From contig NZ_AGAV01000014.1 of assembly GCF_000224785.1 (NCBI RefSeq), positions 62,001 through 126,000 of the forward strand: a stretch of DNA of 64,000 nucleotides, given 5' to 3'. A model generated the notes under the pieces. It saw only the letters and a program-made list of their open reading frames with translations, was not told the origin of the DNA and made no database searches. The translations under genes were made by a program, and so were the position numbers. Source of the DNA: Lentibacillus jeotgali. Lineage in GTDB: Bacteria; Bacillota; Bacilli; Bacillales; Amphibacillaceae. Within the stretch, counting starts at the first letter, position 1. Each line of letters starts with the position of its first letter. Shown here piece after piece: positions 1 to 64,000 of this stretch.

Positions 1-378
1 GATAAAGAACTGTTCCGTTAAGAAAGAAAACGAGAGATATCCAGCACTGTATAAATTCAAAATGATTACCGAACTGGTTGCGATTCCGGGGGTCACCTTC
101 AGCCAAACGGTCACAGGAATGAAAAAAGCAAGCATAATGCCAATTACTAATGGATGATACCCGATTAACTCAAAAAAAGTGACTGAAAACAAAGCAGCTA
201 CAACACAGGCCAGAAAGCGATGCCATGCACTCAGGACAGACCGCTTTCGTGATGGCTGAATACACAGGATTGTCAAAATCCCGGCAGAAACAAAATTAGT
301 CAGACCCAGAACTTGTGCGATAGAAATCGAGATTGGGGTCCCGATTGCTGTCTTAATCGTACGCGAGCCAATTTTCAC
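1..378 (-). CDS. yqjA: YqjA-type aromatic acid exporter family membrane protein (partial, 5' part only)
   Basis: The minus-strand frame starts with GTG at 378 behind AAGGAG and runs off the window edge, so only about 126 N-terminal residues are present. The protein begins MKIGSRTIKTAIGTPISISI and has several hydrophobic stretches separated by short basic loops, which fits the DUF939/ArAE family of integral membrane proteins. Position beside brxB (yqiW) and the bkd operon matches yqjA of B. subtilis. The transport function is known only by family similarity. Confidence rests on the N-terminal sequence pattern plus synteny. Confidence 0.72.
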   Translation of the reverse strand, partial: MKIGSRTIKTAIGTPISISIAQVLGLTNFVSAGILTILCIQPSRKRSVLSAWHRFLACVVAALFSVTFFELIGYHPLVIGIMLAFFIPVTVWLKVTPGIATSSVIILNLYSAGYLSFSFLTEQFFI

Positions 379-476
379 GATTATTTCTCCTTAAGCTACG
401 ATTCAACCAGTAATTAACAAAATGGAGCTGACCCGTTTAATGTTGAGACAGCCCCATACTATAGGATTTATTATGT

Positions 477-908
477 TCAGACTTCTTCACAATGGTCGTC
501 GAACACTTTTTGCAGCTTGCCTACTACATCTACTGCACTGTACCCTTCAATGTCAGAGCGTTCAAGCATTGTAACAATTTTTCCGTCTTTCATGAATGCA
601 AAAGATGGTGATGACGGCGGATAGCCTTCAAAGTATTCTCTGGCCTTTTCGGTTGCCCCGCGGTCTTGTCCGGCAAACACTGTTACCAGATGATCAGGTC
701 GTTTATCGTAATGGATGGCATTAGCTGCTGCAGGGCGGGCGACACCACCGGCACAGCCGCATGTTGAGTTAACCATAACCAATGTTGAACCATCGCGTTT
801 CATCGCATCGTCAACAGATTCAGGTGTGGTTAACTCTTCGTAACCTGCATCCCGTACATCTTCCCGGGCAGCGTTTACGACGTCCTCCATGAATAAGTTG
901 AAATCCAT
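477..908 (-). CDS. brxB: BrxB bacilliredoxin (YqiW/YphP family)
   Basis: A 143-residue protein of the DUF1094 bacilliredoxin family, which removes bacillithiol from S-bacillithiolated proteins in the cytoplasm. The CGC active-site motif is visible in [10 protein letters not shown], followed by [21 protein letters not shown] and the [11 protein letters not shown] block, and the protein ends in CEEV as in B. subtilis. The frame is open further upstream, but family alignment favours the ATG at 908 ([10 protein letters not shown]), with AAAGGGG about 12 bases upstream. It sits between yqjA and the bkd genes as in B. subtilis. High certainty for family. Confidence 0.92.
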
Positions 909-1080
909 ATGTGAATCCATCCCCTTTAACTTAATGATTGGTATTGCTATGATTAGCTTATCAATTTTATCAGCAGTTTTCAATTTAGAAACCTTTTGAA
1001 ACGACACGATTTAACCGACCTCTTTCAATATCTGCTAAAAATTGAATAGCTAGGATTCCGGAGTCGTGTGATTGTTCCTT

Positions 1081-2328
1081 TTAATATAGATTGGTTGTGT
1101 CAGCATTAGTGTTTTCAACAATTTCTTTTACGCGAGCTAAAAATTGTCCCACAATCAGTCCGTCCAGTACCCGGTGATCAAGTGACAAACATAAGTTCAC
1201 CATATCACGGGCTGCAAACATATCATTTATGATAACAGGCCGTTTTACAATCGATTCCACTTGTAATATCGCGGCCTGCGGATGATTGATAACGCCCATG
1301 GACTGGACAGAACCAAATGACCCGGTGTTGTTAACGGTAAATGTCCCACCCTGCATATCTTCAGACGTCAATTTGCCGGAACGCGCACGCATTGCCAGAT
1401 CATTGATATCTCCGGCAATACCTTTGATGCTTTTGTCATCAGCGTTTTTAATAACCGGGACAAACAGTTCATTGTCTTTTGCGACAGCGATGGATAGATT
1501 AATATCTTTATGCTGGATAATTCTGTCCCCTGCCCATGTACTGTTCAACTGCGGGAATTCTTTCAGTGCCTGGGCTGTTGCTTTTACAAAAAAGGCAAAG
1601 AAAGTCAAATTGTACCCTTCATTTTGCTTGAATTCATCTTTTACCTTATTACGGTAACTGACCAAATCTGTCACATCGGCTTCAACCGCCATCCATGCGT
1701 GCGGTATCTCCTGGGCTGATTTAACCATATTTTGTGCGATTGCCTTCCTGACGCCTGTAACTGGAATTTCGACATCACCTGCCTGTGCTTGTTGATCATG
1801 CTGCTGCAAGCCTGGTTGTGCAGCAACTGAATCATTTTTCTCTGCAGCTGGTGCGGGTTTATCACCTGAAGCAATCAATTTTTCGATATCTTTCCGTGTA
1901 ATTCGTCCGCCGCGGCCTGAACCGATGACGTGCGCCAAGTCAATGTCATTTTCTTGCGCGAGCCTCATGACAGCCGGCGAGTAACGTTTTTTCATAGAGG
2001 AGGAAGGCCCCTCTTCTTTCGGCGATGATGCATCCTGTTTTTCTTTGGCTTGTTCTTCTGGTTCGGATTCATCATGAGATGAGGTTCCTTCTTTCTCGAT
2101 ATAGCACATGAGGTCCCCAACTTGAATGGTGTCGCCTTCCTGTGCCACCAGCTCCTTAATGACCCCTGAAAATGATGACGGGACTTCAGCATTGACTTTA
2201 TCGGTCATGACTTCTGCAATCGGATCATATTTATTGACTTTATCTCCTGCACCAACCAGCCAGGAACTGATTGTGCCTTCCGTGACACTTTCTCCCAGCT
2301 GCGGCATGTTGATTTTTTCGGTTGCCAT
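1081..2328 (-). CDS. bkdB: Branched-chain alpha-keto acid dehydrogenase E2 (lipoamide acyltransferase)
   Basis: 415 residues. The N-terminal lipoyl domain (about 5-80) carries the lipoylated lysine in MTDKVNAEVPS. An E/S/P/K-rich linker follows, then a peripheral-subunit-binding domain (about 115-150, YSPAVMRLAQENDIDL and GSGRGGRITRKDIEKL), a second flexible linker, and the acyltransferase core with the catalytic SLDHRVLDG motif near residue 378. It transfers branched acyl groups to CoA, supplying primers for iso/anteiso fatty acids. It is the last gene of the operon, 32 bp after bkdAB. Only one lipoyl domain is present, the usual number for this family. Confidence 0.95.
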   Translation of the reverse strand: MATEKINMPQLGESVTEGTISSWLVGAGDKVNKYDPIAEVMTDKVNAEVPSSFSGVIKELVAQEGDTIQVGDLMCYIEKEGTSSHDESEPEEQAKEKQDASSPKEEGPSSSMKKRYSPAVMRLAQENDIDLAHVIGSGRGGRITRKDIEKLIASGDKPAPAAEKNDSVAAQPGLQQHDQQAQAGDVEIPVTGVRKAIAQNMVKSAQEIPHAWMAVEADVTDLVSYRNKVKDEFKQNEGYNLTFFAFFVKATAQALKEFPQLNSTWAGDRIIQHKDINLSIAVAKDNELFVPVIKNADDKSIKGIAGDINDLAMRARSGKLTSEDMQGGTFTVNNTGSFGSVQSMGVINHPQAAILQVESIVKRPVIINDMFAARDMVNLCLSLDHRVLDGLIVGQFLARVKEIVENTNADTTNLY

Positions 2329-2360
2329 TCTTTACCCTCCTTTTGTCTGCCTGTTTGACA

Positions 2361-3344
2361 TTAAAATTCCGCAAGTTTCCGTATGGCTTTTTCTACTTTG
2401 TCCGGATTCATCATAAAGTACTTTTCCATGGCTGGTGAAAATGGCATTGCCGGTATATCTGGACCAGCGAGGCGCTGGATCGGAGAATCAAGGTCAAATA
2501 GACAGTTTTCCCCAATAATGGCAGACACTTCCCCTATAATGCTGCCTTCTTTATTATCCTCGGTAATCAGGAGAACTTTTCCGGTCTTCTGCGCTGCTTC
2601 AATAATCGATTCCTGATCCAGCGGGTACACAGTACGCAAATCCAAAATATGCGTGTCTATACCTTCTTCTTCAAGTTTCTCGGCAGCCTGAAGCGCAAAA
2701 TGGACGGCCAGGCCATAAGTGATGACCGTAACGTCGGAACCTTCCCGTTTAATATCGGCCTTTCCAATTGGCAGGACATAATCATCTTCCGGAACATCAC
2801 TTTTCAGCAAACGGTATGCTCGTTTATGCTCGAAGAATAGTACCGGATCATTATCACGGATGGATGCCTTCAAAAGCCCTTTCACATCGTACGGTGTTGA
2901 TGGCATCACAATCTTTAAACCCGGCTGGTTGGCAAACACTGCTTCAACAGACTGCGAATGATATAATGCACCATGCACACCGCCGCCATAAGGCGCCCTT
3001 ATTGTCATAGGCACGCTCCAGTCGTTATTGGATCGGTAGCGCATTTTGGCGGCTTCGGAAATGATTTGGTTAACGGCAGGCATGATAAAATCCGCAAACT
3101 GCATTTCTGCAACCGGACGCATTCCGTACATCGCTGCACCAATACCAACGCCTGCAATAGCAGATTCCGCAAGTGGTGTATCCAGAACACGGTATTCGCC
3201 GAATTCATCATACAGTCCTTTGGTAGCTCCGAACACACCGCCTTTTTTACCGACATCCTCTCCTAAAACAAATACTTTTTCATCACGCTGCATCTCTTCT
3301 TGTAACGCAGCTGTGACTGCCTGAATATACGACATGACTGGCAT
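2361..3344 (-). CDS. bkdAB: Branched-chain alpha-keto acid dehydrogenase E1 beta subunit
   Basis: 327 residues, full length for the transketolase-like pyrimidine-binding beta subunit of E1. It begins MPVMSYIQAVTAALQEEMQ and has the conserved FVLGEDVGKKGGVFGATKGL block, the AESAIAGVGIGAA segment and ITEDNKEGSIIGEVSA in the C-terminal transketolase domain. It pairs with BkdAA to form the thiamin-diphosphate-dependent E1 heterotetramer that decarboxylates keto acids of Val, Leu and Ile. The stop of bkdAA lies 2 bp upstream of its start, indicating translational coupling of the two E1 subunits. Confidence 0.95.
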   Translation of the reverse strand: MPVMSYIQAVTAALQEEMQRDEKVFVLGEDVGKKGGVFGATKGLYDEFGEYRVLDTPLAESAIAGVGIGAAMYGMRPVAEMQFADFIMPAVNQIISEAAKMRYRSNNDWSVPMTIRAPYGGGVHGALYHSQSVEAVFANQPGLKIVMPSTPYDVKGLLKASIRDNDPVLFFEHKRAYRLLKSDVPEDDYVLPIGKADIKREGSDVTVITYGLAVHFALQAAEKLEEEGIDTHILDLRTVYPLDQESIIEAAQKTGKVLLITEDNKEGSIIGEVSAIIGENCLFDLDSPIQRLAGPDIPAMPFSPAMEKYFMMNPDKVEKAIRKLAEF

Positions 3345-3346
3345 GG

Positions 3347-4351
3347 CTAATTTCCCCCCTGCTCTTCATAAACATATTTAAGCGCAGACTCAGGTTCAGG
3401 GTAAGCGGCGTTTTCCGCATAGTCTGTTGCCTCGTTAACGATCGAGTCAAGTTCACTGCGAATTTCCTGCTCCTGGTCTTCTGTCATAACTCCGGCTTCT
3501 TTTAAATAGGCAGCAAACGAAATAAGCGAGTCTTTTTTCTTTGCTTCCTCCACTTCAGCGCTTTCGCGGTATTGACGGTCATCATCGTCACTTGAATGGG
3601 CTGTAAACCTGTAGGATACTGCTTCAATAAGTGTCGGCCCTCCCCCGTTCATGGCACGTTCCCGAGCTTTTTTAATCTCTTCATATACTGCCAGCGGGTC
3701 ATTACCATCGACTGTCACACCAGGCATTCCATAACTTTGACCGCGGTCTGACACATTAACGCTTGCAATTTGTTTATCCACCGGTACCGAGATCGCATAT
3801 TTATTGTTTTCGACCATTGTAATAACCGGCAGTTTATGAACTCCGGCAAAGTTTAGGCCTTCATGAAAATCACCCTGGTTGGATGAGCCTTCACCCAATG
3901 TGACAAATGATGCAAAATCTTTCTTTTCCATCTTGGCGGCTAGTGCAATACCAACGGCGTGCGGAAGCTGTGTCGTCACTGGTGAAGATTGGCTCAGAAT
4001 CCGATTTTTCTTTTGTCCAAAATGACTTGGCATCTGTCGTCCGCCGGAATTGGGGTCTTCCGCTTTTGCAAACGCAGAAAGCATCAATTCTTTGGCTGTC
4101 ATCCCGAATGCAAGCACAATCCCCATATCCCGGTAATAAGGGGAAACATAATCCAGATTTCGGTCGAGCGCAAAAGAGGCGCCCACTTGCGAGGCTTCTT
4201 GTCCCTGACAGGAAATGACAAAAGGAATTTTCCCTGCACGATTCAAAAGCCACATCCGTTCGTCAATTTTGCGGGCCAAAAGCATGTGCCTGTACATGTC
4301 CACAGCTTGTTCGTCCGTTAATCCTAATGATTCGTGGCGATTTCTTACCAA
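3347..4351 (-). CDS. bkdAA: Branched-chain alpha-keto acid dehydrogenase E1 alpha subunit
   Basis: 334 residues. The thiamin-diphosphate-binding region is visible as GEGSSNQGDFHEGLNFA followed by VENNKYAISVP, and the phosphorylation-loop-like segment YRFTAHSSDDDDRQYR is present. This is the dehydrogenase/decarboxylase E1 alpha chain working with BkdAB next to it and BkdB as acyl acceptor. The gene lies 35 bp downstream of lpdV. Length and order (lpdV-bkdAA-bkdAB-bkdB) are as in B. subtilis. Confidence 0.95.
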   Translation of the reverse strand: MVRNRHESLGLTDEQAVDMYRHMLLARKIDERMWLLNRAGKIPFVISCQGQEASQVGASFALDRNLDYVSPYYRDMGIVLAFGMTAKELMLSAFAKAEDPNSGGRQMPSHFGQKKNRILSQSSPVTTQLPHAVGIALAAKMEKKDFASFVTLGEGSSNQGDFHEGLNFAGVHKLPVITMVENNKYAISVPVDKQIASVNVSDRGQSYGMPGVTVDGNDPLAVYEEIKKARERAMNGGGPTLIEAVSYRFTAHSSDDDDRQYRESAEVEEAKKKDSLISFAAYLKEAGVMTEDQEQEIRSELDSIVNEATDYAENAAYPEPESALKYVYEEQGGN

Positions 4352-4386
4352 TTACTTTCCCTCCCCTAAATACAATAGTAGGATTT

Positions 4387-5811
4387 TTATCCGTGAATTT
4401 GATTTCCGTCCACAGCCATTGCTGCTTCACCCATTATTTCAGACAATGTCGGGTGTGGATGAACACTTTGCGCAATCTCCCATGGTGTTGCATCAAGCAC
4501 CTTGGCCAGCCCCGCTTCCGAAATCATATCGGTGACATGCGGTCCTACCATATGAACACCCAGCAGGTCATCAGTCTGTATGTCGGTAATTATTTTGACA
4601 AACCCGTCTGATTCACCGTGAACCAGGGCTTTCCCAATTGCTTTAAATGGAAACTTGCCGACCTTCACCTCAAATCCTTGATCAATTGCCTGCTTTTCGG
4701 TCAATCCAACGCTGGCAGCTTCAGGGTTGGAATAAATACATGACGGAATTGTATCGTAGTTCAGCGGTAATGGATTTTTATCTGCCATATGTTCAACAGC
4801 TGCAATACCCTCGTGGGATGCCACATGTGCGAGCTGCATACCACCGATTACATCACCGATGGCATAGATATGTGATTCTTTCGTCTGGTAAAAATCATTC
4901 GTCTGAATGTAGCCGTTGTCTACAATGATATCCGTGTTTTGCAATCCAAGATTTGACGTGACTGCTTCGCGGCCAACCGAAACAAGCATTCTGTCAGCCG
5001 AAAATATTCGATTTTTACTGCTGCTGACTTCAGCTTCTATCTGTACGCCTTTTTCCTTTTGAAGCGTTTCAGGCAGTACTTTGGCACTTTTTATAAACTG
5101 AACACCTTTTTTCTTAAGCTGACCTTCAACTTCTTTGGCAATAGACTCATCTTCTGTCGGTAAAATGTGACTCATATATTCGATCACCGTGACATCAACA
5201 CCGAAATCCGAAAGCATCGACGCCCACTCGATACCGATAACACCGCCCCCGACAATGAGTATTGAGGCTGGCAGTTTGCTCATGTTTAGCGCCTCATCGG
5301 AACTGATCACTCGTTTCCCATCCAGTTCAAGACCTGGCAGTGATTTTGGCCTAGATCCGGTAGCAATCAGTACATTTTTTGGTACGAGCATGGTGTTTTC
5401 GTCACCATTTGCATATTCGATTGAAATCGTACCGGGCATTGGCGAGAAAATACTTGGACCCAAAATTCGGCCAAAACCTTCATACACATCAATTTTACCC
5501 TTTTTCATTAATCCTTGTACACCTTGCTGCAGTGTTTTAATGATACGATTTTTACGTTCCTGTACTTTGTCAAAATTTAAGGTGACATCAGATGTTTCCA
5601 CGCCGTATTGGTTCGCTTCCTTTGTTTGTTTAAATACCTCAGCACTCCGGAGCAGTGATTTGGATGGGATGCAGCCCCTGTTCAGACAGGTGCCGCCAAG
5701 ACTGCCTTTTTCAACAACGGCAACCTGCATGCCCAGCTGTGAGGCACGTATTGCAGCGACATATCCTCCTGTCCCTCCTCCGAGTACGACTAAATCATAT
5801 TCTTTCGCCAT
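4387..5811 (-). CDS. lpdV: Dihydrolipoyl dehydrogenase E3 of the Bkd complex
   Basis: 474 residues of the class I flavoprotein disulfide reductase fold. The FAD-binding motif VLGGGTGGYVAAIRASQLG is at the N-terminus, the redox-active disulfide is in GGTCLNRGCIPSKSLL (about 41-56), the NAD-binding GGGVIGIEWASMLSDFG is near 188, and the C-terminal catalytic HPHPTLSEIMGEA is near 450. It reoxidises dihydrolipoyl groups of BkdB and makes NADH. In B. subtilis buk lies directly upstream. Here the upstream neighbour is bcd, with 122 bp between them. Confidence 0.95.
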   Translation of the reverse strand: MAKEYDLVVLGGGTGGYVAAIRASQLGMQVAVVEKGSLGGTCLNRGCIPSKSLLRSAEVFKQTKEANQYGVETSDVTLNFDKVQERKNRIIKTLQQGVQGLMKKGKIDVYEGFGRILGPSIFSPMPGTISIEYANGDENTMLVPKNVLIATGSRPKSLPGLELDGKRVISSDEALNMSKLPASILIVGGGVIGIEWASMLSDFGVDVTVIEYMSHILPTEDESIAKEVEGQLKKKGVQFIKSAKVLPETLQKEKGVQIEAEVSSSKNRIFSADRMLVSVGREAVTSNLGLQNTDIIVDNGYIQTNDFYQTKESHIYAIGDVIGGMQLAHVASHEGIAAVEHMADKNPLPLNYDTIPSCIYSNPEAASVGLTEKQAIDQGFEVKVGKFPFKAIGKALVHGESDGFVKIITDIQTDDLLGVHMVGPHVTDMISEAGLAKVLDATPWEIAQSVHPHPTLSEIMGEAAMAVDGNQIHG

Positions 5812-5933
5812 TAAGTGAATGCTCCTCTCCGATTAGATTGGAAGGTATGTTTGGCCGGTTCTACCTGCAGTTCCTTCTCAGGGAGTAAATAGGAATATCA
5901 GGACAATTTACCCCCGTATTTGCTTCACACACC

Positions 5934-7028
5934 TTATCGCCTGCTTAGTATGTGATGGCCATTTCTTAAAAACTGGCTGCGTGAGGCTTGCAGTGAACGG
6001 ATCCGTTCTTCTGCCAAACGATCGGCGGCAGCGTATGTCGGTATTTGATCCCGTCTGGAGATTTCAAACACCTTGATCAAATGATCGTATATCATTTCCA
6101 CCTTTTTCATTGCCCGTGTTTGATTGTAACCGTCTAATTCGTCCGAAACATTAATGACACCGCCCGAATTAATGACATAATCCGGTGCATAAACAATTCC
6201 CATTTCATAGAGCATATCCCCATGTTCCGTCGTTTTAAGCTGGTTGTTTGCAGAACCGGCAACAACTTTAGCCTTAAGTTGTGGAATTGTTTCATCATTG
6301 ATGGTGGCTCCAAGTGCGCATGGTGCATATACATCACAATCGACACCATAAATCTCATCCGGACCGACTGCCTCGGCTCCGAAGGCATCCACTGCACGTT
6401 TGACAGCCTCTTCACTGATGTCGGTGACGATTAGATTAGCACCTTCTTCGTGCAAGTGCTCACACAAAGCATACGCCACGTTGCCGACACCTTGCACTGC
6501 GACCGTCTTTCCTTTCAGTGAAGCGTCACCGAACGCTTCCATTGCAGCCGCCTTCATACCCTTATAAATACCATATCCGGTCACAGGGGACGGATTACCG
6601 GAAGAACCTGATTCAGGAGAAGTACCTGTGACAAAATCTGTTTCCATGTTGATCAGATCCATATCATGCACAGTCGTTCCAACATCCTCTGCTGTAATAT
6701 ACCTTCCATTCAGACTTTGAATATATCGTCCGAAAGCACGGAACATTTCAGGATTTTTATCTTTCTTCGGATCGCCGATGATCACCGTTTTTCCGCCCCC
6801 AAGATTAAGTCCCGCTGCAGCATTCTTATAAGTCATGCCTTTTGCTAGCCTTAGAGCATCCTCTATTGCATCTGCCTCGGAATCATAAGTCCACATCCGG
6901 GTCCCGCCAAGGGCAGGACCGAGTGTCGTGTCATGGATGGCAATAATTGCTTTTAACCCGGAGTTTTTATCCTGGCAAAACAACAATTGCTCATAATCAT
7001 ATTCTTCCATATAGTTAAAGATTTCCAT
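5934..7028 (-). CDS. bcd: Leucine dehydrogenase
   Basis: 364 residues, the normal length for leucine dehydrogenase. It deaminates Leu, Val and Ile to the keto acids that the Bkd complex then oxidises. Visible are the glycine-rich [15 protein letters not shown] block containing the catalytic lysine, the substrate-loop motif [12 protein letters not shown], and the NAD-binding Rossmann motif [17 protein letters not shown]. It is the first gene after the sigma-54 promoter at 7095-7111, so it should be co-transcribed with lpdV-bkdAA-bkdAB-bkdB. Confidence 0.95.
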
Positions 7029-7094
7029 TATTACTACCCCCTGATTCTAGTCATTAAATTCAGTTAACGTTGACATCTGACTCCCTCATTCTAT

Positions 7095-7111
7095 ATGCAA
7101 AAACTGTGCCA
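7095..7111 (-). promoter_or_regulatory. Sigma-54 (SigL) -24/-12 promoter of the bcd-bkd operon
   Basis: On the minus strand the sequence reads TGGCAC-AGTTT-TTGCAT, a match to the -24/-12 consensus with GG and GC exactly 10 bp apart. It lies about 67 bp upstream of the bcd start and directly downstream of bkdR, which encodes a sigma-54 enhancer-binding activator. That arrangement is the known control mode of the bkd operon in B. subtilis. Confidence 0.9.
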
Positions 7112-7123
7112 ATAAACTGGAAT

Positions 7124-7137
7124 TGTAAGCGCTTTAT
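7124..7137. promoter_or_regulatory. Candidate cre (CcpA) site upstream of bcd
   Basis: TGTAAGCGCTTTAT matches 12 of 14 positions of the cre consensus TGWAAGCGYTTWCA. It lies 13 bp upstream of the -24 element, where CcpA binding could block activator contact. This is a pattern match only and the last two positions deviate. Confidence 0.4.
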
Positions 7138-7169
7138 CAGAGCATTTCAATCTGTGCAATAAATTGCGT

Positions 7170-9239
7170 TCATGAATGATTTTGCATGCTATCTTTTTCT
7201 ATTTTATATTTGTTAAGTTTGTAGTAAAGATTTCGGATCGATATATTTAGATGTTTCGCAGTTTGTGTTTTATTATAATTTAACGCTTGCAGCACCTCGG
7301 AAATATACTCCTTTTCATACGCTTCCATAGCGTTTTGCAATGTTTGGTTTATTTCCGCTTTCTTTCCCGGCTGCTGGTGTGGATTTCCAAACGGCATCAG
7401 ATCCGGTATATGTTCCTTAGTTATCACATCTTCATTCATACCGATATAAATCATAGCTCGTCCAATGATATTTTCCAGTTCACGGACGTTTCCGGGCCAG
7501 TGATAATCTTTTAGGTAATCGATTGCCTGATCATCAATGGATTTAACATCTCTTCCGTAATCCTGGTTGATTTTTTGAATGAGATAGTCAATAAGTTCAG
7601 GCAAGTCCTCTAAACGTTCTTTCAATGTGGGTATATAAATCGGAAGCCGGTTTAGCCGGTAATATAAATCTTCCCGGAAGGTTCTGTTCATAATGGCTTT
7701 CTCCAGATTGATATTGGTTGCTGTAATTACCCGGACATCAATAGCTATTGGCGATGTTCCGCCGACCCGCACGATTTCACCCTCCTGAAGCACCCGGAGT
7801 AATTTTGCCTGCATGTGAAGCGACAATTCGCCAATTTCATCCAGAAAAACACTTCCTTTGTTTGCTTCCTCAAACAGCCCTTTTTTGCCGCCTCGCTTGG
7901 CACCGGTGAAGGCACCTTCCTCATACCCGAACAGCTCGCTTTCCAGTAAACTTTCGGCAATGGCAGCACAATTCACGCGAATAAATTTATTACGCTTACG
8001 GTCACTTTCATTGTGAATGGCATGTGCAAATAACTCTTTTCCTGTACCAGAATCACCGCGTAAAAGAACTGTTGCAGGCGTTTTAGCCCCGACTTTGGCC
8101 TGTTCAAACGCTATCTGCATTTCCGATGAAGAGCCAATAATATCCTCAAACGAATATTTTGCTTCGAGGTTACGGATAATTTGACGTGCACGCTTCAGTT
8201 CGTTTGTTAATGACAGAATCTCTGAAACATCATGCAAAACGCCAACGCTCCCCTTTATTTTCCCGTCTACAATAACAGGGGCCACATTAACCAGCACATC
8301 TTTTTTTGCAGGACCCACTTTCAGATGGACTCTGCGAACGGCTCGGCGGGTCTCTAGTACCTTCATATGCATGCTTTCGCCCTCTGATATATCCACATTG
8401 GCAGGTTTCCCTATAATATCTGCTTCGCTAAGTCCGGTGATACGCGTATATGCAGGATTAATCATCAGGCCTTTTCCGCTCTCATCAACAACAGATATGG
8501 CTTCATCAGACGAGTGGATGATTGCTTCAAGCAGTGTTTTAATTTCTTTGAGATCGGTTATTTCTTCAGCAAGATTCATGATTTCGGTAATGTCTTTAAA
8601 CACGGCAAAAGCACCAAGTACCTTTTCCTCAGCATTAATAATCGGAATTCGGGTTGTTATAACCTTTTTGCCGTTTTCCAAGATAAGTCGCTGGTTGACC
8701 TCTTTCCGCCGGCTCCGCAGCACGTGAGGCAGTCTGGTGTCAGCAATAACATCTTTAATACCCTTGCCGTTGAATTGTTCTTTGGCTAGGCCTACGATGC
8801 GCTCGGCACTTTTATTTACAAACTGTACAGCCGCCTGTTCGTTCACAACAATCATACCGTCATGGATATTATTCAGAATAAGTGCCTGATTATTCGTCTC
8901 AAGCGTCAATCGCTCCAACAATGATTCTTTTTCATCCATCAACTCGGCAATGATGTATGCAACACTGCCGGGGATAACGACAGTGTTCTTACCGCGCTTA
9001 TCAAGCAATTCCCCCAGCACATCTTCCTCACCCGTAGCTTCTATTATGATATCAATATCGTCAGTCCAATCATCATAACTGGTGCCGGCAGGGATACCAT
9101 AATCCTCGGCTAATTTTAAACCTTTGGCTTTCGGGTCGATATCTGCTATGCCAACAACATTCATTTTTTCTGTTTTATGTAAAATTTCCAGCAAGGCACT
9201 GCCGCCATTTCCCGCCCCAACAATCAGCACACGTTTCAT
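7170..9239 (-). CDS. bkdR: BkdR sigma-54-dependent transcriptional activator
   Basis: 689 residues from the ATG at 9239 (RBS GAGGCGGG); the frame is open ten codons further upstream but without a better start. Order of domains: an N-terminal Rossmann-like ligand-sensing part ([17 protein letters not shown]), PAS domains (about 120-340), the AAA+ sigma-54 activator domain with Walker [19 protein letters not shown], the [10 protein letters not shown] loop that contacts sigma-54, and Walker [10 protein letters not shown]. The C-terminal Fis-type helix-turn-helix is [20 protein letters not shown]. It activates the adjacent bcd-bkd operon in response to branched-chain amino acids. Length is close to the B. 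subtilis protein. Confidence 0.93.
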
Positions 9240-9408
9240 GTCATCCCGCCTCTGCAATAATTTGCATAATTCAAGCATACGTTAATGTGCATTTTTTAGC
9301 AAGGTCTTTTAACAAAAGTTGTTCATTTGAAGCACTTATATATTTCAATTTACACCCGGACGGCGGTCCCCGGTTAAGTTTACCGATACACAAATATTCG
9401 GTGATGTG

Positions 9409-9437
9409 TTCATATTTTGGTTCAATTTTGCTATACT
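9409..9437 (+). promoter_or_regulatory. Probable sigma-A promoter of yqzF
   Basis: TTCATA and TATACT are separated by 17 bp, about 40 bp upstream of the yqzF start, in the divergent gap with bkdR. It probably also serves the aspartokinase gene 39 bp further downstream. Confidence 0.5.
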
Positions 9438-9476
9438 GAAAAGAGCCTGTTTTACATAAAGGGGAAAACCACACTC

Positions 9477-9701
9477 ATGATTCGCATTATTGCAGTGCTT
9501 ATGCTGCTTATACCCGGACTGATATCCGCTATTGGCATCAAACTGATGCGAGATACACTGTTCAATGATTTTTACCCTGTTTTTATTCATATAAGTATCC
9601 AATTTATTGCAGGTTTCCTGTTATTTCTCGGCGGTCTTGCATTTATCGCCGGTTTTATTGTTTATCGGGACAGGAAGAAACAGAAAGACAAGATAAAGTA
9701 A
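9477..9701 (+). CDS. yqzF: DUF2627 small membrane protein (YqzF)
   Basis: 74 residues starting at ATG 9477 behind AAAGGGG. Two hydrophobic segments (IIAVLMLLIPGLISAIGI at the N-terminus and FIAGFLLFLGGLAFIAGFIV near residue 45) are followed by a strongly basic tail RDRKKQKDKIK, predicting two transmembrane helices with a cytosolic C-terminus. The family is a conserved Bacillaceae protein of unknown function found beside bkdR. Synteny agrees with that assignment. Confidence 0.75.
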   Translation: MIRIIAVLMLLIPGLISAIGIKLMRDTLFNDFYPVFIHISIQFIAGFLLFLGGLAFIAGFIVYRDRKKQKDKIK

Positions 9702-9740
9702 AGAGGACGACTTAATATTTCATTAATGGAGAGGTGTAGC

Positions 9741-11087
9741 ATGAAAGTTGTAAAATTCGGGGGAAGTTCTGTAGCAAATGATGCACAGATTAGAAAAGCC
9801 GGCTCAATCATCGCGGATGATTCTGAACGAAAATTTGTCGTTGTATCGGCGCCGGGAAAACGGTTTAAAGATGATGTCAAAATAACCGATCTTTTAATTG
9901 AGCTAAGCGAATTGGTACTTAACAACAAATCACATGAAAAGAAATTCGCAGAAATTATGGCAAGATTTTCTGAAATTGTTAACGATCTTGAATTACCACA
10001 GTCTATCCTCGCTGACATTGAACAGTCAATCCAGAATACGTTAAACACCAATTCACCTGATCAAATCAAAGCAGATGGATTGAAATCAATCGGTGAAGAC
10101 AGCAGCGCGAAAATAGTCAGTGAGCATCTAAAAACAAAAGGTCTGAACGCTCATTATGTAAATCCGAAAGACGCCGGAATTATTGTCAGCAATGAACCAG
10201 GAAACGCACAGGTGCTGCCTGAAAGTTTTACTAAAATATATGAGATGCGTGCAAGGGATGGGATTCTGGTCATACCCGGCTTCTTCGGATTTACTAAAAA
10301 TGGCGGGCTGATGACGTTTTCCAGAGGCGGATCAGACATCACCGGATCAATTGTTGCTGCAGGTGTTCAGGCGGATTTATATGAGAACTTTACGGATGTT
10401 GATTCGGTATATGCCGTCAATCCGGCAATCGTTAGCAACCCAGAAAAAATAACGACATTAACATATAAAGAGATGCGTGAATTATCCTATTCCGGATTCG
10501 GTGTATTTCATGACGAAGCACTTATGCCTGCATTTCAGGCAGAAATACCTGTATGCATCAAAAACACCAATAATCCGGCCAGTCCCGGCACAATGATTGT
10601 TTCTGACAAGAATCCGCATACCAGATGTGTCGTCGGGATTGCCAGTGATACAGGTTTTTCCAACTTATATGTGAGTAAGTATCTCATGAACCGCGAACTC
10701 GGTTTTGGACGGAAATTGCTGCAAATTCTGGAAGATGAGGGAATTTCCTTTGAACATGCTCCTTCCGGTATTGACAATATGTCCGTTATTATACGGGACA
10801 GTCAGTTAACTGCTGAAAAGGAAATTAACGTTATTAATCGCATTAAAAGCGAACTGAATCCTGAAACCATTTCGATCGATTATGGTTTCGCCATGATCAT
10901 GGTTGTCGGTGAAGGTATGATGAGCGCGGTTGGTATTGCTGAAAAATCCGCAGCCGCATTCGCTGAAGCCAATATCAGCATCGAGATGATCAACCAGGGG
11001 TCGTCAGAGGTATCCGTAATGTTTGGTATCAGGAAAGATAAACTCGATTTGGCTGTTAAATCACTTTATCAAAAATTCTTTGGATGA
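9741..11087 (+). CDS. Aspartate kinase, class III (YclM/ThrD-like)
   Basis: 448 residues starting at ATG 9741 (RBS GGAGAGGTG). It phosphorylates aspartate, the entry step to Lys, Thr, Met and dipicolinate. The kinase N-terminus MKVVKFGGSSVAN, the FSRGGSDITGSIVA motif and ENFTDVDSVYAVNP are clear. Two C-terminal ACT domains follow (from about 305; GFSNLYVSKYLMNRELGFG and MIMVVGEGMMSAVGIAEKSA), with no separate beta-subunit start apparent. B. subtilis has three isozymes, and the sequence style is that of the lysine/threonine-responsive YclM type rather than DapG or LysC. It ends at a bidirectional terminator shared with the native end of spo0A. Confidence 0.88.
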   Translation: MKVVKFGGSSVANDAQIRKAGSIIADDSERKFVVVSAPGKRFKDDVKITDLLIELSELVLNNKSHEKKFAEIMARFSEIVNDLELPQSILADIEQSIQNTLNTNSPDQIKADGLKSIGEDSSAKIVSEHLKTKGLNAHYVNPKDAGIIVSNEPGNAQVLPESFTKIYEMRARDGILVIPGFFGFTKNGGLMTFSRGGSDITGSIVAAGVQADLYENFTDVDSVYAVNPAIVSNPEKITTLTYKEMRELSYSGFGVFHDEALMPAFQAEIPVCIKNTNNPASPGTMIVSDKNPHTRCVVGIASDTGFSNLYVSKYLMNRELGFGRKLLQILEDEGISFEHAPSGIDNMSVIIRDSQLTAEKEINVINRIKSELNPETISIDYGFAMIMVVGEGMMSAVGIAEKSAAAFAEANISIEMINQGSSEVSVMFGIRKDKLDLAVKSLYQKFFG

Positions 11088-11124
11088 AAAAACTGTATGC
11101 GGGATGTCCGCATACAGTTTTTTT
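11087..11124. terminator. Bidirectional terminator between aspartokinase and native spo0A 3' end
   Basis: AAAAAACTGTATGCGG and CCGCATACAGTTTTTT form a long stem with A- and T-runs on both sides, so it can stop transcription in both directions. It marks the original downstream boundary of spo0A before the element inserted. Confidence 0.85.
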
Positions 11125-11202
11125 ATGATTTGTACAAATAAGCCCCAGTCCTTGTACAGGCCTCAAGCTAATCAGTTGTTTGCCTGTGATCCTCAACTCG
11201 CC

Positions 11203-11285
11203 TTATGCTCCAGCCGCAGACGGTCAGCGACCATGGCGATGAATTCAGAATTGGTCGGCTTAGCTTTTGAAATATTAACTGTATA
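11203..11285 (-). repeat. att repeat: original 3' end of spo0A (83-bp direct repeat, distal copy)
   Basis: These 83 bp are identical to 32291-32373 inside spo0A. Read on the minus strand they encode the C-terminal segment of Spo0A, ending RLRLEHKAS with codons AAG GCG AGT TGA that continue outside the repeat to about 11194. Left of it lies the chromosomal terminator at 11087, so this copy is the displaced native gene end. It has no spo0A promoter or N-terminal part and is a gene fragment. Confidence 0.95.
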
Positions 11286-11337
11286 ACCGTTGATATATCA
11301 AGGTTTTAAAAATTTTGTTTGTTAAACAATATCAATT

Positions 11338-11415
11338 ATTTATTGGTTTGTAATTATGGATTTATTGGTTATCTATCATTAACTATTTTCAGTATAATAA
11401 TACCAGTAAAGGAAG
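11338..11415. repeat. Inverted arm-type repeats, distal end of the element
   Basis: Contains ATTTATTGGTT at 11338 and again at 11360 (as ATTTATTGGTTAT), and TACCAGTAAAGGAAG at 11401-11415. The 13-mer and the 15-mer recur in inverted orientation at 32162-32174 and 32141-32155 near the other end. Such inverted sites 50-150 bp inside the crossover sites are the expected layout of integrase arm-binding sites. Confidence 0.65.
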
Positions 11416-11463
11416 TCAATTACTTTTTTTAAAAACTGTGTCTTTACTGAAACAAACTACTAT

Positions 11464-11706
11464 TTAATAACATGCTTTTTCTTTCCAACCTTCAAAATTG
11501 AAATTACAGATATTAATATACTGGTTATCTATAATCCAATTTAAAATGGTTTCTGTCTGTTTATCGGTTAAACTTGTAACATTACCTTTTCCATCCACTG
11601 CAACAAAATAAACATTACCAGTAATGATTATATAGTTACCCTTTTCATCCAGTAGAATCCTGTTAGGTTTTAAAGATGTACAAAAGGATTTAAAGAGTCT
11701 ATATAT
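11464..11706 (-). pseudogene. Frameshifted remnant of an unknown element gene
   Basis: On the minus strand one frame reads RNELEDNQEYIDSLNPFVHL and stops. The next frame continues with KPNRILLDEKGNYIIITGN and runs to GWKEKACY and a TAA at 11464. The two pieces abut at an A/T-rich CTTTAAAAC, suggesting a single-base frameshift in a once continuous gene. No start codon or family can be assigned. It lies between the distal end of the element and the IS66 copy, which may have removed its 5' part. Confidence 0.35.
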
Positions 11707-11812
11707 TCTTGGTTATCTTCCAGTTCATTTCTTCATGCTTATAACTTCCATTGTTATAAAGTAAGCGTCAAATAATCCCCACCTGTATTCAGATGGGGAT
11801 TTCGTGTATGCT

Positions 11813-13393
11813 TTATTTAGATTTATTAGGAACGTGACATTCTTGAGGGAGTGTTGCTGACCATGGTAGGAACTGAGCCAATTGCTCCTTATCTGTCGTA
11901 TCCATATTGGGAAGTTCTTCAAATAAATAGTTGAGATAATTGAATGGATTTAACCCATTTTCTTTGGCTGTCTCAACGAGACTGTAGATAATCGCACTGG
12001 ATTTAGCTCCCTTTGCGGTATTGCTGAACAGCCAATTTTTCCTTCCCAGCACAAAAGGCTTGATGGATCGTTCTGCACGGTTATTATCAATTTCCAGACG
12101 GCCGTCCTCTAAAAATGCTTCTAACTGTTCCCATTGTTTACGACAATATTTAATCGCCTGCCCAAGGGCACTTTTTGGCAGCACGCGAGGTGTCTGTTCT
12201 TGAAGCCATGCCAAAAAAGCCTCCAACACTGGCTGGCTGCGCTCTAAACGCTTTTCATAGCGTTCTTGGGGACTTGCGTCCTTTAATTCACGTTCAATGT
12301 CGAACACCTTATTACAGAAGGCCAACCCTTCTTTTGTCTTCGCACCTGTAGTGGATGATGCGGAGTCAGGCAACGCCTGCAGTGCTTCTGTAAATTTGCG
12401 GCGTGCATGCGCCCAGCAGCCCACCAGGGCTACATCAGGCAGTCCGTTATAGGCGGGATAGCCGTCTACATGCAAGTATCCCTGAAAGCCTTCCAGGAAT
12501 CGGCGGGGGTGTTTACCGGCCCGGGTTTGCTGATAATCGTACAGAACAATTGGTACATCAGCCTGTCCGGAGCGATACAGCCACATGTAGGATTTTGACG
12601 TTGCGGACCGTTCCGGTTCGGATAAAACTTGTAATGTTGTCTCATCCGCGTGTGCGATGTCCAGCTCCAATAATTGGGCATGCATTTCGTTGTAAATCAG
12701 CTCAAGCCAGGTATTGGCACCGTACATCATCCAATTGGCCAGTGTCTGGCGTGGGATGAATACACCAAAACGCTCCAAATGCTTCTCTTGCCGATACAGT
12801 GGCATGCCTTCGACATATTTTTGAGTCATGGTGTAGGCCATTGCGGATGGAGAGGCCAGGCTACCCGGAAAGACAGGTTCTGGCATCTTCGCTGTCACAA
12901 TTGGTGTTTCGAGCTCATGGCGTTCACAATGGCGACAGCTATATACATGGCGTACATGCTCCACCACTTTCACTTGTGCAGGAATGACCTTTAACTCTTT
13001 ACGCACTTCCGTGCTCATGTCATGTAGTTCTTCACCGCAACACGAACAGACCTGTTCCTCATCAGTCAGACGATATTCCATCGTTTCTGTAGGCAGGTTT
13101 TCAAGCTTTTGTTCGCGCTGGCCACACTGTTTCTTGCGTTGATATGTAATCGTCTCGACAGTTGGTTCTTGGGTAGTCGGATCAGCTGTTTCTTCGGCTT
13201 CATTGAAAAGGGAGAGCTGGTTTGAGTCGGTCTTCTCACTGGAAGAACCAAATCTGCGTTGTTGGCTTAGACGAAATTGTTCTTCGTACCATTTTAGCTT
13301 GGCCTCCAACGCCTCGTTTTCCATCTCAAGCTTTTCATTTTGCGCTTTAAAATATTCAATTGATTCGTTTGATGTATGCGCTGTTTTTTCCAT
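11813..13393 (-). CDS. tnpC: IS66 family transposase TnpC
   Basis: 526 residues, full length. A leucine-zipper-like N-terminal coiled coil (about 8-50) precedes a zinc-finger region with CSCCGEEL and the CRHCERHE pair. The DDE catalytic domain follows with HADETTLQV, YLHVDGYPAYNGL and the DNNRAERSIKPFVLGRKNWLF block typical of IS66 transposases, and there is an IS66 C-terminal extension. It is the catalytic protein of this IS. The frame is intact, so the copy may be active. Confidence 0.95.
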   Translation of the reverse strand: MEKTAHTSNESIEYFKAQNEKLEMENEALEAKLKWYEEQFRLSQQRRFGSSSEKTDSNQLSLFNEAEETADPTTQEPTVETITYQRKKQCGQREQKLENLPTETMEYRLTDEEQVCSCCGEELHDMSTEVRKELKVIPAQVKVVEHVRHVYSCRHCERHELETPIVTAKMPEPVFPGSLASPSAMAYTMTQKYVEGMPLYRQEKHLERFGVFIPRQTLANWMMYGANTWLELIYNEMHAQLLELDIAHADETTLQVLSEPERSATSKSYMWLYRSGQADVPIVLYDYQQTRAGKHPRRFLEGFQGYLHVDGYPAYNGLPDVALVGCWAHARRKFTEALQALPDSASSTTGAKTKEGLAFCNKVFDIERELKDASPQERYEKRLERSQPVLEAFLAWLQEQTPRVLPKSALGQAIKYCRKQWEQLEAFLEDGRLEIDNNRAERSIKPFVLGRKNWLFSNTAKGAKSSAIIYSLVETAKENGLNPFNYLNYLFEELPNMDTTDKEQLAQFLPWSATLPQECHVPNKSK

Positions 13394-13468
13394 AAGATAA
13401 GTATACGAAAAAGAACCCGACTTGCCTAGTCGAATTCCTGTATTTTCATATTTCAGTTTCTTATAGTC

Positions 13469-13825
13469 TTATAGAATAGTGCGCGCTTTCACCTCACGGT
13501 GTGCCTGTTTCTGTTCGATTGGCAAACCATCCAGCAGCCAACGAAGTTGGCGCGGGCTGATATTCATGGGTGCCGAATCATTTTCAGTTGGCCAATGGAA
13601 GGTCCCTCTTTCCAGCCTGCGGTAATGCAACCAAAATCCGTTGTGTTCCCACTGAAGGATCTTCAGCTTGTCACGTTTCCGATTACAGAAAACAAACAAG
13701 CAGGGGGAAAAGGGATCGAGGTCAAAACATTCTTGTACAATAATCGCCAGACCGTCAATGGATTTGCGAAGATCCGTGCTGCCGCGAGCCAGGTACACAC
13801 GATCGAATGTTACATTTGTCAGCAT
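13469..13825 (-). CDS. tnpB: IS66 family accessory protein TnpB (Orf2-like)
   Basis: 118 residues with the conserved IS66 Orf2 pattern: VYLARGSTDLRKSIDGLA at the N-terminus, CLFVFCNRKRDKLKILQWE in the middle and GFWLHYRRLERGTF. It is required with TnpA for transposition in characterised IS66 elements; its biochemical role is unknown. Its start overlaps the end of tnpA, so the two are translationally coupled. Confidence 0.93.
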   Translation of the reverse strand: MLTNVTFDRVYLARGSTDLRKSIDGLAIIVQECFDLDPFSPCLFVFCNRKRDKLKILQWEHNGFWLHYRRLERGTFHWPTENDSAPMNISPRQLRWLLDGLPIEQKQAHREVKARTIL

Positions 13826-14166
13826 TAGCTTCGCAGGACATGAATGATATCGGATAGTAAGCCAACATTGGCTCCCGGCCGGACTTCGACTGAAATAGCA
13901 CCAAAGTGAATGAAGATCGGGTCCTGTCCTTCGGACGATAACATGTCATCCTCCACTTGGGCGGCCAGCCATTGAGTTTCTGAGGTCTTCGGTTCTGGTG
14001 AAATCATATCTCTCTCGAAACGTCGAACCCAATAATACATTTGGTGAACCTTGATATCTTGGTCACGACACCATTCAGCTATACTTTGGCCACTGGCTTT
14101 CCAAGAGTCATATCGCGTCTTCCATTCTATTCGTTTGTCTTTCAGGGTCATCACATAACCTCCCAA
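13825..14166 (-). CDS. tnpA: IS66 family accessory protein TnpA
   Basis: 113 residues. The helix-turn-helix part reads RYDSWKASGQSIAEWCRDQD followed by VHQMYYWVRRFE, the signature of the IS66 TnpA subunit (transposase_8-like). It is the first gene of the IS, with its stop overlapping the tnpB start. Intact. Confidence 0.88.
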   Translation of the reverse strand: MGGYVMTLKDKRIEWKTRYDSWKASGQSIAEWCRDQDIKVHQMYYWVRRFERDMISPEPKTSETQWLAAQVEDDMLSSEGQDPIFIHFGAISVEVRPGANVGLLSDIIHVLRS

Positions 14167-14229
14167 ATAAATTCTAAGAAGATTATCGCATCGATGACCT
14201 GAGATTAATACGTGTATTTTATTTGACGC

Positions 14230-14619
14230 TTACTCCTGTGATTTAACTTTAGATTTACCCTTATTACGTTCTGTAAAACGTGATATTAGCTTTACTTTAA
14301 ACATTTCTGTGTCAAAACCACTTGGATTTTTTAAATAATCCATTGCATAAAGATATTGAAAAAAACTTTTTTTATATCTTTGTTGTGTGTCCAATTCGAC
14401 CTTCGGGATAATTTTTTTATAATCATTAAAAGTTAGCTTTGTTACATCTAAATCTTCTACATCATTAACTAGTAGATTATGTATACTACTTCTATATTGT
14501 GCTTTTGTAGTTTCATTAGTGTAAAGAGATAAAAATGAATTAATAGCCTTTAAACTTATTGGATATTCCATTAGTAAATTATCCATAACATCTTTAGGTA
14601 TTGAATCTTTTTTGACCAT
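14230..14619 (-). pseudogene. Truncated recombinase-like protein (core-binding domain only) cut by IS66
   Basis: 129 residues starting at ATG 14619. The all-helical N-terminal part, with YRSSIHNLLVNDVEDLD, LTFNDYKKII and a QRYKKSFFQYLYAMDYLKNP segment, resembles the SAM-like core-binding domain of tyrosine recombinases. The reading frame ends at a TAA formed by the IS66 terminal repeat (CAGGAG joined to TAAGCG), so the native C-terminal, presumably catalytic, domain is lost and is not found beyond the IS. Fold assignment is by pattern only. Confidence 0.5.
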
Positions 14620-14700
14620 TTATTTCACCTTTGTCTATTTTATAATTTAGGACTATTTTATCATATTTTTAATTCTTTTCCTAAAAATAACACAATAAAC

Positions 14701-14732
14701 AAAAATAGGTGCTGGAATATCTCCAACACCCA
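14701..14732 (-). terminator. Terminator of the minus-strand small-gene cluster
   Basis: On the minus strand GGTGTTGGAGATATTCCAGCACC forms a hairpin followed by TATTTTTG. It lies 136 bp downstream of the coiled-coil gene at 14868. Confidence 0.75.
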
Positions 14733-14867
14733 CGCCATGAAAACAGACCTTAAACAAATACGTAAAAAGAAAGCGGAATCCTTGATTACATAACTTAAAC
14801 AATTTTTACTTGAATTTCAGACAAAAAGACTGCACTTTGCTGGGAATAATGCCAGTGAGTGCTTTGA

Positions 14868-15563
14868 TTATTTATACTGTTGTATGCCTTGCAGTGCCTG
14901 ATTTACTTCATTATCTGATATGGTAAGATGCTGTAATGATACTGGTGCTTTTTCCGTTTTAATTCCCAGCATTTCAGCCATTTTTGCATTATGGTTAAAG
15001 CCGAATTCCTTCAGGTGCCTTTCTATAACCTTATCTGTATCAATCGCATCCTGATATGCTTTACCCACCGAAACAACACCCTTTAAATATGCCTGTTTCT
15101 GATGCTGAAGCTTGTTTGCTGTTTGCTGTATTTCTTCAGCCAGTGCATTTGTGTAAGCATCCTGAAGTTCCTGAATTTGATTAATAATATTCAATGTATC
15201 TTCTTTCTTGAATCCCTGCACCTTGTCCAGTTCTTCAGATGCTTCCTGAAGCGATTCTTCATAAGGTTTCAATGCCTGTTCAGCATCTTTCACATCGTGT
15301 TCTGAAGCAAGCTTCTTTGTGTATTGCTTGAAAACATCCTTATACTGCTGATAATACCGTTCATATTCCGTCAACTTACTATTATAATCAGCTTTCAACC
15401 CTGCAAGGCTTTTATTATAGCCATATGTAAGGCTGGTAAGTTCTTGTTTTAGCTGGTTAATCCTTGTAACATGCTTATCTTGTTTAGGTGCTTCAGGTGC
15501 TTCAGATTCCCTTTTATTCCGTATAAATATCCCCTTGCAGTAGTCTAAGATACCTTTAAACAT
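14868..15563 (-). CDS. Coiled-coil protein of unknown function
   Basis: 231 residues from the ATG at 15563 (MFKGILDYCKGIFIRNK). The frame is open 9 codons further, but GGGGGAAC and AAAGG precede 15563, and its ATG overlaps the upstream stop in ATGTTTAA, indicating translational coupling. The body (about 40-170) is rich in Q, E, K and Y with heptad character (INQLKQELTSLTYGYNKSL, LQEASEELDKVQGFKKED), predicting a long coiled coil. No signal peptide or catalytic motif is seen. It is the last gene of a minus-strand cluster in the element, before a terminator. Function not recognised. Confidence 0.6.
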   Translation of the reverse strand: MFKGILDYCKGIFIRNKRESEAPEAPKQDKHVTRINQLKQELTSLTYGYNKSLAGLKADYNSKLTEYERYYQQYKDVFKQYTKKLASEHDVKDAEQALKPYEESLQEASEELDKVQGFKKEDTLNIINQIQELQDAYTNALAEEIQQTANKLQHQKQAYLKGVVSVGKAYQDAIDTDKVIERHLKEFGFNHNAKMAEMLGIKTEKAPVSLQHLTISDNEVNQALQGIQQYK

Positions 15564-15798
15564 CCTTTGTTCCCCCTTCCCTTGCTTCAAAGTTAAAAAC
15601 TAGGTTATTCAGTTCTGATATAAAAGCTTCTTTATCCGATGCATTTCTGAAATACCTTGTATGGTTCACCGATTCACCAGCATCAGTCAGCATTATACTT
15701 AATTTATGGTGTTCTGATTCAGATTTTTCAGCCAGTGCCTTTTTACTTTGCATGTTTGCCCTTCTATTTTCTTTTGTCCAACTTGGTTTATCTGCCAT
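15556..15798 (-). CDS. Small hypothetical protein of the element
   Basis: 80 residues, hydrophilic and basic at the start (MADKPSWTKENRRANMQSKK), with no membrane segment or recognisable motif. Its last 8 bases overlap the start of the coiled-coil gene downstream. It lies between the terminator at 15820 and that gene and probably belongs to the same transcript. Confidence 0.55.
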   Translation of the reverse strand: MADKPSWTKENRRANMQSKKALAEKSESEHHKLSIMLTDAGESVNHTRYFRNASDKEAFISELNNLVFNFEAREGGTKDV

Positions 15799-15819
15799 AA
15801 TTCCACCCCTTCATATATA

Positions 15820-15852
15820 AAAAAACACTGAAGTTAATCAGTGTTTTTTTTA
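15820..15852. terminator. Bidirectional hairpin at the end of the 94-residue gene
   Basis: AAAAAAACACTGA and TCAGTGTTTTTTTT form a strong stem with A- and T-tracts on both sides. The stop codon of the 94-residue gene lies inside the hairpin loop. Confidence 0.8.
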
Positions 15853-16118
15853 TCGTCATCAACTGTATATAAAATGTCATCTTCGTGTATTTCTGTAACA
15901 TCATCATTCTCAAATAAAAGATTAAATCTGCTAACATCTATTACAAGATTTGTAATGATTCCTTTGTCATCAGTTTCAGCAATTACTGGATAAAAACCAT
16001 CTGCACGTGTGTTATAATATACGCCTTCATCGGTTCCAGCATCTGATAATTTAATATTTGCAGTATCTACTGGAATATAGTTATAAATAAAAGCACCGTT
16101 CTTTACATTTGTTTTCAT
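15834..16118 (-). CDS. Small acidic hypothetical protein
   Basis: 94 residues starting MKTNVKNGAFIYNYIPVDTA and ending in an acidic tail (TVDDDKKNTD). Beta-rich looking middle with YYNTRADGFYPVIAETDD. Flanked by terminators on both sides (15820 and 16204), so it is probably transcribed on its own. No family recognised. A complete ORF with good composition, so likely real. Confidence 0.55.
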   Translation of the reverse strand: MKTNVKNGAFIYNYIPVDTANIKLSDAGTDEGVYYNTRADGFYPVIAETDDKGIITNLVIDVSRFNLLFENDDVTEIHEDDILYTVDDDKKNTD

Positions 16119-16203
16119 CTGTAATCCATCCTTTTTTATTGTAGTTTTATTTTCCTTTACACGCCTACAACAAGATTGAATTGAGATTCAGACACATATT
16201 TAT

Positions 16204-16230
16204 AAAAAAAAGGCTGGTAAATAACCAGCC
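16204..16230 (-). terminator. Terminator after the 209-residue coiled-coil gene
   Basis: GGCTGGTTATTTACCAGCC on the minus strand followed by eight T residues. It lies directly downstream of the stop at 16238 and closes the XRE-to-coiled-coil operon. Confidence 0.85.
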
Positions 16231-16237
16231 CTAGCCG

Positions 16238-16867
16238 TTAAATCTTAGGATTAAGTTTTCTTTGTCGGTACACCGTGCTTAACTCACGGTTACCGATGTT
16301 TAAGTAATCTTTACCTGTACCAAATTCATGCCCGAATCCGTCAACATATGGGGAAGGATAATCTATATAATTACGTGTTTTCAACCCCCCATCTACTGCA
16401 ACATCAGCCATTTTACTTTTCAGTAGATATGTTTTGAACTGTTCATTCGATATATCAATAATTTGTTTAAGGTACTGCTGTTTAGCTTCTTTCAGCTTGT
16501 CCAGTGTTTCAGCGTATTGCTTTCTTTCTTCTTTTTGCAACTCTTTTTCGATTTCTTGGTATTCAGCATATACCTTTGATAATTCATATTGTTCAAGTCC
16601 ATCAATATCGTTTACCTTTTGCTGGAGTGTAGCCAGTTCCTGCCGTTTTGCATCAGTTTGCTGTTTGATTTCATGATAAGCAGAAACATCTATATCATTC
16701 ATGATGTATAGTGAATACGTTTCTTTTTCTTGCTTTTCCAGTTCCTGAATGGATTCTTCCAACTTTTCAGCATCTTCTTTTGCTTTCTGTTTCGAAGCTT
16801 CAAACTTTTGCCGTACCTGTTCAGCCTTATCTATTAGTTTTTGTGTTTCTGTAAATACATTTGCCAT
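16238..16867 (-). CDS. Coiled-coil phage-type protein of unknown function
   Basis: 209 residues. Residues about 5-150 are an almost uninterrupted charged coiled coil (KAKEDAEKLEESIQELEKQE, YAEYQEIEKELQKEERKQYA). A compact C-terminal part follows with YIDYPSPYVDGFGHEFGTGK and GNRELSTVYRQRKLNPKI. Its ATG overlaps the stop of the helix-turn-helix gene upstream in TAATG, so the two are coupled. The pairing with a phBC6A51-type DNA-binding protein suggests a phage-derived module, but no function can be assigned. Confidence 0.62.
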   Translation of the reverse strand: MANVFTETQKLIDKAEQVRQKFEASKQKAKEDAEKLEESIQELEKQEKETYSLYIMNDIDVSAYHEIKQQTDAKRQELATLQQKVNDIDGLEQYELSKVYAEYQEIEKELQKEERKQYAETLDKLKEAKQQYLKQIIDISNEQFKTYLLKSKMADVAVDGGLKTRNYIDYPSPYVDGFGHEFGTGKDYLNIGNRELSTVYRQRKLNPKI

Positions 16868-17328
16868 TATTCTATACCCCTTTCGCTTTTCAACCGTGTT
16901 AATAAAGAAGCCTTCTTATCTTCTACTGTTCTATCATCTGACGGCTTGCCTTTTTCAGTGATTCCCATCCGTTGCATTGCCTTTTGCTTCTCGTACTGAA
17001 CAACATAATCAAAATGTTCAAGATACATATTGATTTCTTTTTCTGTTGGATTATCACTATTAACCCTTGCCAGTATGTGCTTTTTCACCACATCGTAAGC
17101 ACGTAACTCATCACTGCTTATCAATTCGCCTTTAAGTTCCTGCACATAAGCGGAAAAGTCAGGATTTTTCAGCCATTTGCTTAGTGTTGCAGTAGACATG
17201 TTAAACTTCTTTACAAATTCGCCTTGTGGAAGCCGGTTATTCAATCCGTTCTGCACCCATGCTTTTGCAATCTTCACCTGTCTTTCTGTAAGCTTTTCAG
17301 GTGGTTCAATGTTCATCATTCCACCCAT
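16867..17328 (-). CDS. phBC6A51-type helix-turn-helix protein (terminase-small-subunit-like)
   Basis: 153 residues from the ATG at 17328, preceded by AAGGGGTG at 6-bp spacing; two upstream in-frame codons lack an RBS. The N-terminal 60 residues (LTERQVKIAKAWVQNGL, then GEFVKKFNMSTATLSKWL) form the homeodomain-like helix-turn-helix described for phage phBC6A51. That fold is shared with small terminase subunits. The C-terminal half is basic and helical. No large terminase subunit is present in the element, so a DNA-binding or packaging-recognition role remains a guess. Coupled to the downstream coiled-coil gene by TAATG. Confidence 0.65.
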   Translation of the reverse strand: MGGMMNIEPPEKLTERQVKIAKAWVQNGLNNRLPQGEFVKKFNMSTATLSKWLKNPDFSAYVQELKGELISSDELRAYDVVKKHILARVNSDNPTEKEINMYLEHFDYVVQYEKQKAMQRMGITEKGKPSDDRTVEDKKASLLTRLKSERGIE

Positions 17329-17342
17329 AAATAACACCCCTT

Positions 17343-17744
17343 CTAAACTGTGAAATATTTTCTAATAAAGTCTTTTGGTTGCAGTGAACGCCAGCCTGAA
17401 AGCTTCCTTTCAGTTTGCTTCGTGTAAAATTCGCTGGATATTAATGCATCCAGCAATACATTACAGCGTTTAATGTTCACACGCTTCTGCATCAGTTCAT
17501 CAATTAAATCCTGAAGTGATGCCAGTGCTTTATTCTTATTACGTCTTGCAATATTTTGGTATCTTTCAATGTGTTCCATATAATTCGTATTGGTATATAC
17601 TGCAAAAAACCGCAGTTCATTATGCTTTAGTTCTTCTAATACTTCAGCCACCAGTACAGCCAATTTCTGTACTTGATGCAGATGCCTTTCATCATTCAAT
17701 GCTTTTTTAATAGCTTTGAGTTTCTTCAATTCCTGCTGTAACAA
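17343..17744 (-). CDS. Hypothetical helical protein
   Basis: 133 residues, predicted mostly helical and basic (MLQQELKKLKAIKKALNDER, then LAVLVAEVLEELKHNELRFF), ending WRSLQPKDFIRKYFTV. It lies 14 bp after the XRE repressor gene and 14 bp before the phBC6A51-type gene, so it is in the same operon. No known domain recognised. Confidence 0.55.
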   Translation of the reverse strand: MLQQELKKLKAIKKALNDERHLHQVQKLAVLVAEVLEELKHNELRFFAVYTNTNYMEHIERYQNIARRNKNKALASLQDLIDELMQKRVNIKRCNVLLDALISSEFYTKQTERKLSGWRSLQPKDFIRKYFTV

Positions 17745-17759
17745 CCCCCTACACCCCTT

Positions 17760-17987
17760 TTATTGTTGGTTTGATTTCTTCAGCCCTGAAAGTAAGTACA
17801 CCTCATCTTGCGACAAGCCTTTTTCTTCAAGTGCCTTAATAACTTTTCTTTTGGTGGTTTCTGAAATGTTCAGCAATCCATTCTCGTAATGTGATAATGT
17901 ACTTTGGTTTTTTCCAATCGCTGAAGCCAATTCACTTTGTGTGAAGCCAGCAACCGCCCTGCATGTTCTTAGTAAATGCTTATCCAA
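17760..17987 (-). CDS. XRE-family transcriptional regulator
   Basis: 75 residues, essentially one Cro/C1-type helix-turn-helix: LRTCRAVAGFTQSELASAIG, KNQSTLSHYENGLLNISETT. It is the first gene of the minus-strand operon and is divergent from the small plus-strand gene at 18346. The gap between them contains a 26-bp imperfect palindrome. It probably represses its own operon and perhaps the divergent gene, in the manner of phage control switches. That role is an inference from position. Confidence 0.82.
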   Translation of the reverse strand: MDKHLLRTCRAVAGFTQSELASAIGKNQSTLSHYENGLLNISETTKRKVIKALEEKGLSQDEVYLLSGLKKSNQQ

Positions 17988-18169
17988 TTAATAACACCCC
18001 CTTATAGAAGTAATAAATTATTAGTAAGAAGCTATAAAAAAAGATGACTGGGTTTAAACGCCAGTCATCACACATTACATTTCAGCCATTCAATCATTCT
18101 GTTAAATTAAGCTGAAACAGACACACATGAATACAAAAAAGGTTAGTAACAATGTTCTTGGAATTTGTT

Positions 18170-18233
18170 GCGACAAGGTATGTCGTACCTGTCGCATATA
18201 TATAGGTTCACGAAACCCTTATAAAGTACGACA
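18170..18233. promoter_or_regulatory. Candidate operator between the XRE gene and the divergent small gene
   Basis: GCGACAAGGTA (18170) and TACCTGTCGC form an imperfect 26-bp palindrome around TGTCG. A further inverted copy, GTACGACA, lies at 18226-18233 and pairs with TGTCGTAC at 18181-18188. Clustered dyads in a divergent promoter region next to an XRE gene are the normal layout of repressor operators. No binding evidence. Confidence 0.5.
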
Positions 18234-18345
18234 AAGAAAAAAATAAAATATTATTTAACTTTCAATCATGAAATGCTGTTATACTTAAAAGGGGATAATA
18301 AAAGCTGGCTGAAAAAGACTTTTCAGTAAATAAGGTGGTGTTGGT

Positions 18346-18480
18346 ATGTCCGATGTATCGGATATTCTAAAGGTGATGAATGAAATTAACGAAAAGCTGG
18401 AAGGTTTAAAGAGTGGGCAGGATTCCATTATTTTAGATTTGAAGGCGTTAAATGAAAAGGCAGATAAACTTATCAGGTAG
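18346..18480 (+). CDS. 44-residue coiled-coil micro-protein (copy 1)
   Basis: Starts at ATG 18346 with AAGGTGGTG upstream and encodes MSDVSDILKVMNEINEKLEG plus 24 more residues, ending EKADKLIR. It is clearly related to the 49-residue protein at 19529: both share a MSxVSxxLKV start, KxL(E/D)xL, a GQ pair, a LDLKxLNxKAD core and the same leader spacing around the RBS. Short amphipathic helices with heptads suggest a self-associating coil. Conservation between two diverged copies argues that both are real. Function unknown. Confidence 0.65.
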   Translation: MSDVSDILKVMNEINEKLEGLKSGQDSIILDLKALNEKADKLIR

Positions 18481-18645
18481 ACTTTCAGAGTAAAATATTT
18501 GTGCTGAAAAATTAAAAAGGCACTGAAATATTTCATCCAGCACCCCAATGAAAATTAGTAGCACCATTTTAGAGTTAAAAAGTAATAAATATACACAAAC
18601 CTATAGAAAAATTTACAATTCATTTTACTGAACTGCACTTTGGTG

Positions 18646-19302
18646 TTATTCTTGATAAAAGCCAATTAATTTTAAACCGTCATCTGTATCATGTATTTTC
18701 TCAAACCCATAATGTTTATATGTGTCTATATGGACAGGTGACTTTATAAATCGTACTTCCTTTGATTGCAATTTATTTATATATAGCTTTGCCTGTGGAA
18801 ATTTTCCATTTATATAGAGAATATCTTCTTCTTTATAGCCACCAGGCGGTATATAATCATAGTACAATGTTTCTTTTATATCTTGAAACTTAACTAATCT
18901 TTCATTTGCGGGTAATCCTTCGAGTATATCAAATTCCTTTTTTTGTATTCTTATAAAATACTCTATATTTACATTAGTGGCTGGAAGGTCACCATTGTTA
19001 TGTATTCTTAACTTCCATACTACCATATCATGTTTTACTTCAGGAAAAGGAAAACCTTCTTGATTAAAATCTAACCCACTAATTTTATCATTGACTGAAG
19101 CATCAAATTTATTTTTGGCATCTTCTATAGTTCCTTCCACAAATAACTTCGGATTTAAATTTCTATGAGTTAGTTTATAAACTAAAAAAACTATGTAAAG
19201 ATTAGCAAGCGGTACCAATACGTTGCCTATAAAGGTTAATACATCACCAATTTCAGCAATCTTAGTAGTTATGTAACTAGCAATGAAAATGTATTTTATC
19301 AA
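18646..19302 (-). CDS. Hypothetical membrane-anchored protein
   Basis: 218 residues. The first 45 residues hold two hydrophobic segments (YIFIASYITTKIAEIGDVLT and FIGNVLVPLANLYIVFLVYK), then a soluble domain of about 170 residues with a beta-sandwich-like pattern (HDMVVWKLRIHNNGDLPATN, VNIEYFIRIQKK). It resembles small accessory membrane proteins of unknown function in Firmicutes mobile elements. It stands alone on the minus strand between the two plus-strand micro-protein genes. Function not recognised. Confidence 0.5.
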   Translation of the reverse strand: MIKYIFIASYITTKIAEIGDVLTFIGNVLVPLANLYIVFLVYKLTHRNLNPKLFVEGTIEDAKNKFDASVNDKISGLDFNQEGFPFPEVKHDMVVWKLRIHNNGDLPATNVNIEYFIRIQKKEFDILEGLPANERLVKFQDIKETLYYDYIPPGGYKEEDILYINGKFPQAKLYINKLQSKEVRFIKSPVHIDTYKHYGFEKIHDTDDGLKLIGFYQE

Positions 19303-19528
19303 GTTTTACTCTCCTAACCAACAATAAAATAATGTGCTGGTTTTATTATACAATGAAGAGAAATTATTTAACAGTTATTGTAAGTAATTCATACAGTAAG
19401 TGAGACAAACTTTTCATACTTTACATAAATACAGTAAAATTAAGTGAATGATAGTTTTTTCTGTCATAATACATAGGTACATGGATAACATTGGAAAAAT
19501 GATGCTACAAAGTAAAGGTGGTGTTAGT

Positions 19529-19678
19529 GTGTCTGCTGTTTCTGAAATGCTGAAAGTACCGGATGTACTTGATAATATGAATAAAAGGCTGGATAATTTA
19601 CAGCGTGGGCAGGGTTATATTAAATTAGACCTGAAGAAATTGAATGATAAGGCAGATTATCTTTCAAGGGAAATATAA
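19529..19678 (+). CDS. 49-residue coiled-coil micro-protein (copy 2)
   Basis: The frame is open from 19448, but alignment with the 18346 gene places the start at GTG 19529, behind AAAGGTGGTG with the same spacing. The protein MSAVSEMLKVPDVLDNMNKR continues with a LDLKKLNDKAD block and ends LSREI. Similarity to copy 1 is about 50 percent by eye, so the duplication is not recent. The IS1182 copy starts about 25 bp downstream. Confidence 0.62.
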   Translation: MSAVSEMLKVPDVLDNMNKRLDNLQRGQGYIKLDLKKLNDKADYLSREI

Positions 19679-19707
19679 GTGCCGAAATATGTACCGCAAA
19701 TTTTGAC

Positions 19708-21288
19708 AGCCGAATCAATTTCATAATTGCTCTTTTTAAAAACACAAAGACCTGCAGAATTTTTAAAATGGATTTTTTAAAATTCCTTTAAACAGCTTGC
19801 TAGGCAGCCTGTTGTTGGTTTAGCTTCGCATTAATACGATCTGCAGCTAGTTTTGAAGCATTATACATCAAAGTAACGATGTCAAAATGGACTTTAGCAC
19901 GTTCACCTGTGCGATTACGAACATTGTTGAGCTGGAAGAACTCCTTTAAATACGCATTAACACGTTCCACTGCTGAACGACGGTTGTAAATAGCTTTCCA
20001 GGCTTTGGAGCCACGAGCCGGCGCTGTGTATCGTCTGAGGTCTTTGGTAATTTTCATCTTGAACACTTTTTGGCAAATACCTTCATTGGCTAATGGGCAA
20101 TCTTTGCATTCCTTCGGGCTCGTGTACTTCAGTGTTTCATATTTGGCATCGTAACTATCATAACGATACGAATGCTCACGGAAACAAGTCGGGGCAAAAT
20201 ACTTATCAAACCCAATTGGTTCCGATTCATTCCGTTTATTATAGGCAATAATGGATTGCTGCCCCATTTGGTACACTTGCTGGTAAATCGGTTCAAAATC
20301 ATAACCGGCATCCATCGTTTGATAACACAAGTTTGGAAGTGGCAAGCGTTCATCAATCCCTTTCAATAACGGAATGGCGCCTTTTCCGTCGTTCATTTTT
20401 CCTGACGAGAAAAGGGACTGTAAAATATATTGACTCGATGTACCAACCGCCAGATGGCCTTTATAGCCAAACCAGAATTCGTTTTTGCCTTCACTATTCT
20501 TCTTGACTCCCCATTGGGGATCCCGAGGAACTTCATCACGAAGTTCGGTTAAGGAAGCGTCTAATTGGGCTTCAATTTTTTTGTCATAAAGAGGCATATT
20601 AGCTTCTTTTTCAGCTTTTTCCTTTAACCATTGTTCACGCTCTTCTTTGGATTTACTGCCGCGCTTTTTAGGCTCCGGCTTTGGCTTTTCTTCTTTAAGT
20701 GGTGCCTGATCGCGTGCTTCGAAGTGAGTAGCATCGATTGCGACTGTATCATCAATGATAAAGCCTTCCGCAATGGCTTGGAGGACAACCTTTTCCTGCG
20801 CTTTTTCCAAAGCGTTTGTTTCTTTCAACTTCGCAAAAAGCCGGGAATAAGAAGCTTCAGATGGGATTGGATCAGAAACAAGAAATCCGCAATTCAGTTT
20901 AAAGGCAATATCGTCATTTAGACGTTTGACCAGGTCTTTTATCGTTGGGATGCGCTCGATGTATCGAATGAAAATGGAAATAATCATCGCTGCATAATTC
21001 AGCTCTTCCGGCGCACCAAGTCGCGATTTTTTGGTCACTTCATGGTAAATCGAATCCAAATCAATCGCGGAAATGATTGCCTCATATTTTTGGGTAGGTT
21101 CCATTTCATATAATTCTTGGATGCCAAATAGGCTCGTTTGCCGTATAATGGTCATAGGAAGTACTCCTCCAGTCTTTTTGGGATGTTTAGTCAACGACCA
21201 TTATACAAGATTTGGGGAGGTACTTCCTTTTTTATGTCTGCGAGCCCTTGCGAGATAAGGGCTGGGAATTATGAAATTCACTCAGCCG
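19708..21288 (-). mobile_element. IS1182-family insertion sequence
   Basis: One transposase gene is flanked by imperfect inverted repeats sharing AATTTCATAATT: CAGCCGAATC before it at about 19708, and CGGCTGAGTG (read from the other strand) ending near 21288. Exact ends and target duplication could not be fixed by eye. Confidence 0.75.
19800..21155 (-). CDS. IS1182 family transposase
   Basis: 451 residues from ATG 21155 (RBS GAGGAG); the frame is open 13 codons further. Typical IS1182 layout: N-terminal IS5-like domain with LNYAAMIISIFIRYIERIPT, then DDE residues in DDTVAIDATHFEARDQ and QTMDAGYDFEPIYQQV. A cysteine cluster (KECKDCPLANEGICQKVF) follows, then the C-terminal NRRSAVERVNAYLKEFFQL with the catalytic E. 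Full length and intact. Confidence 0.93.
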   Translation of the reverse strand: MTIIRQTSLFGIQELYEMEPTQKYEAIISAIDLDSIYHEVTKKSRLGAPEELNYAAMIISIFIRYIERIPTIKDLVKRLNDDIAFKLNCGFLVSDPIPSEASYSRLFAKLKETNALEKAQEKVVLQAIAEGFIIDDTVAIDATHFEARDQAPLKEEKPKPEPKKRGSKSKEEREQWLKEKAEKEANMPLYDKKIEAQLDASLTELRDEVPRDPQWGVKKNSEGKNEFWFGYKGHLAVGTSSQYILQSLFSSGKMNDGKGAIPLLKGIDERLPLPNLCYQTMDAGYDFEPIYQQVYQMGQQSIIAYNKRNESEPIGFDKYFAPTCFREHSYRYDSYDAKYETLKYTSPKECKDCPLANEGICQKVFKMKITKDLRRYTAPARGSKAWKAIYNRRSAVERVNAYLKEFFQLNNVRNRTGERAKVHFDIVTLMYNASKLAADRINAKLNQQQAA

Positions 21289-21290
21289 AT

Positions 21291-22049
21291 TGCTGAAAAT
21301 ATAAAAAGACAAAACCCTATTCACCCCTTAATGTTTCAGTAGGTGCAGTGTGTTCAGTGTGGGCAGGGAAATTTCAGACGCTGATTATATGGTCTGTAAA
21401 TTATAGACGCAAACTCACACAAATCCCTGCACCCCCTACCCTTTACTACTTTTGAACATTAGGATTCAACTTCATCAGCTTCACTTACATCAGCTTATTA
21501 ATTGGATTCTTTCAAATTAATTTATCTTTTCTTTTGTTGCTTGCTTTGTCTTGCTTGTCTGCATCACTACTGCACTACCACACTACATGCACACACATCA
21601 GCAAGAAAGAAAAAAGATAAGCAACGCCAGCCAGCCACACACCAGCTAAAAATGTTTATTATATACCCGTAGTCCTGCTGTATAACACAGCCCTGTATAA
21701 GCCTGTATGTGCCTTATATGCACATGCCTGTATATGCTTCATATTTGCCACTAAACACGCTTCTATATGTAACAGGATATAAGCTACCTGAAGCACTGAA
21801 CAAAGCCCCTTATACCCTTTAAAATAGCCCTATCCCCTTTTTTAAAACACTGGTACACCCTTCAAAAAATAACACCCCTACCCCCTTAATTTTTTAGTTT
21901 CTTTCCAATGTAAGAAAATACATAAAAACTTACATTCATAATGCTGTATCTATTGACTTTATCAGATATAAGCCTTATCATATTGGTATCTCAATAAAAT
22001 CGTACATTCAAAACACTGTATTTACTGGAATAGAAGGGATACAATTTAA
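21291..22049. other. Gene-free stretch with short direct repeats (possible origin or control region)
   Basis: No convincing gene in 760 bp. Between 21674 and 21740 the octamer-like unit CCTGTATA recurs: CCCTGTATAA at 21691, GCCTGTATGT at 21701, GCCTTATATG at 21711, GCCTGTATATG at 21726, with a variant at 21674. The T-rich and C-rich runs on either side are unusual for the window. Such tandem units can be iterons or operators. The short recombinase gene starts directly downstream. Confidence 0.35.
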
Positions 22050-22604
22050 ATGCCTAAACAGATAAAAGATGTTCAGCCAATAAGAAGCCAGCAACAAATA
22101 ACTGATATGAAGTGGTCACTTAAAAAATGGTGTTCTGAACGTGATTATATACTGTTCTTAATCGGTATTAATTCAGGTTTACGTGTTGGGGATATGCTGA
22201 AACTAAAAGTTAAGGATGTTAAAAACAAGAAAAGGGTTGTTATTCAGGAAGGCAAAACCAAGAAGAAAAGGATAATAAACCTTACTAACATTTATCAGGA
22301 AGTTCAGGATTACGTTAAAACAGTACAATCAGAATGGCTGTTCCCTAGTCGTAAGGGCGATAAAGCCATTACAACTACACAAGCATACAGACAACTTAAT
22401 AAGGCTGGTGAAATGGTTGATATACCTGAAGGAATAGGAACACATACCATGCGAAAAACATTTGGTTACTGGTATTATAAACAATCTAAAGATATTGAAT
22501 CACTTCAGCAAATACTCAACCATTCAGACGTTAAAGCTACCAAAAGATACATCGGAATCACTGAAGATGAAATTAATAATACACTTGAAAATTTTGTACT
22601 ATAA
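22050..22604 (+). CDS. Short tyrosine recombinase (catalytic domain only)
   Basis: 184 residues, lacking the usual N-terminal core-binding domain but with the complete catalytic set: Arg in GINSGLRVGDML, Lys in the QEGKTKKKR hairpin, the H-x-x-R box in IGTHTMRKTFGYWYY, a His in ILNHSDVKATKRYIG, and the Tyr of KRYIGI. Such small recombinases occur in Bacillus phages and plasmids, where they often resolve multimers. It lies mid-element, far from the ends, so it is less likely than the 31150 gene to be the integrase. Confidence 0.82.
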   Translation: MPKQIKDVQPIRSQQQITDMKWSLKKWCSERDYILFLIGINSGLRVGDMLKLKVKDVKNKKRVVIQEGKTKKKRIINLTNIYQEVQDYVKTVQSEWLFPSRKGDKAITTTQAYRQLNKAGEMVDIPEGIGTHTMRKTFGYWYYKQSKDIESLQQILNHSDVKATKRYIGITEDEINNTLENFVL

Positions 22605-23041
22605 GAAGCTGGCATGATGCTGGTTTCTTTTTTTGTGTATCTTGAAAGTTAGTATTCAACAAAATTGCAGTCTGAAAAAGGAAGGGAAGAAGATTCCTTT
22701 CAAACATCCAAGAACCGATTCATGTATAAAATTAACAAGTTCCGCACCATCCCAAGCACACCCACTGTTCACATTAAAGTATATTAATGTTCTTTAAATA
22801 GCACAAATTATAATCTACTGAAATGTACTGCAAATACTGGATTCGCCCCTGTTAAAAGCTATTAAAATTCCTTAACCACCCATTCATTCAGTGACTGATA
22901 TACCCTATTTTCTGCCACAATTACTGTTATTACTGAACACACCAGCCACACCGTAAAAAAAAACAAATTCACCTGAAGATGTGGTGTATTTTACTAGGAT
23001 ATTTTACCTGTTAAAAGCCTGTTTAAATTTTTTAAATCGGT
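22605..23041. other. Intergenic stretch without a recognisable gene
   Basis: Directly after the recombinase stop, AAGCTGGCA and TGCTGGTTT can pair with wobbles and are followed by CTTTTTTT, a probable terminator (22606-22635). The rest is A/T-rich with several GGTATATTTT-like tracts and contains no ORF with an RBS. Confidence 0.4.
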
Positions 23042-23389
23042 TTATATCTTTGGTCTTTGTATTTGTGCTGTAAATTCCTTATTCTTGTACATCTTCCACA
23101 CTTCCCAGCCTATCCATGTATACACCTGATTTACTGAAAGAAACTTGAACTGTTCAGTTTGCCACTTTTCAGGATAGAAACGAATAGCACCAGCAATAAT
23201 GATAAATGTTTTGTCATACCCCCACCTGTAAACCATTTCTTTTATCTTATCTGAATTGCCAAACCTAAAGTCGAATTTTATTTTAAATACTTTCTTGTAT
23301 CTTTTCTGCCATTCTTTCTGAAGCAATGCTACTGCTATATCTAAATCAACGCCCTGCAATTGGTAAGGTTGTGTAAATCTCTTATCCAT
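23042..23389 (-). CDS. Hypothetical protein of the element
   Basis: 115 residues starting MDKRFTQPYQLQGVDLDIAV, rich in aromatic residues and basic (YRWGYDKTFIIIAGAIRFYP, QVYTWIGWEVWKMYKNKEF). No membrane segment is long enough to be certain and no motif is recognised. It is isolated on the minus strand with about 390-440 bp of non-coding sequence on both sides. Composition is consistent with a real gene. Confidence 0.45.
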   Translation of the reverse strand: MDKRFTQPYQLQGVDLDIAVALLQKEWQKRYKKVFKIKFDFRFGNSDKIKEMVYRWGYDKTFIIIAGAIRFYPEKWQTEQFKFLSVNQVYTWIGWEVWKMYKNKEFTAQIQRPKI

Positions 23390-23782
23390 TGAATCAATTC
23401 AATCCTTTCATTAAGTTCATAAGCATTTCTAAACCTGAAACAACTTAATAAAAGGATTCAGACCACACTTGTTAAAATTTTTTAATACTGCAACGCCCTG
23501 CATTACTCCCCTTGTTTAAAATTTTTTATCCCAGTCCGTTTAAATTTACTAAATTAGTATTTTTTAACTTAACTATAACCACTCTTTAAACAATATCCAG
23601 TATCAATATCCAGTAATAAGTACGTGTGTATCTGTCTGTAATTGGTGCGTGTCTTGTTATAGGTATGTAGTACAGTATTACCTTCCTGATTAGTTATCTA
23701 TTTATAAGGAACGTAAGGAACCAAGCATTTGTAACACTATTTCAGAAAAAGATAGAAAAAATTTCAAAAGGATGCGTATAAA
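23390..23782. other. Non-coding leader upstream of the sigma-like gene
   Basis: A/T-rich, with a direct repeat of CAATATCCAGTA at about 23592 and 23606. AAAAGGATG lies just before the ATG at 23783. No ORF with an RBS. It probably holds the promoter of the disrupted sigma-factor-like gene. Confidence 0.35.
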
Positions 23783-24109
23783 ATGAGTTTGGTGAAAACT
23801 GTTGAATCATATGAAGAAAGAATCCAAGAAACATATAATTACAAGCTGGAAAAAATCAGATATTCCAAAAATCAAAAAATCATAACTGAAATGGAACAAT
23901 ATTACATTCAGTACTTTTTAAGGTGGACCCCATTGTCAAGACACATATTTTATAAAAATAAGGTGGGGGGTGAGTTATCATTGTTTTCCCTTTCCCATCT
24001 TACTAACTAGCTCTTTCTTGTGTCAGGTTCTGTCAAGGGCGTATTTTCCCTTGACAGGTTCTGGCACAGGAAAGATAATTGCCCAAGATGGAAAGGATAA
24101 CGGTACGGG

Positions 24110-24922
24110 CTACCCGAAATAAATAGATGCCGGTGTTTGATAATCTAATGATTGATGAGGCCGTTCATGATTATAAAGGTTCATATAATCCCTTATATTG
24201 CTTCTTGCCGCTCTTGGTGACCCATAGTCCTTTAAATAGACTTCTTCGTACTTAAGGCTTCTCCAAAAGCGTTCAATCATGATATTATCCAATGCCCGCC
24301 CCCTTGAGTCCATACTAATTTGTACGGATGGATGCTCTTTTAAAAGATTAATGTATTTTGGGCTGGTAAAATGACTGCCTTGATCACTGTTAAATATTTC
24401 AGGTGTACCGTGCGTGAATGCGTGTTGTACGGCATCCAGGACAAAGTCAATTGCCAACGTCTGATCCAGTTCCCAACTGATAATGTAACGGGAATACCAG
24501 TCGATAATGGCCGTTAGATACATCCAGCTATTATGCAAGCGAATGTATGTAATATCAATGCTCCAAACCTGGTTGGGCCGAGTAATATTCACTCCTTTCA
24601 GCAGATATGGATAAATACGGTGCTGTAGATTGCGTTTACTCAAATTAGGACCCGGATAAATGGCTTGTATACCCATTTCACGCATGTGACGCCGCACTCT
24701 TTTACGGTTGATATTCACTCCTTTTTTCTTTAGTATTTCAGCAATCCTGCGTGAACCAAAATACGGATATTTGGTATAAATCTCATCAATCCAATGTTTC
24801 ATGGCAACCTCTTCCGGTGACGGTTGAACAGGCTTATAGTAAAGGCTTGAACGATTGATTCCGAGTAGTTTAGCCTGCTGGGAGATAGGCAGTTCCGGAT
24901 CTACCCAGTCCACCATCTCCAT
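24110..24922 (-). CDS. IS3 family transposase OrfB (catalytic part)
   Basis: 270 residues. An HTH_21-type segment (LPISQQAKLLGINRSSLYYK) is followed by the rve integrase core with NQVWSIDITYIRLHNSWMYL, NSDQGSHFTSPKYINLLKE and the terminal E in GRALDNIMIERFWRSLKYEE. It ends with YNHERPHQSLDYQTPASIYFG. Normally made as an OrfAB fusion by frameshifting. Here OrfB is in the +1 register relative to OrfA, see orfA. Confidence 0.93.
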   Translation of the reverse strand: MEMVDWVDPELPISQQAKLLGINRSSLYYKPVQPSPEEVAMKHWIDEIYTKYPYFGSRRIAEILKKKGVNINRKRVRRHMREMGIQAIYPGPNLSKRNLQHRIYPYLLKGVNITRPNQVWSIDITYIRLHNSWMYLTAIIDWYSRYIISWELDQTLAIDFVLDAVQHAFTHGTPEIFNSDQGSHFTSPKYINLLKEHPSVQISMDSRGRALDNIMIERFWRSLKYEEVYLKDYGSPRAARSNIRDYMNLYNHERPHQSLDYQTPASIYFG

Positions 24923-24932
24923 CCGTTCCCGT

Positions 24933-25229
24933 CTAGTCGTGGTATATGCCAGATTTTTTTTTGATCCACGACAATTGCGTGGTTAACTTTCCGACTTCTG
25001 CATAGAGATTTTCAAGCTTTTCTTCATAGTCGGCTTTCATTTTTTCCTGGTCCTCATTCTGCTTGTTAAAGAGCTTCGGCATTTCTTGCAGGAATTGTGT
25101 TTTCCACTTATGAAGTTGGTTCACATGGATTCCGTTTTCCGAAGCAATTTGGCTCATTGGTTTTTCTTCCTTCAAGATTTCCAACACGATTTGTGATTTG
25201 AATTCTGGTGTATATCTTTTGCGTTTCAT
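24933..25229 (-). CDS. IS3 family transposase OrfA
   Basis: 98 residues with the transposase_8 helix-turn-helix (RYTPEFKSQIVLEILKEEKP, ASENGIHVNQLHKWKTQF) and a leucine-zipper coil. It ends in SWIKKKSGIYHD. A run of nine A residues lies at the KKK codons (24954-24962), the expected frameshift region. The orfB frame is +1 (equivalently -2) from orfA, not the -1 of standard IS3 elements. Loss of one A from the run would fuse the two directly, so either transcript slippage or a fixed indel is possible. Confidence 0.88.
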   Translation of the reverse strand: MKRKRYTPEFKSQIVLEILKEEKPMSQIASENGIHVNQLHKWKTQFLQEMPKLFNKQNEDQEKMKADYEEKLENLYAEVGKLTTQLSWIKKKSGIYHD

Positions 25230-25886
25230 ATACCTACCTTAACATCTCCTTTTTTCGTGTCTAAAATCTTGGGTCCATTATATTTTTAACAAGTCCATAT
25301 CTATTAATGATTTGCTTCAAACCCCACCTATTGTACATACAATCAACAATGTTTCAAATGGATTTTACAAAAGCTATAAAAAGTATTCACGTGTTGCTTT
25401 AGATGACTTTATATCAGCGTGTAATGAAAAAGCGTGGAAAACAATACAAAGATATGATTATCAAAGTAATTATTGGTTATACCATCATCTAATTAAGTAC
25501 CTGAAACATGCTTGTATAGACGTTTTGAGAAAAGAAGGATTAACAAAAGAACAATACAACCACACCAATAAGCTTTTTCATGATGCTGGTGCATTTGAAT
25601 TTGAAAAAGTGGACAATTCCAACATGGAAGAATCAACCGCCTTATCAGTAACCCTTCAGGAAGCCACAAAAAACCTGCCTGAAGATGAATTAAAGGTGTA
25701 TCAGGTGTTTTTACATGCTGACAATGTGGAAGCCGTCACACTTGATTATATTTGTACTGAAACTGGTTTCCAGTACAGGCAACAAGCAAAAAGGGTACTG
25801 AATAGATTACGTAAAAGGCTGGCTGATTCAGGATTATTTGTTGTTTAAGGTTTGTAATGACATATTATAAAGGTGGTAAAAAAACA

Positions 25887-26366
25887 ATGGAAAATAAAAA
25901 ACAATATCTTGCAATGAGTGTGATTTCAAAAGAAGCAAAAATAAAGCCTGAAAAAGTGAAGTTTTTTCTTAACAATCATAAACAGTTTATTGATTGCATT
26001 GAAGGCACCAAGTACCCTAAAACCAATAAAACAGAAATTGAAAAACTGCAATATATTGAACAACTGCACAAACTAGGATTAACGACGTTTGAAGTAAGTG
26101 AAGTGCTAGAAGATGCCAACAATATAAACAAGTATAGGAAGTTCGCCAGCGATTACGATTATCAAAACGGCATGACAAGAAAACAACTGATAAATGCATT
26201 CTATGACAACGCATTTCCACCCCTTTCATGTTTTAAGTGTAAACTTACTGGAAGAACTGCGGTATTTCTTACAGATAAGATTGTAAATAAAATTGGTGAT
26301 TACACCCTAACAATGCATAGGACTGTTGAACAATGGACATTTCAAGGATTGTTTAATGAATTATAA
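25887..26366 (+). CDS. MerR-like putative DNA-binding protein of the element
   Basis: 159 residues from ATG 25887 behind AAAGGTGG; the open frame extends ten codons further. The N-terminal 80 residues resemble a MerR-type winged helix (YLAMSVISKEAKIKPEKVKF, KLGLTTFEVSEVLED). The C-terminal part includes a CFKCKLTGRTAVFLTDKI segment with a CxxC pair. It follows the sigma-like gene by 38 bp and ends before a hairpin terminator, so the two form a plus-strand operon now cut off from its promoter by the IS3 copy. The DNA-binding role is only a guess. Confidence 0.5.
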   Translation: MENKKQYLAMSVISKEAKIKPEKVKFFLNNHKQFIDCIEGTKYPKTNKTEIEKLQYIEQLHKLGLTTFEVSEVLEDANNINKYRKFASDYDYQNGMTRKQLINAFYDNAFPPLSCFKCKLTGRTAVFLTDKIVNKIGDYTLTMHRTVEQWTFQGLFNEL

Positions 26367-26703
26367 TAAAATCGGTCTTACTTTCAGCATATCCACTGCA
26401 TATATAAGTAAGGGAAGCTAGTTTAACGGATGCTGGTTTCCCTTCCCTTTTAATGCAGTTTCTGCTGTAATACTGTAATAACATTCTTTCCGTAACGGAA
26501 TGCCTTCAGCTTGTGCGGTAAAAATTCCCCACTGGTGTTACTTGCTTTTTTAGCTGGAAAGCTTGTGATGCTGGTGGGGAATTTTTTGTATCTGAAACTG
26601 AATATTAATGTTCAATACAGCTTCAAACCTTCAGAAACCTTTAGCAACACTTCAGCAATACCCTTTCAGGATTCCCCAGCCCATAACTAAAACATGTACT
26701 TCT
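26367..26703. other. Non-coding stretch with two hairpins
   Basis: At 26408-26451 AAGGGAA and TTCCCTT form a terminator for the plus-strand operon. At 26521-26588 AAATTCCCCAC and GTGGGGAATTTTTT enclose a 45-nt structured loop and end in six T residues, a second intrinsic terminator or the 3' end of a small RNA. TTCCGTAACGGAA at 26486 is a short near-palindrome. No ORF is supported. Confidence 0.45.
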
Positions 26704-27046
26704 TTAGCAATAAGCTTCACTATCACGCAATAACATTCCTACACACAAGATTGCACGTTTAGGGAACATGTTACTTCCACTGTTTGCTACTTTAACAATA
26801 TTTCCTTTGTTGTCTTTAAGTGATACTGTTTGTGGTGTTATAGCTATATTGTCAATTTGACCATATAGCCCATTCAATATATCCCCGTTTGTTTTTTGCT
26901 GGTAAATTAATTTTACCTGCTAATTCCTTTCCATTGCATAAGGTATGTCCATCAGCATCAAATTCATCTCTATTATTAGAAATAGTCATTTTTATTAATG
27001 CTGTACTCACACCATAAAATTCAGCAACTTGTTTTGTTGTTGCCAT
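26704..27046 (-). pseudogene. Frameshifted phage antirepressor-like protein
   Basis: From ATG 27046 the frame gives MATTKQVAEFYGVSTALIKM, then FDADGHTLCNGKELAGK, and stops at 26852. The other minus-strand frame continues LYGQIDNIAITPQTVSLKDN, and later FPKRAILCVGMLLRDSEAYC to a TAA at 26704. The FPKRAIL-VGMLLRDSE block is the conserved end of a family of phage DNA-binding proteins that start with exactly this kind of helix-turn-helix. So this is one gene broken by a frameshift, with further loss at its C-terminus. Confidence 0.6.
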
Positions 27047-27199
27047 TTCCAGTTGTGGAAGTAGAAGCAATCCTTTTACCTTGTCTAGGTATCTCCTTAA
27101 AAACATAACATTTTAGAATTGCCCATATAAACCATTCCAAGCTGAATTTACCCTGTTCCCGTTTTAATTTGCTATCTAATCGTTACCCTATCGGCTTAA

Positions 27200-27595
27200 T
27201 TATCCTTCAGGAAACATAAGCTTAATAAGTACTTTACCATAATTAACTAAACCAGTTACAGTATCTAAAGAATCTTTAGTTGTTTTTGCCTTATCAGCAA
27301 TTTCTAATACTTTACTTTCAGCTTCGTCCTTTGTTTCGGCTTTTAATACATTAGCCATATCTTTATATAATTCCAACACTTCTTCATTAATTTCGTTATT
27401 TTTCCTTACTAGCCCTACCATTTCAGGTATAAAAGAAGTGTTTTTTACTACCTGTTCAATCATGTTGTTTAATTCAAGTTCACGTTCTTCTTTAGCTTGT
27501 TCTTTTAATCTTTTCACTTCTTGCATTTCTTGAAATGCTTGATTTGCTTGATTTAGTCTATTCGATGCATTTGCTACTCCTTCATCAATTTTCAC
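27200..27595 (-). CDS. Coiled-coil hypothetical protein
   Basis: 131 residues, acidic and helical throughout: MKIDEGVANASNRLNQANQA, then EVKRLKEQAKEERELELNNM and EAESKVLEIADKAKTTKDSL. The C-terminus GKVLIKLMFPEG is mildly hydrophobic. RBS GGGGGG-like sequence upstream. Divergent from the 27748 gene. No family recognised. Confidence 0.5.
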   Translation of the reverse strand: MKIDEGVANASNRLNQANQAFQEMQEVKRLKEQAKEERELELNNMIEQVVKNTSFIPEMVGLVRKNNEINEEVLELYKDMANVLKAETKDEAESKVLEIADKAKTTKDSLDTVTGLVNYGKVLIKLMFPEG

Positions 27596-27747
27596 AATAC
27601 ATTAGCCCCCCTTTTTTTATCAGTTAAATTTATAATTCGATAATAGGAATAAATATCCTTTAATAAGATATGTCTGTTTTTATTTTAATGTTGTTTAAGG
27701 CATGAGAACAAGTGAAAAAATCTTAACAAGTAAAGGTGGAATTTGCA

Positions 27748-28059
27748 GTGTCAAACAAAAAACCGTATAATTTACAATCTGAACAAGGAAGCAAGATGAT
27801 AATAAACATTGTCGAAAAATCACTAGCTGGAATTACAGTTAAAGAAATTATGGAACTGAAAAAGCTATGTGCTGAAGATAGGTATGAATATTATAACCGT
27901 ATCAAATTAAAATACATTACATTGCTTCTTCCTTTAGGATTCAATTTTCTTATTACTGAAGAAGTTGAAAAGACAATATTTTTCTTTATTCACGATATTA
28001 TCCATCAAATTTCCGTAACTGGTATTCCTGATAAGGAACTGGAAATACAAATTTCATAA
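27748..28059 (+). CDS. Hypothetical protein of the element
   Basis: Start chosen at GTG 27748 (MSNKKPYNLQSEQGSKMIIN), with AAAGGTGG upstream as in the two micro-protein genes; the frame is open four codons further. 103 residues, with a helical segment VKEIMELKKLCAEDRYEYYN and a hydrophobic middle (YITLLLPLGFNFLITEEVEK). No recognisable domain. A short hairpin-like AAGGGAACTGG / CAGTTCTCTTTTT follows the stop. Confidence 0.45.
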   Translation: MSNKKPYNLQSEQGSKMIINIVEKSLAGITVKEIMELKKLCAEDRYEYYNRIKLKYITLLLPLGFNFLITEEVEKTIFFFIHDIIHQISVTGIPDKELEIQIS

Positions 28060-28611
28060 CAACCACACTTTAAGGGAACTGGAAACAGTTCTCTTTTTAT
28101 ATGCCTTCAGTCATCCAGCCAATTGTAATAAAAGCTGGTATCTCTTTTTGGTGCTGGTGCTGTCATCTTGTAATAATCACTGTATTTTATTCTGTCATGA
28201 TACATCTTTTTAAATAATGCTGGTACACTTTCAGCAACCCCACCAAGATATAAAAACTTGTCCACTTTTGCCACTGCTTTTAATGCTTTTCCATACATAA
28301 CATCATTGCAGTTACTTCCAGCACGTAGGCAAATAACTGAAGCATTTTCTTTAATGTCATTATGATAATTACCAGCCTTGATAATCTCATACAAGTTTAA
28401 CTGGTACTGGTTGCTGGTATAATCCTTCAAGTTTATTTCATTAGTTTCTTTAGATTGAATAACTTCAGTTTCCACTGCATCCCTTATATTATTTATTTCT
28501 TGTTTAAGGATAAAACTGTTATCTATGTTAGAACTGGAATTTTCCCCTTCAGGCACTGATATTTCAACGTTTTCAGCGTTTGCCTGTTGTGCAGTCTGTG
28601 GTGCGATGTAT

Positions 28612-30360
28612 CCTGGATTCCCGCCATCACATAACGATAAATTGGGTGAAAATCCGATAATGTTGGGCTTCATGCCCATTTTTTATTGTTTTATACTCGT
28701 TATGTGTTACAATATACATAACGAGGAGGCAAAAAATGGCTATCGTCTATCAGACAGATAAGCGATCAGGGATCACCTATGCGTATGAGTCCATTTCATA
28801 TTGGGATAAGGACAAGCGGCAATCCCGATCCAAGAGGACCTTAATCGGACGGGTGGACCATAATACTGGTGAAATTGTCTCGACAGACGGAAGAGGACGG
28901 AAAAGTCATGAGGAGCATACCGTGACAAAAAGGGGGCCTGTTCCATCTGTGCAAACGTCACGTTATTTTTACGGCGCGACTTATCTTCTTGACGAAATCG
29001 GAGCCAATACCGGGATTACAGAAGATCTGAAAGCGTGTTTTCCCGACAAGTACCACCAGATTCTATCCATCGCATACTATCTGGTCTTGGAGGACAACGC
29101 TCCGCTCTACCGTTTTGAAAAATGGAGTCATCTACATAAACATCCTTACGGTCAAAACATCACGTCTCAGCGAAGCAGCGACCTGTTCGCGTCCATCACT
29201 GAAGACGCAAAATATAAGTTCTTCCAGCTGCAGGGGAAACGGCGGACGGAAAAGGAATTTTGGGCCTATGATATCACCACCATATCCAGCCAGTCTGAAC
29301 TTTTGAGACAGGTGCAATACGGCTGGAATAAAGAAAGCGACCCACTGCCTCAGCTAAACCTGGCGTTGGTGTTCGGCGAAACGTCCAACCTGCCATTTTA
29401 TTACCGCAAACTAGCTGGTAATATCCCGGATTCCAAGACCGTCAGAAAACTGCTTGCCGATTTGGATGTGCTTGGTTTCTCCAAAGTGAAGTTGGTCATG
29501 GACAGGGGCTTCTACAGCCAGGAAAATATCAACGCATTATTGAAAAACCATCTGAAGTTCCTGGTCTCCGTCAAAATGTCTCTTACGTTCGTCCGGAAAG
29601 AACTGGATGCCATCTATGACGGCTTTCGATCGTTTGAACACTACAGTGAGAAATACCAGCTATATGGCCGCACGGTCCGGACAACGTGGCATTATACGCA
29701 GCATCGTCCCTATAAAGGGGATACCCTGACACAGTCCAGGCGTATATATATTCACTTTTATTACAATATTGACCGAGCTGCGGAGGACGAAAAAGCATTC
29801 GATCGCAAGTTAATCAATCTGCGTCGTGAATTGGAATCAGGGAAAAGGCTGCCAGAACATGAAAAGCAGTATCAAACGTATTTTGAAACAAAAACCACAC
29901 CGAAGCGCGGGACAAAAGTCACCGTCAAAGAAGAGGCTGTCAACAAGGCCAAGCGATATTTTGGATTTTTTGCTCTGATGACCAATGAAACGATGGACGC
30001 CATCGCTGCGTTGGAGCTTTACCGCAATAAGGACGTTGTTGAAAAGGCGTTCGGAAATTTGAAGGAACGGCTGAACCTGCGCCGCACACTGGTATCATCC
30101 GAACAGAGTCTTGATGGGAAGCTTTTTGTGGAATTTGTGGCACTCGTCTATCTTTCGTATATCAAAAAGCAAATGCAGGATACCGATTTATCCAAAAAAT
30201 ATACGCTACAGGGCGTGTTGGATCAACTGGATGTTATAGAATGCTTTGAAGCGCCCGGGAAAGAACCGCGTATTGGCGAACTTCTCAACAAGCAAAAAGA
30301 GATTTATGAAAAATTAGGTGTTACCCCGCCTGCCTCGTTATGAGTAGGCGGGAATCCAGG
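28612..30360 (+). mobile_element. IS1634-family insertion sequence
   Basis: 1749 bp with perfect terminal inverted repeats CCTGGATTCCCGCC, flanked by the 6-bp target duplication ATGTAT (28606-28611 and 30361-30366). One transposase gene on the plus strand, opposite to the interrupted gene. The intact duplication indicates a fairly recent insertion. Confidence 0.93.
28736..30343 (+). CDS. IS1634 family (IS4-group DDE) transposase
   Basis: 535 residues starting at ATG 28736 behind GAGGAGG. Catalytic features: FWAYDITTISSQSELLRQVQ, the VKLVMDRGFYSQENINALLK block, and NKDVVEKAFGNLKERLNLRR with the Y-(2)-R/K-type C-terminal signature. Codon use is more GC-rich than the element genes around it, fitting independent origin. 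Intact. Confidence 0.93.
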   Translation: MAIVYQTDKRSGITYAYESISYWDKDKRQSRSKRTLIGRVDHNTGEIVSTDGRGRKSHEEHTVTKRGPVPSVQTSRYFYGATYLLDEIGANTGITEDLKACFPDKYHQILSIAYYLVLEDNAPLYRFEKWSHLHKHPYGQNITSQRSSDLFASITEDAKYKFFQLQGKRRTEKEFWAYDITTISSQSELLRQVQYGWNKESDPLPQLNLALVFGETSNLPFYYRKLAGNIPDSKTVRKLLADLDVLGFSKVKLVMDRGFYSQENINALLKNHLKFLVSVKMSLTFVRKELDAIYDGFRSFEHYSEKYQLYGRTVRTTWHYTQHRPYKGDTLTQSRRIYIHFYYNIDRAAEDEKAFDRKLINLRRELESGKRLPEHEKQYQTYFETKTTPKRGTKVTVKEEAVNKAKRYFGFFALMTNETMDAIAALELYRNKDVVEKAFGNLKERLNLRRTLVSSEQSLDGKLFVEFVALVYLSYIKKQMQDTDLSKKYTLQGVLDQLDVIECFEAPGKEPRIGELLNKQKEIYEKLGVTPPASL

Positions 30361-30849
30361 ATGTATTGTGCGGTATCCAAGAAAAAAACGTTTGTTATAA
30401 TCTCTTTAAAGTCAGCATGATTTTTGTACAGGAATACATACTTGTTTTTGCCATCAGCTAAACCACCAACAATAAAACACCTTAATTGCTTAATTCCCTT
30501 TACTGCATCTTTAACAGTTCTAACAGATGAATCTGTATTCTTTGCCAATGTTTCAGATGCAATTTTACAGATTCCACCAACTGACAGCATGTACACAATT
30601 TCATCCAGTATTTTATATCTCTTTGAACCTGAAGGAAACAACCGGTTAAAATTGATGCCATTTGTTAAAGCTTCTTCCTTCACTTCCTGAATGATTTCCC
30701 TTTTTGCTTCAGCGTTTCCCTTTTCTATGTACTTTTGTATATCCTGATTATATGCAGTTAGTTTTGTTTTTGTTTCCATATCTAGTTTTCCCCTTATCGT
30801 TCGGAAAAAACCATACTCCACCCCTTAAAAAGGCATTACTTAATAAGCC

Positions 30850-30878
30850 TTGCATTATCGAAATTTTTTCGATAAAAT
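30850..30878 (+). promoter_or_regulatory. Promoter with embedded palindromic operator
   Basis: TTGCAT and TAAAAT lie 17 bp apart. The spacer is filled by TATCGAAA-TTT-TTTCGATA (30856-30874), a perfect 8-bp dyad that overlaps the -10 box. It is placed to drive a short plus-strand transcript, divergent from the winged-helix gene whose start is at 30779. A repressor bound here would block it. Confidence 0.6.
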
Positions 30879-30884
30879 GAAGGT

Positions 30885-30962
30885 ACAATTTGATGTGAAT
30901 GTACGGCTTTTTCCGTATATTTTGTTTGAAATTCACCTACTACCCAATAGGTGGATTTTTCT
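30885..30962 (+). ncRNA. Candidate small RNA or micro-ORF transcript
   Basis: A promoter at 30850-30878 and an intrinsic terminator (CACCTA at 30934, TAGGTG at 30948, then TTTTTCTTTT) define a transcript of about 75-80 nt in the gap between the winged-helix gene and the 55-residue gene. An ATG at 30877 begins a 33-codon frame (MKVQFDVNVRLFPYILFEIH...) that overlaps the terminator but has no RBS. RNA function is therefore more likely than translation. The ends are inferred from sequence only. Confidence 0.45.
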
Positions 30963-30970
30963 TTTGCTTA

Positions 30971-31138
30971 TTATTTAATCACAGCCACTTTAGGATTGTG
31001 TAATTCATAAGCTAACTGCCTTAAAGCTTCATCATCATTTAAAATCCAAACCTTATCTAATGCTGTAACAATTTTTGATATTTCATCATAGCTGGCTTGA
31101 ATATTGATTGTGTTATTGCCTAAATTTTCAACCTTCAT
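30971..31138 (-). CDS. 55-residue hypothetical protein preceding the terminator region
   Basis: Starts at ATG 31138 with AGGGGTG 7 bp upstream. The protein MKVENLGNNTINIQASYDEI has an acidic middle (ALDKVWILNDDEALRQLAYE) and ends in NPKVAVIK. It begins 11 bp after the integrase stop on the same strand, so it is probably co-transcribed with int, the position where phage-type excisionases or small regulators often lie. It has no helix-turn-helix, so an excisionase role is doubtful. Confidence 0.55.
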   Translation of the reverse strand: MKVENLGNNTINIQASYDEISKIVTALDKVWILNDDEALRQLAYELHNPKVAVIK

Positions 31139-31149
31139 TTTTTTCACCC

Positions 31150-32130
31150 CTATAATTTTAAGTTGTTTAATGGCGAATGTTTTTGATACTTCGCCCCTAT
31201 TTCTTTATCTGTAAAATCTAAATACGCCTTTTGCGTTACTTCTACACTGGAATGCCCTAATATCCTTGATAATGAAAACCAATCCCCACCGTTCAGCAAA
31301 TAATACTTTGCAAAATTGTTTCTTAACTGATGTGGGTGGATGTTAACCCCTACATTCTTGCCAGCATCCCTTAATGACTTTTCAAAATTCCGTATTTGTA
31401 ATTGTGTGCCCCGAATGGTTGGAAATATAAAATCACTACTGGAAAAGCGGTCATGATACTGTAACCAACGTTTTAAATCACTGGACATTTTAAAGGAAAA
31501 ATACACATATCTTTGTTGATTGTTTTTAGGATTCTCAATTAAAATCGCTTTGTTTTTAAAATCAATTACTTTGGGTATTAATGCCAAACATTCTGAAATA
31601 CGAATACCTGTATCCAGTAACAAACGTGTGACAATCCAGTTACGATAACCGTGAAAGGTAGTAATATCAAATTGCCTTAATACCTTTACAATTTCATCAC
31701 TCGTTAGAAGTGCCTTTTGTTTTCTTTTGGGCTTAATAGGTGCTATGGATTCAACTGGATTTGTTTTTATTTCACGTTCTACATCGTATAAATAATTAAA
31801 AAATACTTTTATGTTCCGTAAATAATTAGCAATTGTCGTATCACCAATATCCTTTTTATAATCTTTTCTTTGGTCAGGGTGGTTCACTAATAAAGAAGCT
31901 TGATTTCCAGTGACTGAATACTTCCCACGTTCACGTAAATATTTAATGTAATGCCGAATGTGTGCAGACTTCACTTTACTGACTTCATTAATTTGAAACT
32001 GTTCTTCCATGTACATGGCAAATAACCTTAGTGTTTGTTCATAACTTTTTAATGTTTTTTCAGATAAATGTTTGCTGGTGCAATACAACATGAAATTATC
32101 CATTTGCAGTTCCATATCTGATAACAACAA
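31150..32130 (-). CDS. int: Tyrosine integrase of the spo0A-inserted element
   Basis: 326 residues. N-terminal core-binding domain (about 8-120, SEKTLKSYEQTLRLFAMYME). Catalytic domain with Arg in LLLDTGIRISECLALI, Lys near IENPKNNQQRYVYF, HPHQLRNNFAKYYL (H-x-x-R), ILGHSSVEVTQKAYLDF with His and the nucleophilic Tyr. The start is taken as TTG 32130, 9 bp after GGAAGG; ATG 32115 is possible but lacks an RBS. It lies 150 bp downstream of spo0A and in the same orientation. Being next to the crossover repeat it is the obvious integrase. Confidence 0.92.
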   Translation of the reverse strand: MLLSDMELQMDNFMLYCTSKHLSEKTLKSYEQTLRLFAMYMEEQFQINEVSKVKSAHIRHYIKYLRERGKYSVTGNQASLLVNHPDQRKDYKKDIGDTTIANYLRNIKVFFNYLYDVEREIKTNPVESIAPIKPKRKQKALLTSDEIVKVLRQFDITTFHGYRNWIVTRLLLDTGIRISECLALIPKVIDFKNKAILIENPKNNQQRYVYFSFKMSSDLKRWLQYHDRFSSSDFIFPTIRGTQLQIRNFEKSLRDAGKNVGVNIHPHQLRNNFAKYYLLNGGDWFSLSRILGHSSVEVTQKAYLDFTDKEIGAKYQKHSPLNNLKL

Positions 32131-32190
32131 AAAAAGACACCTTCCTTTACTGGTAATTTACATAACCAATAAATAAAGATGTCTTTTGGT
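32129..32190 (-). terminator. Hairpin between spo0A and int that overlaps the int RBS
   Basis: On the minus strand AAAAGACA and TGTCTTTT enclose a second stem (CTTTA...TAAAG, TTGGT...ACCA) and are followed by seven T residues. It can terminate spo0A read-through before int. The int Shine-Dalgarno GGAAGG lies inside the structure and the T-run touches the TTG start. The inverted arm repeats are part of this hairpin. Confidence 0.6.
32141..32174. repeat. Inverted arm-type repeats, integrase-proximal end
   Basis: CTTCCTTTACTGGTA (32141-32155) and ATAACCAATAAAT (32162-32174) are exact reverse complements of TACCAGTAAAGGAAG at 11401 and ATTTATTGGTTAT at 11360. They lie 117-150 bp inside the att repeat. 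Confidence 0.65.
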
Positions 32191-32280
32191 AAACAAACGG
32201 TTTATTTATAGCCCTAAAAAGAAGTTTGTTGGCTAATGTTCACTAACATAAAAACCTTAAAAATACTGTCATATCAACGT

Positions 32281-33063
32281 TTATGAAGCTTTATGCTCCA
32301 GCCGCAGACGGTCAGCGACCATGGCGATGAATTCAGAATTGGTCGGCTTAGCTTTTGAAATATTAACTGTATAGCCAAACAGTGCTGAAATTGATTCAAC
32401 ATTCCCACGGCTCCACGCGACTTCAATGGCATGCCGTATCGCCCGCTCTACTCGTGATGCTGTTGTGTTATACTTCTTGGCAATATCAGGATACAAGACT
32501 TTGGTAATCGATCCTAAAAGCTCAATATCATTGTAAACCATTGTAATCGCTTCTCTTAAATACATGTAACCCTTGATGTGTGCGGGAACGCCAATTTCAT
32601 GTATGATATTCGTAATATTGGCTTCCAAATCCTTTTTCTTGCGTTCCTTGCCGCCGGATTTTTTAGGTGGCGCCTGTTTTATAGTATCTGTACCCTGCAC
32701 TTGACGGATCTGTTCAGCCAAATTGTCCAATTCGAAAGGTTTCAAAATGAAATATGATGCCCCTAAGTCCACAGCCTTTTTCATAACCTCTTCTTGACCG
32801 AAAGCTGTCAGCATAATAACGTTTGGAGCATTATCTCGTGCTTCTCCGCGTATCGTATTCAGTACTCCAAGTCCATCAATATGCGGCATAATAATATCCA
32901 AAACGAGTACGTCCGGCTCCAGTTCATCCAGCATATCCAGACATTCCCGTCCATTGTAAGCTGCCCCGATAACCTCAATATCTTCCTGTTCTTCAAAATA
33001 CTCCTCCATTAATTGGACGAGTTCCCTGTTATCATCTACTAAACAAACCTGAATTTTTCCCAC
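32281..33063 (-). CDS. spo0A: Spo0A, sporulation master response regulator
   Basis: 260 residues from GTG 33063 (RBS AAAGGAGGAAC). The receiver domain (1-125) has VDDN, the phosphorylated Asp in [14 protein letters not shown], and Lys in FILKPFE. The C-terminal DNA-binding domain (from about 150) includes [20 protein letters not shown] and ends LRLEHKAS, so the regulator appears fully functional. The gene end is a hybrid: bases 32291-32373 are the recombination repeat, and the last bases (AAA GCT TCA TAA) come from the element, encoding the same residues as the displaced native end. Promoter region has sigma-H and 0A-box sequences. Confidence 0.97.
32291..32373 (-). repeat. att repeat: integrase-proximal copy within spo0A
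   Basis: 83 bp identical to 11203-11285. It covers the codons for the Spo0A segment [20 protein letters not shown] to EH. The mismatch just outside on one side (G versus A after GTATA) and on the other (GCTTTA versus GCCTTA) fixes its limits. Crossover occurred somewhere inside it. Confidence 0.95.
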
Positions 33064-33104
33064 TAAAAGTTCCTCCTTTAATTCGAGCTTTCTCCACGTT
33101 ATAT

Positions 33105-33131
33105 ATTCGACACATGATCCAAATATCCTTT
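33105..33131 (-). promoter_or_regulatory. Sigma-H-type promoter of spo0A
   Basis: AAAGGATAT and CGAAT are separated by 13 bp, close to the sigma-H consensus RWAGGAxxT-N14-HGAAT, 42 bp upstream of the GTG start. The -10 box overlaps a TGTCGAA 0A box. The same arrangement (inducible Ps promoter) exists in B. subtilis. Confidence 0.65.
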
Positions 33132-33243
33132 TTTTATTTGAAAAACTTTAATTTTTTTTCGATATCCTTGTTTTTTCTCTAATTTAATTCAAATATCGAT
33201 TTAATTTGATAAATTTTGACAAGAAGATGTTGTAATTGTCGAA
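33106..33243. promoter_or_regulatory. 0A boxes in the spo0A promoter region
   Basis: TGTCGAA occurs at 33106-33112 (minus strand) and 33237-33243 (plus strand), and TTGTCAAAA at 33214-33222 (minus strand). These match the Spo0A-phosphate binding consensus and suggest autoregulation. A/T-rich sequence between them is as expected for this promoter. Confidence 0.6.
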
Positions 33244-33278
33244 AAATATTTATAAGTATTATAGCATAAAAAATAAAT

Positions 33279-33323
33279 AAAAATGGCTTGCTATAGAAAT
33301 TTATTCCTATAACAAGCCATTTT
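33279..33323 (-). terminator. Terminator of spoIVB
   Basis: AAAATGGCTTGTTATAGG and the complementary CTATAGCAAGCCATTTTT form a long stem-loop followed by T residues, directly downstream of the spoIVB stop and upstream of the spo0A promoters. Confidence 0.85.
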
Positions 33324-33326
33324 CCT

Positions 33327-34637
33327 TCAGCTAGCTTTGTCCTCATTTGTTTCCTCTTCTTTTACTTCTATTCCGGCTTCCTGCAGCATCCACTCAATAT
33401 GAACACCGTAGCCGCTTGTCGGATCATTTACAAATACGTGTGTGACAGCACCAATTATTTTCCCGTCCTGAATAATTGGACTGCCGCTCATTCCCTGGAC
33501 AATTCCACCGGTTTTATTCAAGAGTTCTTCATCAGTTATTTGAATGACCATTCCCTTTTTTGCCGGATTTTTTTGTGGCACACTGCTTACAACTTTGACA
33601 TCAAATTCTTCAACGTTCTCTCCATCGAGAACGGTTAGAATTTTTGCCGGTCCTTCTTTGACTTCATGTGACAAGGCAATTGGCATTGGCTTGTCGTATT
33701 CGCCATTCGATATTGGTTTGTTTAATTGTCCGAAAATCCCAAACGGACTGTTTTTGGTAATGTTTCCAATCTTTTTGTCATCAACGGAAAATTTCGCCTG
33801 TTTTTCACCTGGCGTCCCATTGTTCCCTTTTTCAATTGACGTTACATTTGAACGGACAATCGATCCGTTATGGATTTCGATTGGTTTCTGTGTGTCCATA
33901 TCGGATATAACATGACCGAGTGCCCCGTAATTTTTGCTTTCAGGGTCATAAAACGTCATGGTCCCGATACCTGCTGCCGAGTCACGGATATACAGCCCGA
34001 TCCGGTATTTCTCTTCCTTTTTATCTTTTACCGGATCCAAGGTTGTTTCTATCGTTTCATTATCACGTTTCAGCGTGATATCCAGAGGTTTATCATTTTT
34101 TCCAGCCTTTTTAACAAATGGCTTAACATCTTCCATTTCCTTAATTTTCTCGCCATTTATTTTTAAAATGACATCACCAACTTGAATATTTGCATCCTCA
34201 CCTGGTGATATCATCCCGTCCTTGCCTTCAACTTGATGATGACCAACAACGAGTACACCGAGAGTATGAAGCTGAACCCCAATTGATTGCCCTCCCGGTA
34301 CAATTTTAATATCCTCCAGAACAGACACATCCACTTTCTTTATTGGAAGACCTGCAGCCTCATAAATCAGTTCACTATTTCCGGTTTCCTTTGCATAAAA
34401 TTCCGTAGAATCAATCGCCTGGAGCGACTCATCCGAGGAAGCAACCGATACGTTATCGCCGATTGCAGGAACACTTATAGGAGCCGATGAATCATCAAAA
34501 GCAACAATTTGATTAGGAACGGAAAGGTAATGGCTGACTGGTGTAAAAAAAGGTACTGCCAGAACAGTAATCAGAAGCAGTACCCCTGTCAAAAACCTGA
34601 TTCTTCGATGATCTTTCACCCAATTCACTCTCCTCAT
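33327..34637 (-). CDS. spoIVB: SpoIVB serine peptidase
   Basis: 436 residues. N-terminal membrane anchor (about 14-32, [17 protein letters not shown]), PDZ domain (about 110-185, with [15 protein letters not shown] and [15 protein letters not shown]), then the S55 peptidase domain with catalytic His in [12 protein letters not shown], a conserved Asp further on, and Ser in [19 protein letters not shown]. It is made in the forespore under sigma-G and triggers pro-sigma-K processing by signalling to SpoIVFA in the outer forespore membrane. Between recN and spo0A as in B. subtilis. Confidence 0.95.
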
Positions 34638-34761
34638 CCTAGCCCCACACCACCAATTAATTTTTTCTCTCTGTATTTCTAATCTGACCGAACGAAGCTT
34701 GTTTTAAACTGGTTAAAATCAAGAAAAGATGGTAACATTTCCTGTGTCATAAAATGCATAC

Positions 34762-34797
34762 AAAAAAAGCCAGACATTATATCTTCTGGCTTTTTTC
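34762..34797 (-). terminator. Terminator of recN
   Basis: AAAAAAGCCAGA and TCTGGCTTTTTTT form a strong hairpin 7 bp after the recN stop; the A/T tails make it usable in both directions. Confidence 0.85.
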
Positions 34798-34803
34798 AAA
34801 AAT

Positions 34804-36513
34804 TTATCCATAATTTTTTTTATAATCAGCAGCTAAGTCGAGCATTTCTGTGGCGTGATTTTTTGCGGTATCTGTCAATTTGGCGCCGGTGATCATCCGG
34901 CCTAATTCATTGATTTTTTCTTCTTTGGACAATTCCTCAACAACAGTAGAACTGCGGTTATCTTTTGCGTATTTCTGAATCAATTTATGTGTATCAGCCA
35001 TAGCCGCCACCTGTGGCAGGTGAGTAATACACAATACCTGTGACTGACTTGAAATTTGCTGAATCTTTTCACCAATAGCCTGAGCAACCCGGCCGCTGAC
35101 TCCAGTATCCACTTCATCAAAAATAACACTGGTTATCCCTTGATGCCTTGCAAATATTTCTTTCAAAGCGAGCATTATTCGTGAAAGCTCACCGCCTGAG
35201 GCGACCTTATGCAGTGGCCTTAGCGGTTCGCCGGGGTTTGTTGCTATCTGAAACTGAATATAGTCAAATCCGTTGTGGTGCAAGTTTGTCCGCTCACCCT
35301 TATTTTTTTTCGTATCAAAGAAGACCGAAAAGGATGTTTTTTCTAAATAAAGATCTTTTAATTCCCGATGGATTTGTTCCGTTAAGGCATGAGCGGCTGT
35401 TTCACGCAACTCATGCAGCTGTTTTGCTTCCAAATAAGCATCCTGATAAGTTTCCTCAATTTGTTCCTCCAGTTTTGACAAATGGGAATCTTTATCAGTA
35501 ATCTGTTCAATTTCTTCTTCAACTTTTCCCAGGTATTCCAACATTTCATTTACCGTTGAGCCATACTTTTTCTTTAATCGGCTAATTTCATCCAACCGTG
35601 ATTCAATATCGTTCAGACGCTGTGGATCGTACTCTAAAGTATCTGCATAGCTGCGCAGCTCATACATCAGTTCTTCAATTAAAAAATAATGGTTCGACAT
35701 CTCCTCGGCCTTTTCATTTATAAAGGTATCATATTCTTTGCTGTCCTGCAGCGATTGACTGGCCATGTTCAGCCATTCCAGCCCCTTTTGTTCGCCATAA
35801 AGCGCGTTGTAAGCATCCTGTAAACCATTATAAATGTGTTCAAAATTGGCCAATTGACTGCGTTCTTCTTCGAGCTCGTCATCTTCATTCGGAATCAGAC
35901 TTGCTTGTTCAATTTCGTTCTGCTGGAAATTTAATAAATCAAGACGCTGTGATATCTCCTGTTCGTTTTCACTTAATTCCTTGTATCGCTTTTGTAATGT
36001 TGTCAGTTTTTCATATAAACGTGTATATTCCTGTTTTGCGTCTGCTATACGTTCTCCGGCATACAGATCCAATAACCGTATATGGTTATCAGGGTCTAAT
36101 AATGACTGGGTTTCATGCTGGCTGTGGACATCAATTAATTGTTTGCCAAATTCTTTAAGTATTGCCAGCGTAACCAGTTTGCCATTAACCCTGCAAATAC
36201 TCTTTCCGCCGGACGTTATTGTTCGGTTTAGAACAACCATTCCATCCTGCACATCAATTCCATATTGATGTGCTGTCTTGTGTATTTGATGTCTGTCTGA
36301 ATCTAAAGTAAACAGACCTTCCATTTGAGCTTTGCCTGCACCATGCCTTACATATTCGACTGAACCGCGTCCTCCGGCCAGTAACTGAACCGCATCAATA
36401 ATAATCGATTTTCCTGCACCTGTTTCTCCGGTCAAAACCGTAAGACCTTCGTTAAACGTGATGGAAATTTTATCAATAATGGCAAAATCCTGGATCGATA
36501 ATTCTGTTAGCAC
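34804..36513 (-). CDS. recN: DNA repair ATPase RecN
   Basis: 569 residues from GTG 36513, preceded by GGGGTG; the frame is open 20 codons upstream, but that part overlaps argR and has no family similarity. SMC-like: N-terminal Walker A GETGAGKSIIIDAVQLL, long coiled-coil arms (about 155-365), the ABC signature KVASGGELSRIMLALK and Walker B SVIFDEVDTGVSGRVAQ. RecN recruits to double-strand breaks early in recombinational repair. It lies 16 bp downstream of argR. Confidence 0.95.
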   Translation of the reverse strand: MLTELSIQDFAIIDKISITFNEGLTVLTGETGAGKSIIIDAVQLLAGGRGSVEYVRHGAGKAQMEGLFTLDSDRHQIHKTAHQYGIDVQDGMVVLNRTITSGGKSICRVNGKLVTLAILKEFGKQLIDVHSQHETQSLLDPDNHIRLLDLYAGERIADAKQEYTRLYEKLTTLQKRYKELSENEQEISQRLDLLNFQQNEIEQASLIPNEDDELEEERSQLANFEHIYNGLQDAYNALYGEQKGLEWLNMASQSLQDSKEYDTFINEKAEEMSNHYFLIEELMYELRSYADTLEYDPQRLNDIESRLDEISRLKKKYGSTVNEMLEYLGKVEEEIEQITDKDSHLSKLEEQIEETYQDAYLEAKQLHELRETAAHALTEQIHRELKDLYLEKTSFSVFFDTKKNKGERTNLHHNGFDYIQFQIATNPGEPLRPLHKVASGGELSRIMLALKEIFARHQGITSVIFDEVDTGVSGRVAQAIGEKIQQISSQSQVLCITHLPQVAAMADTHKLIQKYAKDNRSSTVVEELSKEEKINELGRMITGAKLTDTAKNHATEMLDLAADYKKNYG

Positions 36514-36529
36514 ATCTGTCACCCCACGA

Positions 36530-36979
36530 TTAAAGCATACCCAGGAAACGCTGCTCAATAACAGCCGAAGCATCTTCTGTCCTGCAGATAATCAGACATG
36601 TGTCATCACCGCATATCGTACCCATGATTTCGTCCCACTCCAGGTTATCAATCAGTGCTCCAATCGCATGGGCATTGCCCGGCAGTGTTTTTAAAACAAT
36701 AAAATGACTGGTATGCTCAATTTTTACAAAAGCGTCTCTGATTAAGCGCTTTAATTTCTCCAGCGGATTAAAACGCTGATCGGCAGGCAAGCTGTATTTA
36801 TAGTTGTCGCTGGACGAAGGTACTTTGACAAGATGCAGCTCCTTAATATCACGTGAGACCGTCGCCTGGGTAACGTTATATCCCCTTGATTTCAGCTCAT
36901 CGACAAGCTCATCCTGAGTGTCTATTTCGTTTTCCGTTATCAGCTCGCGTATTTTAATATGGCGTTGAATTTTACTCAT
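36530..36979 (-). CDS. argR: Arginine repressor ArgR/AhrC
   Basis: 149 residues, full length. N-terminal winged helix-turn-helix ([40 protein letters not shown]) and C-terminal hexamerisation and arginine-binding domain with the conserved [14 protein letters not shown] block. Controls arginine biosynthesis and catabolism genes. Placed between tlyA and recN, as in B. subtilis (yqxC-ahrC-recN). Confidence 0.96.
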
Positions 36980-36996
36980 AAAAAGGCCTCCGAACC

Positions 36997-37809
36997 TCAG
37001 TTCAATGCATGGTGGGCTTCTTTAACAATCTCCAGTAATCCTTCATCGTCTTTATTAAATTCCGGCTGGTCTTTTTTCCAGCCCAAATGTGCCAAAAATT
37101 CAATATTACCATCACCGCCTGTGATCGGTGAGTGAATCACGTTAAGCAATTGATACCCCTCTCGCCGCGCAAATTCCACAGTCTCTTTCAACACATTAAA
37201 ATGGACCGTTTTATCACGGACAATACCTTTGTTGCCTACTTGATCACGACCTGCTTCAAACTGGGGTTTTATTAAAGCAATGACATCGCTCCTGTTTTTA
37301 AGCAGCTGATTCAGTACTGGCAATATGAGCCTAAGGGAAATAAATGATACGTCAATCGTTGCAAAATCCGGCCAGCCATCCTGAATCCTATCAGGTGTGA
37401 CATAACGGAAATTTGTACGCTCCATCACAACCACCTGATCGTCATTTCGTAGCTTCCAGTCCAGTTGATTATAGCCAACATCAATGGCATAACAAAGCTG
37501 CACACCATGCTGTAGTGCACAATCTGTAAAGCCGCCTGTAGATGAACCAACATCCATCATGATTCTATTTTTTAGACTTATGGAAAAAGCATTCAATGCC
37601 TTCTCCAATTTTAAACCGCCGCGGCCGACATATGGAAATAGCTTTCCCTTCACACGCAATGGAATGGTTTCCTCAACTTTGACACCAGGCTTGTCCAGGC
37701 GTTCCTGTTCGCTGAACACAAGACCTGCCATGACCATTCGCTTCGCTTTTTCTCTGGTCTCTGCCCACTCACGTTCTACCAGCAGAACATCCAAACGTTT
37801 TTTTGTCAT
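36997..37809 (-). CDS. yqxC: TlyA family rRNA 2'-O-methyltransferase (YqxC)
   Basis: 270 residues. N-terminal S4 RNA-binding domain (about 1-60: [20 protein letters not shown]) and FtsJ-like Rossmann methyltransferase with the SAM motif [19 protein letters not shown] and later [14 protein letters not shown]. Family members methylate ribose in 16S/23S rRNA; some were named hemolysins. Upstream neighbour here is oapA, 47 bp away, where B. subtilis has dxs. Confidence 0.9.
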
Positions 37810-37856
37810 TATTTATAACCCTTTATGTTAATTATTCTTCGAATATGCTCATATCT

Positions 37857-38450
37857 TTACTTTTTTGCTTCTTTCGATCCGTTGGGGATTAAACGTATTT
37901 TAAAGTTCTTTTCGATAAATGCCACTGTTTTGCCGGCAAAAAAAATGATTTTTGTTGATGACGTGATAGCAGCATACTTTCCCAGTGCCTTCCCGCCAAC
38001 AGTCAATGCGGCAACGAGGCTTGTCAAAATAACAGACAACGTAATTTGAAACACGGATCCCTCGCCGTTTCCGACGATGTTGGATATCTGGAGTACAACA
38101 GTTGCTGATGCTGTTCCACTGACAACGCCGGATATGTCTCCAATGACATCATTACAAAAACTGGCAAATTTGTCAGCGTTACGGATAATGTTAACAGCTT
38201 CTTTTGCACCGGTCACTTTTTCGGCTGCCATCGCATGAAAGGGCTTTTCCACAGCTGCAGTGGCAGCTATTCCCATCATATCAAAAATGACACCTATAAA
38301 TACTATGATAAATACAATCAATAATCCGATGATCCAGACAACATTACTGAGAACGGACTCAGAAACAATTGAAAAAATAGCCGCTAGCACGAACGTGATA
38401 ACGGCAATGGTAACACTGAATTTCACAGATCTTTTCACTTGTGGACTCAT
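37857..38450 (-). CDS. oapA: OapA, OLE RNA-associated membrane protein
   Basis: 197 residues from ATG 38450 (RBS AGGAG, 5-bp spacing); the frame is open 15 codons upstream into the RNA region but without an RBS. Three or four hydrophobic segments (FSVTIAVITFVLAAIFSIV; VVWIIGLLIVFIIVFIGVIF; ITLSVILTSLVAALTVGG) and a basic loop with KEAVNIIRNADKFASFCNDV precede a lysine-rich C-terminus. Position immediately downstream of the structured OLE RNA and ispA is the diagnostic context for OapA, which forms a membrane ribonucleoprotein with OLE RNA. Identification therefore rests on context plus topology. Confidence 0.82.
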   Translation of the reverse strand: MSPQVKRSVKFSVTIAVITFVLAAIFSIVSESVLSNVVWIIGLLIVFIIVFIGVIFDMMGIAATAAVEKPFHAMAAEKVTGAKEAVNIIRNADKFASFCNDVIGDISGVVSGTASATVVLQISNIVGNGEGSVFQITLSVILTSLVAALTVGGKALGKYAAITSSTKIIFFAGKTVAFIEKNFKIRLIPNGSKEAKK

Positions 38451-38504
38451 TTTAACTCCTGTTTCTACAAAATATGTATATGAAGGAATGGTCATTTAAA
38501 AGGT

Positions 38505-39090
38505 AAAAACTGCGGCTTAGGTCCAGTAGGTTTTCCCAGGTGGATACCCAATGTTGCCATAGGGGCGGTTCCCCTTTAAACCCACCTCGACACCGTTTCC
38601 GAATGCCGGACTGGATTACCACTTAGTCCGCACTATAATGCCCTTTAAATGTCAATGAACAGTCTAGGAGTTTTCCTCGGCAGCCTTTAACCGTTCCCTA
38701 TCCTCTTTTGCAGGGATGATTTCATAGGGATACACAAGCAATCCAATGGCCAATTGGACTGCATTTCAAGCCCTAATTCCCTCATCACCACTCAAGGCAG
38801 GCTACGCTGCGAATAAGGTCACCCTCACCCTATTACACAGGTTCATACCCCATTCCATAATGTAACCTAGGCTTAGGCTACACGACAGATATGGGCCTCC
38901 ACGGTAATCGGGTCAACGCCCGCATGCCTTTGCGGATCGCCCGAAAACCTTAACTCCCAGCACCGACCCAAGGCTGGGCGCCTCAAGCCGGCACAAGGAA
39001 CTTCATCGATGTGCCCTTTAGCGGATTTTTAGGCCCGCCTTCAGAAACGGAGGGCTGACTAGAATACTGCACCATTCCTATTATGTCTTC
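38505..39090 (-). ncRNA. ole: OLE RNA (ornate, large, extremophilic)
   Basis: About 585 nt without an ORF, much more GC-rich and structured than the flanks, lying exactly between ispA and oapA on the same strand, the known OLE locus in extremophilic Bacilli. Many local stems are visible, for example CGGGCG...CGCCCG-type pairs near 38935, GCCGGC / CCAGCCTTGG near 38970-39000, and TAGGTT / CCTAGG around 38870. OLE RNA forms a membrane-bound ribonucleoprotein with OapA and is linked to resistance to alcohols, cold and Mg2+ stress. Ends are approximate: the structured region is bordered by A/T-rich sequence at about 39090 and by the oapA leader at about 38505. Probably processed from the ispA-oapA transcript. 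Confidence 0.85.
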
Positions 39091-39127
39091 ATTATAACAT
39101 ATGATTTAAAAATATACTATTAAAATT

Positions 39128-40018
39128 TTAATGATCACGGTTACTGAAATAGTCAACAAGCGCCATTAGATATGATGCATCGGCATTTGCTGCAGACAGT
39201 TCCTTTTTTGCTCGGCCTACGTAGTAATCTTTCTTTTCAACTGCTCCTTCAATACCTAGTAATTTAACATAAGTGTTTTTTTCATTTGCTTCATCGCTTC
39301 CAACAGGTTTACCGATTTTTTCAGCATCCCCGGTAACATCAAGGATATCATCCTGAACCTGAAAAATGAGCCCGAGATAATGGGCAAATTTATCCAAATG
39401 GGCAATTTGTTCTTGCGTTGCCTCTCCCAGGTATGCGCCTGAACGAATCGCAAAGCGGAATAATTCGCCAGTCTTTAGAGTATGAATTGTTTCCAGTTCC
39501 TCAAGCGTCACAGCTTTTTTCTCTGCTTCCATATCTCGAATCTGGCCTGCTACCATACCTTTGGGACCACTGACCTTCGAAAGCAGCTGAATGAGCTGCA
39601 CTTTCTGTTTATCTGTTAGTTGAGGATCGTTTGCAATTAGTTCAAAGCTGAAGGTCAATAATCCATCACCAGCCAGAATAGCGGTCGCTTCATCAAATTT
39701 AATATGATTTGTCGGATGTCCTCTGCGCAAATCGTCATCATCCATTGCCGGCAAATCATCATGAATCAGGGAATAGGTATGAACCAGCTCCAGTGCAACA
39801 GCTGACGAGAGAACTTTATTAATATCATTGCTGTAAGCATTAAAGCTTGCCATTAAAAGTACCGGTCTTAACCGCTTTCCGCCTGCTTCTGCGGAATATA
39901 TCATAGAATTCTTCAACTGTAAGGGTATATCCAGCTGATGCAAATGACGTGTAAGTTCCTGTTGAATCTTTTCCCTGGTTGTATTGATGACGTTATTAAG
40001 GTCCTGTTGCACGATCAT
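39128..40018 (-). CDS. ispA: Geranyl/farnesyl diphosphate synthase IspA
   Basis: 296 residues of the short-chain polyprenyl synthase family. First Asp-rich motif in [16 protein letters not shown], second in [19 protein letters not shown]. Produces farnesyl diphosphate for undecaprenyl, quinone and heme A biosynthesis. Its start overlaps the xseB stop by 4 bp. It is followed by the OLE RNA rather than directly by dxs. Confidence 0.94.
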
Positions 40019-40248
40019 TCTTCCTCCCGTACTTCAAACGTTTCAAACTGTCCTTGCTCATTCATGATTTTAGTCATCTGTTCCTGAACGTTGGTTAGCT
40101 TGTCTCCGCAAACCTTCGAAAGTTTCATCCCATCCTGATAATATGAAATAGCTTTTTCCAGTGGGACGTCCCCTTTTTCCAGTTTTTCCACGATTTTCTC
40201 CAGCTCAAGCATTGCCTCTTCAAATGAGAGATTATTCTCCCCTTCCAT
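40015..40248 (-). CDS. xseB: Exodeoxyribonuclease VII small subunit
   Basis: 77 residues from ATG 40248 with AGGAGGAGAACA upstream (the open frame is longer). Contains the family helix pair [20 protein letters not shown] and [15 protein letters not shown]. Partner of XseA; its start overlaps the xseA end by 17 bp and its stop overlaps ispA, so translation is coupled. Confidence 0.94.
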
Positions 40249-41590
40249 TGTTCTCCTCCTTTGTATCCAAAACATGACAATCAATTGTACCATCCGCCAG
40301 TTTCACCGAAATTTGCTCTGCTTCAGATACTATTTTAACTGATTTGATCAGGTCGCCTGATGAAGAGTATGTAATGGCGTAACCACGTTTCATCGTTTCA
40401 AGCGGATTGAGCAGTGACAATTTTTCAAGTGCCTGTTGCAGTCTGTCTGAATGTTGCTCCAGTTGGCTTGACATCACATTATTAATCTGTTTATTCAATT
40501 GCTTCAATTCTTTTTCTGTGCGCTCAATTTGCTGTCTGGGGTGTAATGCAAGCAGTCTCGAATTCATGTGTGACAGTGACTCATACTTCCGCTTCCACTC
40601 GTGCTGGTATGCTTTTCCAAGCCGTTCTACGTATTTATCCAGTTCCTGTTCCTTTTGCGCGATTAGCTGTTCAGGATAACGAAAGGCATACGACTGTTTA
40701 ATGCGATTTAAATTTTGCTTTGAAGCTGTAATCTGGTCTGTGAGGACCCTTGTCAGCGAACGGCGCATGCTGTTGATTTTATCTGCAAGCTCCAGCTGCG
40801 ATGGCACGGCGATTTCAGCAGCACCTGTAGGCGTGGGTGCTCGTACATCAGCCACGAAATCACTGATGGTAATATCTGTTTCATGCCCCACTGCAGATAT
40901 AACAGGGGTACACGAATGAAAAATGGCATTCGCCACTATCTCCTCGTTGAACCCCCAGAGTTCTTCTATTGACCCGCCGCCTCTTCCTACGATTAATAAA
41001 TCACAATCCGTCTCTTCATTCGCTCTTTTAATCGCATCAACAATTGAACCGGGAGCATTTTCACCCTGAACAAGTACCGGGATGATAGTCGTCTGCACGA
41101 TAGGATATCTGCGCCTGATGGTTGTAATGATGTCACGTACAGCAGCCCCTGTAGGAGATGTAATAACACCGATATTTTTTGGGAATTTTGGCAGCGTTTT
41201 TTTATGTTCCTCATTAAAGTAGCCTTGTTTATGCAGTTTTTCTTTTAACTGCTCAAATGCCAAATAAAGCGAGCCGATTCCATCCGGTTCCATTTGTTGC
41301 ACGTATAGCTGATATTGGCCGAATTGTTCAAATACACCAATTTCTCCTCTGATAAGCACATTCATGCCATTCTCCGGCCTAAATTTTAATCTGCGGTTAT
41401 TTCCTGCAAACATGACAGCCTGAATACGAGCACGGTCGTCTTTGACTGTTAAATACATATGCCCCCGGCTATGATGCTTAAAATTTGATATTTCACCTTT
41501 CAGCCAGATGTTTTTTAAATGTGGGTCTGATGAAAGCTTACGTTTAATATATTTAGTCAGCGCTGTGACTGTTAAATATTTATCTTCCAA
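40232..41590 (-). CDS. xseA: Exodeoxyribonuclease VII large subunit
   Basis: 452 residues. N-terminal OB-fold ([40 protein letters not shown]), catalytic core with [28 protein letters not shown] and [20 protein letters not shown], then a long C-terminal coiled coil. Degrades single-stranded DNA with XseB. Overlaps the end of folD by 11 bp. Confidence 0.95.
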
Positions 41591-42440
41591 TGCCTGACAG
41601 TCCTTTAGCAGCCTTAATCGTATTTTGCAGAAGCATTGTAATCGTCATTGGTCCAACGCCTTTCGGGACAGGTGTGATGTAGGAAGCTTTTTCAGATGCG
41701 GAAGTAAAATCCACATCACCGGTAAGCTTCCCGTCTTCCATACGGTTGATGCCTACATCGATTATGACAGAACCTTCTTTAATGTGCTCAGCACGAATCA
41801 CATTTGGTTTCCCGATTGCCACAACCAGAATATCGGCCTCTCTGGTAAAGTCTGTCATATTTTTTGTTCTGGAGTGGCAGTATGTAACCGTCGCGTGTTC
41901 GTTCAACAGCAATTGCCCCACCGGCTTGCCAACTATGTTGCTTCGACCTATGACAACTGCATGGTTACCTTCTATTTGAATGCCATAAGAATGCAGCATG
42001 GTTAAAATGCCAAAGGGGGTGCATGGCACAAACGCATCATCCCCCGTCATCATTTTTCCGATACTGATTGGATGAAAACCGTCTACATCCTTATCAGGGC
42101 TTATGGCTTCGATGACATGCTGCTCATTTATATGGTCCGGAAGCGGGAGCTGTACGAGGATGCCATGAACGTGATCATCGTCGTTAAGCACGTCGATTTT
42201 TTCAAGAAGTTCCTGTTCAGAAGCAGAAGATGGCATTTCAATAATGTCGGAAGAGATCCCCGTCTGCCCTGACGCCTTCTTTTTTCCGTTTACATAGGAT
42301 TTGGATGCGGGATCATCCCCAAGTATAATCACTGTTAAATGCGGTGTGACCCCGTTATTCTTTAATTGTGCCACTTCCTCCGCCATTTCAACCCGCAGTT
42401 TATGTGCAAGCTCTTTTCCATCAATTACCTGAGCTGTCAT
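41580..42440 (-). CDS. folD: FolD methylenetetrahydrofolate dehydrogenase/cyclohydrolase
   Basis: 286 residues. Catalytic YVNGKKKASGQTGI (Tyr and Lys of the active site), VQLPLPDHI, DKDVDGFHP, and NADP-binding VVIGRSNIVGKPVGQLLL. Interconverts methylene-, methenyl- and formyl-tetrahydrofolate. Part of the nusB-folD-xseA-xseB-ispA run. Confidence 0.96.
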   Translation of the reverse strand: MTAQVIDGKELAHKLRVEMAEEVAQLKNNGVTPHLTVIILGDDPASKSYVNGKKKASGQTGISSDIIEMPSSASEQELLEKIDVLNDDDHVHGILVQLPLPDHINEQHVIEAISPDKDVDGFHPISIGKMMTGDDAFVPCTPFGILTMLHSYGIQIEGNHAVVIGRSNIVGKPVGQLLLNEHATVTYCHSRTKNMTDFTREADILVVAIGKPNVIRAEHIKEGSVIIDVGINRMEDGKLTGDVDFTSASEKASYITPVPKGVGPMTITMLLQNTIKAAKGLSGIGR

Positions 42441-42491
42441 AACTCCATTCCCCTCTCTTCAATTATCTTTGAATCAGCAGAAAACATCTGT

Positions 42492-42872
42492 TTATGCCGC
42501 TATCTTTGATAATACACCATTTACAAACTTTCCGGATTTCTCATCCCCGTATAAATTAGCAAGTTCCACAGCTTCATTAATCGCCACATTTTGCGGTATG
42601 TCTTCCCGGAATTTGATTTCATAAACAGCGATGCGCAATATTGTTTTTTCCACAGAGGCGACGCGGTCCATTGACCATTTTTCCAGATGTTCAGCTATCG
42701 TTTGATCAACAACATCTTTTTGCCCGGCCACCCCTTCAACAAGATCTTTTAAATAATCATCCATTTCCAGTGATTCAGGGTGATCGCTCATAGCCTGTTC
42801 GGGTGGCTTGTCATTCATATCCAGTTGAAATAGGATTTGCATTGCTTTTTCTCGTGCCGCGTGCCTGTTCAT
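42492..42872 (-). CDS. nusB: Transcription antitermination factor NusB
   Basis: 126 residues from ATG 42872 (MNRHAAREKAMQILFQLDMN); the longer open frame lacks family similarity. AAAGGAG lies 11 bp upstream. Helical RNA-binding protein that with NusE/S10 binds boxA in rRNA leaders. The C-terminal EIKFREDIPQNVAINEAVEL and GKFVNGVLSKIA are conserved. Confidence 0.94.
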   Translation of the reverse strand: MNRHAAREKAMQILFQLDMNDKPPEQAMSDHPESLEMDDYLKDLVEGVAGQKDVVDQTIAEHLEKWSMDRVASVEKTILRIAVYEIKFREDIPQNVAINEAVELANLYGDEKSGKFVNGVLSKIAA

Positions 42873-42997
42873 CGGTCCATAACTCCTTTGACTTATACTC
42901 ACACAAATCATAACACGATTATAAACCGAAAAGCCAGAACAACCTGAATCCACTAATGAAGAAAGGTCAAAAGATATAACTCTTTTGACCTTCCATG

Positions 42998-43384
42998 TTA
43001 TTCATTATCTTCTGTATCTTCCATCTGAATCCCGACGACGTGAACATTGATTTCATCAATTTCCAGGGCTGTCATATTTTTTAGCGTCTGTCGGATATTT
43101 TCCTGAAGCTGTTGAGCCACTTTCGGTATTGAGACGCCAAAATTTAAAACCACATACAAGTCAATGAGGATGCCATTTTCGGTCAGATCGACTTTAACGC
43201 CTTTACCGTGTGATTTTTTACCAAATCGTTCAACGACGCCTGTTGCAAAATTACCGCGCATTGAGGACACACCTTCCACTTCAGATGCCGCAATGCCAGT
43301 AACGACTTCAATGACTTCCGGAGCAATCTCGACTTTTCCTAATTTCGATCCATCACCTACATTTAGCAAAGGCTGCTCGCTCAT
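42998..43384 (-). CDS. yqhY: Asp23/Gls24 family protein (YqhY)
   Basis: 128 residues. Typical Asp23 pattern: GKVEIAPEVIEVVTGIAASE, VEGVSSMRGNF, then KGVKVDLTENGILIDLYVVL and VPKVAQQLQENIRQTLKNMT. Start ATG 43384 lies 3 bp downstream of the accC stop. Conserved next to accBC in Bacillaceae; in B. subtilis YqhY affects acetyl-CoA carboxylase activity. Confidence 0.9.
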   Translation of the reverse strand: MSEQPLLNVGDGSKLGKVEIAPEVIEVVTGIAASEVEGVSSMRGNFATGVVERFGKKSHGKGVKVDLTENGILIDLYVVLNFGVSIPKVAQQLQENIRQTLKNMTALEIDEINVHVVGIQMEDTEDNE

Positions 43385-43386
43385 CT

Positions 43387-44745
43387 TCAATCATCCTTTT
43401 CTGTAATCGGATTTTCCTCAAGGAATTTCGTATTAAAATCACCATTCACAAAAACAGCATGATCCATTATCTGACGGTGAAATGGAATCGTCGTATCAAC
43501 ACCCTCAACAACATATTCATCTAGTGACCGTTTCATCCTGTTAATGGCTTCTTCTCTTGTTTTGCCATACGTAATTAATTTTGCGACCATTGAATCGTAA
43601 AAAGGCGGTATGCTGTAGCCTGGATAGGCACCTGAATCAACCCGCACCCCAAGTCCGCCCGGAGGCAGATACAAGTCAATTTTCCCAGGAGACGGCATGA
43701 AATTTTTAAATGGACTTTCAGCATTTATACGGCATTCCATAGCCCAGCCCTCGAACTCAATATCCTCCTGTCGAAAGGATAGCTTTTCATTATTGGCAAC
43801 GTTAATCTGTTCCTTAATCAAATCAACACCTGTTACCATTTCAGTCACGGGATGCTCAACCTGAATACGTGTATTCATTTCCATAAAATAAAACGATTGA
43901 TTTTTTCGGTCAAAAATAAATTCGATTGTGCCGGCGCCGACATAATCGACTGCTTTAGCAGCTTTTACGGCAGCCTCACCCATTTTCTCCCGTATGTCTG
44001 GTGTCAAAGCAGGTGAAGGTGATTCCTCAACCAATTTTTGAAGACGGCGCTGGATGGTGCAATCTCTTTCGCCAAGATGTATAACATTACCATGCTGGTC
44101 GGCAAGCACCTGAATTTCCACATGCCGAAAATCTTCAATAAACTTTTCCAGATAAACACCTGGGTTGCCAAACGATTTTTCCGCTTCTTCCTGGGTTACG
44201 CGTATGCCTTTGATCAGATCTTCTTCAGTCTCAGCTACACGTATCCCTTTACCGCCGCCCCCAGCAGTTGCTTTAATGATAAGTGGATAACCTATTTCTC
44301 CGGCAATTTGAATGGCTTCGTCCTCACTATCGATGATGCCTTCAGAACCGGGAACGATCGGCACATCCGCCGCTTTCATGGTTTCCCTTGCAACGTCTTT
44401 GACACCCATCTTTTGAATTGCTTCGGCAGGAGGTCCGACAAATGTAATATTGCATGCTTTGCAGATCTCCGCAAAATCAGCATTCTCAGACAAAAACCCA
44501 TAACCCGGATGAACGGCATCGACGTCTGTCAGTATTGCGGCACTCATAATGTTAGTAAAGTTCAAGTAACTATCTTTGCTGAGTGCAGGTCCGATACAGT
44601 AAGCTTCATCAGCTAGTTGAACATGTAATGCATCCTTATCTGCTTCAGAGTAGACAGCAACCGTTTCTATATCCATTTCTTTGCAGGCTCGTATGATGCG
44701 AACCGCAATTTCTCCTCTATTCGCAATCAGCAGTTTGTTAATCAC
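43387..44745 (-). CDS. accC: Acetyl-CoA carboxylase biotin carboxylase subunit
   Basis: 452 residues from GTG 44745 ([20 protein letters not shown]), 9 bp after AGGGGG; ATG 44754 is possible but too close to the RBS. ATP-grasp enzyme with ATP-binding [18 protein letters not shown], catalytic [20 protein letters not shown]-type block and [15 protein letters not shown]. Carboxylates biotin on AccB for malonyl-CoA synthesis. Directly follows accB (13 bp). Confidence 0.96.
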
Positions 44746-44758
44746 CCGCAACATCCCC

Positions 44759-45262
44759 CTATACTGTCTTTACTCTGAATAATGGCTGGCCGTATTCTAC
44801 CAGCTCACCATCCTCAACCAAAACTTCTGTGATTTCGCCAGCTGTTTCAGCTTCGATTTCATTAAACAGTTTCATAGCCTCTACTATACAAACAACCGTA
44901 TCGGCTTCAACTTTTGAACCCTTTTTAACATATATATCACTTTCAGGATTCGGTTTATCATAAAATGTGCCAACCATAGGCGAGACAATTTCCTTATCTC
45001 CTGTTGCAGACTTTTCCGGGATTTGTTCTTCTTTTGGTGTATTGTCTTCTTTTTGTTCTGTTTGAATCTCCGGTTCAACAGGCTTAACCGGCTCGACTGG
45101 CTTTTGGGGTACTGCTATCGTTTCAGTGTCCACAGCAGCTGCCGGGTTATTACTTGATTTTTTCATTGATATAGTCGTACCGTCTGCTTCATAGGAGAAT
45201 TCATCAATAGCTGATTGGTCGACTAATTTAATCAGTTCACGTATTTCCTGTACTTTTAGCAT
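44759..45262 (-). CDS. accB: Acetyl-CoA carboxylase biotin carboxyl carrier protein
   Basis: 167 residues from ATG 45262 (RBS GAAGGAG). N-terminal helical domain ([20 protein letters not shown]), a P/E/K-rich linker (about 50-90), and the C-terminal biotinyl domain with the biotinylation site [13 protein letters not shown]. The upstream open frame lacks family similarity. First gene of accBC-yqhY, with its own promoter region. Confidence 0.95.
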
Positions 45263-45393
45263 ATCTGGCACTCCTTCGTTTACAAATTTATAACAGGATT
45301 TTATAAGACCTTTTAACATTTTACGATAAATTCAAGCAAAACATCAACCGAAACTGCTGTACCCATTTACGTAAAACGCCTTCAGTACAGTCC

Positions 45394-45423
45394 ATTATAT
45401 CAATCTTCTTAAGTTTATGCGAA
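45394..45423 (-). promoter_or_regulatory. Possible sigma-A promoter of accB
   Basis: Minus strand TTCGCA, 18 bp, TATAAT (TTGATATAATGG), about 130 bp upstream of the accB start. The rest of 45263-45657 contains no gene and a degenerate fragment of the palindromic repeat at about 45478-45540. Confidence 0.4.
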
Positions 45424-45657
45424 TTTATTAAGGCTGTTTTCACATTGTATAATGCTTTTTGCTCCACAGCCGGTAAACACTCTTTTCGCGGTGCGGATGG
45501 CGACTACCAGTTCCCCAGGAGTCTGCGTGTATACGGGATACTTTTGAAGAAAATATACTTAGAGATTTCTTTAAAAAACTATTTTCTAAAAGGTTGTTGT
45601 TGTTTACACAAAATCCATAAACTGCGACGTAAAGGTTGAGTGGAATAACGTCGCTTC

Positions 45658-45763
45658 GGAAATACACTTCGCTTTCCGTGGGCGGCTGGTGAGCCTCCGC
45701 GTGCTGACGCACTGCGGGGTCTCACCTATGCCTCTGCTCCCACAGAAGTCTCCGTGTATTTCC
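45658..45763. repeat. Dispersed palindromic repeat, copy 1
   Basis: About 106 bp, outer arms GGAAATACAC / GTGTATTTCC. Inside are the blocks CTTCGCTTTCC, GGGCGGCTGGTGAGCCTCC and GCACTGCGGGGTCTCACC, shared with 56407-56522 and, in inverted order, with 45845-45962. Non-coding and able to fold into a long hairpin. Confidence 0.85.
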
Positions 45764-45844
45764 TCCGCTAAGTTTTGTTCACTATATCTTGGTAAAACAA
45801 AATATTTTAAGACAGATAAAACTGGATTGCTTAACGCTTAAAAG

Positions 45845-45962
45845 CAGCTGGAATATGCGAGACTCCTGTGGGACAGCGAGCCTAAGAGACCCCACAGCGA
45901 GCGTTCTTTGCGAGCGAGGAGGCTCGTGGTGAGCCCACGGAAAGCGAGTATATTCCAGCTGC
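45845..45962. repeat. Dispersed palindromic repeat, copy 2 (inverted)
   Basis: Outer arms GCAGCTGGAATAT / ATATTCCAGCTGC. Contains GAGACTCCTGTGGGA, AGAGACCCCACAG and GAGGAGGCTCGTGGTGAGCCC, reverse complements of blocks in copies 1 and 3. An insert GCGAGCGTTCTTTGCGAGC distinguishes it. It lies 82 bp from copy 1 in opposite orientation, between accB and spoIIIAH. Confidence 0.85.
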
Positions 45963-46085
45963 GTGGTTAGAGATTCTCGCTAACTTCTGGGTTGTGTCGT
46001 AATTTATATCAACTACGGAAAACGCAACAAAATTTACGAAAAAGCTTAAAGTATTATTCTTTTTGAAATCTGCCTCTATTAAAAA

Positions 46086-46116
46086 TAAAAAACCGGATGC
46101 GTCTCCCACCCGGTTT
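46086..46116 (-). terminator. Terminator of the spoIIIA operon
   Basis: AAACCGGGTGGGAGACGC then CCGGTTTTTTATTTTT on the minus strand, 18 bp after the spoIIIAH stop. Confidence 0.85.
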
Positions 46117-46133
46117 AATGCTTACAAATGCTA

Positions 46134-46712
46134 TTACCCTTCAGCTGGCTGATGGATAACATCCACCGTTATTTCTCCAAATTCATCTTTTACCATCTGC
46201 ATAATATTGGCGGCTTCAGACTTGCTAAATTGTTCCTCTTTCTTGACATGAACAGTAACTTGATCATCGTCATGCCGAACAAGAACATCATTATAGTCGG
46301 CCGCTGCCATAATGGATTCTTCCAGAATGGATTCTTTACTTGAGATCTCATCAAGCTGGTTCATCTCGTTTCTTGCTTCATTTTTCTCTTCAACACTTGC
46401 GGTGCTTGAAGCCACAACATCATCCAGCCTGTCTTTAGTCTCGCTGCGCTCGTCCTGAATTTCCATTCGAATCGTCGCAAATAACTGTTCATCACCCACA
46501 TTGGATATATCATTCACATCGGCATCTGTCTCGCCTTTAGTTGCCTCTTCACCCTCCTGGGCATCGGATGAAGCTGTTTCTTCCTGAGTACTTTCATCCT
46601 GATTTAAATAAGCAAGGTCACCGCCATTTCCAGGTGATGTCATGTAATAGACGCTTAGTACAATCATCAAACTTAACATTGTCAAAAGCCATATCGTTTG
46701 TTTCTTTAACAT
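46134..46712 (-). CDS. spoIIIAH: Stage III sporulation protein AH
   Basis: 192 residues. N-terminal membrane anchor TIWLLTMLSLMIVLSVYYM, acidic Q/E/D-rich stretch (about 35-75), then the YscJ/FliF-like ring-forming domain (about 90-190: VLVRHDDDQVTVHVKKEEQF, IMQMVKDEF). It forms the mother-cell half of the SpoIIQ-SpoIIIAH channel to the forespore. Last gene of the spoIIIA operon. Confidence 0.95.
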   Translation of the reverse strand: MLKKQTIWLLTMLSLMIVLSVYYMTSPGNGGDLAYLNQDESTQEETASSDAQEGEEATKGETDADVNDISNVGDEQLFATIRMEIQDERSETKDRLDDVVASSTASVEEKNEARNEMNQLDEISSKESILEESIMAAADYNDVLVRHDDDQVTVHVKKEEQFSKSEAANIMQMVKDEFGEITVDVIHQPAEG

Positions 46713-46724
46713 ATTTACTCCCTC

Positions 46725-47360
46725 CTAATTTTTTGGCATTACAGATACTCTGTGTGTCGGTACATTGAGTACGCGTGAAATTGCCTCTATTGCCCGCTTT
46801 TCAACCGTTGCATGATCGACTCCCTTCGCAACAACAGCGACACCTCTGACATCCGGCTTTTCTGTTCGGATCAGCAGCGGAACTTCTTTATCACCCTGGT
46901 TTACCAAAACAACCTTTGTTTCCTTTTGACTGTCTTCAATGTCCCTGGTCCCGCCGTTAGTATCAGATTCCTCGGTTACCTGCTGACCAGTTATCAGATT
47001 TTTTTCATAAACTTTAACTTTGGTTGAATCTAGATTGACCATCACCTCTGCTTCTGAAATACCTTCTATTTTGTTCAGCATGTTCGTTAGATCGTCTTCA
47101 TAGCTTCCTTCTATTTCTTTTACATCGGATGTTTTAGATGATTTATCTGAAAATGTTTCGTCAGTGTTCTGCTCTTTTGCATTCTCTGAAGGATCATAAT
47201 TCATTGATGGGTCCTTATTTTCATCATTGGAGGTGAAAACATTGCCAATAATAAGCAGCAGTAGTCCGATCAGCCCTATGACAATAATGTATCCTGCTTT
47301 TTTGGAAACCTTATCCGATGAATCCGACTGTCGTAGTATTTTTTTAAAAAGATTTTTCAA
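46725..47360 (-). CDS. spoIIIAG: Stage III sporulation protein AG
   Basis: 211 residues from TTG 47360 (RBS GGAGGG), overlapping the spoIIIAF stop in TTGA. A membrane helix (AGYIIVIGLIGLLLLIIGNV) precedes a variable linker and the ring-building domain with LTNMLNKIEGISEAEVMVNL and RGVAVVAKGVDHATVEKRAI. It forms a large ring in the intermembrane space of the feeding-tube complex. Annotated frames starting further upstream are less likely. Confidence 0.93.
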   Translation of the reverse strand: MKNLFKKILRQSDSSDKVSKKAGYIIVIGLIGLLLLIIGNVFTSNDENKDPSMNYDPSENAKEQNTDETFSDKSSKTSDVKEIEGSYEDDLTNMLNKIEGISEAEVMVNLDSTKVKVYEKNLITGQQVTEESDTNGGTRDIEDSQKETKVVLVNQGDKEVPLLIRTEKPDVRGVAVVAKGVDHATVEKRAIEAISRVLNVPTHRVSVMPKN

Positions 47361-47989
47361 GATGACCCTCCCTCCCCAATAATGGTAATTTTTTCTTTCT
47401 CTACATCCCACACATTGTGCAACAGCTGCTTAATCCCTTCTGCATCGAGGTCTGCTTCATCATTCATCGGCTCATCTGTATTAATGACTACATCGTCAAC
47501 AGCATTCACTCCCCCCTCCCCTGGTTCGGATTCCTTTAGTGTGACTTTGACCTTATCCAAATTTTCATTCAGATTTTCGTATGTAAGTTCAGTCTGCGAG
47601 GAAAATTGAAAATCGATATCTGCTATTTCTTTCCTGTACTCCTCCTGCAGGGGATTATTTGCTAAATCTTTTAATTGGACAGCCATTTGTTCTAAAATAT
47701 ATGCACGTTGCGAGGCTTGTATTTCACTTTTTTGCTTTTTCATCAAATTTTCTGTCTCACTATTTTCAATACGCTCTTGATCCATCTCTGTAAAAGACGC
47801 CTCCAGAGCCTGTCTAACATCCAAATCAAACAAGTAGAATACGGGTTTTAAAAAAATAAGAATTAGGATCAGTCCCATTGCTAATTTGACGTATTTTTTC
47901 ATTGAGTTGGCCGGTATAAGCAAGTCCACGACAGATGCCAGTAATAAAAATATAACAATTTGGGTCACCCAATTAATCAATAAATCCAT
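47357..47989 (-). CDS. spoIIIAF: Stage III sporulation protein AF
   Basis: 210 residues. Two N-terminal transmembrane segments (WVTQIVIFLLLASVVDLLIP and YVKLAMGLILILIFLKPVFY) and an extracytoplasmic ring-building-like domain to the C-terminus. Between spoIIIAE (10 bp) and spoIIIAG (4-bp overlap). Confidence 0.93.
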   Translation of the reverse strand: MDLLINWVTQIVIFLLLASVVDLLIPANSMKKYVKLAMGLILILIFLKPVFYLFDLDVRQALEASFTEMDQERIENSETENLMKKQKSEIQASQRAYILEQMAVQLKDLANNPLQEEYRKEIADIDFQFSSQTELTYENLNENLDKVKVTLKESEPGEGGVNAVDDVVINTDEPMNDEADLDAEGIKQLLHNVWDVEKEKITIIGEGGSS

Positions 47990-47999
47990 TATTCCACTC

Positions 48000-49193
48000 C
48001 TAACGCAGGAGAATCGTAATATTACTGGCAGCCACTAAAATGACAATTGCCAGAAAAAACATTAATGTCACGGCTAATAGACAAGCAAGAATTAATACAA
48101 TATACTTGCTGATTATATCGAGTGTTGAAATGACAGGTCCATCGCCAATCGGCTGAAGAATGGCTGCGGATAGCTTATAGATCAGAGCTATAGCAAAAAT
48201 TTTAAGCGCCGGAAACAGGGCAAGCAATACGATTATCATCACACCTACAATCCCGACTGCATTTTTCAGTAATAAAGATGCGCTTAAAATGGTGTCCGTT
48301 GCATCGGTAAACGTCCTCCCGACTACCGGGATAAAATTACCGGTAATGAATTTGGTCGTTTTCATCGCCACGCCATCCTGTACGGCACTAGATGCGCCCT
48401 GTACCGACATAACCCCTAAAAAGATGGTTAAGAAGACACCAAGCGTCCCCATTCCAACTTGTTTAAACAAATTTGCCAAATTCGTAACCTTATAATTTTC
48501 ATTCAGCGTACTCACAATTAATAACAGAGCAGCCAAAAATAACAATGGCAAGATAAACCTTGAGACGAGAACACCGCTCACGTTAATAAGAAATACAATA
48601 ATCGGGTGGAAAAATGAAACCGTAATAACATTCCCCAGTGTCGCCATAATCCCGAGAACAAGCGGCAATAAAGCAATCATGAAACTGCTCATCATATCAA
48701 TCGCGTCGTTTGCATAGGACACAGCAAGATAAAAACTGTTTAAAACCAGATATATCAGGACAATATAGACAACATAATAAGCAATTTTGCTGACCGCACT
48801 CTTTTCAAAAGCAGTATGCATTGTTTGTAAAATCGTCGAAAACAATGTCAGTATCAGAAGAGTTCCCAATAGTTTCCCGTTCAGAATCAATTCATGAAGT
48901 AGAAACTCAAGAAGTCCCCATAATGTATTTTTTAGCGAAAATGAACCATCCGATTTAATGAATTCATAGATACTCGTTTTTTCCAGCTCGGGGACATAAC
49001 CACCGTACTCATCTACGAGTGTCCTCCAGTGTGATTGAATCCCGTCTAGTGAAACATCATTCAATAGCTGATTTTCTATATCATCCGGCCGCAGTTCTTC
49101 CTGATTTTCTGCAGCAGACACGGTTCCCTGCCCGACGAGGAGTAACAGCGGAATGAAAATGACTATGAATACTGTCCGCTTTTTTTTTATCAC
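48000..49193 (-). CDS. spoIIIAE: Stage III sporulation protein AE
   Basis: 397 residues with a signal peptide (TVFIVIFIPLLLLVGQGTVSA) and about seven membrane segments in the C-terminal two thirds (for instance LFPALKIFAIALIYKLSAAI). Polytopic core protein of the SpoIIIA transporter. Length matches the B. subtilis protein. Confidence 0.95.
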   Translation of the reverse strand: MIKKKRTVFIVIFIPLLLLVGQGTVSAAENQEELRPDDIENQLLNDVSLDGIQSHWRTLVDEYGGYVPELEKTSIYEFIKSDGSFSLKNTLWGLLEFLLHELILNGKLLGTLLILTLFSTILQTMHTAFEKSAVSKIAYYVVYIVLIYLVLNSFYLAVSYANDAIDMMSSFMIALLPLVLGIMATLGNVITVSFFHPIIVFLINVSGVLVSRFILPLLFLAALLLIVSTLNENYKVTNLANLFKQVGMGTLGVFLTIFLGVMSVQGASSAVQDGVAMKTTKFITGNFIPVVGRTFTDATDTILSASLLLKNAVGIVGVMIIVLLALFPALKIFAIALIYKLSAAILQPIGDGPVISTLDIISKYIVLILACLLAVTLMFFLAIVILVAASNITILLR

Positions 49194-49211
49194 GCAGCCA
49201 TTACCCCTTTC

Positions 49212-49604
49212 TTAAACCGTAGATACGAAGCTTAATATAGCCTCGATCACAGCAGTAATAATCGGAACAGCCAGCAAGAGGATAAATATCTTTCCGGCCA
49301 GTTCAATCTTGGCTGCCACTGAACTGAGCCCTGCATCCTTTGTGAGATTTGCTCCAAGTTCAGCAATATAAGCGATCCCGATGATTTTTAAAATCGTTTC
49401 CATATACATGCCATCGACATTTGCTTTATTTCCAAGTGACTCTATCATTTTAAAAATAATACCTATTTGCTGAATGATAGCCAAAAAAATAAGGACCGCT
49501 GTTATAAGAACTAAAAAAAACGCAAAGGATGCATTGATTTCTTTCAGGATGATGTAAAGAATACTGGCGATGATCCCAATAACCACAATTTGTATGATAT
49601 CCAT
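49212..49604 (-). CDS. spoIIIAD: Stage III sporulation protein AD
   Basis: 130 residues, four hydrophobic segments (IIQIVVIGIIASILYIILKE, FAFFLVLITAVLIFLAIIQQ, IIGIAYIAELGANLTKDAGL, IFILLLAVPIITAVIEAILS). Related to SpoIIIAC. Predicted inner part of the channel. Confidence 0.93.
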   Translation of the reverse strand: MDIIQIVVIGIIASILYIILKEINASFAFFLVLITAVLIFLAIIQQIGIIFKMIESLGNKANVDGMYMETILKIIGIAYIAELGANLTKDAGLSSVAAKIELAGKIFILLLAVPIITAVIEAILSFVSTV

Positions 49605-49610
49605 CTATGA

Positions 49611-49817
49611 CTACCCCTGGAAAAGGAATACGGATTTAATCTGCTGAAACAGATCAGAAAGGCCATTAACCACAATGACCAGGACAATAATAAAACCTAC
49701 CAGTGTCGCAAATTGAGCTATTTCTTCTTTTCCCATTTGCTTTAGTATCGTATGAATAAGTGCAACAATAATGCCGATTCCTGCAATTTGAAATAAGATT
49801 GAAGCATCAATAGCCAT
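49611..49817 (-). CDS. spoIIIAC: Stage III sporulation protein AC
   Basis: 68 residues from ATG 49817 (MAIDASILFQIAGIGIIVAL), RBS GGGAAGGGAGTAC; the longer open frame is not family-like. Two membrane helices, duplicated relative of SpoIIIAD, whose start lies 7 bp after its stop. Confidence 0.93.
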   Translation of the reverse strand: MAIDASILFQIAGIGIIVALIHTILKQMGKEEIAQFATLVGFIIVLVIVVNGLSDLFQQIKSVFLFQG

Positions 49818-49836
49818 AGAAGTACTCCCTTCCCTT

Positions 49837-50349
49837 CTAAATGAGCAGCAATACAATAAACAGACCGCATAACAGCCCCAGGCTTTTGGCCATTTTACTG
49901 TATCTGTATTGGTTTTCCCTGGCATCATCGAGTTCACGGTCCAGGTGCTTTATTGTCAGATGAATATGCTTTTGCTGCTGGTCAAAATCGTGTTGACCAA
50001 GTGTTCTGCCAAACTGCTTCAAGATTTCTGCTTCATTTGAATCAAGTGCTGATGACTTTATTAATCCTTCTAAATGCCAGTTCCAAACCTGGGCCAAATC
50101 ATTGTTATTTTGACTCAGCGAGGTATTTAACAGATCAAAAAATGAGCTGATTGGTTCCGGAATTTGTTTCGCTATCGTGGCAAACGCATCCGGTAAAGGC
50201 AATTGACTATATAATATTTCCGCTTCCAAAATCTGCAAAGCATTTTTCATGTGCCGGATATGTTTTGGCCGTTCGTTCAGTTTTTTACTGATGTCAAAGC
50301 CTGCCAGTGTTGTTGTGCCTATGAAAAGAAGCGCGCCAATCCACTGCAT
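49837..50349 (-). CDS. spoIIIAB: Stage III sporulation protein AB
   Basis: 170 residues. N-terminal hydrophobic anchor (WIGALLFIGTTTLAGFDISK), then a helical domain beginning ERPKHIRHMKNALQILEAEI and a C-terminal membrane segment YSKMAKSLGLLCGLFIVLLLI. Its start lies inside the 3' end of spoIIIAA, with a 56-bp overlap that is longer than usual. Confidence 0.93.
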   Translation of the reverse strand: MQWIGALLFIGTTTLAGFDISKKLNERPKHIRHMKNALQILEAEILYSQLPLPDAFATIAKQIPEPISSFFDLLNTSLSQNNNDLAQVWNWHLEGLIKSSALDSNEAEILKQFGRTLGQHDFDQQQKHIHLTIKHLDRELDDARENQYRYSKMAKSLGLLCGLFIVLLLI

Positions 50350-51271
50350 TAGTTACGCACCTCGATTTCTGCAAAAGATTTTCTTCATTTTCGTTATAAA
50401 CCCGATAAATATCACCTGGCTTGTCCTGTCTGTTTAATAAAACGAATCGGCGAAAAACTTGCTGATCAAAAAGTGGCTTCAAAGATGGCCGCTTCTTCAG
50501 TGCTTCAAGCGAGCTGCTGTGAATGGTGCAGACGACTGCTACTCCAGCATTGACGGCTTCCATTAAAGCTTGTACATCTGATTCGCTGCCGATTTCATCG
50601 ACCACTAGTACTTCAGGTGACATCGATCTGATCATCATCATCATGCCCTCATCTTTAGGACAAGCATCCATCACATCGGTCCTTACCCCTAAATCATGCT
50701 GGGGTATGCCTTTATGTGAACCGCCGATTTCCGATCGTTCATCCACAACCCCGACTTTATGTGCTCCTGCTTTGTCCCAGCCTGAACCAATCATGCGTGC
50801 CAGATCGCGAATCAATGTCGTTTTTCCCGTTTGCGGCGGTCCGATAATGAGCGTATTAACGTATTTATTATGGTACAAATAAGGGATGAGTGGCAGAGCC
50901 GCACCGATGGTTTGTTTGGCAATACGAATATTGAAAAACGTGATATGCCGGATAGCTTTCACCTGGCCATGCAGCGTGTTGACTTTACCGGATAAGCCGA
51001 CACGGTGTCCGCCTTCAATGGTGATGTACCCCTCCCTCAATTCATCTTCCATCCGATATAAAGAGAATTCACTTAGCTGATTCAGCAAAAATATGCCATC
51101 GTTCTTGTCAGGTCTGATTCGGTCAAGCCATTCCGTATGATTGTCAAAAACAAATTCAAGCGGCCGCTGAAGCCTGAAACGGATTTCCTGTATGCCGGAC
51201 CAGCGATTATGGAGTTTTTTATTGATCCCTTGTCTTATTTTTTCCGGGAATAAGCGCAATATCTCTTCCAT
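50294..51271 (-). CDS. spoIIIAA: Stage III sporulation protein AA (ATPase)
   Basis: 325 residues. A secretion-type AAA ATPase with Walker A IIGPPQTGKTTLIRDLARMI, GVVDERSEIGGS and Walker B PEVLVVDEIGSESDVQALME. First gene of the spoIIIA operon, the motor of the complex. The C-terminus (RHNNTGRL) extends into spoIIIAB. Slightly longer than the B. subtilis protein. Confidence 0.95.
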   Translation of the reverse strand: MEEILRLFPEKIRQGINKKLHNRWSGIQEIRFRLQRPLEFVFDNHTEWLDRIRPDKNDGIFLLNQLSEFSLYRMEDELREGYITIEGGHRVGLSGKVNTLHGQVKAIRHITFFNIRIAKQTIGAALPLIPYLYHNKYVNTLIIGPPQTGKTTLIRDLARMIGSGWDKAGAHKVGVVDERSEIGGSHKGIPQHDLGVRTDVMDACPKDEGMMMMIRSMSPEVLVVDEIGSESDVQALMEAVNAGVAVVCTIHSSSLEALKKRPSLKPLFDQQVFRRFVLLNRQDKPGDIYRVYNENEENLLQKSRCVTNAVDWRASFHRHNNTGRL

Positions 51272-51358
51272 TACAATGTCCTCACCTTACAATAGCTTGT
51301 TAGTAAATGTATGTTTGTGAAAACAAATTATGACTATGCTTACGGTAAAAACGCCTAT

Positions 51359-51390
51359 AAAAAAAGCGACCCTATAATTTAGGATCGCTT
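51359..51390 (-). terminator. Terminator of efp
   Basis: AAGCGATCCTAAATTATAGGGTCGCTT followed by seven T residues on the minus strand, 18 bp after the efp stop and upstream of spoIIIAA. Confidence 0.88.
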
Positions 51391-51408
51391 AACCGTTCAA
51401 TGATTCAA

Positions 51409-51966
51409 CTAAGCTCTTGATACATATTTGCCTTCTGTTGTACTGATTACTAATACGTCACCCTGATTAATAAAGAGTGGGACCTGTACAACATATCCTG
51501 TTTCCAGTGTCGCAGGCTTTGTTCCGCCGCTTGCTGTATCTCCTTTTAAACCCGGTTCGGTTTCCGTTACAGCCAGCTCGACGTTTTTCGGCAATTCAAC
51601 GCCGATTACTTCGCCCTCATATGTCACAACAGACACTTCCATATTCTCGCGCATGAAATTTAATTCATTTTCAATTTGGCTTGTCTGCAGTTCCAACTGT
51701 TCATACGTATTTGTATCCATAAATGCGTGAGTGTCACCAGATGCGTATAAATACTGCATTTTTCTATTTTCAATATGTGCCCTATTTACCTTTTCACCAG
51801 CACGGAATGTTTTGTCCTGGATATTGCCACTTCGCAGATTCCGCAATTTTGACCGAACAAAAGCGGCACCTTTTCCTGGTTTAACGTGCTGAAAATCAAC
51901 GACTTGCCAAATGTCATTATCAACTTCGATTGTCAGACCAGTTTTAAAATCGTTTACTGAAATCAT
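51409..51966 (-). CDS. efp: Translation elongation factor P
   Basis: 185 residues, three OB/KOW domains. The tip loop [17 protein letters not shown] holds the lysine at about 32 that carries the modification in Bacillus. The C-terminal signature in [20 protein letters not shown] and [14 protein letters not shown] is clear. Relieves ribosome stalling at polyproline. Confidence 0.97.
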
Positions 51967-51986
51967 TCCAAAAAAGCCCCCTTGAC

Positions 51987-53048
51987 CTAGAGTTGGATTA
52001 ATTCTTTTTCTGCATGTGTCAGCCGTTCGCTGCCTGACTCTGTTATGACTATATCGTCTTCAATACGGCAGCCGCCAACATTTGGGATATAGATACCGGG
52101 CTCAACGGTTACGACCATCCCCGGTTCGAGCTTTTTGCCGGAACGGAACGACAATGCCGGTCCCTCATGAACTTCCATGCCAAGCCCGTGTCCTGTTGAA
52201 TGGCCAAAATACTCCCCATAGCCTTCTTCTTTTATATAATCGCGTGTCAAAGCATCAGCCTCTTTACCGGTCATACCTGGTTTCAGTCCATCAACTCCGC
52301 GCAGTTGGGCTTTTAAAACCGTGTCATAAATTGTTTTGAGTTCATTACTGATCTCTCCAACCGCAACTGTCCGGGTTGTATCAGAGCAATACCCGTTAAA
52401 CAGTGCGCCATAATCCATCGTTACCAGCTCACCGGATTGGATTTCTTTGTCAGAGGCAACACCATGTGGAAGAGCGGCACGGTAACCTGATGCAACAATA
52501 ATGTCAAAACTTGATGATGCCGCCCCTTGTCTGCGCATAAAAAATTCAAGCTCATTTGAAATATCAATTTCTTTAACACCTGGTTTAATATAGCCCCGTA
52601 TATGCTCAAATGCATCATCAGCTATTCTGGCTGCCTGTTTTAAAATCGCAAGCTCACTTTCTGATTTAATCAGACGAAGATCTTCAAGAAACCCGCTGAC
52701 AGGCACCAGCTCAGCCTCAAAACTCTTATTATACTGTTCGTAGACCGAAAACGTCACATGATCTTTTTCAAAGCCGACACGTTTTACGTTCATTTGCTTT
52801 AACTGATCATTTATTTCTTCATGAATTAACCCTTTATGTTCGACAACTTCAAAATCAGTTATTTGGTCGTTCGCCTGTTCTATGTAGCGGAAATCGGTAA
52901 TGAAACGGGCATCATCCAAACTGACTATGGCTGCCCCTGCTGTCCCGGTGAATCCGGTTATATACCTTCGATTGACTGGGCTGGCGATTAAAATGGCATC
53001 CATATTGTTTTCCCGTAATTTTCCGCGAAGTTTACTTAAATTCCCCAT
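51987..53048 (-). CDS. yqhT: M24 family Xaa-Pro peptidase (YqhT)
   Basis: 353 residues. N-terminal creatinase-like domain and C-terminal pita-bread fold with metal ligands in [20 protein letters not shown] (two Asp), [16 protein letters not shown] (His), VTVEPGIYI (Glu) and [10 protein letters not shown] (Glu). Cytoplasmic aminopeptidase for X-Pro peptides. 21 bp upstream of efp and probably co-transcribed, a pairing fitting with proline-rich protein turnover. Confidence 0.94.
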
Positions 53049-53061
53049 ATGATCATCCCTT

Positions 53062-53496
53062 CTATTTATTTTTTAAAAAAGCAAATGCTGCAAGCCGATA
53101 GCTGTCCATGCCGAAACCGACAATCTGTCCATAACAAACAGCCGCAAGCATAGACTGATGGCGAAATGTCTCACGTTTGTGCACGTTGGATATATGCACC
53201 TCGATAACTGGAATATCAATCGCGGCAATCGCATCCCTTAATGCAACGCTTGTATGGGTATAGGCAGCAGGATTAAAAATCACCCCATCATACGGTTTTT
53301 CATTTGCCTTATGCAGATAATCTATCAGTTCTCCCTCATGATTTGACTGATAGCAGTCCAGTTCGCCCCCTTGCCCTTCAACCAATTTGGCTAGTTTTTC
53401 TTCAATCGTCTGTAAAGTGAACTCTCCATAAATTTCCTTTTCCCGTTTTCCCAATAAGTTAATATTCGGACCATTCATCAGCATGAGACGTTTCAT
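53062..53496 (-). CDS. aroQ: 3-dehydroquinate dehydratase type II
   Basis: 144 residues from ATG 53496 (MKRLMLMNGPNINLLGKREK), chosen by family length; AAAGGA lies about 12 bp upstream. Active-site blocks: NGPNINLLGKRE, YQSNHEGELIDYLH, FNPAAYTHTSVALRDAI, PVIEVHISNVHKRETFR. Shikimate pathway. 13 bp before yqhT, so in one operon. Confidence 0.94.
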   Translation of the reverse strand: MKRLMLMNGPNINLLGKREKEIYGEFTLQTIEEKLAKLVEGQGGELDCYQSNHEGELIDYLHKANEKPYDGVIFNPAAYTHTSVALRDAIAAIDIPVIEVHISNVHKRETFRHQSMLAAVCYGQIVGFGMDSYRLAAFAFLKNK

Positions 53497-53587
53497 GTGT
53501 TGTTTCATTCCTTTATCAATCATAATAGTTATGGACTGTTCCAGTTTATCACAAACTAAAACGATTGAGTAATCCAACGGGTATAAT

Positions 53588-54106
53588 TCAGCTTCCACGA
53601 TCCTTTTCAGATTTTAATTTATACAGCGTATCAGTATAATCGTAAGATATGGAATACCCGATAAACGTACCATATAATACATATAGACAGATTGTCGAAA
53701 CAATCGTATTGGCATTCAAGTCCCGCAATGGAGGAATATTTGGAAAGATTGGCTGAACGATATAAAACACAATGAACCATAAAACGATCCCATACGCGAC
53801 ACCCATCCAGAGTGAATTGACCTTTTTAAACAGTATGAAATAAATGAACGCTGTCAATAGAGAGATGACGCCAATCATCAAAATAGACAAAACAGTTCCA
53901 AGCCAGCCGTCAATCCAGCTTGCCGTAAGCCAGGAACGGAGCAGATAACTCTTTGGGGCCACCTCAGAAAAATTAAAGTAGTATAACACCACTCCAAAAA
54001 ATCCACCCAATAATCCTCCGATAAACCCCGTCAGCAATGAACGGGATAAAATGCTAATCGGTTCTTCCTGTTTATTCTGTTCAAGACGCTGATCTTGTTT
54101 TTCCAT
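53588..54106 (-). CDS. yqhR: YqhR family membrane protein
   Basis: 172 residues from ATG 54106 (RBS GGAGGTG). Four membrane helices, for example LLTGFIGGLLGGFFGVVLYY, LSILMIGVISLLTAFIYFIL, VAYGIVLWFIVFYIVQPIFP. A conserved Bacillaceae protein of unknown function upstream of aroQ, named by synteny and topology. Confidence 0.85.
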   Translation of the reverse strand: MEKQDQRLEQNKQEEPISILSRSLLTGFIGGLLGGFFGVVLYYFNFSEVAPKSYLLRSWLTASWIDGWLGTVLSILMIGVISLLTAFIYFILFKKVNSLWMGVAYGIVLWFIVFYIVQPIFPNIPPLRDLNANTIVSTICLYVLYGTFIGYSISYDYTDTLYKLKSEKDRGS

Positions 54107-54370
54107 TAGAAACACCTCCATTTATATTGTTGCCGAATACCGCAAAACCAATCATCAATTTCACGGTTAATTAACTGGTTTTAGGGAGCATTTTCTAGTA
54201 AAATAAGAAGTGTAAAATACCTCGGCAAATCATGCATATTTTATACAGGAACGGAAACAATTATTAATAACATAAAATTTTTTAAAGACGATAAAGAAGA
54301 TGATAAAACTAGCGGTAATCGTGGTATAAGTATAGTAGGCAGTACTAAAAGCGTGAAAGGAGGATATCAA

Positions 54371-54748
54371 ATGGGTAATAATAAAGGTACTTTGGTGGTT
54401 TATTTAGTTATCGGGTTGGCCATTATTGGTGTTGTGACACAGTTATTTACCAATACAGCTTCTTTTCTGACCAGTATATTTACAATGCTCGGGTTTGGTA
54501 TTGCCATTTTTGCGGTCATGTATTTTGTTTTTTTCAAGAAACGAACACCGTCAAACGATAACAAAAAATATAAAAAGGCGGTTAAACAATCAAAAGCCAA
54601 ATATAGCAGCCAGCAAAACAAACCCAAAACTCCTTCTAAACGTCCGCAGCAGCCATTTTCACTGAAAAAGAAATCCAATAAGCGCCCGTCCCATTTGCGG
54701 GTTATTGACGGGAATAAATCAAAAAGAAAAAACCGGGCCAGCTTTTAA
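54371..54748 (+). CDS. yqhP: SA1362 family / YqhP protein
   Basis: 125 residues from ATG 54371 (RBS AAAGGAGG). Two hydrophobic helices (LVVYLVIGLAIIGVVTQLFT and FTMLGFGIAIFAVMYFVFF) followed by a long basic, disordered tail (KKYKKAVKQSKAKYSSQQNK ... HLRVIDGNKSKRKNRASF). Family function unknown. Convergent with yqhO, sharing a terminator. Confidence 0.82.
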   Translation: MGNNKGTLVVYLVIGLAIIGVVTQLFTNTASFLTSIFTMLGFGIAIFAVMYFVFFKKRTPSNDNKKYKKAVKQSKAKYSSQQNKPKTPSKRPQQPFSLKKKSNKRPSHLRVIDGNKSKRKNRASF

Positions 54749-54763
54749 ACTGTCCGGTTTTTA
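54727..54763. terminator. Bidirectional terminator between yqhP and yqhO
   Basis: AAAAAACCGG and TCCGGTTTTTAG form a stem with a loop of about 16 nt; both directions end in a T-run. It overlaps the last codons of yqhP. Confidence 0.8.
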
Positions 54764-55651
54764 GTTTGGCCAATATTTTAGAAATTCGTCCGCCCGTTCT
54801 TTTCCAGTGCGAATCAGCTGTCCCCTGGTGGCGCGGGTCAATTCAAAATCTGTTGTATCAACATGGTCCACCGGGATAAAAACAATGTTATTCTTTTCGG
54901 ATGTGGAAACGTAACGGTCATCATGCGCATTCAGCATCGTGGAGAACAGCGCCTGAAACATAATTATTGCATTATTGATGTCGCGCGGTTTTTCCTGCGC
55001 CGGATGTCCGCTTAATTTCATTCCGAGCACCGGGCGTTTGCTTCGATTGTTTTCGTCTTTGAAAACCCATAATGGAAAGTTGCTTAACAAACCACCATCA
55101 ACTATCAGACTTTGCCCGTTCCCTTTGCCGGGAAGTTTTTTTGGCATAAAAAAGTACGGGAATCCTGCACTCATCCGTACAGCCTTTGCTATCGGAAAAT
55201 AATTCGGGTTTATACCGTACACCCGTTCCAGATCATCAGGAATAACAACAAGTTTGCCTAGGGATATATCACTAACTATCACTTTTAAATAACCGGGTTT
55301 AAGATCATAAAAGGTGTGTATTTTTTTTCGTGCCAATTGTTTGTGAATCCATTTTTCAAGTTTATTACCTTTATAAAGACCAAGCTGAAAATAAAGAATC
55401 ACCCATTTGGAAAATGGAATGAATGTCGTCCACTTCGGAGGATCCATCAGTTTTTTGGTATCCAGTTCCTGTATCATTTCATCCATCTCGTGAAACCGAT
55501 ATCCCGATGCAAGAAGTGCTGCGATGATTGCACCTGCGGATGATCCCGCTACCCTCTCAAACGTATGGTTATGGTCGTGGACTTGCTCTAACGCTCCAAG
55601 AAATGCATACGCTTTGACACCGCCGCCTGAAAATACGCCATCAATTTTCAT
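54761..55651 (-). CDS. yqhO: Patatin-like phospholipase (YqhO)
   Basis: 296 residues from ATG 55651 (RBS GAGAGG). Patatin fold: oxyanion-hole GVFSGGGVKAYAFLGAL, nucleophile elbow VAGSSAGAIIAALL, and the catalytic Asp in SLIVDGGLLSNFPLWV. Predicted lipid acyl hydrolase acting at the membrane. In the B. subtilis neighbourhood of mntR. Confidence 0.9.
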   Translation of the reverse strand: MKIDGVFSGGGVKAYAFLGALEQVHDHNHTFERVAGSSAGAIIAALLASGYRFHEMDEMIQELDTKKLMDPPKWTTFIPFSKWVILYFQLGLYKGNKLEKWIHKQLARKKIHTFYDLKPGYLKVIVSDISLGKLVVIPDDLERVYGINPNYFPIAKAVRMSAGFPYFFMPKKLPGKGNGQSLIVDGGLLSNFPLWVFKDENNRSKRPVLGMKLSGHPAQEKPRDINNAIIMFQALFSTMLNAHDDRYVSTSEKNNIVFIPVDHVDTTDFELTRATRGQLIRTGKERADEFLKYWPN

Positions 55652-55797
55652 CTGACCTCTCCCCATTGTCATCGCCTGTTTTGCTCTCGGTCAGCTCTTT
55701 TTTACCTGACGATCCCGGGTTTCTCCTGTCGCAAATTATGACCCGCTTTATATATATGTAAGTGCAGACAAGCAGAAATAGAACTCAAATTTTGCGG

Positions 55798-56217
55798 CTA
55801 TTCTTCACTTGTCTGGATAATAGTTTGCAATTCGCTGACGCGTTTCTTATCAGCTTTGAAATATTGAACGAGGTCGCCGATCCTGTCAATAGAATTCCAA
55901 CTGAGATGATGTTCGATCCCCTCCACATCTTCATAAATCTTATCACTATCAACCCCAATAATTCCCAGAAACTCTTCCAGTAATTCATGACGATAAACAA
56001 GCCGTTCACCGAGTTTTTCACCTTTTGAGGTCAATATGAATCCCCGATATTTTTCATAGTTAAGATAGCCATCCTTATCCAGCTTTTGGACCATTTTCGT
56101 GACAGATGATGGATGGACCAACAAGGCTTCTGCTATATCTGATACGCGGGCATAACCCTTTGATTCCATTAAATTGTGAATTTGTTCAATGTAGTCCTCC
56201 ATACTTGGGGTGGGCAT
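55798..56217 (-). CDS. mntR: Manganese transport regulator MntR
   Basis: 139 residues from ATG 56217 ([20 protein letters not shown]); an upstream in-frame ATG at 56229 lacks an RBS. DtxR-family winged helix [20 protein letters not shown] and metal-binding and dimer domain with [19 protein letters not shown] and [20 protein letters not shown]. Represses Mn2+ importers. Very similar to the B. subtilis protein. Confidence 0.95.
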
Positions 56218-56406
56218 CAAATCACTCATTTCATTGGAATAATTTTTTAGTTAGTGCAAAATTGTTTCTCTTCAAATGATACAGGAAATCGGCTGATGAG
56301 ACAAGCTTCATGCCAACAATGAGTGAGTCAAGTTTTTGCGGGAACTTTCTCTCGACCTTTGTATTTTTCTTTTGTTATAGCTGTAAAGATGATTTTTATC
56401 TCACCC

Positions 56407-56522
56407 GCGGCCCGGATACACTTCGCTTTCCGCGGGCGGCTGATGAGCCTCCTCGTGCTAACGCACTGCGGGGTCTCACCGAGGCCTCTCCTCCCGCAGG
56501 AGTCTACGTGTATCCGGGCCGC
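56407..56522. repeat. Dispersed palindromic repeat, copy 3
   Basis: 116 bp with 15-bp outer arms GCGGCCCGGATACAC / GTGTATCCGGGCCGC. Interior CTTCGCTTTCCGCGGGCGG, GATGAGCCTCCTCGTG, GCACTGCGGGGTCTCACCG and GCAGGAGTCTACG match copy 1. It is the best preserved of the three copies. It lies in the 400-bp gene-free gap between mntR and the ISLre2 transposase gene. Confidence 0.88.
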
Positions 56523-56622
56523 TTAGCGTATAAACCACATTTTTTGCCTCTAACATGTCGTTCCAAACAGCTTTTTAAACGGATACGACTCCTTGTCGGA
56601 TTCCGAGCTCCATATCCGGTTT

Positions 56623-58011
56623 TTATGTGGACTGAAACCCAGCCAATCCACGCAAAGCCTGTGCTGTATAGCTGCTCGGCTCTTTACCCCACAGTACAGG
56701 CATGCTACCCATAATAGCTCCCACAGACTGTCTTGTCTTTTGTTTCAGTAATCGTTTGAGTGAAACCTTTCCTTCCTGGAAACTGTCGTCCTGATGATCA
56801 CTTGGTGATGTTAAATCAAGTGCCTCTCCCAACGTTCCATCAAACCTGTGAATAATAGCTCTTGTCATAGCGTCAAGGCCGTTCACAGACCAGCTGTAAC
56901 CCATTTTTTTCAGCCGCCTGGAAAAGAAGTTCATGTTGGATTCAGCGGAACCCATAGGGCGCATCCAAGCCGTCTCTACACCCTTTTCCTGCAGCCTTTC
57001 ACGGTAATCCCTGATGGCTTCCTGATTATCTAAAATAAACGTGCGCAGCGCGGCAATGTCATCTTTCTTATCCTCGTCCATTTCCGCTTTCTCCGCCTCA
57101 GCAACAGCTGCCGATAAACCTGCCGGTTCATAATCGTCTGCAGCCAAATATGCCTTTCGCCTCTCTTGTTTGGAGCGATTACCTAAAGCGGCCTTGATCC
57201 ACTTTTTCAGGTGATAATGATCATAGTTATAGATGGCCTGCGGAAAGTAGGCAAGACCTTCACGTATCCATGGCGCACCGTCCCCATTGATGATCACAGG
57301 GGTATCATCGTTAAGGTCATACTGCTCGTACAGCTGCCGGCTGAACGTTTCCCAAAAGAACTCGCCATTTTCCAGGGTATGATAATAGGTTTTATTCACC
57401 AGCTCGAAATCCTTACTTCCGGGATGACGTTTCTCCCAGCCTTCATGGGCAATGCCTACTTTCACCTCGCGTCGTTCTTTTTGATGGTTTTGAAGTGGTG
57501 TATAAATGCCATCAACCTCCAAAAATAGAGCGTCCACTTTCTTACGTTTTTCCTCGTCTACTCCGTGATCAACGTCCTGAACGTGTAAGGCCTTCTGACG
57601 AATTTGTTCATGGCTCATGGCCTGATACCCCAATAATTGTTGCAGCCGATCACGCGCGTCCCGGTAAGATGGACCTCGCACTGCCCAATCTACGGCCAAT
57701 TCAGCCAGATAAGGGCTGAGCGAATCACTCCCCTGAAATTGGAGATATTGATCCAACAACGCCACACGTTCACCTTTTTCCCTGTCAGTGTATTTTCGCC
57801 TTTCCACCGTTACCGGTCCAAACACGGTATCAATGGTGGCAGGTTGTTTTTCCTTATACTTATAACGCTGATGATCCCGGCTCTCCATCAGCCAGGTATC
57901 TATATCCTCCAAAAACTTTAAAAGTATATCATGAAAATAACCCTGTAGCTGTTGAAACAGCGATTTTTCTATGGCTTTTAAATTGGTCGTATTATTGGTA
58001 TCATTATACAT
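56623..58011 (-). CDS. ISLre2 family transposase
   Basis: 462 residues. The family signature is clear: RYKYKEKQPATIDTVFGPV, TVERRKYTDREKG, ALLDQYLQFQGSDSLSPYLA, DGAPWIREGLAYFPQAIYNY followed by DHYHLKKWIK. The C-terminal ETAWMRPMGSAESNMNFFSR precedes a MGYSWSVNGLDAM block. It is intact. The ends of the IS could not be placed; they should lie in 56525-56620 and 58012-58190. It separates mntR from nrdJ. Confidence 0.92.
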   Translation of the reverse strand: MYNDTNNTTNLKAIEKSLFQQLQGYFHDILLKFLEDIDTWLMESRDHQRYKYKEKQPATIDTVFGPVTVERRKYTDREKGERVALLDQYLQFQGSDSLSPYLAELAVDWAVRGPSYRDARDRLQQLLGYQAMSHEQIRQKALHVQDVDHGVDEEKRKKVDALFLEVDGIYTPLQNHQKERREVKVGIAHEGWEKRHPGSKDFELVNKTYYHTLENGEFFWETFSRQLYEQYDLNDDTPVIINGDGAPWIREGLAYFPQAIYNYDHYHLKKWIKAALGNRSKQERRKAYLAADDYEPAGLSAAVAEAEKAEMDEDKKDDIAALRTFILDNQEAIRDYRERLQEKGVETAWMRPMGSAESNMNFFSRRLKKMGYSWSVNGLDAMTRAIIHRFDGTLGEALDLTSPSDHQDDSFQEGKVSLKRLLKQKTRQSVGAIMGSMPVLWGKEPSSYTAQALRGLAGFQST

Positions 58012-58318
58012 AGGAACTCCACCTTTTGTTTGATTTTAGGCAAATCTATTCTATCAAAGGTGAGAGTTCCTTTGTTTTGTCATGCAAAGGAAAGACCAGA
58101 ATTTCTGACATAAGGGATTCTGCCAGCAGAACCCCCATGTCAGAATATTACAAACCCTATATCCTTCCCGTAAACATTTTACTCATACGCCAACAATAAA
58201 AGGAACCGGCGATTACCGGCTCCTCCTTCTCATATCTGCACTATCCAGCATTTAACGCGCAATTTTCGTTCATCTAATAATCAGCGGAATAAAGCACCCT
58301 GATGATTGGATATTTTCT
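58012..58318. other. Intergenic stretch: IS right flank and nrdJ terminator
   Basis: Holds the promoter and RBS side of the ISLre2 gene and a short dyad CTGACATAAG / CCATGTCAGA (58106, 58134). At 58198-58223 is the nrdJ terminator (minus strand GAGCCGGTAATCGCCGGTTCC then TTTTATT). No ORF. Confidence 0.6.
58198..58223 (-). terminator. Terminator of nrdJ
   Basis: Minus strand GGAGCCGGTAATCGCCGGTTCC hairpin with a TTTTATTG tail, about 95 bp after the nrdJ stop. Confidence 0.75.
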
Positions 58319-59437
58319 TTACAAACCACACTTAAGCTGGGCGCCGCAGCTTGTACATGTGTTGCATCCGCCGATATCCTCAATACTTCCGTTTCGGCAG
58401 ACAGGACATGTATCCCCAACTTCCGACCCAATAGAAACGTTGGTTTTATCCAATTCTTGAACAGTATCCATCAGAACCACTTTCGGCTTTTCATCCTCAA
58501 AAAGCTCAGTTTGTTCAGTAAAGGCATTTTCTTCCGCTTTCAGCGTTAACACTTGTGTGTCACGGCTTCCATCAACATAGACAGTTCCGCCTTTTGCACC
58601 GCCATTATACAATCTGCGGTAGACACTCTCTACCTGATCAACTGTATAACCTCTAGGTGCGTTAACCGTTTTGGAGATAGAACTGTCCACCCAGCCCTGG
58701 ATGACACACTGTGCATCGGCATGTTCTTCAGGTGTCAGATCCATAGCCGATACAAACCATTCCGGAAGATTTTCCGAATCCTGCTCAGCATGATTATTCA
58801 AATATTCCTGTACAATATCTGCATTGACTTCTATAAACTTACCTAATCTTCCGCTTCTGAAGTAAGAGAAAGAAAAGTAAGGTTCCAATCCTGTGCTGAC
58901 GCCAGCCATTGTTCCTGTGGATCCAGTTGGCGCAACGGTTAACAAATGTGAGTTACGAATACCGTACTCAAGTATATTTTCTTTAATATCATCAGGCATT
59001 TTCTGCATATAACCGGTGTTTATGAATGATTCCCGCAGACTTTTTGTTTCATCATCGGTCTCTCCGACCAAGAACGGGAAACTTCCCTTCTCTTTTGCAA
59101 GTTCAATTGATTCACGGTATGCGGTCGTTGCAATTGTTTCAAAAATATTGTCAGCAAGTGTATTGCCTTCTGCCGACCCATACTTTGTTTCGCAGTAAAT
59201 CAACAAATCGTGAAGCCCCATGACGCCAAGACCGACACGGCGTTCACCAAGTGCTTGTTTTTTATTTTCTTCAAGGAAGTATGGTGTTGCGTCAATGACA
59301 TTATCCTGCATGCGTACTCCCGTTTTTACAGTTTGCTTCAGTTTATCGTAATCAACGGATTTCGTATTCTTATCGGCCATCTGAGCTAAATTGACAGCTG
59401 CAAGATTGCAGACAGAATAAGGTGCAAGTGGTTGTTC
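58319..59437 (-). CDS. nrdJ: Class II ribonucleotide reductase, exon 3 (C-terminal part)
   Basis: The exon supplies the last 372 residues after splicing of intron 2. It begins EQPLAPYSVCNLAAVNLAQM, so the radical-site motif NPCGEQPL is split exactly between exons 2 and 3. It contains NSHLLTVAPTGSTGTMAGVS and VDSSISKTVNAPRGYTVDQV. It ends in a cysteine-rich tail (CPVCRNGSIEDIGGCNTCTS, CGAQLKCGL) typical of adenosylcobalamin-dependent NrdJ. The reading frame continues in phase 0 from exon 2. A start inside the intron gives an open frame MEQPL..., but that is not a genuine gene start. Confidence 0.92.
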   Translation of the reverse strand, partial: EQPLAPYSVCNLAAVNLAQMADKNTKSVDYDKLKQTVKTGVRMQDNVIDATPYFLEENKKQALGERRVGLGVMGLHDLLIYCETKYGSAEGNTLADNIFETIATTAYRESIELAKEKGSFPFLVGETDDETKSLRESFINTGYMQKMPDDIKENILEYGIRNSHLLTVAPTGSTGTMAGVSTGLEPYFSFSYFRSGRLGKFIEVNADIVQEYLNNHAEQDSENLPEWFVSAMDLTPEEHADAQCVIQGWVDSSISKTVNAPRGYTVDQVESVYRRLYNGGAKGGTVYVDGSRDTQVLTLKAEENAFTEQTELFEDEKPKVVLMDTVQELDKTNVSIGSEVGDTCPVCRNGSIEDIGGCNTCTSCGAQLKCGL

Positions 59438-59695
59438 CAATTTTGTTATATCCCAGGCTCTTTATCCTGAACTTCTCCATTTTTCAACGGAGTATCGGAC
59501 TATATCTTTACTTCGTTTATAATACCGAAGTATCGGACGCTCGTGGTCATTTCATCACTGTTCTAATGGTATATGACTAGTCTCTGAACCTTCTAACCAT
59601 CCCTAGTTAGCTTGGCTGCTGATTGGCATAGGTTTAACCCCTTAGCTTCCCAGCAATTCATCCGATTTTTAACGTGAGGCAAACTATGCCACTTT
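59438..59695 (-). ncRNA. Group I intron 2 in nrdJ (258 nt, no ORF)
   Basis: The upstream exon ends in ...TGTGGT and the intron ends in ...AAAATTG with the terminal G expected of group I introns. Removing it joins NPCG to EQPL in frame. Core elements are visible on the minus strand: GAATTGCTGGGAA (P3/P4 side), CCAATCAGCAGCCAAGCT, AGAAGGTTCAGAGACTAG (P7 left strand) and AAGATATAGTCC (P7 right strand). Small and without a homing endonuclease. Confidence 0.9.
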
Positions 59696-60340
59696 ACCAC
59701 ACGGGTTTGTTGCAACGACCTGATCGCCATAAGCCTGCGCGTTTGTCATTTCATTGGCATTATCGATGAAGAAAATGCCTGGTTCTGCCGAATACGTTGC
59801 GCAAATGTTGATCAGGTTCCATAATTCTTTTGCCTTAATCCGGCGATAAACACGAATACCGTAACCCATTTCTTCCCATTTGCGGACATCGCCGACTTCA
59901 TGCCACTGCTCATTGTATGCCTTCATTTCTTCTTCTGAGTAATTCTCAACATCAGGAAAACGAAGTTCATACGCTTTATCATTTTCCACAGCTTCCATGA
60001 AATCTTTTGTGATGCAGACTGAAATATTGGCGCCGGTTAAGAACTCTGGATTATGAACATCGTATGTTCCACCGGTAACCAGTTTTTGTTCTGCTTCATG
60101 AATGGCAGCATGCGTGAAACCACCTTGTCCCGGCATTGACCGGTAATTGACAATACCTTGATAAAGATCGGATTCAGTTTCAGTTAATGGTGTAAATTTC
60201 AACTTTTCCTGTGCCAGCGTTTTAATCTGCTCGTCCTCGGTGTTTTCAATTAAATACCGCAAAATTCTCGGATTCTGCATTTTTGAAATGATAAATTCAA
60301 TGATATCCGGGTGAGAATCGACTAACATGATCATTTGAGC
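59696..60340 (-). CDS. nrdJ: Class II ribonucleotide reductase, exon 2 (middle part)
   Basis: 215 codons, from AQMIMLVDSHPDIIEFIISK to DQVVATNPCG. Forms the middle of the ten-stranded alpha/beta barrel with GGFTHAAIHEAEQK, TGANISVCITKDFMEAVEND and INICATYSAEPGIFFIDNAN. Both borders are between codons. An open frame of similar length with an apparent ATG in the flanking intron is only the result of read-in from intron 1. Confidence 0.92.
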
Positions 60341-60814
60341 CAAATCGTTACGTTGATACGTTACATCAACTCTCCAAATCACTCTGGAGTTCAGACCATA
60401 TCTTACACATTTCTCAAAATGTGTCCCCGCGCTTCGAAATCACTTGATTTCTACTCTACTCGCTTACGTATTAAACGCGCTTTTGATGGCCGTTGAACCT
60501 TCTTCCCTACGAAGCTTGGCTGCTGATTGTCTTTGTCCACTTGCTGTTTTTTCGCATGTCACGCTTACCGTTTCCGGTTACGTTGTAGCCAGCAAGTCAT
60601 ATATGATGCATTTAACATTATCAAAATTATTATTTATGTCATCTATGAGATATTTTGTAACCACAAATTGCGCATTGTTGTGGTTTCTTAGCATCATATA
60701 ATTTCACGATTTTTTTCACCTCTTTTTTAATATTTCAATAGGTGATTGCCACGTGAAATTTAAAGAGTTCCCAGCAATTCACGGGGTTTCTTTATAGACG
60801 AGGCACTTATGTTT
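60341..60814 (-). ncRNA. Group I intron 1 in nrdJ (474 nt, with endonuclease remnant)
   Basis: The upstream exon ends ...CGTGGT and the intron ends ...AACGATTTG before GCTCAAATG. Joining gives GGSRRG-AQMIML, the conserved NrdJ sequence. Core elements match intron 2: GAATTGCTGGGAACTC near its 5' end, GACAATCAGCAGCCAAGCTT, AGAAGGTTCAACGGCC (P7 left) and AAGATATGGTC (P7 right). It includes a 23-codon fragment with a zinc knuckle (60639-60707). Confidence 0.9.
60639..60707 (-). pseudogene. Remnant of an intron-encoded homing endonuclease
   Basis: Begins GTG 60707 with AGAGGTG 9 bp upstream and reads MKLYDAKKPQQCAICGYKIS then HR-stop. The CAICGYKISH knuckle and the position inside intron 1 are those of HNH-type intron endonucleases, but only 22 residues survive before a stop. 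The real enzyme would be over 150 residues, so most of the gene is deleted. Confidence 0.55.
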
Positions 60815-61609
60815 ACCACGTCTTGATCCACCTTGCTCTACAAGATGAGTCAGTTTGGCGATATCATCCAGCCAGGAAACAGATCCGGATGATTTTCCGT
60901 TTACACCTCTTGCAAGTGCATTTCTCGGCCTGAGTGTCGATCCGTTTGTACCGACACCGCCGCCACGCGACATAATCTCCATCACCTGTTTGCGATGATC
61001 TGAAATGCCTTCCCTTGAATCTTTAATATATGGCATAACGTAGCAGTTGAAATATGTCACATCAGTGTTTGCACCTGCCCCGTAGAGTACGCGGCCAGCC
61101 GGAATAAAGTTCATTCTGCTTAGTTCTTGGTTGAATTTTTCATACCATTCATTCTGTTGTTCTTGTGTTGCCTCTACATTCGCCAACCCTGTAGCATTCC
61201 GTTTGGCTATCTGTTCATAATAAACTTCCAGCGGTTTATCGATCACACTGAGTGAGCGTCTTATAATCCCCGTGGAAGCTTCCTCTTCATCATCAAGAAC
61301 CGAAACAAAATCCGAATTAACTTCAATCATCGCTTCATTATTATTCCAGTCAATGGACTTGACAAAGCCAAGTCCGCGCGCAGGAAACTTTGGATCGGCC
61401 TTAACGGTCAACACAACAAAGTCTCCTGCTTTTAATGTCGTCTTTGACGTATCCTTGAATGCATACCGATCGAGCATAACAAGTCGTGATACGCCTTTAT
61501 GCGTCAATGTCATATCATCTGTAACCGGATGTACTTGCGGAAACAGTTTAATATCTTCATTCAATGCTTGTACATCAATACCAAGCCGTTTTTCAACAGC
61601 AGTCGACAT
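60815..61609 (-). CDS. nrdJ: Class II ribonucleotide reductase, exon 1 (N-terminal part)
   Basis: 265 codons from ATG 61609 (MSTAVEKRLGIDVQALNEDI; RBS AAAGGAAGTG) to GGSRRG. Includes the allosteric and substrate-binding N-terminal region with MNFIPAGRVLYGAGANTDVT, NCYVMPYIKD and IMSRGGGVGTNGSTLRPRNA. The three exons total 852 residues, as expected for adenosylcobalamin-dependent RNR, which reduces ribonucleotides with or without oxygen. No small subunit gene is adjacent, fitting class II. Expression is likely repressed by NrdR via boxes upstream. Confidence 0.93.
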
Positions 61610-61670
61610 TCCGGATTCACTTCCTTTCATAAATGTGCTATTATAAACATACCACATTTTAAAAGAATAA

Positions 61671-61717
61671 AACAATATATAGTACATAAATTTTAAAAAC
61701 AATACAATATATGGTAA
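61671..61717 (-). promoter_or_regulatory. Tandem NrdR boxes upstream of nrdJ
   Basis: Two similar 16-mers on the minus strand, TACCATATATTGTATT (61702-61717) and GTACTATATATTGTTT (61671-61686), have centres exactly 32 bp (three helical turns) apart, the usual spacing of paired NrdR boxes. They lie 62-108 bp upstream of the nrdJ start, just above the likely -10 element TATAAT. The remainder of the 347-bp gap holds the divergent yqhL promoter. Confidence 0.65.
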
Positions 61718-61890
61718 AAAGAACGGATGATCAACCATTTGTCAATCACGGTAAAGCACAAAAATATCAAGAAAAATAAAGTAAAATCAAGATAACTGCT
61801 ATAAATACAGCATTTTTAACCTTTTTCATCTTTGTTTTCGACACAAAAAAACTTTGTCTGACCCCCGTGTCTTCCATCAAGAAAAATACT

Positions 61891-61919
61891 TTGAAAAATA
61901 GTATGGTACGCCATATAAT
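61891..61919 (+). promoter_or_regulatory. Sigma-A promoter of yqhL
   Basis: TTGAAA and TATAAT with exactly 17 bp between, 38 bp upstream of the yqhL start. Strong consensus match. Confidence 0.75.
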
Positions 61920-61956
61920 AGAGAATGGAAAGAATTAGATTGACGGGGGATTCATA

Positions 61957-62328
61957 ATGGAATTTTTAATCATAATTGTTGTAGCCCTTTTGGCAGTAGG
62001 CATGTTCCGGTATTTCAGACAAAGAAACTTTTTGAAAACATTAACAGAAGAGCAGTTCCGTCAGGGATATCGAAAAGCACAATTGATTGATGTACGTGAA
62101 CCGAATGAATTTGATAAAGGACATATTCTTGGTGCACGGAATATTCCGCTGACACAAATGAAACAGCGGCTTGTGGAACTGAGAAAAGATAAACCAGTCT
62201 ACCTGTACTGCCAGGGTAGTTCAAGGTCAGCAAGGGCTGCTCAGCTGCTCCATAAAAAAGGTTATGAAGATATCAGCCAGCTCAAAGGCGGCTTTAAAAA
62301 ATGGACCGGAAAGGTAAAAACTAAATAA
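61957..62328 (+). CDS. yqhL: Rhodanese-like domain protein YqhL
   Basis: 123 residues. N-terminal membrane helix (EFLIIIVVALLAVGMFRYF) followed by one rhodanese domain (about 35-120) with LIDVREPNEFDKGHILGARN and the active cysteine in YLYCQGSSRSARAAQLL. Likely a membrane-tethered sulfurtransferase. Matches yqhL position between the gcv genes and mntR. Confidence 0.93.
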   Translation: MEFLIIIVVALLAVGMFRYFRQRNFLKTLTEEQFRQGYRKAQLIDVREPNEFDKGHILGARNIPLTQMKQRLVELRKDKPVYLYCQGSSRSARAAQLLHKKGYEDISQLKGGFKKWTGKVKTK

Positions 62329-62344
62329 ATCTGCTTATTGTAAA

Positions 62345-62376
62345 TAAAATGGACGGGTAGCCCCGTCCATTTTATT
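62345..62376. terminator. Bidirectional terminator between yqhL and gcvPB
   Basis: AAAATGGACGGG-TAG-CCCCGTCCATTTTATTT: near-perfect 12-bp stem with A/T tails for both directions. Confidence 0.88.
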
Positions 62377-63833
62377 TATTTCTGATAACGCAATATTGGT
62401 TTCCGTGCAGCTGTTGTTTCATCCATACGTTTTACCACCGTATTATGCGGCGCTTCCTGAACCAATTCAGGCTCACTTTTCGCCTCTTCGGAAATTTGCA
62501 GCATCGCATCAATGAAACCATCCAGTGTTTCTTTTGATTCGGTTTCAGTTGGTTCGGTCATCATGGCCTCTTCTACATTCAATGGAAAATAAATCGTCGG
62601 CGGATGATAACCATAATCAAGAAGTCGTTTCGCTATATCCAATGTGCGGACACCCAGCTGTTTCTGTTTTTTACCGGATAAAACAAATTCATGCTTGCAA
62701 TGCTGCTGATATGGCAAAGAATATTCTTGTTCCAGCCTGCGCATCAGATAATTTGCATTCAAAACAGCATATTCACTTACCTTTTTAAGCCCCTCTGCAC
62801 CCATCGTCCGGATGTACGTATAGGCACGTAAATAAATACCGAAGTTTCCGTAGTATGGTTTAATCCGGCCGATGGAAGCAGGTCGATCATAGTCAAATAT
62901 GAATTGGTCATCCTGTTTAGTCAGCACTGGTTTTGGCAGATAGGACGCGAACTCCTCAGTTACACCAACCGGCCCTGATCCTGGCCCACCACCGCCATGC
63001 GGTCCGGTGAATGTCTTGTGTAAATTTAAATGAACAACGTCAAATCCCATGTCCCCAGGCCGGGCATAGCCCATGATTGCATTCAGATTTGCCCCGTCAT
63101 AGTAAAGCTTTCCACCTTCACCGTGAACAATTTCTGCCATTTCCATGATTTCAGTTTCAAATAACCCCAGTGTATTTGGGTTTGTCAGCATTAATGCGGC
63201 TGTCTCCTGGTTAACGACACGCTTTAAATCCTCGAGATCCACTAAGCCGTTATCATTTGTTTTAACCGTAACCGCATCAAAGCCGGCGACCGAGACTGAT
63301 GCCGGGTTTGTACCATGGGCAGAATCAGGAACAATAACTCTCGTCCGGTCATAGTCCCCGTTTGCCTCATGAAAGGCACGGATCATCATCAGTCCGCTCC
63401 ACTCACCCTGTGCACCGGCTGCTGACTGCAGTGAAAAGTCATGCATACCGGTTATTTCACTTAGAGAGGTTTGCAAATCATACATTATTTCCATGGCGCC
63501 CTGTACCGTTTTCGGATCCTGATGCGGATGAATATGACTGAAACCGGCAAGTTTTGCTACATCTTCATTTATTTTCGGATTATACTTCATCGTGCATGAC
63601 CCAAGCGGATAGAATCCTGAATCCACACCGTAATTACGTCTTGATAAAGCTGTGTAATGACGCATAATATCAAGTTCACTCACTTCCGGCAGATCAGGTG
63701 CCTCGGAACGAACATAAGAATCCTCAAATTCACTGGCCAGGTCTATTTCCGGAACATCCAACTCCGGCAGACTGTAACTTGTTCGCCCCTTTTTCCCACG
63801 TTCGAAAATTAACGGAAAATCTGTATTAACCAT
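62376..63833 (-). CDS. gcvPB: Glycine dehydrogenase (decarboxylating) subunit 2
   Basis: 485 residues from ATG 63833 ([30 protein letters not shown]); the longer open frame upstream overlaps gcvPA. PLP-binding lysine in [20 protein letters not shown], and [21 protein letters not shown]-protein subunit of the glycine cleavage system. Overlaps the gcvPA stop by 8 bp (ATGGTTAA). Confidence 0.96.
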
Positions 63834-64000
63834 GGATATCCCCCAATTCTTTAACAAACGTATCAATTTCTTCCTTAGTACGGTTTTCAGTAACAGCGAC
63901 CAGCATATGATATGCCCATTCCGGATAGCTCTGTCCGAGATCATATCCGCCTATAATTCCGCTCTCTAAAAGCTTATCATTGATACTTGCAACATTTTCA
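63826..64000 (-). CDS. gcvPA: Glycine dehydrogenase (decarboxylating) subunit 1 (partial, C-terminus)
   Basis: The last 57 residues are in the window, ending [13 protein letters not shown] with TAA at 63826. [20 protein letters not shown] and [14 protein letters not shown] are conserved in GcvPA. The gene continues past the right edge. gcvPA-gcvPB order is as in B. subtilis. Confidence 0.93.

Follow-up and report, generated by a model that had tools for sequence, protein, structure and literature searches.

Introduction

The gene spo0A starts sporulation and encodes its master regulator. The 3' ends of other protein genes, icd and guaA among them, are also known to host mobile elements, with a substitute end supplied by the element.

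Among described systems, the dusA-associated integrases are tied to dusA, although the prophages and islands in which they occur vary widely (Farrugia et al. 2015, PMC4482086). The family analyzed here is likewise an integrase family bound to one conserved protein gene in varied prophages and islands, but its target is the spo0A 3' end in Bacillota, whereas the dusA integrases act in Proteobacteria and target the 5' end of their gene, some of the islands lying in genes other than dusA. ICEKp1, ICEclc and ICEEc1, Proteobacterial ICEs at tRNA genes, were tested experimentally for state-dependent promoter switching (PMC13023037). Here as there, int lies behind a host gene (at about 200 bp in those ICEs), the host terminator is displaced, the int leader carries a stem-loop (there a terminator) and a promoter at the opposite end (here a predicted one), which in the ICEs drives int after excision, points outward. 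In contrast to these ICEs, the host gene here is a sporulation regulator, the hairpin lies right against the start codon with the ribosome-binding site inside it, and the system is known from sequence alone. The arrangement resembles the promoter switching of ICEKp1 and ICEclc, with the sporulation master regulator in place of a tRNA gene. As in Tn916, a terminator near one end would shield element genes from a host promoter; unlike here, the target sites of Tn916 are unspecific and antitermination is by canT (PMC11658703), and we identified no such antiterminator in the present family. Finally, skin, SP-beta, vfbin, gin and yin are also mobile elements sited in genes of the sporulation programme, but they interrupt the gene and must leave before it can function, whereas spo0A stays whole (PMC10747680, PMC5595907, PMC4191935).

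An initial annotation of the present locus, made from its DNA by a model, knew of no described element that targets spo0A. This agrees with the open-access literature (subscription papers were outside the search), and spo0A as a docking site was not found in open-access papers on sporulation-linked insertions.

Results

A 21.1-kb insertion leaves spo0A intact

The window is a stretch of 64,000 nucleotides (64 kb) from Lentibacillus jeotgali. An exact 83-bp direct repeat at 11203-11285 and 32291-32373 bounds an insertion of 21.1 kb. This pair is the sole exact direct repeat of at least 25 bp in the 64-kb window, and a search of the host genome found two copies and no more. The proximal (right) copy (32291..32373, minus strand) lies within an intact spo0A (32281..33063, minus strand), whose product possesses both Response_reg and Spo0A_C and whose last codons and stop are probably supplied by the element. 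The distal (left) copy (11203..11285, minus strand) belongs to a stand-alone 31-codon fragment of the spo0A 3' end with the native stop at about 11193, beyond which we observed a bidirectional terminator-like inverted repeat and then a convergent aspartokinase gene (9726-11087). At the protein level, the homology between the two ends extends beyond the 83 bp as far as the stop codon: the final codons are AAG GCG AGT TGA in the fragment and AAA GCT TCA TAA in the gene, different in DNA and the same in protein. The spo0A gene is whole while the element sits integrated, and an interruption of the skin type was not what we observed. A tRNA gene as the target was rejected, since none was found in the 64-kb window.

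The integrase gene (31150..32130, minus strand) is co-directional with spo0A and lies about 150 bp downstream of its stop, with a TTG start at 32130 or 32127, or an ATG at 32115. Its product matches Phage_integrase at 2.6e-31, and R172, K197, H262, R265, H288 and Y298, which we assign as the conserved catalytic residues of a tyrosine integrase, are invariant in eight sequences. Taken together, these results confirm the initial annotation as to the exact repeat, the split between an unharmed spo0A and a fragment beside the native terminator and aspartokinase, and the neighbouring tyrosine integrase. Its reading of an integrative element with the spo0A 3' end as attachment site is supported as well; the label is right but broad, as prophages, restriction islands and small remnants all occur among the relatives. 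The spread of the family over a large part of the phylum, the synonymous spo0A end, the hairpin and the split promoter were not visible to it.

Four insertion sequences lie within the element: one of IS66 type (11813..14166, minus strand), two with a DDE transposase (19800..21194, minus strand; 28736..30343, plus strand) and an IS3-like one with rve and HTH_Tnp_1 (24110..25229, minus strand). The element also holds a 129-aa ORF (14230..14619, minus strand) that by eye resembles the N-terminal part of a tyrosine recombinase and is without Pfam match, element-specific ORFs (14868..17987, minus strand) including an HTH_Tnp_1_2 protein (16867-17337) and an HTH_3 repressor-like protein (17760-17987), and a 184-aa tyrosine recombinase catalytic domain (22050..22604, plus strand) placed outside the spo0A clade by length and position. 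Across the 19 ORFs scanned, the phage genes amounted to weak matches to a small terminase family (best E 1.8e-5), with no capsid, portal or tail match; among those ORFs of the window that were scanned for them, relaxase and conjugation genes, as would mark an ICE, were not found.

The integrase belongs to a clade dedicated to spo0A

When about 85,000 species genomes were scanned, a Spo0A coding sequence was directly upstream at 62 of the 63 loci with an integrase of the clade, in Bacillaceae, Paenibacillaceae and several Clostridia. In P. macquariensis, spo0A is intact and no clade integrase lies beside it. Two further samples gave 15 of 15 clade loci at spo0A (the 15 include the window, and several species recur) against 0 of 44 for other, outgroup integrases. 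No close relative appeared in phage and plasmid records, where the best place was below 60% identity for every record and the clade integrase had at most 30% identity among the matches listed. Judged by these comparisons, the integrase is a discrete clade tied to one host gene, spo0A, while the cargo varies.

Other occupied spo0A loci, for which the initial annotation had suggested a search, are many. The split arrangement, which would have counted against its reading if found without an integrase, is accompanied elsewhere by an integrase of this one clade. The uninterrupted spo0A-aspartokinase junction, whose absence would likewise have counted against it, was present in 10 of 10 informative congeners. 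Among 50 carrier genomes, a second Spo0A tail was on the same contig in 36, on another contig in 7 and not found in 7; in B. spizizenii TU-B-10, the distal spo0A fragment was not found. It is practically inconceivable that the layout stems from misassembly or from part of spo0A having been duplicated by chance: the assembly does consist of 31 contigs, but 83 bases are exact, relatives are empty, and this explanation is contradicted by the recurrence of the layout in tens of species, complete chromosomes among them.

Matches to the Spo0A tail were obtained in 10 phage-collection and 4 plasmid-collection records, four of which were examined. None of these four was retained as an attachment site: two plasmid matches are complete spo0A genes according to their annotation, and a full-length Spo0A without clade integrase is present on each of two faecal phage scaffolds.

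The integrase module is common to prophages, a restriction island and small islands, with cargo from 2-kb remnants up to 40-kb prophages, and phage structural and packaging genes are present in the Halobacillus and Litchfieldia elements and in the contig L078. Carriers might mostly hold immobile, harmless remnants, the regulation proposed below being a relic. Several elements of 2-5 kb or with a broken integrase, and the four insertion sequences inside the window element, point that way. We consider this unlikely, as many integrases are intact and complete-looking prophages occur, integrases are more alike across genera than are their hosts' Spo0A, and the end copies of elements are identical over long stretches.

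The element supplies a synonymous end of spo0A

Comparison with empty congeners favoured a crossover interval from -52/-46 to -43. Crossover most likely takes place within the codons FIA|MVADK, which in the window correspond to a presumed stretch, inferred from relatives, at 11221..11243 (distal, minus strand; codons F-I-A-M-V-A-D-R) and 32309..32331 (proximal, minus strand). Discordant sites were observed at -52 and -25 in P. timonensis, at -25 and -13 in P. rhizophilus and at -34 in Terribacillus; in Fictibacillus, 3 of 14 congeners match the fragment instead, against this interval. The empty congeners did not bear out a crossover at -93, where the repeat has its 5' edge, and one at -34 to -10, which rested on a single Terribacillus site, was dropped.

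In 34 pairs, the spo0A tails differed at 70 synonymous versus 7 nonsynonymous codons. By this comparison, the element supplies the last ~14 codons of spo0A, nearly always synonymous, and selection to keep the Spo0A protein on the end written by mobile DNA is evident. To the left of the presumed crossover, the element-borne copy matched the host exactly over 48 nt in 16 of 30 pairs (5 of 35 pairs were excluded because the copy was shorter or degenerate). Over those 48 nt, a mean of 1.6 of 16 third positions differed within pairs versus 9.8 between species, and no more than one difference was reached by 0 of 595 species pairs. One idea is that host sequence may enter attP when homologous excision now and then takes place elsewhere in the repeat.

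A predicted promoter at the far end faces int when the ends are joined

Directional arm sites are present in both arms. The distal arm (11295..11346, minus strand) carries TTGATAT twice (11295-11301 and 11329-11335) and CCAATAAA (11339-11346), with a second CCAATAAA site at 11361..11368 (minus strand). On the proximal side, CCAACAAA (32225..32232, minus strand) lies in the spo0A-int gap and TTGATAT (32271..32277, minus strand) just past the spo0A stop. Behind the distal sites, an outward promoter is predicted at 11391..11419 (minus strand), with -35 TTGACT (11414-11419), a 17-nt spacer and -10 TATACT (11391-11396). As a consensus match, such an outward promoter scored z > 1.5 at the far end in 21 of 35 elements (20 of 35 with dinucleotide shuffles), against 1 of 35 for inward promoters; in the gap between spo0A and int, a promoter was found in 2 of 58. 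A promoter at the end opposite int and pointing outward, as in ICEKp1 and ICEclc, is therefore predicted. Integrated int appears to be without a recognisable promoter of its own, and the far-end promoter is predicted to face int only when the ends join. The joined order promoter - attP - arm sites - hairpin - int was seen in L078, one metagenomic phage contig, classed as linear.

A conserved hairpin holds the ribosome-binding site of int

A terminator-like RNA hairpin (32132..32187, minus strand), whose 3' arm includes an SD-like GGAAGG (32140-32145), lies directly before int. We observed a hairpin with z < -2 at 59 of 61 loci, and its covariation was reached in 0 of 500 shuffles. By structure and covariation, it is a terminator-like stem-loop in the int leader of the kind found in ICEKp1 and ICEclc. 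Against Rfam, no family reached the gathering score, the weak matches being only to eukaryotic microRNA families (best E 0.15). Hairpin strength alone was rejected as a special feature, since strong hairpins precede outgroup integrases as well (median minimum z -4.4 versus -6.1 in the clade), though rarely at the start codon. The case for the hairpin is thus made by its position, its ribosome-binding site and its covariation.

The inner stem is the arm-site sequence repeated in inverted form, which would fit a hairpin acting mainly as a DNA-level site, for instance for Int or a directionality factor. Such a role in place of RNA control is improbable, as the outer stem varies in sequence yet keeps its pairing, with many G-U pairs, and a stem with an SD-like tetramer adjoins the start codon at 54 of 58 loci. 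A different fold in the circle and in read-through RNA was also rejected, since in 6 of 6 elements the prediction gave the hairpin equally in both. This counts against the model proposed below, in which int has to be expressed past the hairpin.

The position of int raises a further possibility, which we hold only tentatively: integrated int would be read only via read-through from spo0A, with the hairpin as a threshold, and the rise in spo0A transcription at the onset of sporulation would trigger excision. At all 61 measurable loci int runs in the direction of spo0A, 136-245 nt behind it. No sigma-A promoter is recognised between them, the native terminator of spo0A is displaced, and integrated int of ICEKp1 is driven by the host tRNA promoter (PMC13023037). 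However, a conserved hairpin suggests suppression rather than use of read-through, and neither sporulation sigma-factor motifs nor a 0A box were enriched in the gap.

Discussion

We consider it probable that a tyrosine-integrase element docks at spo0A, restores a synonymous end, splits int from its promoter and guards int by a hairpin. The integrase would recombine its element with the conserved spo0A coding stretch F-I-A-M-V-A-D-K/R. Since attP would bear a copy of about 93 bp of the spo0A 3' end, integration would swap the last ~14 codons and the stop for the element's synonymous version, leaving the Spo0A protein unchanged and, across the element, a 3' fragment that has no function. Comparison among relatives supports these steps through the link between clade and target, the empty sites, the duplicated site, the restored tail and the crossover interval.

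In the joined form, the order would be promoter, attP, arm sites, hairpin, int; the promoter then precedes int, so int would be made and the element would integrate. With int just inside the spo0A end and the likely promoter pointing outward from the opposite end, integration would part the two and place int behind spo0A, while the native spo0A terminator ends up on the element's far side. The terminator-like hairpin, which holds the ribosome-binding site of int, would then limit read-through from spo0A. Comparison supports the hairpin through its covariation and the joined form through one phage contig; promoter activity, hairpin action, an off state and excision are inferred.

Spo0A_C domains were reported to be enriched in mobile elements of gut Firmicutes and were read as sporulation genes (PMC6907783); this enrichment may partly consist of attachment-site fragments. 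Spore formers without a tool for site-specific integration could also gain one from the integrase and its sites. Overall, the analysis identifies spo0A as a gene at which phages and islands of endospore formers dock repeatedly, and in carriers the last ~14 residues of Spo0A are written by mobile DNA. It becomes testable whether mobile elements exploit or avoid the decision to sporulate via read-through transcription. If exit is coupled to sporulation, a module that phages and islands share across Bacillota would eavesdrop on that decision while leaving spo0A unharmed.

Insertion at spo0A and empty sites in congeners

The initial annotation had described an 83-bp perfect direct repeat, with one copy inside intact spo0A and the other a stand-alone 3' fragment by the terminator, and both features were found in the window as described. 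The repeat (11203-11285 and 32291-32373) is exact, is the sole exact direct repeat of at least 25 bp in the 64-kb window and occurs twice in the whole host genome, both times at the ends of the insertion, which measures 21,088 bp from repeat to repeat. Intact spo0A contains the right copy. The left copy consists of 31 codons from the spo0A 3' end, after which come a terminator-like inverted repeat and the convergent aspartokinase gene. The final codons of the two ends encode the same protein with unlike DNA (AAG GCG AGT TGA vs AAA GCT TCA TAA). Four transposase insertions lie within the element. Among 19 other ORFs some matched integrases or repressor-like proteins and there was a weak match to a small terminase, with no match to capsid, portal or tail families. 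Two further incomplete tyrosine-recombinase-like ORFs (14230-14619 and 22050-22604) are perhaps leftovers of other elements.

We examined 11 congeners for the empty site, of which 10 were informative, a contig end falling inside spo0A in the eleventh. All 10 showed the uninterrupted order of spo0A then convergent aspartokinase, whose near end lies 86-886 nt from the start of a 10-residue protein motif. A close relative of the integrase was found in none of the 11. In the congener whose Spo0A is closest (93%), the gene ends AAG GCG AGT TAA, resembling the left fragment, and the GCT TCA codons of the present working spo0A occur in none of the 10 informative congeners.

An integrase clade dedicated to spo0A

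An integrase-only search gave matches at E 1e-40 or better in 9 of 159 family genomes (8 of 46 genera, the window's own counted), all nine directly downstream of spo0A. With an alignment of eight of these integrases, a scan of about 85,000 species genomes yielded 63 loci, with a Spo0A coding sequence immediately upstream and co-directional in 62, including one (L072) whose Spo0A match is only 26% identical. The lone exception (L069) is a match of 68 residues close to the end of its contig. Among the hosts are many Bacillaceae genera, Paenibacillaceae, B. spizizenii, Lysinibacillus, Desulforamulus, Vallitalea and gut Clostridia/Oscillospiraceae. In a further locus (L241, genome G543), an insertion of about 1.9 kb splits the clade integrase directly behind spo0A.

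With at most five candidates scored per genome, so that counts are lower bounds, an evenly drawn order sample held the clade in 13 of 397 genomes (416-584 bits; next best match 147 bits), and a phylum sample of 398 genomes held the window, one genome at 410 bits and a broken copy at 187 bits (next match below the clade, 140 bits). Across both samples, every one of the 15 clade loci is at spo0A; the window is one of them and several species recur from the species-genome scan. By comparison, none of 44 outgroup integrase loci had Spo0A within about 1.5 kb. The closest precedent for an integrase family dedicated to one target is the dusA group (PMC4482086). The claim that no spo0A-targeting element had been described agrees with the open-access texts, as far as available, in which no description of spo0A as an attachment site was found; nor does one appear in the available part of a paper that lists known elements in sporulation genes.

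Among 24 named loci, integrase identity sometimes exceeded host Spo0A identity (window vs Fictibacillus, 84% and 71%; window vs Rossellomorea, 83% and 72%), with the opposite trend in other pairs (window vs Terribacillus, 47% and 76%). Since integrases are in some pairs more alike than the hosts' Spo0A, this comparison points to movement between genera.

Range and stacking of the elements

Of 50 carrier genomes searched for the Spo0A tail, 36 had two tails on one contig, 7 had the second on a different contig and 7 had a single tail; elements with both tails on one contig span 2.1-40.2 kb. Terminase, portal, head and tail families were matched in the Halobacillus (40 kb, 23 long ORFs scanned) and Litchfieldia (36 kb, 22 long ORFs scanned) elements, and type I restriction genes R, S and M adjoin the B. 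spizizenii integrase. Paenibacillus macquariensis (L115, L116, L243) carries, within about 55 kb, an intact spo0A together with three fragments of the spo0A 3' end, with a clade integrase beside each fragment and none beside intact spo0A; these are elements stacked at one site. A Clostridia MAG (L041, 2220-9929), with spo0A, integrase, spo0A fragment and the beginning of another clade integrase in that order, is a second case of stacking.

At the distal ends in Thalassobacillus, Virgibacillus halotolerans, Lysinibacillus fusiformis and Rummeliibacillus (L101, L102, L121, L122), the spo0A copy begins about 60 nt before the stop rather than about 93. Full-length spo0A also occurs on a 163-kb Paenibacillus bovis plasmid (L298, NZ_CP021170.1). 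A 13.7-kb circular Sedimentibacter 'plasmid' record (L295, NZ_CP142397.1) with recN, spoIVB, spo0A and nusB resembles a segment of chromosome, perhaps through misassembly. An enrichment of Spo0A_C (PF08769) in mobile elements of gut Firmicutes has been reported and interpreted as sporulation genes (PMC6907783); part of these matches may be attachment-site fragments.

Probable crossover point and restored spo0A end

Where gene copy and fragment differ, host and element sequence were told apart by empty relatives (positions before the spo0A stop). Against its two nearest relatives, P. timonensis has a host-like gene copy at -91, -78, -73, -70, -64 and -46 and a host-like fragment at -43, -31, -19 and -7; the relatives split at -82, -37 and -10, at -61 neither copy fits, and there is disagreement at -52 and -25. 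For P. rhizophilus, host-like sequence is found in the gene copy from -78 to -64 as well as at -52, and in the fragment at -43 and -37, with -31 split and -25 and -13 in disagreement. For Fictibacillus, 9 of 14 other congeners matched the gene copy at at least three of -100, -58, -55 and -52, 3 matched the fragment and 2 tied. In Terribacillus, -45 agrees, -34 disagrees, and 6 of 8 other congeners without known integrase match the fragment from -7 to -2. These comparisons place the exchange most likely within the codons F-I-A|M-V-A-D-K, in whose consensus we would see a rough inverted repeat, TTTATCGC-NATGGTN-GCNGATAA.

The pair analysis covered 34 of the 36 same-contig cases plus the window. 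From the presumed crossover to the stop, 34 pairs (one of 35 omitted as degenerate) showed 70 synonymous vs 7 nonsynonymous codon differences, the latter confined to four pairs. Upstream of the presumed crossover, the element-borne copy, there outside any gene, has the host's own synonymous codons in many species (L086-L122 vs L012-L067). Two Terribacillus species with no clade integrase reported (L145, L139) have spo0A tails like the element-supplied version of an occupied relative, possibly remnants or scars.

Gap, hairpin and far-end promoter

In all 61 loci that could be measured (3 of 64 skipped), 136-245 nt separate the spo0A stop from int. Sites of the pattern CCNAYNAA, picked after the gaps had been read, are directional: 58 gaps contain 65 forward and 2 reverse sites (mean 2.4 after shuffling), 48 of these gaps having at least one, and 35 distal arms contain 47 forward and 1 reverse (mean 4.2 after shuffling). 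A predicted sigma-A promoter exceeded z 1.5 in only 2 of 58 gaps. In the distal arm, a predicted outward sigma-A promoter (mean z 2.0) exceeded 1.5 in 21 of 35, vs 1 of 35 inward, and stood out from dinucleotide shuffles in 20 of 35; in 13 of 35 arms the top-scoring site is 100-110 nt away from position -95 of the spo0A copy (expected 2.2).

Directly 5' of the int start we observed a hairpin (mean z -4.8; below -2 in 59 of 61), with an SD-like tetramer in its 3' arm in 54 of 58 and at least four U among the eleven bases after the stem in 44 of 58. In an alignment of 30 of these loci, chosen by us, 92.2% of cells were paired vs 81.7% in shuffles, with 62 two-sided changes vs 22.3 (reached by 0 of 500 shuffles); pairing dropped to 40-54% in slid controls. 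Outgroup integrases also have strong upstream hairpins (median minimum z -4.4, n=44, vs -6.1 for 31 clade loci, every second one), but the segment with the strongest fold reached just to the start codon, ending at -10 or +5, in 6 of 44 outgroup loci vs 28 of 31 clade loci. The hairpin had no Rfam match at gathering score. Folding prediction for six elements gave the same hairpin in circle and spo0A read-through transcripts.

Joined ends and a possible switch

A metagenomic phage contig (L078) carries tail and Ig-domain structural genes, then TTGACA-17-TACAAT, a spo0A tail of 33 codons that lacks the 5' part altogether, a gap with arm site, the hairpin and int, followed by head and replication genes. 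Such an order matches the prediction for a circular or virion form; as the record is classed as linear, it may also come from a tandem array. The anatomy of the elements fits a self-limiting switch: in joined ends the far-end promoter would drive int and hence integration, which would part int from that promoter and place it behind spo0A and the hairpin. In this the elements would resemble ICEKp1, ICEclc and ICEEc1, for which such switching, leader terminator included, is reported at tRNA genes (PMC13023037); in Tn916 an end terminator serves as insulator (PMC11658703).

No sporulation sigma motif was enriched in the spo0A-int gap, so any sporulation coupling would act through the spo0A promoter. 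That promoter is controlled by Spo0A~P and sigma-H. Read-through from spo0A into int may be simply suppressed, or may be used as a sporulation signal.
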